From positions 1 through 33,443 of the IMG/VR virus record IMGVR_UViG_3300022847_000015: 33,443 bases of DNA. The stretch is one strand, 5' to 3'. The notes under the pieces were generated by a model. That model saw only the letters and a program-made list of their open reading frames with translations, ran no database searches and was not told the origin of the DNA. This DNA is from a virus. Both the position numbers and the translations under genes were made by a program. Below, piece by piece: positions 1 to 33,443 of this stretch; the stretch's first letter is position 1, and the number at the start of each line of letters is the position of its first letter.

Positions 1-2
1 CG

Positions 3-776
3 GAGAAGCGCGTAGCCATAGAGGGCAAGCACGAAGGGTGGAGCCGACCGTGGATGGAGGATGAAGCGTCGGTAGAGGCTCACGCGGCGCGAGTCCGGGC
101 AAATGTTGAGAAGGCAGAGGCGCAAGGCAGATGGCCCGCCAACGTCCTACTAGACCCCGAAGCCGGGGCGATGCTGGATGCTCAGAGTGGGGAGTTGCAA
201 GCGGGCGCTTACCCAAAGGGGCCACAGGGCGGAGGCGGCAGCGTCTATGGCAACTATCAGGGCTTCAGCAGGGAAGAAAGAACCAACCTCGACGCCGGAG
301 GGGCCAGCAGGTTCTTTTATTGCGCCAAGAGTTCGGCAGCGGAGCGTTCGGCAGGGCTAGGCGGATTTGAGGAGAGGGCACCAACGGGCGCTGACATAGG
401 TGGGGGGAGAGATCGCAGGTCTGGAACCAAGAAAAACCCTCGACCAAGGGAGAGCAGCCCGAAGCGCAACCACCACCCCACCGTCAAGCCAATCAACCTT
501 ATGCGTTACCTAGTCCGCCTAGTCACCCCACCAGACGGCACAGTCCTCGACCCCTTCACAGGATCAGGCACCACCGGGATAGCAGCACACCTTGAAGGCT
601 TCGACTTCATCGGCATTGAGCGTGAGGCCGAGTATGCGGAGATCGCAGAGGCCCGCATCGCCTGGTGGTCACAGCACGAAGGCGACACCACCGAGATTCT
701 GGTCCGGGCAGGACTGGTAGAAAAGGCCGAGACAAAGCACCGCGAGTCCGGGCAGCTTGGATTGGAGATCCTATGA
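3..776 (+). CDS. DNA methyltransferase, beta class, 5' end outside window
   Basis: The frame is open from the window start, so this is the C-terminal 257 residues of a longer gene. The phrase GRWPANV, the phrase RFFYCAK, then NHHPTVKP and LMRYLVRLVTPP followed by the SAM-binding motif DPFTGSGTTG (bases 549-578) and FIGIERE are the usual C-terminal half of phage N4-cytosine or N6-adenine methyltransferases of the beta group. In that group the catalytic (D/S)PPY motif precedes the SAM motif, so it must lie upstream of base 1 and cannot be checked here. Such phage enzymes commonly modify the phage's own DNA against host restriction. The stop overlaps the start of the helicase gene (ATGA at 773-776), so the two are translationally coupled. 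An internal ATG at 54 could be mistaken for the start. The target sequence cannot be read from this part. Confidence 0.88.
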   Translation, partial: EKRVAIEGKHEGWSRPWMEDEASVEAHAARVRANVEKAEAQGRWPANVLLDPEAGAMLDAQSGELQAGAYPKGPQGGGGSVYGNYQGFSREERTNLDAGGASRFFYCAKSSAAERSAGLGGFEERAPTGADIGGGRDRRSGTKKNPRPRESSPKRNHHPTVKPINLMRYLVRLVTPPDGTVLDPFTGSGTTGIAAHLEGFDFIGIEREAEYAEIAEARIAWWSQHEGDTTEILVRAGLVEKAETKHRESGQLGLEIL

Positions 777-2098
777 GCGCCGAGCCCGTAATCAACCTCG
801 AGATGGAGCGCCAAGTTCTCGGAAGCCTCATGCTCACCACGGCAGACCGGGTACAGGCGGTCCAAGTCGACTCCGGGCTAAAAGCCGACCACCTGTATTT
901 CGACAAGCACCGGGCCATACTGGGAGCAGTCCTGGCCGTAGCAGGCGAGGCAGACCCGGACGAGCTGCTAGTTGCCGCTGAATTGGAGAGGCGCGACGGG
1001 CTGAAAGAGGCCGGGGGAGCGAACTATCTGAGCGAACTGTGCGCCACGGTTTCAGCGCCGGCCAACGTCCTGCACCACACCCGCGTTGTCATCGAGGCGG
1101 CAGAGTGGCGATCGAAGCAGACGGCGGCAGGACTGATAGCCGAAGCCGTGGAGGGTCGGGACCGGGCAAAACTAGGCGAAGCTGAAGCCCTGCTCACCAA
1201 AGAGATCGTCCATGCCGCCAGCACCTACAACCCGGCAGCACTTCAGGCAGTAGCTCAGAAGCTCCTAACCCACGAAGGCGCGGAGACCTTCCCCTGGCCG
1301 CTCGGGAAGCTGAATGAGCTGACTGACGGCGGGATGCGCCGGGGCGAGTTCATAGTTCTAGGCGGGCACACCTCTCACGGCAAGTCAGTCCTGCTAGACC
1401 AGACCTTGAACGGGATGACTTCGCTCGGGAAGCAATGCCACCTTTACATCAATGAGACAACGATCGAAGAGCGGGTTGCCCGATCTTTGGCCCGGGCAAC
1501 GGGGATCCCCTACTCGAAGATCATCCGAAACCGACTGAGCAGCGAAGAGCGCGAGACTCTGACCCGGGCAGCACCTAAAGCCCTGGCATTCGGCATTACC
1601 AATTGCGCGGGATGGGATGCCGAACAGATCGGCCACCACATCCGACGCAATAGGTGGGATGTGGCAGCCGTGGACATTCTTCACTTGATCCCGCACGAGG
1701 AAACGAAAGACCTCGAGCAGATCGCCGGCACGTTCGCCCGGGTAGCCCAGCAAGCAGATTGCGCGATCCTGGCAACGGTTCACCTAAACCGCAACCGGAT
1801 CAAGACCGCGAAGGTTCCACGGCCTACCAATGCCGACATCAAGGGCGCGAGCGCATTCGAGCAGAACGCCAACACGGTCTGTTTCGTATGGCGAGAGCAA
1901 AATGCGACCGGGATTCCGCAGCCTCATGGAGTCGTCTACTTCACAAAGGTCAGAAACGGCAGGCTAGGCGAGACATGGGTTGACCTTAACGGGGAGCGAT
2001 ACCGATTCGAGAGCAACTACCGGGGCAACGACGGAGACCCCGGGCCAGCGCCACCAGTCGAAGAGCCCGCGCCGGTCGAGGATCCGCTGCCCTTCTGA
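773..2098 (+). CDS. dnaB: Replicative DNA helicase, DnaB family
   Basis: A 441-residue helicase that would unwind the fork ahead of the phage or host polymerase. The N-terminal DnaB domain begins MSAEPVINLEMERQVLGSLM. The RecA-like domain has Walker A GGHTSHGKS (G197 to S205, with K204 as the ATP-binding lysine), Walker B-like VAAVDILHL (D301), a sensor-type ATVHLNR and a DnaB motif 4 region (NADIKGASAFEQNANTVCFV). The start at 773 is chosen because it forms the ATGA overlap with the methyltransferase and begins the conserved domain; the frame is open further upstream to 665. The protein ends in an acidic/proline tail terminating VEDPLPF, which resembles the C-terminal tip of single-stranded DNA-binding proteins and is not a usual DnaB ending. 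No separate loader or primase is visible nearby. Confidence 0.92.
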   Translation: MSAEPVINLEMERQVLGSLMLTTADRVQAVQVDSGLKADHLYFDKHRAILGAVLAVAGEADPDELLVAAELERRDGLKEAGGANYLSELCATVSAPANVLHHTRVVIEAAEWRSKQTAAGLIAEAVEGRDRAKLGEAEALLTKEIVHAASTYNPAALQAVAQKLLTHEGAETFPWPLGKLNELTDGGMRRGEFIVLGGHTSHGKSVLLDQTLNGMTSLGKQCHLYINETTIEERVARSLARATGIPYSKIIRNRLSSEERETLTRAAPKALAFGITNCAGWDAEQIGHHIRRNRWDVAAVDILHLIPHEETKDLEQIAGTFARVAQQADCAILATVHLNRNRIKTAKVPRPTNADIKGASAFEQNANTVCFVWREQNATGIPQPHGVVYFTKVRNGRLGETWVDLNGERYRFESNYRGNDGDPGPAPPVEEPAPVEDPLPF

Positions 2099-2230
2099 CC
2101 CGCATCGTGACTCCCGTTGTAAGCGATCCTAAGCGCCGCGCCGGGCAAAGTGACCTAGACCACTAGACCGGGCCAAAACATCCGGGAGATAGCAGCGTAG
2201 GGCGATCAGTAAGCAACTAACAGGGTCGGC

Positions 2231-2250
2231 TCGGTATCTTGACTAGCGTC
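2231..2250 (+). repeat. Direct repeat copy 1, core TTGACTAGCG
   Basis: The sequence TCGGTATCTTGACTAGCGTC matches 2297-2316 at 18 of 20 positions, with C/T differences at positions 8 and 20. The two copies start 66 bp apart. They could be binding sites for a small DNA-binding protein such as the adjacent AlpA-like protein; that is inference. Confidence 0.75.
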
Positions 2251-2258
2251 GTGCACGA
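2249..2258. promoter_or_regulatory. 10-bp perfect palindrome TCGTGCACGA
   Basis: A perfect palindrome abutting the first direct repeat. It could be part of an operator or may be chance; there is only one copy and no functional evidence. Confidence 0.35.
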
Positions 2259-2260
2259 GA

Positions 2261-2290
2261 AGAGCCGGCCCCGCAATGGCGACCGGCTCT
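2261..2290. terminator. Hairpin between convergent genes, possible bidirectional terminator
   Basis: AGAGCCGG (2261-2268) and CCGGCTCT (2283-2290) form a perfect 8-bp stem with a 14-nt loop. It lies between the converging helicase and HTH genes, the expected place for a terminator serving both strands. There is no clear T-run on either side, which is common in high-GC actinobacterial DNA, so termination is inferred from position and structure. Confidence 0.5.
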
Positions 2291-2296
2291 GACCCT

Positions 2297-2316
2297 TCGG
2301 TATTTTGACTAGCGTT
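2297..2316 (+). repeat. Direct repeat copy 2, core TTGACTAGCG
   Basis: The sequence TCGGTATTTTGACTAGCGTT is the second copy of the 20-bp repeat at 2231-2250. It overlaps the stop codon of the minus-strand HTH gene (2315-2317). A related TTGATTAGCG is found at 28643-28652, directly before the start of the Cro-like gene. Confidence 0.75.
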
Positions 2317-2527
2317 AACCGCGCCCGCGTCCCTCTCCAGGTTCGGCACGATCCCGGATGTTCGCCGCCTTCCATTGCCGGACGGCCTCGAGATCCCATA
2401 CTCTGCCTGCCCTAAGCTCTGCGATCGGCTTAGGGAAACCGGGCCTCGAGATCCAGTAGTAAACCGTCGAGCGGTCGACCTTGAATGATGCGGCCAGGTC
2501 TCCAGCTTGAGCAATCCGGGCGGCCAT
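2315..2527 (-). CDS. Small helix-turn-helix protein, AlpA/excisionase-like
   Basis: A 70-residue protein whose segment AASFKVDRSTVYYWISR followed by PGFPKPI and RVWDLEAVRQWKAA is the typical layout of MerR-like AlpA/excisionase proteins, in which a winged helix-turn-helix binds DNA. Proteins of this type act as excisionases or as small transcription regulators. No integrase is present in the window, so a regulatory role seems more likely. It is the last gene of the minus-strand operon; its start ATG overlaps the stop of the 42-aa membrane peptide (TAATG), so it probably relies on translational coupling rather than its own ribosome binding site. The C-terminus is rich in Gly, Arg and Glu and looks disordered. 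Confidence 0.75.
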   Translation of the reverse strand: MAARIAQAGDLAASFKVDRSTVYYWISRPGFPKPIAELRAGRVWDLEAVRQWKAANIRDRAEPGEGRGRG

Positions 2528-2655
2528 TAGAGACCGTCCGGGCCAGACAGACCATGCAGCTCATGGCCTGTCAGTCCCCAGGAGACCAGGACCGCAATAG
2601 CAGCGACGAGCAGGACCGCCGAACAGATCCCATAGAACAGCCCCGGGCGGGTCAT
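2527..2655 (-). CDS. 42-aa single-span membrane peptide
   Basis: This short reading frame begins MTRPGLFYGICSAVLL and continues with VAAIAVLVSWGL, a clear single transmembrane helix of about 20 residues, followed by a short polar tail. Its ATG overlaps the stop of the upstream 99-aa gene (ATGA) and its TAA overlaps the ATG of the HTH gene (TAATG), exactly the coupling used throughout this genome. That fit on both sides is the main evidence that it is translated. The function is unknown; small phage membrane peptides can be holin-like, superinfection-exclusion or lysis-timing proteins, but nothing here distinguishes these. Confidence 0.65.
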   Translation of the reverse strand: MTRPGLFYGICSAVLLVAAIAVLVSWGLTGHELHGLSGPDGL

Positions 2656-2951
2656 GTCAGATCCCCAGGCGAGAAGCTGAAGAGCTTGACTCCAGGAGTG
2701 AGCGGCTTCGGCGCCGGCTCGTCTTCTGTATGGAATCCGACGACCTGCTCAGTGCAACCCGCAGCCCGCAGGATGTCAGCAGTATCGGGACCGCCGCCGT
2801 AGCTTTCCATACCACGGGCCAATTCTTCGGCTACATCGTCTAACGCTTGGTCGACCCGCATTCTCTCGGTCGCGTTGTAACAGTCCCGGCCCTTCCATTG
2901 TGCGCGAACTTCGGCAATAGCTTCCGCCGCTGCTTCTGTGAATGAATGCAT
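2652..2951 (-). CDS. Hypothetical 99-aa protein
   Basis: I do not recognise this family. The start is placed at the ATG beginning MHSFTEAAAEAIAEV because GAAGGGA lies 8 nt upstream on the minus strand; the frame also has an ATG nine codons earlier without such a site. The N-terminal half (FTEAAAEAIAEVRAQWKG, then RMRVDQALDDVAEELARGM) is predicted to be two amphipathic helices with a charged surface. The C-terminal third is proline-rich and probably flexible. It is separated from the upstream 182-aa gene by about 77 bp but belongs to the same minus-strand operon, and overlaps the next gene by 4 bp. Confidence 0.65.
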   Translation of the reverse strand: MHSFTEAAAEAIAEVRAQWKGRDCYNATERMRVDQALDDVAEELARGMESYGGGPDTADILRAAGCTEQVVGFHTEDEPAPKPLTPGVKLFSFSPGDLT

Positions 2952-3028
2952 GATGGATCCCTTCTGGTTGATTGGCAATACAGGCCCGGGGCCGGAAACG
3001 ATCCGACCTACGCCATCCCGGGCAGCAG

Positions 3029-3577
3029 CTAGAACGGCAAAGGATCGCTCCGGGTCTCGACCGCTGACCCTTCCGGCTCACAGTCCAGGACCGGGCCGGC
3101 AGCGTCGGATAGTTCATCCTCAAAGGCGAAGACAAACGATTGAAGAGCCGAGACCGTATTAGCGACCTTCTGCCATTCCCGGGCCAATTCTTCAGACCGG
3201 GCAGTATCCGGGCCAACGTGGTCGGCCAATTCCATTAGCGCATCATGCGTGCTCGGATTGAAGTAGCGGCTCGACCAATTGGCAGCGGGCCAGAACGCCT
3301 TGCCGATCAAGACACAATTAGCCCGCCGACCCTTAGGGATCGTTTGCCAGAAGCGTTTATCCGCCACGATCTCGCCGGGTTGCTGGAATGCGGCCAGGGC
3401 AGTATTAGCCGGGGTCAACGATCCGCCATGAAGAGCCCGGGCGACGAGAAACCGGGCGATACCCTGCCCGGTCTCAAGTGCCTCGAGGCTCGCCGTTAGC
3501 AGCTCGTTCAACATCTCACGCCGGGCAGCTTTATCGGCATCGGATAGGAATGAAGCTTCCGACCTATAGCGGGCCAT
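3029..3577 (-). CDS. Possible ArdC-like ssDNA-binding protein with SSB-type tail
   Basis: A 182-residue protein. Residues about 35-95 (LETGQGIARFLVARAL, then LTPANTALAAFQQPGEI and FWQTIPKGRRANCVLIG) loosely follow the N-terminal ArdC pattern in which an S/T..N..L...Q.P segment is followed by W...GR..KG. ArdC N-domains bind single-stranded DNA in antirestriction proteins. The match is weak and the metalloprotease part of ArdC is absent. The last residues are DPLPF, like the C-terminal tip by which SSB recruits partners, and the same five residues end the phage helicase. An ssDNA-related role is therefore plausible but inferred. The start ATG overlaps the stop of the upstream 48-aa gene (TGATG). 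Confidence 0.6.
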   Translation of the reverse strand: MARYRSEASFLSDADKAARREMLNELLTASLEALETGQGIARFLVARALHGGSLTPANTALAAFQQPGEIVADKRFWQTIPKGRRANCVLIGKAFWPAANWSSRYFNPSTHDALMELADHVGPDTARSEELAREWQKVANTVSALQSFVFAFEDELSDAAGPVLDCEPEGSAVETRSDPLPF

Positions 3578-3723
3578 CAGGATTGCTCGCCTTCAGATAG
3601 CCGCCATCCGACACCGTGGCAATGGATCGCCCCGATACGCCGGGCCAATTTGTCAATGGTGGCGAACCGGGAAGGATGCGTCCCATAGCCTAGATGGCAG
3701 ATAATGTTGCCTTGCGATGCCAT
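3577..3723 (-). CDS. 48-aa Cys/His-rich peptide
   Basis: A small reading frame beginning MASQGNIICHLGYG and containing C9, H10, H16 and the cluster H34-C35-H36 (AIHCHGVGW). The spacing could bind a metal ion but matches no zinc-finger pattern I know. Support for it being real comes from its exact fit in the operon: its ATG overlaps the TGA of the upstream gene and its TGA overlaps the ATG of the downstream gene (TGATG in both cases). No function can be assigned. Confidence 0.6.
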   Translation of the reverse strand: MASQGNIICHLGYGTHPSRFATIDKLARRIGAIHCHGVGWRLSEGEQS

Positions 3724-4031
3724 CAGGCTTCATCCTCGTAGTGATCTACGATCTCTGACCAGTTGACAGAGTGCAGAGCCGAGTTGACCAGATCAGCGGC
3801 CAAACCGCTATCAGGCATCGGGAACAGATCGCCAGACCAGACCAGATCCTTCAGAGCTTCCGCCCGGTCGTATCCGGCGGAATGAGCGAGGACTGTCTCC
3901 CTCGCATAGTCCTGTGATCCGGGCTCGTTGTCGATCCATAGGTTGACAGCCCAGGTTTCATAATTCGTCCACCCGTTATAGCCGGGCGAGTTCTGAGCTT
4001 CGATTACTGTCTTGTATTCTTCCGAGTTCAT
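3723..4031 (-). CDS. GWTNYETW-type phage/plasmid protein (DUF7249-like)
   Basis: A 102-residue acidic protein whose hallmark is YNGWTNYETWAVNLWIDNE near residues 18-36, a signature found in many phage and plasmid proteins of unknown function. It is the first gene of the minus-strand operon. On the minus strand GGAGA lies about 9 nt before the ATG, and the promoter at 4108-4137 gives a leader of roughly 70 nt. The family often appears in accessory or antirestriction regions, which would fit its ArdC-like neighbour; that link is inference. Confidence 0.75.
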   Translation of the reverse strand: MNSEEYKTVIEAQNSPGYNGWTNYETWAVNLWIDNEPGSQDYARETVLAHSAGYDRAEALKDLVWSGDLFPMPDSGLAADLVNSALHSVNWSEIVDHYEDEA

Positions 4032-4107
4032 TCGATCATTCTCCGATCGTTTGGCAGATCCCGGGACGCTAGAACGTTGCCGGGATCACTTTGTCATTAC
4101 GCCATGA

Positions 4108-4137
4108 TGTATAGCACAGACCGTAGGAAAGTGTCAA
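4108..4137 (-). promoter_or_regulatory. Sigma70-type promoter for the minus-strand operon
   Basis: Read on the minus strand, TTGACA (bases 4137-4132) is followed by an 18-bp spacer and TATACA (4113-4108). An overlapping CTATAC gives a 17-bp spacer. This is the best promoter in the window and lies about 75 bp upstream of the first minus-strand gene (ATG at 4031). The strength and isolation suggest early, host-polymerase-driven expression of the 4031-2315 operon. Confidence 0.8.
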
Positions 4138-4269
4138 GGGCTCGGCGGAAACATTGCGGACCATTCACCAAACCGGGCAGCAATCACAGACTGACAGGCG
4201 ATTAGAAGGCAGTGAGCGGCGATCTGGGCCACGTTCACGCCGGGCAGGACCGCTAGCATTCCCTCAGAT

Positions 4270-4782
4270 ATGGCCGACGCATACGGACAAGACATCAAGG
4301 ACGCTGCGAAGATCCTGCATCTCGAGGGCTTACGGTCCCGGGAGATCCGGGAGAAACTAGCCTCAGGGAACGCCGGCCTACCGTTCGAGGTCGACCCTTC
4401 AACCAGGACGATTGACGGATGGCGGAAGAAATGGAAACTCGACGGGATCCGGGCCGGGCTATACGTCAGACCGGGAGAAGAGGAAGAGCAGGAGGATGCG
4501 GGCTATCGTCGGCTCTTAGGTATTCACCGAGAAGCGCTGCTCAGGCTAGATGAGTCGGTACAGCGCGGCAAGCCTAATCAGGCATGGGTCAAGGCAGTGA
4601 GCCAATTACAGGCCACGGTCGACCAGGCCAGGAACAGGCGAAGGCAGCAGGCAAGGCGAGAGCGCGGGGCCAAATTGAGCAGCGAAGAGTCGGCGGAAAT
4701 GGGCGGGCCATCTGTTGACCCGGGCAGTATCCTCGAGGCCCTAGCAGCGGAGCAGAGCGAAGAGCTGGGCAGCGAATCCTAG
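4270..4782 (+). CDS. Putative small terminase subunit / HTH DNA-binding protein
   Basis: A 170-residue protein. The N-terminal 60 residues (AAKILHLEGLRSREIREKL, then TRTIDGWRKKWKLDG) look like a helix-turn-helix of the type found at the start of phage small terminase subunits, which recognise the packaging site and feed DNA to the large subunit. The middle (residues about 80-130) is a charged helical, probably oligomerising segment with an Arg-rich stretch RNRRRQQARRERG. The C-terminus is acidic. Its position before the large terminase supports the call, although two ribbon-helix-helix genes intervene. No Shine-Dalgarno is seen; TAGCAT at 4254-4259 lies 10 nt upstream of the ATG and could drive a near-leaderless mRNA. 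Confidence 0.6.
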   Translation: MADAYGQDIKDAAKILHLEGLRSREIREKLASGNAGLPFEVDPSTRTIDGWRKKWKLDGIRAGLYVRPGEEEEQEDAGYRRLLGIHREALLRLDESVQRGKPNQAWVKAVSQLQATVDQARNRRRQQARRERGAKLSSEESAEMGGPSVDPGSILEALAAEQSEELGSES

Positions 4783-4891
4783 AACGCGCGCCCGCGATAT
4801 AACAGCGGTTTGGACCGGGCAGTAAGGCCATAGGACCGATAAGGGAAGATGCGGCGAGACTTGGCAGGCAGTACGGGCGGAGTGGGATTAG

Positions 4892-4915
4892 GGATTAGTG
4901 GGAGGATTAGTGGGA
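4892..4915 (+). repeat. Tandem 12-bp repeat GGATTAGTGGGA x2
   Basis: Two perfect adjacent copies of GGATTAGTGGGA, preceded by a partial copy (AGTGGGATTA at 4881-4890) and followed by two more matching bases. The strand is strongly G-rich. It lies 110 bp after the terS-like stop codon. Confidence 0.8.
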
Positions 4916-5219
4916 GGCAACATGATTATGCGCGGGCGATCGCGGCACCAGGCAGGCCGGCGACCAGGGCAGGGCGACGAGCTGGCATCGGTAGCAGCAC
5001 AGGTAGCAGCTAGGCCAGAAGGTAAGGCACAGAGCCGAGTTAGCTTAGTCACAGACAAGCGTATGAGTGCGCAGAGCTACGATTCTCGGACCGCATATCC
5101 CTTACCTAGCCTCAAGAAATTAGCGCCGGGACCGGGCCACCCCTTCAGGAAAAACCGGGTCCCATCTCGTAAGTATCCTACCCCCGCCACCCATATAACT
5201 GCGCTAATTCCCCCTAATC

Positions 5220-5282
5220 GTATATACCTTTCAGACTAATCAGCCTGTATATACCCCCACCGTCCGGTCCAGCGTATATACC
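5220..5282. repeat. Three GTATATAC palindromic boxes at 27-bp period (iteron-like)
   Basis: GTATATACC occurs at 5220-5228, 5247-5255 and 5274-5282, so the starts are exactly 27 bp apart. The first eight bases are a perfect palindrome. The 18 bases between boxes are unrelated, so this is a protein-binding array rather than a simple tandem duplication. A degenerate fourth box (CATATAACT) sits in register near 5192. The last box ends 6 bp before the ATG of the first ribbon-helix-helix gene, making autoregulation by that protein the simplest reading; a partition-type centromere, origin or packaging site are alternatives. Confidence 0.8.
5275..5280 (+). promoter_or_regulatory. Possible -10 (TATATA) for a leaderless transcript, inside box 3
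   Basis: TATATA ends 8 nt before the ATG at 5289 and there is no Shine-Dalgarno sequence in between (CCTCCCCT). In actinobacteria a TANNNT hexamer at this distance often starts a leaderless mRNA at or next to the start codon. If so, a protein bound to the third GTATATAC box would directly block the promoter. No -35 is recognisable. Confidence 0.4.
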
Positions 5283-5288
5283 TCCCCT

Positions 5289-5600
5289 ATGGCTAAACGA
5301 GATAAGACGATCCTGATCCGAGTCACCGACTCCGAGCGAACGGTCCTGAAAGACCGGGCGGCTATAGCGGGAAAGGGCGTGAGTGCCTTCCTCCGGGATA
5401 GCGGGCTGGGGGATAAGCCTCCGGTCCAGCGTGACCAGGTACTTGCCCAGAGTCCCGCGCCAGCGGTTAAGGAGCCGCGAGTGGTGGGGGCCGGGGAACG
5501 GAGCCTTGCGGAGCGGAGGGAGCGCCGGGCCAAGCAGTTGAGTACCACGATGCCTTTGAGCAATGCGAGGCAGTTGGCGACCCGGGAGATTGCGGAGTGA
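5289..5600 (+). CDS. Ribbon-helix-helix DNA-binding protein (MobC/CopG-like), paralogue 1
   Basis: A 103-residue protein. Residues about 6-37 (KTILIRVTDSERTVL, then AAIAGKGVSAFLRDSGLG) have the beta-strand, helix, helix pattern of ribbon-helix-helix proteins as in MobC or CopG: a basic strand that enters the major groove followed by a dimerising helix pair. The middle is proline-rich linker. The C-terminal 32 residues (LAERRERRAKQLSTTMPLSN) are closely matched in the next gene's product. It lies immediately downstream of three GTATATAC boxes, which it may bind. The two genes overlap by 4 bp (GTGA). Role may be transcriptional control, packaging-site recognition or segregation; the first is the most economical. 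Confidence 0.7.
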   Translation: MAKRDKTILIRVTDSERTVLKDRAAIAGKGVSAFLRDSGLGDKPPVQRDQVLAQSPAPAVKEPRVVGAGERSLAERRERRAKQLSTTMPLSNARQLATREIAE

Positions 5601-5932
5601 GCCGGCGAACGAAGCTCCTACAGATCCGGGTCACCGAGAGAGAGCATCGGCTGATCGGGGAGTGGGCCGAGAACGAGGGGCTGACCATGAGCAACGTCGT
5701 CAGGCGGGAGCTGGGCATGGATGTTTCGACGGGCTGGGAGAGGCGGGCTGAATCTGTACCTGCCCCGCAGGAGGCCGTGGCAGAGGTTGAGGAACCGGGC
5801 GAGGAAGTGGAGATTGTGGTTTGGCCCGAGATTGACCTTGCGGAACGACGGGAGATCCGGGCGAAACAGTTGGCCGCGAAGATGCCCCTGGTCAAGGCTA
5901 GGGCTCAGGCGCTCCGGGAGATACCCGAGTAG
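5597..5932 (+). CDS. Ribbon-helix-helix DNA-binding protein, paralogue 2
   Basis: A 111-residue protein starting with GTG within the GTGA overlap. Residues about 5-35 (TKLLQIRVTEREHRLIGEW, then GLTMSNVVRRELGM) repeat the ribbon-helix-helix fold of the preceding protein. The central section is acidic (EVEEPGEEVEIVV) where the first paralogue is neutral, and the C-terminus (LAERREIRAKQLAAKMPLVK) matches the first paralogue at most positions. The pair probably arose by tandem duplication and may form heterodimers. It is followed closely by the large terminase gene. Confidence 0.7.
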   Translation: MSRRTKLLQIRVTEREHRLIGEWAENEGLTMSNVVRRELGMDVSTGWERRAESVPAPQEAVAEVEEPGEEVEIVVWPEIDLAERREIRAKQLAAKMPLVKARAQALREIPE

Positions 5933-5961
5933 CGGCCTGATCGTTGATTAGTATTCAGGCG

Positions 5962-7788
5962 ATGGTTCCGTCAGAGGCGATAGCAGCGGTTCAGACCCGG
6001 ATCTTGGAGGACACCCCCTACTGGGCCGAGAAGTTCGCCAAGATCGTTGACAAGCAGGGCAAGCGGATCCCCTTCGTGATGAATGAGGGCCAGTTGGAGT
6101 TTGACGCGGCGCTTGAGGCGCAGCGAGCCGCCGGGCAGCCGATGAGGATTATCGCTCTGAAGGCGCGGCAGGTCGGGATCTCGACGGTTTCACAGGCCAA
6201 GTTGATCCACCGCGCGACCCAGCGGGAGAACTACAACTGTGTAACCGTGGCCCACGACCGGGGAACCGGGCAAAAGCTCTACCGCATGGGCGAAACGATG
6301 TGGGCCAATCTGCCAGAGGACAAGGGACTGGGGATCAAGCCCGACGCGGCGAACTTCCGCCGGGGCCAGTTCATGCGATTCGGCGGGGCGAGCCGGGAGG
6401 ATTGGGCCAGGGGCAAGGTATTCCCTGATTCCGAGTATCTGGTTGACACCGCCGGCGAGTTTCAGGCCGGGCGAGGTGGCACCTACCGGGGAATGCACCT
6501 CTCGGAGCTTGCCTTCTGGGCGCAGATCGGTTTCAAGATGACGGCGCTGATGAGTGCCGTACCCGACGATTCGGAATCTCTGGTCATGGTGGAGTCGACC
6601 CCGAACGGGCATAACGAGTTCAAGGATCTCTGGGATGACGCGATGGAGGGCCGGTCTGACTTTCACCCCTTCTTCTGGCCGTGGTGGAAGCACCTCGAGT
6701 ACCAGCTCAAGTTCGCCAACGAGACCGAGAAAGAGCGTTTCGTGGTCGGGGATGGTCCCTACGGGGAGGAAGAGCCCGATCTGATCCGGGACTACGGGCT
6801 GACACTCGAGCAGCTTTATTGGAGGCGGAAGACGGTTGCCAACAAGTGCGGCGGCGATATGCGCGTCTTTCACCAGGAGTACCCCGCCAGCCCCGAGCAG
6901 TCGTTTCTCTCGTCCGGGCAAAAGACCTTCGACCCCTACCGGGTAGCCGGTCTGATCCGGGAAGTCGAACAGACCGACCCCCGCCACACCTCCCCCGACA
7001 ACCCCGGGCCGGTCTATGGAGAGTTCACGATCGGGGCCACCAAGCAGGAAGAAGGCCGAACCGGGGATCTGACGATTCCGAGCAAAGCGATCTGGACACC
7101 CTGGAGCGAGGGGCCGAAGAATCAGTCGTGGAGGATGTGGCCGGACTGGGAAGAGAAGCCGGGAAGCGAATACATCATGGGCGTAGACGTATCCGGGGGC
7201 CAGATGGAATCCACAGACGAGCCGGACTACCAGACGGTCCAGGTCATAGACCACGCGACAAAACAGCAGGTAGCCGAGTACCAGAGCAGATGCGAGCCTG
7301 ACGAGCTGGCACTTCAGATCCTTCTCGCCGCGATCTTCTTCCGCGATCCGGTTGTGGCAATCGAGCGAACGGGCGGCTGGGGATACCCGGTCCTGCGGAA
7401 GTTGCTCTACGAGTACCACTACTGGAACCTCTACAAGTCACGCCGGGTCGGAGGCCAAACCGAGAAGTCCGACAAGAAGCTGGGATGGGACACAAACACC
7501 CGGACCAAGCCGATCCTCATTTCCGGCTTTCAGGTCCGGCTCAGAGAAGACGACTACGGCGGAATCAAGTCACGGCGCTTGGCTTCAGAGACCAATACCT
7601 ATGTCCGGGACGAGAAGGGCCGGTCCAACGCGGCACCCAAAGCCTTTGACGACCTTCTCATGGCATACATGATCGGGCAGTATGTGGCGAGCGAGAGGCC
7701 GCTACTGGTAGATGATGACTCAGGACCGGCTCAGTCTTTCCGGGCGCAGAGAAGCGGGCTTTCAGCGTATGACCCCCGCATTGATTGA
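5962..7788 (+). CDS. terL: Terminase large subunit
   Basis: A 608-residue packaging ATPase and nuclease that docks on the portal and cuts the DNA concatemer. The ATPase domain has the variant Walker A KARQVGIST (residues 67-75), Walker B with catalytic Glu in MHLSELAFW (E182) and the coupling motif VMVESTPNG. The nuclease domain has acidic residues in GVDVSGG (D409), VVAIERTGG (E468) and AFDDLLMAYMIG (D563/D564). All elements are present, so it looks functional. The ATG at 5962 is preferred; a TTG at 5944 is in frame six codons earlier, and neither has a clear Shine-Dalgarno. The stop lies in the first of two hairpins that precede the head genes. Confidence 0.93.
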   Translation: MVPSEAIAAVQTRILEDTPYWAEKFAKIVDKQGKRIPFVMNEGQLEFDAALEAQRAAGQPMRIIALKARQVGISTVSQAKLIHRATQRENYNCVTVAHDRGTGQKLYRMGETMWANLPEDKGLGIKPDAANFRRGQFMRFGGASREDWARGKVFPDSEYLVDTAGEFQAGRGGTYRGMHLSELAFWAQIGFKMTALMSAVPDDSESLVMVESTPNGHNEFKDLWDDAMEGRSDFHPFFWPWWKHLEYQLKFANETEKERFVVGDGPYGEEEPDLIRDYGLTLEQLYWRRKTVANKCGGDMRVFHQEYPASPEQSFLSSGQKTFDPYRVAGLIREVEQTDPRHTSPDNPGPVYGEFTIGATKQEEGRTGDLTIPSKAIWTPWSEGPKNQSWRMWPDWEEKPGSEYIMGVDVSGGQMESTDEPDYQTVQVIDHATKQQVAEYQSRCEPDELALQILLAAIFFRDPVVAIERTGGWGYPVLRKLLYEYHYWNLYKSRRVGGQTEKSDKKLGWDTNTRTKPILISGFQVRLREDDYGGIKSRRLASETNTYVRDEKGRSNAAPKAFDDLLMAYMIGQYVASERPLLVDDDSGPAQSFRAQRSGLSAYDPRID

Positions 7789-7805
7789 GCGGCTGAAACC
7801 CGCTC
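7787..7805 (+). terminator. Hairpin at the terL stop codon
   Basis: GAGCGG (end of terL, 7787-7792) pairs with CCGCTC (7800-7805) across a 7-nt loop. With the second hairpin 28 bp downstream it may separate packaging from head-gene transcription. No T-run follows, so this is a candidate only. Confidence 0.4.
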
Positions 7806-7832
7806 TACACGCCGCTCAAAGCCTCTAACGCC

Positions 7833-7851
7833 GATACCCCGTCCGGGTATC
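7833..7851 (+). terminator. Second hairpin downstream of terL
   Basis: GATACCC (7833-7839) and GGGTATC (7845-7851) form a perfect 7-bp stem with a 5-nt loop, followed by GTTCTATACTG. It could be a terminator or the upstream edge of the promoter at 7857. Confidence 0.4.
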
Positions 7852-7856
7852 CGTTC

Positions 7857-7862
7857 TATACT
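7857..7862 (+). promoter_or_regulatory. Possible -10 box TATACT for the head operon
   Basis: TATACT differs from TATAAT at one position and ends 9 nt before the ATG at 7872, which has no Shine-Dalgarno. It follows two hairpins, where a new transcription unit is expected. No -35 hexamer is evident. A near-leaderless mRNA is inferred. Confidence 0.4.
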
Positions 7863-7871
7863 GCCGCGTGA

Positions 7872-8108
7872 ATGGCGATTAGTTATCAACAGACAGCTAA
7901 CGGCATCTTTGTCCCGGGCAGCCCGGGCATCAATTGTTCGATCTGTGGCGAGGACATCCCGAAGCCTGCCTTCGCCAGCCACGTTGAGCATTGCTACAGC
8001 CAGCACGAATCCAAGATTCAGGCTGAGGCAGAGCTTCAGAGCAATCCGATCTTCGACCACGACACCGAGCTTCAGGACTGGATGAAGCGAAAGGGGCAGC
8101 AAGGATGA
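7872..8108 (+). CDS. Small protein with C2HC-type zinc-finger-like motif
   Basis: A 78-residue protein between the terminase and portal genes. C22 and C25 (NCSICGED) and H37, H40 and C41 (ASHVEHC) form a CxxC-x11-HxxHC pattern compatible with one zinc ion. The C-terminus is charged and ends in a Lys-rich stretch. I do not recognise the family; position suggests a head-assembly or packaging accessory role. It overlaps the next gene by 4 bp (ATGA). Confidence 0.65.
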   Translation: MAISYQQTANGIFVPGSPGINCSICGEDIPKPAFASHVEHCYSQHESKIQAEAELQSNPIFDHDTELQDWMKRKGQQG

Positions 8109-8515
8109 GGCGAGATTGGGCAGTAATTCCGGGCGAGACCGGGGGAGTACCGGGCGACCACGAGGCGATGAGCCGGGCAACCGCCCTTGCCAACCGATTT
8201 GACGGGGCGCTTATCGAGAAGCTTCACGATGCCCTTACCGCGATGGATTTCGTCGGAGGCCAGCTTTCGGTCCAGGCTTACCGGGTCAAGTACGACGCAG
8301 ACGGCGAGTTGATCCCGGGCGAGAATCACAAAGACACCCCGGGCCAATGGCACACCGAAGCATTCGTCTTCAGCTACGAGACCCGGCCATTCGAGGTCAA
8401 GGAGCTGACCCCGACCGATGCGCCACTCGAGCAGATCGACACGAAGGCCCGGCCAGTAGTCCAGATCCCGATTGAGGGACCGGAGCCGGCGGAAGCTGAG
8501 GAAGTAGCCGCCTAG
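8105..8515 (+). CDS. Hypothetical 136-aa protein upstream of portal
   Basis: Not recognised. It has a mixed alpha/beta composition with an acidic C-terminal tail (EGPEPAEAEEVAA). The start is set by the ATGA overlap with the zinc-finger-like gene and the end by a TAGTG overlap with the portal gene, so it is part of a coupled terL-to-portal block. A head-assembly accessory role is possible from position only. Confidence 0.65.
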   Translation: MRRDWAVIPGETGGVPGDHEAMSRATALANRFDGALIEKLHDALTAMDFVGGQLSVQAYRVKYDADGELIPGENHKDTPGQWHTEAFVFSYETRPFEVKELTPTDAPLEQIDTKARPVVQIPIEGPEPAEAEEVAA

Positions 8516-10584
8516 TGGCTAAGCAGGGCGACAAGCGAGCGCCGATCAAGTCGAAGGATGACTTGACCGACGAAGAGAAGTCAAAGCTCGAGTTCGTCCT
8601 CAAAGAGTTCAGCCGCGCCGATCGCCTCCATGCCCTTCTCAGGCAGAGGTGGAACCTCTACTACGGGCTCTACCGCAACTACCGCAAGCTGGGCAACGAT
8701 CTCAAGACGGCATCCCCGAGAGACCGGGACACGGTCTCACAGGAGTTCGTCCGGGTATTCGGTGCCGAACTGTTCATCCCTTACGCCTTCGCGACAGTCG
8801 AAACGGTCCTGCCGCGCATCCTGTCCAGTAATCCCCGGATGTTGGTTCTGCCGAAAAACAGCCAAGCAGAAGCGGCGATCGAACCAGTCCGGGCGACATT
8901 CGAGCGCGATCAGGCAGCGATCAACTACGAGATGAAGCTTCAGGACATTTGCCGATCCGGGCTCATGTACGGCATGGGATGGGGAAAAACCTATTGGGAG
9001 AAGAAGTACCGCAAGGGCAGGAAGTTCGAGCGGCGTTTGCTAGAGGACGGCGATCAGATCAAGGAAGACGACCGCAAGTTGGTCTACGAAGGCCCGCAGG
9101 TTGAAGCGCCGGACATCTTCGACATGTTCTGGGATCCAGCCGGGAAAGACGTAGATACCTGCGGATTCATCATTCACCGCACCTGGCGCACCACCGAGTA
9201 CGTCGCCAACATGGTCAAGTGCGGGCATTGGACAGACGTTGACCTTGAATCAGTCAAGAGCATGGTCGGTGACGCCGACCGGGGCGGAATCTGGTCAGAC
9301 CGGATGGAAGCCGCCGGGATCAGGAGTTCGGACCAGGGCGGCTCAAACCTTCACGAAGTCCTCGAGTACCACGACCGCAGCAAGGTCTACACGGTTCTAA
9401 ACCGGGCAATTCTAGTCCAGGACAAGCAGAACCCCCACCACCACGGAGACCTCCCCTTCCAGCTCTACCGGCCTACCCGAGTCCCGTCCGAGATGCAGGG
9501 CATAGGCGAGATTGAGCCGATCGCCCACCTTCAGTTCGAGTTGAACACCATGCGAAGCCAACGCCGGGACGCAGCGACACTCGCCTTGAACCGGGGCTAC
9601 TTCTACCAGAAGGGGATGCTCCAGCCAAAGGACATGATTATGGGACCGGGCGCGGTTGTCCCTGTCATGGGAGACCCCCGCGAGGCCATCTACCCGATGC
9701 CGATTCAGGACATCCCCTCATCGTCAGTCTCAGAAGAGGAAGCCCTGAAGAGCGACATCGTGCTTACGTCCGGGATCAGCGAACAGGTCGCCGGCACCAA
9801 CACCCCGCTTTCTTCTACGACCGCGACAGAGGCCCAGATGATCCAGACCGCAGCCAGCGAGCGGATCAAGTTGAAGGCGAAGAACCTCATGGCCGAAACG
9901 ATCAAGACCGGCGCGGCGCAGTGGCGGGCGCTCTACATCCAGAAGGTGCCAGAGAAGGAAGCCGAGATGCGGATACCGGATACGACCACACCATCCGGCT
10001 ACTCGTTTGTAAAGGTCTCTCGCAAGGATTTCGAGAACACCGACGTTATCCCCGACGCAGGCTCGATCGCCCCGGAGAACGAAGCTGAGAAGCGTTCTAA
10101 CGCTATCCAGTTCACCCAGGCACTTGCCCCCTTCATCGAGCGGATCAAACCGGAGAAGATCATCGAGCATGTCCTCGAGCAGTACGGGATCCGCAACGCC
10201 GAGTCATGGCTTCAGGAAGAGCAGCCCGAGCAGCCAGCCGGACCACCGCAGCCCGGGCAAGAGCAACCGAGTCCAGACGGAGCCCCCGTCGACCAGGGCC
10301 AGATGCCAGAGCAGGGACCACCAGCAGAGCAGCCCGCCCCCGAGCAGCCGCAGCTCGATCAGGACGGCCAGCCGGACATCATCCAGATTCTTGCCGATGC
10401 CCTCATAGAGCGCGGAGGCTTCCCCGAGCAGGAAGCCACGGCGCTACTTCAGGAAGCCGCGAGGGATGCGACACCGGGCGACACGATGGCGCTTGTCGAA
10501 GAGATCGCAAAGGAATTGGCCCGGGGCGGAATGTCAGAAGACCAAATCGCTCAGATCCTTCAACCCGAACCGCAACCCGCTTAG
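8515..10584 (+). CDS. Portal protein (podovirus type)
   Basis: A 689-residue protein starting with GTG overlapping the previous stop. The early part (WNLYYGLYRNYRKL, then FIPYAFATVETVLPRIL and GLMYGMGWGKTYWEKK) and the later ELNTMRSQRRDAATLAL plus TATEAQMIQTAASERIKLK are characteristic of large dodecameric portals of P22-like and related short-tailed phages, through which DNA enters and leaves the capsid. The last 150 residues are unusual: a low-complexity Gln/Pro/Glu region (about residues 560-625), then a helical tail with repeated acidic helices. This could be a barrel-like extension into the capsid or an internal anchor. Size is at the upper end for the family. Confidence 0.88.
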   Translation: MAKQGDKRAPIKSKDDLTDEEKSKLEFVLKEFSRADRLHALLRQRWNLYYGLYRNYRKLGNDLKTASPRDRDTVSQEFVRVFGAELFIPYAFATVETVLPRILSSNPRMLVLPKNSQAEAAIEPVRATFERDQAAINYEMKLQDICRSGLMYGMGWGKTYWEKKYRKGRKFERRLLEDGDQIKEDDRKLVYEGPQVEAPDIFDMFWDPAGKDVDTCGFIIHRTWRTTEYVANMVKCGHWTDVDLESVKSMVGDADRGGIWSDRMEAAGIRSSDQGGSNLHEVLEYHDRSKVYTVLNRAILVQDKQNPHHHGDLPFQLYRPTRVPSEMQGIGEIEPIAHLQFELNTMRSQRRDAATLALNRGYFYQKGMLQPKDMIMGPGAVVPVMGDPREAIYPMPIQDIPSSSVSEEEALKSDIVLTSGISEQVAGTNTPLSSTTATEAQMIQTAASERIKLKAKNLMAETIKTGAAQWRALYIQKVPEKEAEMRIPDTTTPSGYSFVKVSRKDFENTDVIPDAGSIAPENEAEKRSNAIQFTQALAPFIERIKPEKIIEHVLEQYGIRNAESWLQEEQPEQPAGPPQPGQEQPSPDGAPVDQGQMPEQGPPAEQPAPEQPQLDQDGQPDIIQILADALIERGGFPEQEATALLQEAARDATPGDTMALVEEIAKELARGGMSEDQIAQILQPEPQPA

Positions 10585-10591
10585 GAGAAAC

Positions 10592-10981
10592 ATGGCTTCT
10601 TTCACTTTCACACCCCCGGGCGGCAAGTACGCAGACGGAATCACGCTTGGAGCGTACCCCGCGACCAATTGGCCCAACCCGCCGGCACCATCCGGCGCAC
10701 CGCTTGGATCCGCGACCAATACCCAGACTCTCTCGAGCGGAACCTGCACCTTCACCGGGCTCACGCCGGGCGTGAGCTACTGGGTAGTCAAGACGACCAC
10801 TCCCTACGCCTACACGGCGATTCAGGCTCCAGCTATCACGCCGGGCGCGATGGGTTCGATTGTTCACCTGGCAGACGCAGCCACAGTCCGCCCGACTGAA
10901 TACCCGCAATACACCTGGATCGGCAGCATTCAGCCGACCAACATGGCTGACTACGACATCTGGATTGACACTGTTCCATGA
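10592..10981 (+). CDS. Small beta-rich virion protein, MASFT paralogue 1
   Basis: A 129-residue protein with GGAGA just upstream of the ATG. It is rich in Thr, Pro, Gly and Tyr with no charged clusters, typical of a beta-sandwich capsid decoration or fibre-anchor protein. The N-terminal half (MASFTFTPPGGKYADGITLG, then PAPSGAPLGSATNTQTL and LTPGVSYW) is repeated in the protein encoded at 12300-12701, so the two are paralogues flanking the LamG-like gene. It overlaps that gene by 4 bp (ATGA). Confidence 0.65.
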   Translation: MASFTFTPPGGKYADGITLGAYPATNWPNPPAPSGAPLGSATNTQTLSSGTCTFTGLTPGVSYWVVKTTTPYAYTAIQAPAITPGAMGSIVHLADAATVRPTEYPQYTWIGSIQPTNMADYDIWIDTVP

Positions 10982-12300
10982 CCGTAAAGGTAAGATCCAA
11001 CTACGTTGACACCCTCAAGAGCTTCGGCAATCTTGGGATTCTCCTACCGCTCGGAGCAACCGCCCCGCTTACCGACCTGTCAGGCAACGCCCGGAACGGC
11101 ACCGCAGCAGGAGGCGTAACCGCAGGCGGCTACACACCCGGCCCGTTCTCGGTAGCCGACGACGGCGCAACCGACTTCGACGGCGGCTGGATCACCACCG
11201 ACTACGGGACGCGGCGGAACCTATGTACGAACCCCGGTTTTGAGATTGACAAGAGCGGCTGGCGCGATGTAGGGCAGTCCGGCTATTGCCAGAACAGCAG
11301 CGGTGTATGGACCCGCGAAGCGAGCGGCGGAAGGCGCGACGGTCCCTGCTCAAAGTTCGTGAAGCCGGACGACCCCGATCAGTTCTCCGGGTTTGAGATG
11401 ATAAATACCGCGACCGTGATCGGGCAGGACTACACGGTTTCGATGTGGCTGAAAGGCGAGAGCGGCGGCGAGAGCCTACATATCGGAATTGGCTCGGTGC
11501 CGACTGCCGGAGGATCGGGTTACAAAACCGTAGTCCTGACGACCGAATGGGAACGCTATGAGTTCACCTTTGAGGTACTTACAGCGGTTTCGACCGTATT
11601 CATGCGAAACTCAAACTTCGGCGCGAACGGAATGACTTGGTACATGGACGATGTTCTATTTGAGCAGGCTAGTTCCGCAGGAACCTACTTCGACGGCAGC
11701 GGGTATGAGCAGGACGGCAACTGGGTATCTGATGCCGGAGGGCATGTCGGCTGGACCGGGGCGGAACATGCGAGCGCGAGCGATAAGGGCTGTTTCGCCA
11801 ACGGCACGACCCGGACTTTCAGTGGGTGGGCGTACCGGGATACTTCGGGAACGATTGACACGCTAGTAGGCAACAGCGGAGTCGGCAATCACTTTCGCAT
11901 CCGTCTTTCGACTGGTCAATCCGTCACCGCGTATCCCGGAGGCGTCGGGGGCGGGGCATCTACCTTCACGACGGCTTGGCCGGACAACGGCGAGTGGGTA
12001 CATTGGACGCTGATATTTGACGAACCCGGCGACACGATGACCCTTTACATAAACGGGACATTCATATCTACGCAAGCGCAGACGGCTCAATTCGCGCTAC
12101 CAGTTTCCGGCACGGCTAGCAATCTAAACGTAGGTGTATATGCCGGAAATGTAGACCCGTTCAACGGCAAGATGGCATGGGTATCAGTCCACGAAGCCAC
12201 GCTTACAGCGGGACAGGTAGCAGCCGCCCGCAACTCTGCTATTGGTCTGGTGGATGCGCCCCGATGGACTAAAGTAGGCGGAAGTCTGGTGGCAGCGTAA
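10978..12300 (+). CDS. LamG/concanavalin-like decoration or receptor-binding protein
   Basis: A 440-residue protein with two carbohydrate-binding-like domains. Residues about 80-220 (RRNLCTNPGFEIDKSGW, YTVSMWLKGESG, MTWYMDDVLFEQ) resemble family 4/9 carbohydrate-binding modules. Residues about 275-430 (RTFSGWAYRDTSG, WVHWTLIFDEPGDTMTLYIN, NLNVGVYAGN, GKMAWVSVHEATLTAGQVA) follow the laminin-G/concanavalin A-like jelly-roll pattern. Such proteins bind sugars and serve as head decorations or adsorption proteins. The gene lies inside the head cluster rather than with the fibre genes, which favours capsid display. Base use here appears less GC-rich than flanking genes and the CCGGGC motif is absent throughout, suggesting later acquisition. 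Confidence 0.75.
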   Translation: MTVKVRSNYVDTLKSFGNLGILLPLGATAPLTDLSGNARNGTAAGGVTAGGYTPGPFSVADDGATDFDGGWITTDYGTRRNLCTNPGFEIDKSGWRDVGQSGYCQNSSGVWTREASGGRRDGPCSKFVKPDDPDQFSGFEMINTATVIGQDYTVSMWLKGESGGESLHIGIGSVPTAGGSGYKTVVLTTEWERYEFTFEVLTAVSTVFMRNSNFGANGMTWYMDDVLFEQASSAGTYFDGSGYEQDGNWVSDAGGHVGWTGAEHASASDKGCFANGTTRTFSGWAYRDTSGTIDTLVGNSGVGNHFRIRLSTGQSVTAYPGGVGGGASTFTTAWPDNGEWVHWTLIFDEPGDTMTLYINGTFISTQAQTAQFALPVSGTASNLNVGVYAGNVDPFNGKMAWVSVHEATLTAGQVAAARNSAIGLVDAPRWTKVGGSLVAA

Positions 12301-12701
12301 TGGCTTCCTTTACCTACGATTTTGACATCAATCCTTTCCCAGACGGAACGGTAGTGGGAGCCTATGTACGCGATCGCTTCCTGGTCTTCCCTCCCTCTGG
12401 TGCCCCTCCTGGTGCCGCTGTATCGACTGCCACGGTTGCGAATAGCCGCGTGACCCTTTCCCAACTCAACCCGGGCGGGCTATTCCTAGCTGCCCCGACC
12501 GTCCCAGCAACGACCGTTGCTTATGCTAACCCATACCCCTTCGACGTTTCGCTCAACATTGTAAACAACAGCAATTCGTCCACGCTTCTTGACGGAACCA
12601 TTGTTACCGCCACACCGACCATGCTACGTCTGCCACGAGGATCATCTATTACCTTCACATATGTAGGAACCGCGCCTACTTGGAAATGGATGAGGGGCTA
12701 A
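12300..12701 (+). CDS. Small beta-rich virion protein, MASFT paralogue 2
   Basis: A 133-residue protein starting within TAATG of the LamG-like gene. It begins MASFTYDFDINPFPDGTVVG and continues with FPPSGAPPGAAVSTATV and LNPGGLF, matching the product of 10592-10981 in motif order and spacing. Composition suggests an all-beta fold (many Thr, Val, Ser, Pro). Probably a capsid decoration or anchor that works with the LamG-like protein; function is inferred from context. Confidence 0.6.
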   Translation: MASFTYDFDINPFPDGTVVGAYVRDRFLVFPPSGAPPGAAVSTATVANSRVTLSQLNPGGLFLAAPTVPATTVAYANPYPFDVSLNIVNNSNSSTLLDGTIVTATPTMLRLPRGSSITFTYVGTAPTWKWMRG

Positions 12702-12703
12702 TT

Positions 12704-12898
12704 GTGAGCCGCCGGACACAGCCATACCGAGGCGGCAAGAAAGGCAAGGGGCCAGCCGGTCCCTCACTCTCCGCAATGCTTCTGGGCCGAAGTAAGCACA
12801 TGCCGAACCCGATGGATGCCAGTCGCAAAGCCACAAAGCAGCTCAATCGCAAAAAGCGCGTCCGCAAACGCCGTATACCCTCCCGGGGTACCAGATGA
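12704..12898 (+). CDS. Small highly basic protein
   Basis: A 64-residue protein starting with GTG at 12704, two bases after the previous stop; two in-frame ATGs at 12680 and 12689 would overlap the upstream gene. About a third of residues are Lys or Arg (YRGGKKGKG, RKATKQLNRKKRVRKRR). It could bind DNA inside the head or interact with the acidic scaffold encoded just downstream. Its stop overlaps the next start (ATGA). Confidence 0.55.
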   Translation: MSRRTQPYRGGKKGKGPAGPSLSAMLLGRSKHMPNPMDASRKATKQLNRKKRVRKRRIPSRGTR

Positions 12899-13197
12899 TG
12901 AACCCCTACGACAACCGCGATTCTGAGGAACTGACCGCTGCGACCCAGGCAGGCGAGCAAGTCAAAGACCTCATGGAACACCCCGGATGGGAAGTTCTGG
13001 TCGCTGAAGTAGGAGCGAGGCGGGATCAGATTCTCGCAGTAGTCATTCACGGCAACCCCTTCTCTCAGATCGAGAAGTACGCCTACTCGACCGGGCAGGT
13101 ATCCGGCATCGAAGAGTTCACCGGCATTGCCGAACAGATCGTGTCTGGTGGCGAGTCCGCCGCAGACCAACTCGAATACATGGAGGCAGCGGCCTAA
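12895..13197 (+). CDS. Hypothetical head-region protein, 100 aa
   Basis: An acidic, mostly helical protein (VKDLMEHPGWEVLVAEV, EEFTGIAEQIVSGGE). Similar-sized unknown proteins often sit directly before the scaffold gene in phages with this capsid type. There are two adjacent ATG codons at 12895 and 12898; the first overlaps the previous stop. The end overlaps the scaffold-like gene (TAATG). No function can be read from sequence. Confidence 0.65.
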   Translation: MMNPYDNRDSEELTAATQAGEQVKDLMEHPGWEVLVAEVGARRDQILAVVIHGNPFSQIEKYAYSTGQVSGIEEFTGIAEQIVSGGESAADQLEYMEAAA

Positions 13198-13889
13198 TGG
13201 AACCGGAAATGACAGAGGTAGTGGATTCTGACCCGGGCACAACCGAGCCCGTACAGGCCGACCCAATGGCCGAGCAGTTCGCATCCATCCAGGAGCGGCT
13301 TGACAGGATCGACGGCAGGTTGCCGTCCGAAGATGTCCAGGAGCCGGCAGACCTCACCGACCAGCTCTACGGCGATGATCCGAGCTTTGAGGGACTGAGC
13401 GACGAAGAGGTTGCCGCACTCGAGGCCGACGACCCGGACGAAACCGCGCAGTACGATCAGATGGATCCGCAGCAGGCACTCGCGCAATTCGTCCAGGATC
13501 AGGTGAACGAGCAGGTCGCACCGATGAAGGCGCAGATGGAAGAGCGCGATCGCATGGAGTCAATGGCCCGGATCGACGGGCTACAGGAGAAGTACCCAGA
13601 CTTGAAGAACGACCCCGCTATCCAGCAGGCGGTCGTAGCTCACGTTCAGACCCTCGTAGAGAGGTTCGGAAACGAAGGATTGGCCCTTGACGAAAACCTC
13701 GTTGAGATGGCCTACAAGGCGGTCAAAGCAGATGCTATGGCCGCAGGCGAAGTACCAGCCGAGTCGGCTGCGATTGGAGAGGCAACCCTAGAGACCGGGG
13801 CAGGACCGTCCCAACAGGGAGAAGCCGATCCAGGAGACGAATACCGACGCGCCATGCTCGCGCACAAGGCACCTGACGGGGCTTTCTGA
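13197..13889 (+). CDS. Putative capsid scaffolding protein
   Basis: A 230-residue, strongly acidic, Gln/Glu/Asp-rich protein immediately upstream of the major capsid gene. The middle (LAQFVQDQVNEQVAPMKAQM, then YPDLKNDPAIQQAV) is predicted helical and coiled-coil-like, and the N- and C-terminal thirds look disordered. This composition and location are those of scaffolds that template procapsid assembly and are later removed. No protease gene or protease motif is visible, so the scaffold may exit intact. Confidence 0.75.
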   Translation: MEPEMTEVVDSDPGTTEPVQADPMAEQFASIQERLDRIDGRLPSEDVQEPADLTDQLYGDDPSFEGLSDEEVAALEADDPDETAQYDQMDPQQALAQFVQDQVNEQVAPMKAQMEERDRMESMARIDGLQEKYPDLKNDPAIQQAVVAHVQTLVERFGNEGLALDENLVEMAYKAVKADAMAAGEVPAESAAIGEATLETGAGPSQQGEADPGDEYRRAMLAHKAPDGAF

Positions 13890-13927
13890 TGCGACCGGCG
13901 CCAATCCAAGAAAAGGAAGTGATCTAA

Positions 13928-15103
13928 ATGGCGCAGTTCACAGGCCAGCGGACCACGGGTAATATCGCAGCAGGCCAGCGCAAGATCGACGTAGGCAAGT
14001 CGATCCTGAATCTGGATCCGTCTGAGACCCCGTACACCGTGATTCTCAAGCGTACCGGCGACGGTATGGCAAAGGAAAAGACAGTCAACTCCACGTTCCA
14101 GTGGGCCGAAGATCAGCGCGAATTGCGTTGGGATGCGTTCGACAACGGGGCCGGCTACACCGATTCGGCTACCACAGTCGCGGTCGACACGGGCACCCGG
14201 TTTTACCCGGGCGCTCTCATCAAGGTTCCGCGAACCGGGGAAACTCTCCGGGTCACGGCTGTCTCGACCAACACCCTGACCGTCGTTCGCGGTTTCAGCG
14301 GTTCAACCGCCGCTGCCATCGTAGACGACGATCCGATTCTGGTTCTCGGCTACGCGGCTGACGAAGGCTCTCGAGCCCCGGCAGTCCGGTCCGACAACCC
14401 GACGTTCGTGACGAACTACACCCAGATATTCAAGAAGACTCTGGGCGCGTCGGGAACGTGGCGGTCGTCTGACAACGAGACCATGCCTCACGACTACGAT
14501 CATCAGAAGTCGAAGGCCCATGTCGAACACATGATCGACATCGAAACCGCCGCTGTGTTCGGGAAACCGGGCGAGATCAGCAGCACCGATGGACCGCTCA
14601 GGACGACTGGTGGTGCCCTGCACTACCTGACCTCCAACGCGCAGGCCATCGGCGGCACTCTCACCGAGGCCGTGTTCGATGCCTGGTGCGCTGATAAGGC
14701 GTTCAAGGACGGTTCAGACGAGAAGGTACTGTTTGCCAGTTCCTTCCTGATCTCGGTGCTGAATGGCTTCTCAAAGGCCAAGCTCAACACCGCGATCGGC
14801 CAGAAGAAGTACGGAGTCGCTTACACCGATTACGTCACTCCTTTCGGCACTCTGTCCCTCGTTCGCCACCGTTTGCTCGAAGGAGCGATCTACGGCAAGA
14901 TGGGATTCGTCGTGGACTTCAAGAAGGGCGGCATGAAGTACCGCTTCCTTTCGGGAGGCAAGGGCGGCAGTCGAGACACGCACGTTCTCCAGAACCGGCA
15001 AGAGTCGGATCGGGACGGGCAGATCGACGAGATCATCACGGAGGCAGGCTTCCAGGTCGGCCTTCCGGCAACCGGCGCGACCATCACGGGCGTAACCGGC
15101 TAG
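13928..15103 (+). CDS. Major capsid protein, SU10/DUF5309-like
   Basis: A 391-residue protein with AAGGAAG upstream of the ATG. The opening (GQRKIDVGKSILNLDPSETP), the beta-rich insertion around residues 75-135 (FYPGALIKVPRTGETLRV, VVRGFSGSTAA) and the core (VRSDNPTFVTNYTQIFKKTL, HVEHMIDIETAAVFGK, then HVLQNRQESDRDGQIDEI) follow the SU10-type HK97-fold capsid proteins (DUF5309). These form the icosahedral shell. A GC-rich hairpin follows directly after the gene, consistent with high expression of the capsid alone. Confidence 0.88.
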   Translation: MAQFTGQRTTGNIAAGQRKIDVGKSILNLDPSETPYTVILKRTGDGMAKEKTVNSTFQWAEDQRELRWDAFDNGAGYTDSATTVAVDTGTRFYPGALIKVPRTGETLRVTAVSTNTLTVVRGFSGSTAAAIVDDDPILVLGYAADEGSRAPAVRSDNPTFVTNYTQIFKKTLGASGTWRSSDNETMPHDYDHQKSKAHVEHMIDIETAAVFGKPGEISSTDGPLRTTGGALHYLTSNAQAIGGTLTEAVFDAWCADKAFKDGSDEKVLFASSFLISVLNGFSKAKLNTAIGQKKYGVAYTDYVTPFGTLSLVRHRLLEGAIYGKMGFVVDFKKGGMKYRFLSGGKGGSRDTHVLQNRQESDRDGQIDEIITEAGFQVGLPATGATITGVTG

Positions 15104-15114
15104 ACGGATTGAAG

Positions 15115-15140
15115 GGCGGGGGCTTCCAAGAGCCCTCGCC
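15115..15140 (+). terminator. Strong hairpin after the capsid gene
   Basis: GGCGGGGGCT (15115-15124) and AGCCCTCGCC (15131-15140) form a 10-bp stem with one G-U pair and a 6-nt loop. ACTTTCCC follows shortly after. It lies in a 61-bp gap between the capsid and the next gene and probably acts as a partial terminator or mRNA-stabilising 3' end. Confidence 0.65.
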
Positions 15141-15164
15141 CGACTTTCCCAGACGAAAGGCGAT

Positions 15165-15689
15165 ATGACCACAGCGAAGAAGACACCGGCCAAGAAACGC
15201 AAGCGCAAGCCGAAGACGGTTACGTTCATGTCGCGCTTTCCCGACCTCACCCTGATTCGCATTGCCCAGGACTACCAGTACGATGCCCGGGGCAAGGTTC
15301 TCGGCGTAGAGAAGCCCGAGCCTGACGAGTCGCCCTGGTCATACAGCTTCGAGGACTCCATCCTCGAGACCGAGGATGACATCTGCATTACGTTCATCCG
15401 GGAACACGAACTTTTCAACCGGGACATCTGGGAGGCAGGAGCCGCCCCGGACGAGCCCAAGCCCACCAACGGCGAGCAGATGAAGGCGATCTCCATTGCC
15501 GCTGCCAACCGGGACGTAGTAGCCCTCGAAGAACTGATCGAGGACGAAGGCAAAAACCACGACCGACTGCCGATCATCCAGGCCGCAGAAGCGGCTATAT
15601 CAGCAGTCGAAGCACCCCCGACCGAGCTGGGCGGAGTGTCAGATGAAGGAGCAATCGCATCAGACTCTCAGCCCTCAGACAGCGACTAA
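15165..15689 (+). CDS. Hypothetical head-tail region protein, 174 aa
   Basis: The first 20 residues are extremely basic (KKTPAKKRKRKPKTV). The middle contains an acidic beta-rich section (WSYSFEDSILETEDDICITF) and a helical part, and the C-terminus is Ser/Asp-rich and disordered. GAAAGG lies shortly before the ATG. I do not recognise the family; similar unknown proteins often follow the capsid gene in short-tailed phages. Its 3' end overlaps the following connector gene by 31 bp in a different frame, a much longer overlap than elsewhere in the genome. Confidence 0.65.
   Translation: MTTAKKTPAKKRKRKPKTVTFMSRFPDLTLIRIAQDYQYDARGKVLGVEKPEPDESPWSYSFEDSILETEDDICITFIREHELFNRDIWEAGAAPDEPKPTNGEQMKAISIAAANRDVVALEELIEDEGKNHDRLPIIQAAEAAISAVEAPPTELGGVSDEGAIASDSQPSDSD
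15646..15651 (+). promoter_or_regulatory. Shine-Dalgarno AAGGAG deciding a non-canonical start
   Basis: AAGGAG sits 7 nt upstream of ATC (15659-15661) inside the 3' end of the preceding gene. It is one of the better ribosome binding sites in the window and has no ATG, GTG or TTG in the connector frame to serve. An ATG at 15643 is upstream of it and in another frame that closes after 31 codons. Confidence 0.55.
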
Positions 15690-16267
15690 CCCTCGCAGGC
15701 TTCGACCTGACGGACATCGAGGCAACCGATCTGCTTAATGAAGCAGTCCGGGATCTCGCCTCTACGTCCAAGTTCCCGCGCAAGCTATGGGAGTTTGACA
15801 CCGTTGTAGGCCAAACCGCCTACACGCTGCCGGTCGACTTGATCGTACCGCTGGTCGTCCGGGTCAATAACCGCAAGTACGAGAACTCGAGCGCGATGGA
15901 AGCCGCCCGGTTCGGCACCAATGACCTGATCCTTGACGCACCGGGCGCGTGGTGGACAGACGAAGGCGGCTTCTCGATCTGGCCGGCCCCGAGCGTGGGC
16001 GAGTCCGTAATCGTGCAGTACGTCTTTACCCCACCCGCCCTGGTCCTGGATGACGATGAACCTACGGCGTTCCCCGAAGAATTCCACCCGGCCCTGGTCC
16101 TGTACGTCGCAGCCGTTTACTACTCGACGGTTGAAGACAGCGCCGACCTCTCGCAGCTCAATGAAGAGCGATACCGCGTCCGAGCTTCCGAACTCGAGCG
16201 CCACCGGATCTCACTTGAAACCGGGGATGCGCCCTTCCAGATCGGGATACGGGGCGTAACGGCCTAA
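15659..16267 (+). CDS. Head-tail adaptor/connector protein with apparent ATC start
   Basis: A 202-residue protein. The coding pattern clearly begins before base 15700 (TLAGFDLTDIEATDLLNEAV, then FDTVVGQTAYTLPVDLIVPL), which matches the N-terminus of phage adaptor proteins that join the portal to the tail. The frame is closed by a stop at 15644-15646 and holds no ATG, GTG or TTG until 15839, which is far inside the domain. AAGGAG at 15646-15651 lies 7 nt before ATC at 15659, so an ATC start is the best reading. A frameshift from the upstream gene or a sequencing error are alternatives. A TAATG overlap joins it to the nozzle-like gene. Confidence 0.7.
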   Translation: MRLSALRQRLTLAGFDLTDIEATDLLNEAVRDLASTSKFPRKLWEFDTVVGQTAYTLPVDLIVPLVVRVNNRKYENSSAMEAARFGTNDLILDAPGAWWTDEGGFSIWPAPSVGESVIVQYVFTPPALVLDDDEPTAFPEEFHPALVLYVAAVYYSTVEDSADLSQLNEERYRVRASELERHRISLETGDAPFQIGIRGVTA

Positions 16268-18102
16268 TGGCTGCGAACCAAAGCCAAGTAGTCCAAGAGG
16301 ACTTTTCCGGCGGCTCAAACCGGGACGTAGCACCGCATCTGATTGACGATACGGCAGCCTACGACTACTTGAACATGGTCTTAGACGATGACGGGTCGGC
16401 CTACAGGCGAGGCGGCTCAGTTGCGTTCTCAGACAATGCGATGACCGGATCAGGAACCTTTCTCTTTGACGGGATCCTCAATGCCGGTCGACGGACGATC
16501 AGCGCAGATGCCAACAAGACCTACGTTCTCGACTCAGACGACGAGACCCTAATCAACCTGGATGCCTCTACCGGGATGTCGTACCCGAAACAGAACGCCG
16601 TGATGCTCGGCCTGGTCTTCATCGGAGGCGGGGCGATAACCGCCGGCGCAAGGTCTTCGACCACCCACACCGCGACCTCAGTTGTGGCAGTCACCAACGG
16701 CTCAAAGACCGTCACCCGGTCCAGCGGAACATGGAGCGCGATCGTCGTACCGGGCCACCTGATGAAGATTGGAACCGGGCGGATCTACGAGGTGCAGTCA
16801 GTCGAATCCGCAACCTCCCTGACCCTGCGCGAGAACTACGTGGGATCCACCGCAACGGGTCAGACCGCGAACTTCTACCCGATCTACCGCGTGACGGGCG
16901 GGGATCCGTACCACACAGGCGAGTATGTCGCGGTCTGTAACAACCGTCTGGTGATCGCAGAAGGTCGAATCGTCCGATTCAGCGCCATTGGCAACCCGCA
17001 CTCGTTCCCCGTCAACAACAAACACGAGCTGCCATCCGGGGCCAGAATCACCGGGCTTGCGGAGCTTGGCGGAACCCAGATCGTATTCACCACGGACGGC
17101 ATCTGGACGATCGAGGGTTTGGCCTACGAGATCGTGGACGCATCCGGCAACGGTCAGCACCGGATAAGACGACTCTCGGAGGCAATCGTGCTTGCCGGGG
17201 TCGCAGGGATCGCAGGGTATGAGCAGCAGCTCGTTGTCCCGGCTTCTGACGGCATCTATCTACTCGACGGGGTATCTACCCCTCAGCGGATCTCCCGGGG
17301 CATTGAGCGGCCTTACAAGGCGTGGATCAGGTGGGGAGCCCGGTTCGGAAAGGCAGTTGTCTTCCGGGGCCACTACATCCTGCCGATCGTATCGCCGCTC
17401 GGAACTGTCAAAGACATGTTCATTTGCCGGATCGACCGGCCCGTCAAGACTCGATACAAGGGCACTTCCTGGCCGTGGGTTCGCTTCTCAGGCGACGGGG
17501 GAGAGTCGGCGGCGCTCGAGATCCGCCACGGCGACAGCACACTTGACCCCAAGCTCTTCGCAGTCCAGGGGAGAGCCGCAGCAAAGATCGTGGAATGCTC
17601 GGACTTCTTCAACCCCGAATCGCCCAATGCCAACGACGCGGACGGTCTGCCCCCGGTTGCTCAGATCGTGACCCGGGACTACGAGACCGGGAATATGACG
17701 GAGAACTCAGTCCGCTCGGTTCGACTCCGGTACGAGCTGAAGGGCGGATCGCTCCGGGTTGAACGCAGTCTCGGAGGCCCGAACTACGATGTTGCCGGGT
17801 ACGCGAACTCGCTCAGGCAGTGGGGCGATGCTGACGCTGAATGGGGCGATGCTGACGGGCTCTGGGGAGTCGGGTTTGGCCCAGAGGATCCGGGCGTAAC
17901 CGTCAGTCCTACGGATGGCGCAGTCTTCTCGGACCTCACTTGCACACCGGGCGAATCAAACGGCATCCGTCCTCTCAAGTGCCGGGTAGGCAAACGGGCG
18001 CGGTACATGCGTTATCGGATCACCTGTAGCGGAACGGTCGACACCTTCAGGCTCCGGTCCATTGAAACCTTCATTCGGCCCTCAGAGGCGGTCAGACGGT
18101 AA
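16267..18102 (+). CDS. Tail nozzle / beta-propeller-like tail protein
   Basis: A 611-residue protein beginning VQEDFSGGSNRDVAPHLIDD, a type of opening common in phage proteins that form the tail nozzle or stabilise the packaged head below the adaptor (P22 gp10-like). Several blades are visible in the middle: VAVCNNRLVIAEG, ITGLAELGGTQIVFTTDGIW and GYEQQLVVPASDGIYLLDG each alternate short beta-strands as in a beta-propeller. A tandem repeat QWGDADAEWGDADGLWG lies near residue 520. Placement directly after the adaptor supports the role. It may be the main component of the short tail tube. Confidence 0.65.
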   Translation: MAANQSQVVQEDFSGGSNRDVAPHLIDDTAAYDYLNMVLDDDGSAYRRGGSVAFSDNAMTGSGTFLFDGILNAGRRTISADANKTYVLDSDDETLINLDASTGMSYPKQNAVMLGLVFIGGGAITAGARSSTTHTATSVVAVTNGSKTVTRSSGTWSAIVVPGHLMKIGTGRIYEVQSVESATSLTLRENYVGSTATGQTANFYPIYRVTGGDPYHTGEYVAVCNNRLVIAEGRIVRFSAIGNPHSFPVNNKHELPSGARITGLAELGGTQIVFTTDGIWTIEGLAYEIVDASGNGQHRIRRLSEAIVLAGVAGIAGYEQQLVVPASDGIYLLDGVSTPQRISRGIERPYKAWIRWGARFGKAVVFRGHYILPIVSPLGTVKDMFICRIDRPVKTRYKGTSWPWVRFSGDGGESAALEIRHGDSTLDPKLFAVQGRAAAKIVECSDFFNPESPNANDADGLPPVAQIVTRDYETGNMTENSVRSVRLRYELKGGSLRVERSLGGPNYDVAGYANSLRQWGDADAEWGDADGLWGVGFGPEDPGVTVSPTDGAVFSDLTCTPGESNGIRPLKCRVGKRARYMRYRITCSGTVDTFRLRSIETFIRPSEAVRR

Positions 18103-18644
18103 TGGCTATTTCCCTTCCCCACAACATCGTCAATGGAGTTGTCCCGGACGCAGACGAGGTGATGGCGAACCTGAATGCCTTGCTCAATCAGGCGAACAGG
18201 ACATTGCTAGTTGGCAAGATTTCAGGAGCCAACGGCACCGCACGAACCACAGCAGGCACGAATACCGCGCTACTTGCGGACTCGAGCCAAACATTCAGCG
18301 TGGCCGTGCCTTCCGTACTCGCTGTCGCCTTCAAGTCGCAGCTCGTCTTTGGTGCAAGGCCCGACTCCAACTTCGCCGGCTCGATTCAGATTGAACTAGA
18401 CGGCAGCCCGACCGTTCTGATTGCCTCTTACTCGCAGGTGCCAGCCGGGGGACCGGGTACAAACTTCGAGCATATTAAGAGCGTCCCGCTGGCTGGGGTC
18501 GGCCTTCTCTCACTCACTGCTGGATCTCACACCGTCGCGCTCCGGGCCAATCAGGTTGTCACTTTGGCTACAGGCTTCCAGATGGCTATAACCGGAGTTC
18601 AGATTCAGACCGGGTTCTGGGCCGGGATCGTGATGCCTTCATGA
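18102..18644 (+). CDS. Tail fibre/spike-like protein
   Basis: A 180-residue protein. The opening LPHNIVNGVVPDADEVMANL is a widespread N-terminal motif of phage tail fibre and receptor-binding proteins, where it docks to the tail. The remainder (residues about 60-180) is a beta-rich domain with many Ser, Thr, Val and Ala residues and a repeated hydrophobic pattern (HTVALRANQVVTL, then QMAITGVQIQ). It is short for a fibre and may be completed by the next protein. It overlaps that gene by 4 bp (ATGA). Confidence 0.6.
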   Translation: MAISLPHNIVNGVVPDADEVMANLNALLNQANRTLLVGKISGANGTARTTAGTNTALLADSSQTFSVAVPSVLAVAFKSQLVFGARPDSNFAGSIQIELDGSPTVLIASYSQVPAGGPGTNFEHIKSVPLAGVGLLSLTAGSHTVALRANQVVTLATGFQMAITGVQIQTGFWAGIVMPS

Positions 18645-18955
18645 GCATCGGCAACCTTCAGACCGAGGCTGACCTCGAGCGGTTCATTGAGCGGGCGGTC
18701 CAGAAGCCGGGCGTACTTCCCCCCGAGCGGGCGAACGGCTATTCGGAAGACGTAGGCGACGGCGTTGCTACCTCCATTGTGGTCACGCACAATCTGGGAA
18801 CCCGGGACGTATTGATCGAGGTCTACCGGAACAGTGCGCCATACGAAACGATCGCACCTACCGCAGCCCAGCGGACCAATGAAACGCAGGCCACGGTCGT
18901 ATTCGGCGTGGCACCGACTACCGATCAGTACCGAGTCGTCATAAGGAAGGTGTAG
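18641..18955 (+). CDS. Fibre/head-fibre beta domain protein (HNLGTRDV motif)
   Basis: A 104-residue protein with a short helical N-terminus (EADLERFIERAV) and a beta domain carrying IVVTHNLGTRDVLIEVYR. That THNLGT.DV motif is a recurrent trimerising or surface module at the ends of phage fibre and head-fibre proteins. Together with the previous protein it probably forms the adsorption apparatus. The gene starts inside the ATGA overlap and ends 4 bp before the next gene. Confidence 0.65.
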   Translation: MSIGNLQTEADLERFIERAVQKPGVLPPERANGYSEDVGDGVATSIVVTHNLGTRDVLIEVYRNSAPYETIAPTAAQRTNETQATVVFGVAPTTDQYRVVIRKV

Positions 18956-18959
18956 GCCG

Positions 18960-19769
18960 ATGCCAGCAAACGGACCAAGCGGAGGTGTAAGGCCGCAGAA
19001 GAATTGGCCCGGGAAGGGCAAGCAGAAGAAGCAGGGCGACTACTACGAGGTGCCCTACGGCTCCTACGACCCCTCAATAGCCGCACAGCGCCGGGCAGCA
19101 GAACGCGGGCTAGGGGATCTCCGCGACGATACGAAGACCGCTAACAAGTGGTCGAGGACGGACCTCAATCAGAACCTCAATGACATTGCCCGCAAATGGA
19201 CCCAGGGCAAGCAGGACATTCGCCGGTCCTACAGGCGTGAAGGCCAGAAGCTCGACTTCAGAACGACCGATCTCAAACGGGACGCCGGGCGAAACAGGCA
19301 GGACTTCTCTTCCAAGCTCGCTGACATCGGCAGGAAGTTCGGCATTCAGGCCGGTTCACAGAAGGAAGCCCAGAACGCATCCGGGACTCTGTATGGCGGA
19401 ACCGCAGCAGCAGCGGCGGCGAAGCGGGCAGAGAACCAGGCTTACGCCGAGAAGCCGATAGCAGTCGCACAGGGCCGGATGGAACAGGACTTGACCACGA
19501 ACCTTGCCCGGATCGGGACCGCTCGTACCCAGCTCGGACAAGACACCAAGACCACTTTCCAGCGTGGGAAGACCGATACCAAGCGGTCTCGCAAGCTGAC
19601 CAAGCTCGACTCCGGGCGCGGCAAGTTTGACCGGGGCAGAAAGCTCCAGCGTGGGATCCGGGAGCAGAAGGTGGGCGATGCCGACCTCATGCAGCAGTCC
19701 ATCTACTCAGCCCGTCAAACCAGACCGGGCGCATTCAACAAGTTCGGCAAGAAGAAAGGAAACAAGTAA
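18960..19769 (+). CDS. Putative internal virion/ejection protein, 269 aa
   Basis: A strongly basic, Gln/Asn/Arg/Lys-rich, almost entirely helical protein. The N-terminus is a flexible basic tail (RPQKNWPGKGKQKKQG), followed by repeating charged helices (LNDIARKWTQGKQDIRRSY, AGRNRQDFSSKLADIGRKF) and an alanine run (GTAAAAAAKRAENQAYAEK). No membrane segment is seen. Location before the giant internal protein and the lysin fits the set of proteins that short-tailed phages store in the head and eject to build a channel. The family is not recognised. Its stop overlaps the next start (TAATG). Confidence 0.6.
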   Translation: MPANGPSGGVRPQKNWPGKGKQKKQGDYYEVPYGSYDPSIAAQRRAAERGLGDLRDDTKTANKWSRTDLNQNLNDIARKWTQGKQDIRRSYRREGQKLDFRTTDLKRDAGRNRQDFSSKLADIGRKFGIQAGSQKEAQNASGTLYGGTAAAAAAKRAENQAYAEKPIAVAQGRMEQDLTTNLARIGTARTQLGQDTKTTFQRGKTDTKRSRKLTKLDSGRGKFDRGRKLQRGIREQKVGDADLMQQSIYSARQTRPGAFNKFGKKKGNK

Positions 19770-20491
19770 TGGCCCGGCTCAGTCCACAGAAGAAGCAGAA
19801 GCTCAAGCAGAAGGCGAAGGTTCAGTCTCGCCGCGAGAACACGGGGGCCAACGCGGTTGCTCAGGCCACGATCGCCGGGGCAAACCAGGACTACGGGCGC
19901 GAGAAGAAGTCAGCCATCGGTGCCCAGAGGGTCGAAGTCTCCCAGCTCAACAACATGCTCGGCAACATTGCGGGGTCCGGGCTCAAAGGCAAGTACGCAC
20001 AGCAGACCGTGAACGAGCTGCGATCGCGCAAGCAGGACACGATCTCCGGTCTGCCGTATGCCCTGGCCGATGCGAACGTGGCAAGGCGGGATGCGATAGC
20101 GGGAGCCCGGTCTGACCTTCTGGCGAACCAGTTGGCCCAGCAGCAGGACGTAGGCAGCCGGTACAACGATCTGCTCGATACGGCTCGGAGCGACAAGCAG
20201 GGCCGGATCGAGGACCGGGCAGATGCGAAGGCAGATGGTGGCCCGGGCGGACTGAGCAGCGGAGTCAAGAATGCCCTGATCGTGGCGAACGCCTACATGA
20301 AGGCGGCGAATCCGAAGGAACAGGCCGCACTCATGGCCGACCGCAACGGCTTCATTCTCGGAGTAGCGAAGGATGCCGAAGGCGCTGACCAGATCGACGC
20401 AAAGAAGGCAGTAGCAATCATCATGCGCCGGGTCAACAAGCCGATCGGTTCCGCAGCTTGGGCTCGTGAAAAGGCGAAGCGAACGGGCTAG
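19769..20491 (+). CDS. Putative internal virion/ejection protein, 240 aa
   Basis: A basic helical protein starting with a Lys-rich tail (SPQKKQKLKQKAKVQSRR). The central part (LNNMLGNIAGSGLKGKYAQQ, then DLLANQLAQQQDVGSRYNDL) looks like long amphipathic helices, and the C-terminal section (KNALIVANAYMKAANPKEQA) a small globular helical domain. It resembles its upstream neighbour in general character but not in detectable motifs. A role in DNA ejection is inferred from position between fibre genes and the 1403-aa protein. Confidence 0.55.
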   Translation: MARLSPQKKQKLKQKAKVQSRRENTGANAVAQATIAGANQDYGREKKSAIGAQRVEVSQLNNMLGNIAGSGLKGKYAQQTVNELRSRKQDTISGLPYALADANVARRDAIAGARSDLLANQLAQQQDVGSRYNDLLDTARSDKQGRIEDRADAKADGGPGGLSSGVKNALIVANAYMKAANPKEQAALMADRNGFILGVAKDAEGADQIDAKKAVAIIMRRVNKPIGSAAWAREKAKRTG

Positions 20492-23400
20492 ATGCCAAGC
20501 CGAGCGTCCAAAGAAGCCAAGCGCGGCCCGTCTAGTACCCGGCCCAAAAAGCGTCGTCCGAAGCCGAGGCCATCAGGCACTACCGCATCCGGCAAGGCCA
20601 ATATCGGAGGCGGGCTTGCAGGTACGAAGGGCTCTGGTACGGCGAAAGTTACGCGGCCCAAGTCATCCGGGAGCAATGGACGACCCGCATCTCCCACCAG
20701 CACGATTGACCCGGCTCTACTCGCTAATGCCACGACCGGGCTAACGGTCACACCAGAGCAACGGGCGCAGGTTAGCTCAAGGCTAGGTCAGACCGCAGGC
20801 GACGTAACGTGGGCCGACGTTGCCGAACTTACAGGCGTACCCGGAGCAGCCCGGGCACTAGGCGATCTGTCCGTATTGAGCGGGCCAATCTCCCCCCTTG
20901 CGGACGGTCCCACAAAGCAGACAACGATTCCAGGAGTGAGCGATTCGGTGGATCTGCTCACCACGCTCACAGCAGCCGGGCTACTGGTCAAGGCAGGCAA
21001 GGGCGGAAAAGGCGTGAAAGACGCTGAGAAGGCCGCACAGACGGCTCAGAAGGAGTCTCAGGCAGCAAAGGTGGCTAGAGGCGGTCAGGCTGATGTCAAA
21101 GGTGGCAGGGTCAAACGGAGTAATAGTGAACTAGACCGGCTCGAAAAGGCAACGGTCAAAAGACGGATCAAGGCAAACCGGGCCAAGATGACCAAAACAG
21201 CCCGGGCAAAGGACGTAGCGAAGGGCGCGAAGACCCGGGCACAGGCGAAGCTCTACGACGAAGCATTGAAGATTACGGCGGGTACAGGGACCGCAGGAGC
21301 CGGGGCACTCTCGGCCAGGGAGATCGCCAAGCAGTCCGGGTCAAAGGGCGCAGCGGCAAGGGCTCTGGCGAAAGAAGGCGCGAAGAGGACGGCAACCGCA
21401 CCAGTCCGGGCAGGAGCGGCCTTGAACCGGGCAGCCCTATCCCCAGCCGCTCTGCCAGTTACCGGAGTGGTGCCGGCGGAAGAGAAGGCCAGGAACCTCG
21501 CATCGTTGCCCTTCCAGCTCGGGGCGGCGACGGTAGAGAACCCGGGCGCGGTTGCTCAGGCTTCGCTTCAATCCGGGCGAGACATGTTGCTCGGGGCACC
21601 AGCAGCGGTCTACGAGATGGCGACGAACCCTTCAGGCGCACTCGAGATGATGAAGCAGGACTACGTTTCCCGCTACGGGCCATTGCTCGAGGGAGACTTC
21701 AAGTATTTCCGGGATCAGGTCGCAGAGAACGGCGGGCTCACCCCTTACGGATTGGACGCGCTGATTGTCGCCCCACCAGCCGGGCGAGTAGTCGGAGCAG
21801 CCGGACGATCGGGCGCACTCGGCAAGGGACTTCAGACCTTTATGACCAAAGAGCGTCCGGGTCTCTTCCGGGAAGCCGGGTCAGTAGCCCGGGAACAGGC
21901 ACTCTCAAAGAACGCAGTAGGAGTCGGGGCGCAGCGGACAATGGATGTGATCCGGGCTAGAAAGACCCGCAAGGGCGCTGAGAAGGGCAATGCCTTTTTG
22001 GACGCGGCCAACCAGCCGGGAGTGGTCGCACCGATCCGGGCAAATGCGACACAAGCCAGGAATGTCGCAGCTCGCAAGGCGCGGACCCGGGCAATCAACC
22101 TCGCACAGCAGGGCCGGGTTATGCGGACGGTCGCACTTCTGATGAGCCGCTTGTCACAGGATCAGAGCAAGGCGGTCAAGTGGGCGCTCGCACTAGGGAT
22201 CAGGACGGCGGACCAGGCCAAAGAGCAGCTTCCGGCTCGTATCGCAGCGATCAAGGCAGCCCGGGCAGCAGAGACCGACTACGGACCCCTGGACAACATC
22301 CCGGAGATCGAACAGGTCATAGCTCAGGCGGACGAGATATTCACCCCCGAGTTTGGTCAGACGATCGACCAGTTCCGCCGGGCAGAGAAACGACTGGCAG
22401 TAGGTGATCCGGTCAAGAGCGCGGCAAGGCGAGATCCGGCCCTAGACATTGAGCAGGCAGCGAACAGGCGGGTCGCACAGCAGGCCGAGCATCTGGGGAT
22501 TGAGCGGCTAGACGGCGAAAGCAACGCTGACTACATTGCCCGGGTCAGACAGACCGCAAAGGAAGCCGGACTCGCAGAAGCTGGGTACTTCCCCTCAGAG
22601 CTTTCCCGTCGACGCAGGTTCTCCCAGATGGCAACAGGCGGCACCCGCCATTCAGAACGCACGAAGGCGTACACCGGGGCGCTCTTCCGGGAGGGAATCG
22701 AGAACAACGATCCGTCCGTCCTACTCAGGGGCTTCCAGCGCAATGTGAAGCGCCGGAACTCATGGGAAATGGTCTCGGAGATATACGAGCGAAACAGCCT
22801 GCCGTGGAGCCGCGACAGGACCGGGCAGGGACTTTCACAGGCTGAGATTCTGAAAGAGGCCAACAAGCGCGGACTTGACGAGTCTTCATTCGTCTTGGCT
22901 AACCCGGGCCTACTTCGCCGAGCAGGAAACGTAGACATGGAACCGGGCAAGGCGCAAAGTGGATCCAACGACTTCGGCAACGCCTACATGGATGATCTAT
23001 CCAACGCAATCAAGACTTCCACCGAGGCGGCAGAAACGGCAGGCTTCGATGATCTGAAGGGATGGTACGCAGTCCCGACAAAGGTTCTTGACGAGCTTGA
23101 GTCCAGCATGCACGTTGGCAAGGTCGGGCGCGGGGCAGATATAGCAATGAGCAAGATGAGCGGCTACTTGCTCGCAGGCAACACCGGATGGCTCGGATTC
23201 CAGACGATCTCTACGGCAGCACAGGCAGCGATCGGCGGGGTCACACCCGCATCGTGGGTTCTGGCACAGATCATGTGGCACCGGATGAGAAGGGAAGCAA
23301 AGGGAACTGGAGCCAGGACCGGGCTACTTCGCCGCCGGGTAGCAACCTCGAGCCGGGAAATGCTCGGCAGCGAAGACTTTGATCGGTTCAATGCTTACGC

Positions 23401-24703
23401 CGGGATCTCACAGGCAGCCGACTTCCAGAACCCGCCACAGATGGGAGCAAAGATTCAAGGCAACGGTCTGATCGGCGGCGCGGTCGAGGGACACCGGATA
23501 TTCCGCGAAGGCAAGTGGGGCCAGGCTCTTCACAAAGTCAACCCGATCCAAGCGTGGTTCAAGCTCTCGCAGATCCCGGAGAACGCAAGCCGCCGGGCAC
23601 TCGCCTACAAGATCCTGAAGAGCAACGAAATCAAGCGTATGAATGTGAACCTCAAGAAGACCGACGCGGCAATCAACCGGATAACGCAGGGAATGAAGCT
23701 CGACCCGAACGGTCAGATCCGGGCAGCCATGAAAGACACGAAGCAGCTCGAGGACATGTCGCAGGGGCTCGCAGACTTTCTTGGCGATTACCAGACCTTC
23801 ACGGCAATAGAGCGGTCAATCCTGAAGCGGTCGATTCCCTTCTACTCATGGATGAGGTTCGCTACCAAGTTCGCCCTGTTCACCCTGCCGTCCAAGCATC
23901 CGATCGCAGCCGGGCTCACCTACCAGTTGGGTCGACTTGAATCAGACCAGCTCAGGGACGTTCTAGGCGATGCGATGGGATGGGCGCTTGGCAAGACCTT
24001 TCTCGGGGATCCGCAGGATCCGAATACCCCGTTTATTGACATGTACCGAGGCAACCCCCTTCTCTCCGGCCTGGTCGAGTTTGAGGACACCCGCGACCTG
24101 ATGGGATTCGTCCCGCCCTACATTGCCCTGATTGGCAACCAGATATGGGGCCGCAACTACTTCACCCGGTCTGATCTGACAGTCGACGGCGAAACGATGC
24201 CGCGCAGGTTCTCTGCTCGGGGTCTCAGCAACGAACTTCAGATCGGGCTAAACCAATGGCTCAGTACCTTCACCCCGTACCGAGTCGCAGGAGAGATAGC
24301 AGCCGGCGGAACCCCGATGACTGACGATGCCTTCCCGGTCAACCTGCCGTTCGGTCTGGGAGGCCCGGAGCCGAAGAGGTACGCGCCGGGCTCAGGCGAG
24401 GAAACGAAGGCCCGGGAAGAGGGAGAGTTCAGGCAGGACGGCGGGGCAGGCGGGGTACTTCTCAAACGTATGGCACCGTTCTTCCCTCAGTCCAGCAGCC
24501 GACTCAGACAGCAGGGCAACTACATCAATGCTGAAACGAAGCGGGAGCAAGAGGCAATCCGGGAATACCAGCAGCGGACGCTAGGTGGGGGAGATGGAGC
24601 ATCCGGGGCAGCAAGCGTGATGGATCAGATACGGGACCGTATGGAATCAGCAAGCCCGGCGCAGGACGTTATGGACAAGATCAAGGAAAGGCTCGGCCAG
24701 TAA
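20492..24703 (+). CDS. Giant internal virion / DNA-ejection protein, 1403 aa
   Basis: The largest gene in the window. The first 55 residues form a basic low-complexity module (MPSRASKEAK, then TTASGKANIGGGLAGTKGSG) that recurs at the start of the 657-aa lysin encoded at 24957. Next comes an Ala/Lys/Arg-rich helical region (about 160-330), then long mixed helical domains. Around residues 885-930 a glycine-rich hydrophobic stretch (GYLLAGNTGWLGFQTISTAA, then TPASWVLAQIMW) could insert into a membrane, and residues about 1120-1150 (WMRFATKFALFTL) are also hydrophobic. This is the profile of ejection proteins that leave the head and form a conduit across the envelope. No enzymatic motif was seen. 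The C-terminus is disordered and charged. Confidence 0.7.
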   Translation: MPSRASKEAKRGPSSTRPKKRRPKPRPSGTTASGKANIGGGLAGTKGSGTAKVTRPKSSGSNGRPASPTSTIDPALLANATTGLTVTPEQRAQVSSRLGQTAGDVTWADVAELTGVPGAARALGDLSVLSGPISPLADGPTKQTTIPGVSDSVDLLTTLTAAGLLVKAGKGGKGVKDAEKAAQTAQKESQAAKVARGGQADVKGGRVKRSNSELDRLEKATVKRRIKANRAKMTKTARAKDVAKGAKTRAQAKLYDEALKITAGTGTAGAGALSAREIAKQSGSKGAAARALAKEGAKRTATAPVRAGAALNRAALSPAALPVTGVVPAEEKARNLASLPFQLGAATVENPGAVAQASLQSGRDMLLGAPAAVYEMATNPSGALEMMKQDYVSRYGPLLEGDFKYFRDQVAENGGLTPYGLDALIVAPPAGRVVGAAGRSGALGKGLQTFMTKERPGLFREAGSVAREQALSKNAVGVGAQRTMDVIRARKTRKGAEKGNAFLDAANQPGVVAPIRANATQARNVAARKARTRAINLAQQGRVMRTVALLMSRLSQDQSKAVKWALALGIRTADQAKEQLPARIAAIKAARAAETDYGPLDNIPEIEQVIAQADEIFTPEFGQTIDQFRRAEKRLAVGDPVKSAARRDPALDIEQAANRRVAQQAEHLGIERLDGESNADYIARVRQTAKEAGLAEAGYFPSELSRRRRFSQMATGGTRHSERTKAYTGALFREGIENNDPSVLLRGFQRNVKRRNSWEMVSEIYERNSLPWSRDRTGQGLSQAEILKEANKRGLDESSFVLANPGLLRRAGNVDMEPGKAQSGSNDFGNAYMDDLSNAIKTSTEAAETAGFDDLKGWYAVPTKVLDELESSMHVGKVGRGADIAMSKMSGYLLAGNTGWLGFQTISTAAQAAIGGVTPASWVLAQIMWHRMRREAKGTGARTGLLRRRVATSSREMLGSEDFDRFNAYAGISQAADFQNPPQMGAKIQGNGLIGGAVEGHRIFREGKWGQALHKVNPIQAWFKLSQIPENASRRALAYKILKSNEIKRMNVNLKKTDAAINRITQGMKLDPNGQIRAAMKDTKQLEDMSQGLADFLGDYQTFTAIERSILKRSIPFYSWMRFATKFALFTLPSKHPIAAGLTYQLGRLESDQLRDVLGDAMGWALGKTFLGDPQDPNTPFIDMYRGNPLLSGLVEFEDTRDLMGFVPPYIALIGNQIWGRNYFTRSDLTVDGETMPRRFSARGLSNELQIGLNQWLSTFTPYRVAGEIAAGGTPMTDDAFPVNLPFGLGGPEPKRYAPGSGEETKAREEGEFRQDGGAGGVLLKRMAPFFPQSSSRLRQQGNYINAETKREQEAIREYQQRTLGGGDGASGAASVMDQIRDRMESASPAQDVMDKIKERLGQ
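20571..20650 (+). repeat. 80-bp direct repeat, copy 1 (N-terminal tag)
   Basis: These 80 bases match 25051-25130 at 76 positions. They encode the GTTASGKANxGGGLAGTKGSGTAKV part of the shared N-terminal module. The near-identity at third codon positions indicates recent duplication or ongoing gene conversion between two genes 4.5 kb apart. Confidence 0.85.
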
Positions 24704-24705
24704 TG

Positions 24706-24915
24706 CTAGGCGTTCTCCCAAGCCCAGGCCAACAGGCCAAGCCAGCCGACCGGGAAGACCATGATCGCGCCGATGTTGCTCAGAGTGGAGCCGAAGATGT
24801 CGCGGGGATCCACGAAGCCCACGGACCAGTAGAGGTACGCGAATCCGCCACACAAGATCGTGAACCAGATCGAAAGGCCGATGGCGATAACGAGGTCTTC
24901 TGCTCGGTTGCTCAT
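24706..24915 (-). CDS. Minus-strand two-span membrane protein between virion genes
   Basis: A 69-residue protein starting MSNRAEDLVIAIGLSIWFT, with two transmembrane helices (about residues 8-28 and 47-66) separated by the loop SVGFVDPRDIFGSTLS and ending LAWAWENA. Codon third positions are strongly G/C and the aromatic-flanked helices look authentic. It is the only minus-strand gene inside the long rightward late operon and fills the space between two virion genes. A + strand frame (24703-24957) covers the same bases, but its translation reads like an antisense shadow. Small membrane proteins in this position can be superinfection-exclusion or lysis proteins; this is inference. Confidence 0.6.
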   Translation of the reverse strand: MSNRAEDLVIAIGLSIWFTILCGGFAYLYWSVGFVDPRDIFGSTLSNIGAIMVFPVGWLGLLAWAWENA

Positions 24916-24956
24916 ACCCCCGACTGTAACGACAAGTTGATCGGAGCGCAAGCCTA

Positions 24957-26930
24957 ATGCCGAGCAGAGCATCAGACGAAGCGAAGTACGGACCCTCTTC
25001 GACCCGGCCCAAGAAGAAGCCGAAGCCGAGCAGTGGAGGCCGCCCGAAGCCATCAGGCACTACCGCATCCGGCAAGGCCAATCTCGGAGGCGGGCTTGCA
25101 GGTACGAAGGGTTCTGGTACGGCGAAGGTCGGCACATCTTCCGGCACAACCGCTGTCGCACCACCCACCTATTCGCCAGCCCCGGTTTACACCGGGCCAG
25201 CACCAAGATCCCCGGTTGAGCGACCCCAGAGCCTCACGGCGCAGCTAGTCGCCCTTGCCAGCCCGATAGATGCCCGGCCCAAACTTGCTCTTCCGGGCAA
25301 AGTCATCGACACCGCCCTTGACCAGATCGCGCAGGCCGACACCCCCAAGCCCCGGATCAGCGAGACCGGGCCAAAGACCAAGCCAGCCAAAGTCGACCCC
25401 ATGCTCATCATCGAATCCGCGCTGAAGAAGCTCGCCCCGGCAGCCGAGATCAAGGAGACAGACCGGGGCAAGGTGGTAACGGGCTTCCGGGTCAAGGGCA
25501 AGAAACCGGGCAAGACCTCTACCCAGCCCGTATTCGGCAAGCCCACGGTTCGCCAGCTCGCAGAAGGCGCAGAAGCCGGGAAGCTCGGGGTCACTCGCAA
25601 GGGCCGGGTCGGAACCAAGCAGCAGTTCAAGGCGGCGAAGAACCTCAAGGGAGCGCGTCAGGGATACCGGACGGCGAAGGAGGCAGCGAAGGGTGCCCCG
25701 AGGCGCGAACTCATGTCAGCCGGGCTTACAGCAGAGCAGGCAAAGGTTCTGGCAAAGGTTCTCAAGGTGGGCGATCAGATGGGCGCGACTCAGAAAGAGA
25801 AACTGTCAGCAGTCCAAACCGCCCTGGTGGAAGCCAACATCAGCAATCCCCTGGTAGCCACGGATCACGATTCGCTCGGATGGCGGCAGGAACGCCAGAT
25901 GTATTACGACAACCCGACGAATATCAGGGCATCGGCCAAGCGATACTTCGAGGAAACGGCAGCGGCAGGCAGGGGAGCCGGCACCAGTCCGGGCACACTC
26001 GCCCAGTCAGTCCAGAGATCAGCCTTCCCGGAGAGGTACGACGAACGGACGGCAGAGGCACAACCGCTACTCGAGGCTTACGACCGGGCACCCATGAAGG
26101 CGATACCCGCAGACGTTCGACAGGCACTCCAGAAGGCAAAGGCGCAAGGCGTAAAGCTCGGGATCCCCAACGCTGAAGTGAGCGCGGCGACTCAGAGCGT
26201 CGGCGTGGATCTCGGCAAGGCACCGAAGCAGACCGTGACCCGGTTCAAGGCGGGTATGGCGGCAGCAATGCAGCTTGAGAAATTGTCCCTCCCCTACCTC
26301 TGGGGCGGCGGGCATGTATCGGGCGAGATCAGCCCCGGAGCAGGACTTGATTGCTCTGGTGCGGTCTCGTATGTCGCACAGGCGATGGGCTTTATGAAGG
26401 AGGGTGCGCTTGTATCCGGCGACTTCGGTTCAGTCACCGAACCGGGACCGGGCGCGGTGACGGTCTTCTACAACCCCGGCCATATCATCATGAAGATAGG
26501 CAACAAGTATTTCGGTACGAGTAAGACAAACCCGGAAGGCGGCGCAGGGTTCCTAGATAAATCGGTGGGCGACAGCATGGCGCAGTCGAGCGAATACAGC
26601 GTCGGTCACTTCCCCGGTATGGGCCAGAAGGTCGCACAGCAGATGGGGCTTGACCCGGGCGAATCAGCGAACTTCCCCGGCATGAGTGTTGACGGCAGCA
26701 CAGCCACAATCATTCCGGGCGCAGGGGTACAGGCAGGCTCTCCCGGGTTCTCAGATAGCCCGATCGCAGCAGACACCGACAGGGCTTCATCCGGTGCCGG
26801 TTCTTATTCGGGCGGGATCAGTTCTTCCAATCTCCCACAGGCGTACATGGATCTCATCATGGGAGCCGGCGCTACCCCGGGCGAAACGGGCGTACTTGAC
26901 GAGTTCCTTACGGATCGGAAGCGGTCGTGA
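24957..26930 (+). CDS. Virion-associated NlpC/P60 peptidoglycan hydrolase
   Basis: A 657-residue protein. Residues 1-60 repeat the basic N-terminal module of the 1403-aa protein (MPSRASDEAKYGPSSTRPKK, then ANLGGGLAGTKGSG). A long Lys/Pro/Ala-rich helical linker follows. The C-terminal catalytic domain starts near residue 440 with LSLPYLWGGGH and has the nucleophile in LDCSGAVSYV (C466) and the histidine in NPGHIIMKIG (H509), the order of NlpC/P60 cysteine peptidases that cut stem peptides of peptidoglycan. The enzyme is presumably carried in the virion and opens the wall during DNA entry. The tail (residues 560-657) is Gly/Ser-rich. Confidence 0.82.
   Translation: MPSRASDEAKYGPSSTRPKKKPKPSSGGRPKPSGTTASGKANLGGGLAGTKGSGTAKVGTSSGTTAVAPPTYSPAPVYTGPAPRSPVERPQSLTAQLVALASPIDARPKLALPGKVIDTALDQIAQADTPKPRISETGPKTKPAKVDPMLIIESALKKLAPAAEIKETDRGKVVTGFRVKGKKPGKTSTQPVFGKPTVRQLAEGAEAGKLGVTRKGRVGTKQQFKAAKNLKGARQGYRTAKEAAKGAPRRELMSAGLTAEQAKVLAKVLKVGDQMGATQKEKLSAVQTALVEANISNPLVATDHDSLGWRQERQMYYDNPTNIRASAKRYFEETAAAGRGAGTSPGTLAQSVQRSAFPERYDERTAEAQPLLEAYDRAPMKAIPADVRQALQKAKAQGVKLGIPNAEVSAATQSVGVDLGKAPKQTVTRFKAGMAAAMQLEKLSLPYLWGGGHVSGEISPGAGLDCSGAVSYVAQAMGFMKEGALVSGDFGSVTEPGPGAVTVFYNPGHIIMKIGNKYFGTSKTNPEGGAGFLDKSVGDSMAQSSEYSVGHFPGMGQKVAQQMGLDPGESANFPGMSVDGSTATIIPGAGVQAGSPGFSDSPIAADTDRASSGAGSYSGGISSSNLPQAYMDLIMGAGATPGETGVLDEFLTDRKRS
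25051..25130 (+). repeat. 80-bp direct repeat, copy 2 (N-terminal tag)
   Basis: Second copy of the repeat at 20571-20650, with four mismatches, in the same reading frame of the lysin gene. Recombination between the copies would delete about 4.5 kb, including most of the 1403-aa gene and the minus-strand membrane gene. Confidence 0.85.
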
Positions 26931-27364
26931 GTGTCTTCGCGCTGACAGCTATGGATCAAATGCTCACCACCATCTCCCAGATGGCCGGGGTTGTTGTCCT
27001 GCTCGGTGCCCTGGTCTTCGCCTGGTTCAAGGTCGGGCGCAAGGGTGCGGTCGCAGAAGCCAGCGGCGAAGCAAACCAGACATGGGCTGAGGTCCACGAA
27101 GCGAACCGGGCAAGAATCGAACAGCTTGAGCAGGGCGACAAAGAGCGGTCTGAGCAGATGACTCACATGGCTTTTGAGCTGGCAGAGGCGAAGGGCAAGA
27201 TCAAGATTCTCGAAGAGTACGCAGCCCCCGAGTTGGGATCCCGGGTTGAAGCTGCGTGGGAGGCCAACACGGAGCTTCTGAGAACCAACACGGAACTTCT
27301 CAAAGGTGTTGTCGAAATCTTGGAATCCATGCGACAGGAAAACAGAGAAAGGATCACCACCTAA
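26927..27364 (+). CDS. Membrane-anchored coiled-coil protein in lysis region
   Basis: A 145-residue protein starting with GTG in a GTGA overlap; ATG at 26951 is an alternative start. Residues about 19-36 (MAGVVVLLGALVFAWFKVG) form one transmembrane helix. The rest is a long charged coiled coil (ARIEQLEQGDKERSEQM, then LEEYAAPELGSRVEAAWEAN) with the near-repeat NTELLRTNTELLKG. It overlaps the endolysin gene. The layout resembles holin-like or lysis-accessory membrane proteins encoded beside endolysins, but it could also be a minor virion protein. Confidence 0.6.
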   Translation: MSVFALTAMDQMLTTISQMAGVVVLLGALVFAWFKVGRKGAVAEASGEANQTWAEVHEANRARIEQLEQGDKERSEQMTHMAFELAEAKGKIKILEEYAAPELGSRVEAAWEANTELLRTNTELLKGVVEILESMRQENRERITT

Positions 27365-27987
27365 TGGCTACCAAAGCCGAACTGAAGAAGAAACGGACCA
27401 AAGCGATCGCGCAGCAGCGTTCACTACTCCAGAAGTTTCGGAGCCGGGTCGAACAGGTCAAGAGGCTCACCCGCCGGATCAAAGCCAAGCCGAGCCGACG
27501 CGGCATACCGAACTGGTTGCCGGACAAGTTCGCGCACCACTGGAAGCACCCCTACGGTCAAAAGGCCCGGTCCAATCAGGGCTTCAAGGATCTGCTCTGG
27601 AAGCGCGGCTACGCATCCCCGAACTTCACCGAGGCTGAAACCCGGTGTAAGGACGGGACACGGGTTCCTGAATCGCTGAGAAGTGGATGCCAGGAGCAGG
27701 CGTTCCAGCTCGAGCAGGTTCGTCACAAGCTGGGCGACGTTTCCATGCCGGCGCTCTCGTGGTACCGGCACCGGGCCTACAACGCCGCAATCGGTGGAGC
27801 CACGAACTCCAAGCACATCGACGCGATCGCTACCGACTTCGACGTAGCGACGGTCAACCGGTTTGGACAGACAACGTTTGACGCGGCCTTCGAGAAGTTC
27901 TACGCGAACGATGGCTACGGCTCGTACCCGGCAGGCAGCAGGCATGCCGACGTTCGCGGTGAACGGGCTCGCTGGACATCGTTCTAA
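27364..27987 (+). CDS. Endolysin, peptidase M15 family
   Basis: A 207-residue enzyme starting in a TAATG overlap. The N-terminus is basic and helical (LKKKRTKAIAQQRSLLQKF). The catalytic domain carries the M15 zinc signature: TNSKHIDAIATDFD with H151 and D158, and later GSRHADVRG with H194. M15 enzymes are zinc D-Ala-D-Ala or L-Ala-D-Glu peptidases that cut peptidoglycan cross-links. Two cysteines (ETRCKDG and RSGCQEQ) lie in the segment before it. Followed by a holin-like gene, this is most likely the lysis enzyme, distinct from the virion-borne NlpC/P60 protein. Confidence 0.82.
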   Translation: MATKAELKKKRTKAIAQQRSLLQKFRSRVEQVKRLTRRIKAKPSRRGIPNWLPDKFAHHWKHPYGQKARSNQGFKDLLWKRGYASPNFTEAETRCKDGTRVPESLRSGCQEQAFQLEQVRHKLGDVSMPALSWYRHRAYNAAIGGATNSKHIDAIATDFDVATVNRFGQTTFDAAFEKFYANDGYGSYPAGSRHADVRGERARWTSF

Positions 27988-28017
27988 ACCGGGCATAACA
28001 ACCAACAAGGAGATTCA

Positions 28018-28179
28018 ATGCAGTCCGAATACAAGAAAACCATCGTCGCAGTCATCGGCGCAGTCATTTCGATTCTCGCAATCTACGGCGTGGACATCGA
28101 CCCCGAACTGTCCGTGGCTGTCACCACGATCCTCACGGCAGTCGCCGTCTGGTGGTTCAAGAACGAGGGGCCGGCTTAG
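28018..28179 (+). CDS. Holin-like 53-aa membrane protein
   Basis: A short gene with an ideal ribosome binding site (AAGGAGA, 4 nt before ATG). The protein has two transmembrane helices, TIVAVIGAVISILAIYG and LSVAVTTILTAVAVWWF, joined by the short loop VDIDPE, and charged ends (MQSEYKK and KNEGPA). Two-span proteins of this size next to endolysins are typical holins of actinobacterial phages, which form membrane lesions and set lysis time. It closes the rightward late operon and is followed by a hairpin. Confidence 0.75.
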   Translation: MQSEYKKTIVAVIGAVISILAIYGVDIDPELSVAVTTILTAVAVWWFKNEGPA

Positions 28180-28192
28180 TCTGACCCGCTCC

Positions 28193-28210
28193 CCCCGGTT
28201 CACGCCGGGG
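28193..28210. terminator. Terminator hairpin between convergent holin and repressor genes
   Basis: CCCCGG (28193-28198) and CCGGGG (28205-28210) form a perfect 6-bp GC stem with the loop TTCACG. It lies in the 38-bp gap between the stop codons of the holin-like gene (+) and the HTH regulator (-), the expected place for a bidirectional terminator. Confidence 0.65.
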
Positions 28211-28217
28211 TATCGCC

Positions 28218-28526
28218 TTACCTGCCCTCGAAGCGTTCCAGGTTCTTCAGGGCCACCGCAAGACCGACCTCTTCTGGATCCAGTTGCGTCCGGGCCAGAA
28301 CTAATCGGTATTCCGCAAAGACTGACGGCTCTTCCTTCAGCGAGAACGCCATCCGTTCCAGAGCCTTCATCGTCGGCCTGATCTTCCCGGTGTTGTATTG
28401 GCTCAGGGTGCCGATAGACCCCCAGCCATCGAAGTCATCTTGAAGGTGCCGGGCCAGATCGCGCATTGACCAGCCCCTCTCTTCTAGTAGCCGGGCGAGC
28501 GTTTCAGCGAACGGTCGGTTGTTCAT
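28218..28526 (-). CDS. XRE-family helix-turn-helix regulator (repressor-like)
   Basis: A 102-residue protein. Residues about 8-55 (TLARLLEERGWSMRDLARHL, then GSIGTLSQYNTGKIRPTM) follow the XRE/Cro five-helix DNA-binding pattern, with GTLSQYNTGK as the recognition region. The remaining 45 residues are helical and may dimerise. AGGAGG lies 7 nt before the ATG on the minus strand. It is divergent from a second HTH gene, an arrangement typical of phage repressor/antirepressor switches. Whether it maintains lysogeny is unknown because no integrase or partition gene is in the window. Confidence 0.75.
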   Translation of the reverse strand: MNNRPFAETLARLLEERGWSMRDLARHLQDDFDGWGSIGTLSQYNTGKIRPTMKALERMAFSLKEEPSVFAEYRLVLARTQLDPEEVGLAVALKNLERFEGR

Positions 28527-28652
28527 CGGTGCCTCCTATCGGGTTGCTCATTGCCTACTGAGCAACGAACAGGATGACGATCATTGCCGATTATGCGGAG
28601 AAACGAAACCCCATGACCATGATCTTGCGATTCTGTGCTAGGTTGATTAGCG
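28527..28652. promoter_or_regulatory. Divergent control region of the HTH switch
   Basis: This 126-bp region separates the two divergent HTH genes. It contains a perfect inverted repeat (28543-28566), an 8-mer TCATTGCC repeated at 28548-28555 and 28581-28588 (33 bp apart), a CATAAT on the minus strand (28595-28590) that could be a -10 for the repressor, and TAGGTT (28639-28644) with an extended TG 8 nt before the + start. It most likely holds both promoters and their operators. Confidence 0.6.
28543..28566. promoter_or_regulatory. Perfect inverted repeat, candidate operator
   Basis: GTTGCTCA (28543-28550), an 8-bp centre, and TGAGCAAC (28559-28566) form a 24-bp symmetric site. Such two-half-site palindromes are typical of XRE-family dimers. 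It lies 17 bp upstream of the repressor ATG, overlapping its leader, so binding would repress that gene. Confidence 0.65.
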
Positions 28653-28883
28653 ATGACCAATCAGACGACAGAGCAGCATCGACTAGCCGGGGCAATGAAC
28701 AAGCGCGGCCTGACCCATAGGCGTGTCGCAGTGTTGCTTGACAAGCCAGAAGGCACGATTAGCAACTGGGCTCGGGGCCACGTTCCCCGGCCCGACAGCC
28801 AGCAGAAGCTTGTCGAGGTCTTGAATGACGCCGGGCAAGATCAGAATCTCCCCGAGCTGAAGAAGGAAGACCTGTGGAACTGA
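28653..28883 (+). CDS. Small HTH protein (Cro-like) opposite the repressor
   Basis: A 76-residue XRE-type protein: LAGAMNKRGLTHRRVAVLL followed by DKPEGTISNWARGHVPRP gives the helix-turn-helix, and QQKLVEVLNDAG a final helix. Its size and divergent placement are those of Cro or of an early-operon regulator. There is no Shine-Dalgarno; TTGATTAGCG lies directly against the ATG and a TAGGTT hexamer 8 nt upstream may start a leaderless mRNA. Its stop overlaps the recombination gene by 10 bp, so the pair is co-transcribed. Confidence 0.7.
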   Translation: MTNQTTEQHRLAGAMNKRGLTHRRVAVLLDKPEGTISNWARGHVPRPDSQQKLVEVLNDAGQDQNLPELKKEDLWN

Positions 28884-30118
28884 CCCCCTCGCAGGCTGGA
28901 GAGATCGACCTTCTGATTGACGAGCATGGAGAAGGCAAGGTCGAACCGGGCGAGAACGGCACCATGACCTTCCGCGCTTTGGACCGGGCATGGTCAATCG
29001 GCAGGCGTGGCGCAGTAACCGAACTTGACTTGTCAGATCAGGGAGCAAGCGAGAGCTTGGGAGGCCCGGATCAGGCAATGGACTCCGGGGCCGACAAGGC
29101 TTCGGAGTCCGATACTTCTGACGGCTCGCAGTCTGACGGATTAGAGACCGACAGCTCGACCGATCAGGAGTCCGGCGCATCTCGAGCATCCCAGCCGCCG
29201 GACGAGCAAGCGACCCCGGATTCATCTCACTCTTCCGGGTCCGGGGCGCTTGTTCCAATCGCGCCTTCTGAGCAGGGCAACGACCGATCCGGGGTAGTTG
29301 GACCCGATCCGTCCGAACTAGCCGCAGACGACCGCTCAGACGCATACCGGGCTATGTCGAAGGCAGACGAGCGACAGGTTGCGATGGAGCTTCAGGGCAA
29401 CGCACCGAAAGCAGCGGTCTACGCCTTCCCCCAGGGTGGGCAGCAGGTAGTCGGACTGAGCTGGAAGGGAGTCCGGGAAGTGGTCCGCACCTTCAATGCC
29501 CGGGGTCTCGGTCAGATCAAGGTCGACGGATCCAAGCCACCGCTCTTTGAGGATGTAATGGTCCGGGCAGAGATCGGGGTCAATGGCGACGGACCAATGT
29601 ACGGCGAAGTACCGGGCATCCGGGTCACGGTCTATGCGACTGACGACCAGCACGGCGGGGGAAACTGGGGGACCGCGACCGCTACCTGCGATCAGGTCAA
29701 CAAGAAGAAGAAGACCGAAGACGGTCACTTCACTTGGCAGCCAGACACCTTTGCGGCGACAAAGGCTCTGAGCAAGGCACAGAGGAACGCGCTCGAGCCG
29801 CTGATCCCGCTCGAGTTGGTCGAAGAGTTGAAGCAGCTCTACATGGGCCGGGGTCAAGTTGAATACATCCCCGGTTCAGGCCGGGAAACAACCCCTGACC
29901 TACCGCCGGCTCTCACAGACGACCGGGCAGAGAAGCAGGCGGCGCAGTGTCGGGAGCTTTACAGCGAGTGGAGCAAGCTGGGCGGCAAGAAGGAGATGCC
30001 GCCCGCACTCTTCAACCGCAGCATGGAAGCGGTCCAGCACTCGCACGACCGGCTTGACGACTTCATAGGCCACCTGGAATCGGAGCTTGCCAAGGCGAAG
30101 GGCAATGGCGATGCCTAA
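28874..30118 (+). CDS. Putative ssDNA-annealing recombination protein with disordered N-terminus
   Basis: A 414-residue protein starting with GTG. Residues about 50-145 are a Ser/Asp/Glu-rich disordered region. The C-terminal domain (about 160-340) contains AMELQGNAPKAAVYAFPQGG, GVREVVRTFNARGLGQIKV and FAATKALSKAQRNALEPLIP. That last SKAQRNAL..LIP pattern occurs in phage recombination proteins of the single-strand annealing type. The next gene is a RecB-like nuclease, and annealing protein plus exonuclease is the standard phage recombination pair. I cannot place it in a named family (RecT, Erf, Sak) with confidence. It could instead be another replication accessory. Confidence 0.55.
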   Translation: MELTPSQAGEIDLLIDEHGEGKVEPGENGTMTFRALDRAWSIGRRGAVTELDLSDQGASESLGGPDQAMDSGADKASESDTSDGSQSDGLETDSSTDQESGASRASQPPDEQATPDSSHSSGSGALVPIAPSEQGNDRSGVVGPDPSELAADDRSDAYRAMSKADERQVAMELQGNAPKAAVYAFPQGGQQVVGLSWKGVREVVRTFNARGLGQIKVDGSKPPLFEDVMVRAEIGVNGDGPMYGEVPGIRVTVYATDDQHGGGNWGTATATCDQVNKKKKTEDGHFTWQPDTFAATKALSKAQRNALEPLIPLELVEELKQLYMGRGQVEYIPGSGRETTPDLPPALTDDRAEKQAAQCRELYSEWSKLGGKKEMPPALFNRSMEAVQHSHDRLDDFIGHLESELAKAKGNGDA

Positions 30119-31256
30119 ACAAGCCCCGGTGTCAGAGCCGCTATTGCTGGATCAGCGCGTAGCAGGACAGACCGCACTCTCGAAGTTCGATAAGTGCCCG
30201 CGTGATTACTTCATGTACCGGAGCATGGGAGGCGGAGTCCAGTCTCACGCTATGGCCCGGGGAATCGCTTGGCATGGAGGGATTGACCGGCTCACCGAAT
30301 ACATGATTGAGAACGGGGAGCCGATGGTCTCCGGTGAGATTGCCCGGGACTTCGTTGAGGGGTACGCCGACGACAACCCCGAGCTAATCATGCCCGAGAT
30401 GGAACGGGACGCGCTCAGGCTTATGGCGTGGAATTGGGGGGAGGCAACAGTCCTAGACCTGGAGAACATTCTGGGCCATGAGGTATCGGTCTCGATGACC
30501 TTCGGTGACTGGTTGCTCCGGTGCCGAATCGACCTCGTATACGGCTACCCGGACCACATTGCGATCGTGGACTACAAGACCAGTCTCGCCATGCCCCGGG
30601 ATGAAGAGGTGCAGCGAGACTTCCAGGGCAAGTTCTATTCGCTCGCCTGCCTTGACGGAACGGTCGACGGATCCCCGGTCTCACTTGGAGCCGGGATAAA
30701 CGAAACGAACTTCTCCCTCGTCTTCCCCCGCTACCGGGACAAAGAACACGGGCACCTGAAGACCCGCACCGCCGCCTTCAATCGGTCAGACCTAAACGAC
30801 TTCAAGATGTCGCTGACCTCTCAGATCGCCCAGCTCGAGCTTGCTTACGAAACGCAGGAGTGGCCGGCGACTCCCGGGAATCATTGCTCACTCTGTACCG
30901 CACAGGCCCGGTGCCCCATACCTGCCGACCTACGAGACATGCCAGAGGTCACTTCAGTAGCGCAGGCCCAGGAGCTTGCCGAGATTTGGGACCGCATGAA
31001 TCGTGAGAAGACCCGGCTCCAAAAGGGACTGAAGGGCTGGGTCTCTGAGAACGGCCCGCTCCACTTCGGCAAAGACCTCGCGCTCGATCTGACCACCACG
31101 GAAGCAACGTCCCTGAAGGACCGGGACGCGCTGAGAAGGGGAGTTCGCAGCGCGGTTGAGTTCGGAGAGCCCTTCGATATTGACGATCACTTTCAGACGA
31201 AGCACAGCACACGGTTCGGTAAGCGAAAACTCACGGAAGAAGAGAGAGAGCAATGA
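30111..31256 (+). CDS. RecB/Cas4-like PD-(D/E)XK nuclease with Fe-S cysteines
   Basis: A 381-residue nuclease. The catalytic core has CRIDLVYG (D141), IAIVDYKTS (D154, K156) and a QxxxY-type motif (VQRDFQGKFYSLAC), the order of RecB-family PD-(D/E)XK enzymes. C29 near the start (FDKCPRDYF) plus C259, C262 and C268 (HCSLCTAQARCPI) match the four-cysteine Fe-S arrangement of Cas4 and AddB. It probably resects dsDNA ends for the annealing protein encoded upstream. The ATG at 30111 is preferred because GAAGGG lies 8 nt upstream; ATG at 30105 is also possible. The two genes overlap by 8 bp. Confidence 0.82.
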   Translation: MPKQAPVSEPLLLDQRVAGQTALSKFDKCPRDYFMYRSMGGGVQSHAMARGIAWHGGIDRLTEYMIENGEPMVSGEIARDFVEGYADDNPELIMPEMERDALRLMAWNWGEATVLDLENILGHEVSVSMTFGDWLLRCRIDLVYGYPDHIAIVDYKTSLAMPRDEEVQRDFQGKFYSLACLDGTVDGSPVSLGAGINETNFSLVFPRYRDKEHGHLKTRTAAFNRSDLNDFKMSLTSQIAQLELAYETQEWPATPGNHCSLCTAQARCPIPADLRDMPEVTSVAQAQELAEIWDRMNREKTRLQKGLKGWVSENGPLHFGKDLALDLTTTEATSLKDRDALRRGVRSAVEFGEPFDIDDHFQTKHSTRFGKRKLTEEEREQ

Positions 31257-31522
31257 ACGAAGCTGAAGTCAACGAGGCGCTCACGATGGTCATGGGCGCA
31301 CCGCCGGTCCTAGAAACTCGCGTCAGGCAACGGTCTGACAAATGGATCGAATGCCCGCAGACCCGGGCAGCGGCACCGATCCAGCTTCGACCCGGGACAG
31401 ACGATGGGGAAGTCAAGATCCTCATTCATACCCGCGATTCGTCCGGGGCACAGGTCGGTCACATGATCGAGGTCCGGGCCAGCGATCTCAGGACCGCGAT
31501 CGACCTGGCAGAGGTGGCCTGA
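31253..31522 (+). CDS. Hypothetical 89-aa early protein
   Basis: Not recognised. The start is fixed by an ATGA overlap with the nuclease gene and the end by a TGATG overlap. The sequence appears to be a compact alpha/beta domain (VKILIHTRDSSGAQVGHMIE, then SDLRTAIDLAEVA). It may be an accessory of the recombination module. Confidence 0.6.
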   Translation: MNEAEVNEALTMVMGAPPVLETRVRQRSDKWIECPQTRAAAPIQLRPGTDDGEVKILIHTRDSSGAQVGHMIEVRASDLRTAIDLAEVA

Positions 31523-31716
31523 TGGTTTACATAGGAATAGCCGGCCTACTTCTGGCGATCTTCCTCGCAGCTACGGGCCGACTTGGACTGAGCATGGCCG
31601 ACCTACTTGAGCCAGAGCCGGTCGACCACGACTGGATGATCTCTGACCCGGGCGATACCGAGATCAGCTTCACAGAGGCACTACGAACCCACGGATCAGC
31701 GAGGCGAGGCGAATGA
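31522..31716 (+). CDS. 64-aa single-span membrane protein
   Basis: The ATG lies in a TGATG overlap. Residues 2-18 (VYIGIAGLLLAIFLAAT) form one N-terminal transmembrane helix, followed by a short acidic cytoplasmic or external tail (LEPEPVDHDWMISDPGDTE). Function unknown. Its presence in an early operon suggests host takeover or exclusion rather than lysis. Confidence 0.6.
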   Translation: MVYIGIAGLLLAIFLAATGRLGLSMADLLEPEPVDHDWMISDPGDTEISFTEALRTHGSARRGE

Positions 31717-31895
31717 CCCCCCACGACAAGATCAGACACGCGATCATTGCCGAAGGTAACGGCGGGCTTCATACCGACGAGATTGTCTACGCGACCGGGC
31801 TTCCGATAACGAAGGTCCGACTGACACTCGCAGCGATGCTGGCGGCAAGCAGCGTGATTGAGTGTGAACCGGGTTGCTGGATGGTGGCGACCTGA
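31713..31895 (+). CDS. 60-aa winged-helix-like protein
   Basis: The sequence HDKIRHAIIAEGNGGLHTDE followed by IVYATGLPITKVRLTLAAML and SSVIECEPGCWMVAT has the helix, helix-turn-helix and beta-wing order of a minimal winged-helix domain. It may bind DNA as a small early regulator. The start lies in an ATGA overlap and the stop in a TGATG overlap. Confidence 0.6.
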   Translation: MTPHDKIRHAIIAEGNGGLHTDEIVYATGLPITKVRLTLAAMLAASSVIECEPGCWMVAT

Positions 31896-32137
31896 TGCCC
31901 CGCTCTTACGACGACCGCATGAGTGAGCCCCCCGAGCCCCGGTTTGACGAGAACGACCGGGCCGAGCTGAAGGGTCTCTACGCCGAAGCAGAAGAGGTTT
32001 GCGACATGATGAGCGGTCTGCCGACGCAAGCCGCCGGCTTCGATTTCACCGTGGAGATCCGGGCTGCCGTGAAGGGTCTCGAAGACTTGTGTGCCGCGCT
32101 AGAGAACACAGCGGGCGACAACGGGATCCGACTGTGA
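31895..32137 (+). CDS. Hypothetical 80-aa acidic protein
   Basis: Begins [20 protein letters not shown], then a helical charged segment ([19 protein letters not shown]) and a C-terminal helix ([18 protein letters not shown]). Not recognised. The start follows the TGATG overlap; an in-frame ATG seven codons earlier would overlap the previous gene. It ends in a GTGA overlap. Confidence 0.55.
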
Positions 32138-32286
32138 AGCCGGGCATGAACCTCCACGAACACTGCCGTCGCAACGCCGCCAACGCGCTACTCGACATCG
32201 CCCGCGAACGGCACCCGGATCTCGCCTTCCAATCTCCATCCACCAGGGGGCAGACGCTCCCACTAGCAATAAGGGGAGTTACATGA
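32134..32286 (+). CDS. Hypothetical 50-aa protein
   Basis: Starts with GTG in a GTGA overlap ([20 protein letters not shown]) and ends in an ATGA overlap. It has His/Cys/Arg-rich early residues and a short helix ([14 protein letters not shown]). An ATG at 32146 is an alternative start. The main support is its fit between two coupled genes. Confidence 0.5.
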
Positions 32287-32990
32287 GCATCGAAATCAAG
32301 TCCCGCTGGGACGGCAAGGTGCTCTACACCGCCAAGACCGCGCAGGATGTACGAGGGGCCGTGAAGGAGGCAGTCAAGAGAGGCGCAAACCTCAGAGGCG
32401 CGAACCTCGGAGACGCGGACCTCAGAGGCGCGAACCTCAGAGGCGCAAACCTCGGAGGCGCGTACCTCAGAGGCGCGAACCTCAGAGGCGCGAACCTCAG
32501 AGGCGCGAACCTCAGAGGCGCGAACCTCGGAGGCGCGGACCTCAGAGGCGCAAACCTCGGAGGCGCGGACCTCAGAGGCGCAAACCTCGGAGGCGCGAAC
32601 CTCGGAGGCGCGAAAGGGGTGGCACCCGAGCGCCACAACGACCTGCTCATTCTCAAGGATCAGGTCGGCAAGGTCCGCGCCTACAAGCTCGTCAACGCCG
32701 ACCTCAAGTCGCCGACCTCACAAGCGCAGCTCACCTACGAGATCGGCGCGACCCTTGAAGCGACGGGCGACACAGACGAGGACGAGCACTGCGCAGCCGG
32801 AATCAATCTGGCCACCCTGCCCTGGTGTCTCAGGGAGTGGCGAGCGGGCATGAGGATTCTGCTGTGTGAGTTTACGGCCGCGGACATCGCTGCGATCCCG
32901 CACACCTCCGATGGCAAGTTCCGGGTCCACAAAGCCAAGGTGATCCGCGAGGTGGATCTCGATGCGATCTTCGCAAAGGAGCAGACATGA
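32283..32990 (+). CDS. Pentapeptide-repeat protein with DUF5758-like C-terminal domain
   Basis: A 235-residue protein preceded by AAGGGGAG. Residues about 34-110 are 15 near-perfect pentapeptides of the form A(N/D)L(R/G)G, which fold as a right-handed square beta-helix that mimics DNA in gyrase-protecting proteins. The C-terminal half ([18 protein letters not shown], then [17 protein letters not shown] and [20 protein letters not shown]) matches a domain often fused to pentapeptides in phage proteins. The repeat part is short compared with gyrase-binding MfpA or Qnr, so that role is uncertain. Codons within repeats are almost identical, showing recent expansion. Confidence 0.8.
32388..32612 (+). 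repeat. 15-bp tandem repeat array encoding pentapeptides
   Basis: About 15 units of 15 bp built on GGCGCGAACCTCAGA with few changes (A/G at the Arg/Gly codon, GCG/GCA, AAC/GAC). The units are in frame with the protein. Copy number could change by slippage or recombination without breaking the frame. Confidence 0.85.
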
Positions 32991-33442
32991 CCACAGCAGA
33001 ACAGAGAGACACCGCATTGGCCCAGGCCAACCGGGTCAGAGCAAGCCACTACCAGATCCGCAACGAGGTAAAGGCGGGCGACCTGACCGTCGCCGAAGTC
33101 CTCTACCTCCACAGCGAAGAGGTCGAGACCATGGCCATCGGCAAGCTCATCCGAGCCCAGGACAGGTGGGGCAAGCAGCGGGCATCCCGGTTGCTGAACC
33201 TGCTGAACATCTCCGACAACCGGCGGATCGGGCTGCTGACTGACCGGCAAGTGAGCCTGCTGGCTGGGCTGACGGCGACGATCAAGCGGAGTGAGCTTGA
33301 GGGCTGGGAGAGGGTCAGCGGCGACTGCCCGGTTCACGCTGCCCAGCTCGCAGAGGTAGGAGAGGGCCTGCTAGACGGCTTCCTCGCCATGTGTGAGGCC
33401 GGGCAGAGAGTGATTGACAACGAGAGGAGCAGCGATGAGTGA
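32987..33442 (+). CDS. mIHF-like nucleoid/integration host factor protein
   Basis: A 151-residue protein starting in an ATGA overlap with AAGGAG upstream. Residues about 9-95 ([66 protein letters not shown]) follow the actinobacterial integration host factor (mIHF) pattern: a long N-terminal helix then a helix-two-turns-helix DNA-binding domain. In hosts, mIHF binds DNA and supports lambda-type integration of mycobacteriophage L5. A phage-borne copy could shape phage DNA for replication, packaging or integration. The last 55 residues are extra relative to host mIHF. Confidence 0.72.
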
Positions 33443-33443
33443 C
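33435..33443 (+). CDS. Start of the next gene, cut by window end
   Basis: ATG AGT GAC at the window end begins a new frame that overlaps the mIHF-like stop by 8 bp, with GAGAGGAG upstream. Only three codons are visible, so nothing can be said of the product. Confidence 0.35.

Follow-up and report, generated by a model that had tools for sequence, protein, structure and literature searches.

The window, by which we mean the whole stretch of DNA analyzed, is the linear IMG/VR virus record IMGVR_UViG_3300022847_000015 (33,443 bases) from an uncultured phage. It is a genome fragment, with a truncated gene at the left end and no repeats at its ends. The encoded products include an SU10-type capsid and portal, a terminase, a DnaB helicase, a methylase fragment, and a lectin-like protein (Table 1). 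The phage is a member of a temperate group of SU10 type; temperateness is indicated by repressor- and excisionase-like genes here and by an integrase in the relative G006. Rfam and tRNA scans of the window were empty. Gene starts were picked by codon scores, and shifts in these starts should not materially alter the counts given below.

Near the right end, a PD-(D/E)XK exonuclease gene is preceded by a gene whose putative product is possibly an annealing protein. The predicted structure of this product (mean pLDDT 41) was too low in confidence for identification, and family searches at loose thresholds gave nothing useful. The gene at the right end of the contig encodes an integration host factor (IHF) of actinobacterial type, which matches its family barely above the NCBI cut-off and is the sole clue to the host.

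Table 1. Features of the window and the CCGGGC sites that they carry
Feature	Position	Strand	Observation
CCGGGC site field	1..33443	+	136 sites, mean spacing 247 b; first at 95, 704, 748, 873, 910
Minus-gene region with spacers	2099..4269	+	19 + oriented and 4 − oriented sites
Excisionase-like gene (phrog_66)	2315..2527	−	CCGGGC on + strand 2, reverse 0
ORF	2652..2951	−	CCGGGC in neither orientation
ORF without family match	3029..3577	−	CCGGGC on + strand 7, reverse 2
DUF7249 gene	3723..4031	−	CCGGGC on + strand 2, reverse 1
Spacer	4783..5288	+	2 (+) / 0 (−) sites
Terminase large subunit	5944..7788	+	Sets presumed packaging direction; query for relatives
Motif cluster	8126..8182	+	3 motifs (8129, 8150, 8173), all with extended purine flanks
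Largest ORF	20492..24703	+	24 (+) sites, 5.6 expected from codon shuffling
Stretch around repressor	27988..28652	+	4 (+) / 0 (−) sites
HTH repressor-like gene	28218..28526	−	CCGGGC on + strand 3, reverse 0
Protein beside exonuclease (possible annealing protein)	28874..30118	+	Conserved with exonuclease in relative G006
PD-(D/E)XK exonuclease, phage-encoded end-processing enzyme	30144..31256	+	Directly downstream of conserved protein
Actinobacterial-type IHF gene	32987..33442	+	Last gene, contig end

Strand polarity and form of the CCGGGC word

The hexamer CCGGGC has the largest strand skew of any hexamer in the window, with 136 copies on the + strand (4.1/kb), distributed over most genes, and 36 on the − strand; the corresponding counts for CCGGGCA are 53 and 8. 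The first-pass annotation, which had counted by hand, gave about 135/36 and about 53/8, each within one of the exact value, and its placing of eight of the 36 reverse copies (GCCCGG) within GCCCGGGC is confirmed by exact count. It had also listed DNA uptake sequences among the known words of this kind, an analogy that is not supported here, as such a sequence would need to be long (9-12 bases) and about equal on both strands, and the word found here has a hexamer core and a ratio of 136/36. The sole real tandem array in the window, at 32379-32614, is a pentapeptide gene, and tandem repeats were rejected as the source of the excess.

Strand skew alone proves nothing, because phages with nearly all of their genes on one strand skew strongly; in the T7 control, for example, GCTGGT is present 44 times on one strand and twice on the other. 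Skews of the GCAGC type, which originate from one-sided genes, are also present in the window. Mononucleotide GC skew cannot polarize CCGGGC, because the word has three C and three G. The pentamer CCGGG was observed 274/128 times where an order-2 model expects 99/90. An order-3 Markov model predicts 79.7 (+) and 33.5 (−) copies of CCGGGC, and it accounts for the − count, not for the + count. A third-order model that reproduced both excess and skew had been named in the first-pass annotation as a result that would speak against its claim, and the + excess is left unexplained by this model. Models of order 4 or 5 reproduce the word through their very construction, since the pentamer carries much of the hexamer.

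The fuller form of the motif is RNNCCGGGCRR, which is found 60 (+) and 6 (−) times in the whole window and 49 times in the + genes, where 7.9 are expected. The flanks are purine-rich and T-poor at positions −3, −2, and +6 to +8, exceeding the codon-shuffle expectation. Enrichment is weaker when CCGGG is followed by A, G, or T (observed/expected, O/E, 1.7-2.2). The one-mismatch neighbors are near expectation (CCGGCC 20 vs 21 expected, CCGGAC 21 vs 20, CCGAGC 28 vs 23, and CTGGGC 15 vs 11). Exceptions are the remaining words with CCGGG, and CCGTGC, for which both orientations are depleted. The reverse orientation, GCCCGG, is mildly enriched and not avoided (32 vs 19 expected, or 25 vs 17 without the overlap with the palindromic GCCCGGGC).

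Excess over codon usage and orientation outside the + genes

The null model for coding sequence was obtained by shuffling synonymous codons among the 34 + genes (300 shuffles). These genes contain 107 copies of CCGGGC against 31.0 +/- 4.8 expected (z ~15; O/E ~3.5), and the maximum reached in any shuffle was 42. CCGGGC is the top over-represented hexamer in this comparison, and the runners-up are its own overlaps. All three codon phases are enriched (38/30/39 observed vs 14.4/4.3/11.7 expected), in keeping with the earlier remark that the motif falls in every frame.

In the five minus-strand ORFs, CCGGGC is found 14 times on the + strand (3.6 expected) and 3 times on the coding strand (2.6 expected); when only the three genes with a family match are counted (excisionase-like, DUF7249, HTH repressor), the figures are 7/1 vs 1.3/0.9 expected. 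Intergenic DNA holds 11 (+) and 1 (−) copies, against 1.5 and 1.7 expected. Across 2099-4269, 4783-5288, and 27988-28652, the 25 forward and 4 reverse sites reported in the first-pass annotation were recovered, and the symmetric use in noncoding or minus-strand DNA that it had named as contrary evidence was not seen. The codon shuffles preserve codon usage and not codon-pair bias; the intergenic result is independent of such bias, and for the minus-gene result the pair bias would have to act in the opposite sense. Because the + orientation is kept in minus-strand genes and in intergenic DNA, the signal lies on the DNA strand and not on the message.

The reality of the signal rests on the codon-shuffle excess together with the minus-gene result. 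It might be thought a by-product of biased codon and amino-acid use in genes lying on one strand, combined with nearest-neighbor composition, as nearly all genes are on the + strand, GCAGC-type skews accompany it, and T7 is strongly skewed too. The shuffles, the enrichment of every phase, and the orientation kept in minus-strand genes and intergenic DNA refute a codon-usage or dinucleotide by-product at that level, and we regard this account as a whole as very improbable. Codon bias and low-order composition do not explain CCGGGC, as had been claimed from the first counts. The strand excess is independent of coding, and its pattern suggests that the DNA itself has been under selection. Based on these features, CCGGGC is itself probably read as a signal on DNA, perhaps by an enzyme that acts on broken ends.

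Lineage specificity

One viral contig (L016) matches the window at 99.6% identity over ~10.8 kb and shares its bias (CCGGGC 56/11); capsid and helicase searches returned no closer relatives beyond it. More distant relatives were found with the terminase (L017, L018, and L020-L040; 43-57% identity) and with the capsid (L173-L187; 33-51% identity). In these relatives (~33-57%), CCGGGC is not enriched, being near or below expectation, and the z of their strongest hexamers is well under that of the window. In codon-aligned terminase and portal genes, the hexamer is retained in 10 of 226 aligned cells, compared with 85 of 751 for GC-rich hexamers used as controls, while the amino acids at the motif sites are no less conserved than those elsewhere (58% vs 49%). 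Since the residues are kept and the hexamer is not, this lineage built its words largely via synonymous change at conserved residues, and the enrichment is lineage-specific.

In a non-random set of 101 other viral loci, no comparable hexamer scored above 7.7. On a conservative count, two of the 11-kb thirds of the window score 8.0 and 8.8; the middle third did not rank at the top. Some of the loci score nearly as high on smaller counts, so the rarity is evident chiefly when the window is taken whole. A search for three clustered extended motifs gave at least 120 matches among 2.9 million viral contigs; among the listed matches long enough to score, only L016 is comparable, and L128, L064, and L086, also among those listed, show chiefly local clusters. 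No close relative was found among cultured phages by nucleotide search, and none gave a match to the IHF protein. A genome scan for relatives matched one MAG contig (L040), of doubtful value for naming the host, and pattern counts in a few genomes from its phylum were uninformative as to the host of this phage. We found no paper in which CCGGGC is mentioned alongside phage, motif, and strand.

A context-dependent bias of mutation or repair, such as repair of the very-short-patch type that creates CCGGG and acts asymmetrically on the replicating strands, would account for a word that is spread over the contig, in all codon phases and in noncoding DNA, and that is confined to one lineage, as expected from a host enzyme. 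Such repair should drain one neighboring word, but the neighbors are near expectation apart from CCGTGC, which is depleted in both orientations. The hexamers that aligned relatives have at these sites are diverse, so no single directed change produced the words. We consider this origin improbable.

A proposed Chi-like word and other candidate readings

Of the known strand-polar words named at first pass, Chi, KOPS, and AIMS are reasonable analogies. AIMS, octamers with a strand bias, occur in almost every bacterial genome (PMC5993296). A temperate prophage might carry the strand-biased word of its host, as a signal of the FtsK/KOPS or AIMS type, in order to match the polarity of the chromosome arm into which it inserts. 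The phage is of a temperate family, with an integrase in G006 and excisionase- and repressor-like genes here, and the extended motif has the polarity of such a signal (60/6). CCGGGC differs from KOPS and AIMS in that its reverse orientation is not avoided and its density is far greater. Known KOPS densities are far under one per 250 bases. Furthermore, relatives in the same temperate group have no comparable word. A KOPS-like use, weakened in particular by the lack of reverse avoidance, is in our estimation rather unlikely.

A strand-specific site for a replication or DNA-organizing protein, for example a phage or host primase acting on the lagging-strand template, or the phage IHF-like protein, seems similarly doubtful. 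The phage encodes a DnaB helicase and the actinobacterial-type IHF, and flanks that are purine-rich and T-poor on both sides could suit a recognized single strand. The primase sites of T7, the pentanucleotides (G/T)2GTC, are dense, like CCGGGC, and have a strand-specific role. They were rejected as a precedent for polarity, since the main site words GGGTC (39/55) and TGGTC (79/62) are, unlike CCGGGC, neither polar nor strongly enriched, which also weakens the earlier proposal of a primase signal. In addition, 136 sites far exceed the needs of Okazaki starts, chromosomal primase words are three bases long, and IHF-type proteins bind with little sequence specificity.

We propose instead that CCGGGC is a Chi-like word read by an end-resecting helicase-nuclease of the host, a reading to which we assign a probability of about 0.35. 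It fits best because the word is DNA-level, one-strand, non-avoided in reverse, and lineage-specific. In the proposed mechanism, the terminase would cut the concatemer and leave a free double-strand end, which a helicase-nuclease of the host (less likely of the phage) would enter, traveling leftwards and reading CCGGGC on the 3'-ended (+) strand. This reading would switch the enzyme from degradation of DNA to the production of recombinogenic 3' ends, so that the unpackaged concatemer would be protected and recombination that rebuilds it would be promoted. One site per ~250 bases would offset a low efficiency of recognition at each site. The mild enrichment in reverse fits a word that is useful to enzymes entering at either end.

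An excess beyond composition and codon usage, as is looked for in a Chi word, is present both in the + genes (107 vs 31) and in the minus-strand ORFs (14 vs 3.6). Phages without a recombinase of their own, or without a RecBCD inhibitor, over-represent the Chi of their host with a median O/E of 3.1 and 2.5, respectively (PMC3784561), compared with 3.5 for CCGGGC. Rec- lambdoids, P1, and T5 share with this phage a short, non-palindromic, over-represented word (O/E ~3) under DNA-level selection, and in Chi-enriched E. coli phages the abundance likewise differs between related phages (PMC3784561). In lambda, packaging occludes the left end, whereas RecBCD can enter at the right one (PMC2082072). 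The terminase and structural genes of the window point right, which under the lambda geometry makes + the active orientation; the packaging direction is assumed here, and the match would arise by chance with a probability of about one half. No match to a RecBCD inhibitor family was obtained among the proteins scanned from this incomplete contig, from which an inhibitor could be missing. The phage exonuclease gene was counted in favor of the Chi-like reading.

The comparison with E. coli also reveals differences. CCGGGC sites are ~20 times denser than the Chi sites of E. coli phages (0.2/kb; PMC3784561). In P1, Chi is enriched and weakly polar (31/19), whereas CCGGGC is much more polar, and in lambda we counted no Chi at all. 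Known Chi words are G-rich and CCGGGC is not. The word is new, unlike Chi in those phages. The IHF gene suggests an actinobacterial host, and many Actinobacteria rely on AdnAB, an enzyme not known to be regulated by Chi, which counts against the Chi-like reading. In other bacteria, Chi words range from 5 to 8 bases in length; since they differ between hosts, an enrichment confined to one lineage fits. The Bacillus word, AGCGG, has five bases, so that a density similar to that of CCGGGC is possible. The putative Chi word of Caulobacter is GCGGTGGT (PMC5443536). The putative words of AddAB bacteria are, like CCGGGC, short and polar, and no sequence is shared with them.

We tentatively speculate that CCGGGC could be a new word of the Chi type, or of another DNA-tracking enzyme, belonging to an uncultured and possibly actinobacterial host. 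One phage lineage would have placed it at intervals of about 250 bases along the strand read by the enzyme; this would camouflage the phage's DNA ends and might limit the capture of spacers in CRISPR adaptation. Signal words for DNA-processing machines have been identified in few bacteria, and genome sequences do not reveal them easily. If the proposal is true, the phage would point directly to such a word and, through its host, to the enzyme, and it would extend the known Chi-enriched phages, which are weakly polar and sparse in sites, to a dense and mostly one-strand state, with the word accumulating against the phage's own codon usage, and in antisense genes.

Divergence from a related contig and duplication in the tail region

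The identity of 99.6% between the window and L016, a viral contig with the same CCGGGC bias, gives way abruptly to divergence within a lectin-domain protein, in a manner that resembles a swapped receptor-binding region. L016 also includes an additional ORF of about 530 bases that is missing from the window and, judged by eye, looks like a putative GIY-YIG-type nuclease. A single CCGGGC lies within it, which would fit a recent arrival. The near-identical starts of two large tail-region genes (95% over 86 bases) represent a duplicated N-terminal segment.

Positions of the features discussed
Feature	Window	L016
Extra ORF of L016, and the window stretch compared with it	2092-2115	about 1105-1655
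Divergence in lectin-domain protein	11703-11793	
Starts of tail-region genes	20492-20649; 24957-25129	
Protein of unknown family	28874-30118	
Pentapeptide-repeat gene	32283-32990	
IHF gene	32987-33442	

Genes from the exonuclease to the contig end

The protein encoded directly upstream of the PD-(D/E)XK exonuclease is a possible candidate single-strand annealing protein, and both are conserved together in the relative G006. The pentapeptide-repeat gene contains a 15-base DNA repeat of unusual regularity (AGAGGCGCGAACCTC; 15.7 copies), and 15 stretches from other viral contigs contain a related 20-mer. The phage carries an IHF gene of actinobacterial type, which had no match among the cultured phages searched; this family was matched weakly in a second relative, G008.

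Palindromic words

Over window positions 1-33443, many palindromic hexamers are nearly missing, among them TCGCGA, CCGCGG, ACCGGT and CGGCCG (one copy each) and GGCGCC (two), and TGCA was observed 24 times against 93 expected. CTCGAG (32 observed, 15 expected) and CCCGGG (53 copies) are common. The scarcity of many palindromic hexamers suggests, from word counts, avoidance of restriction.
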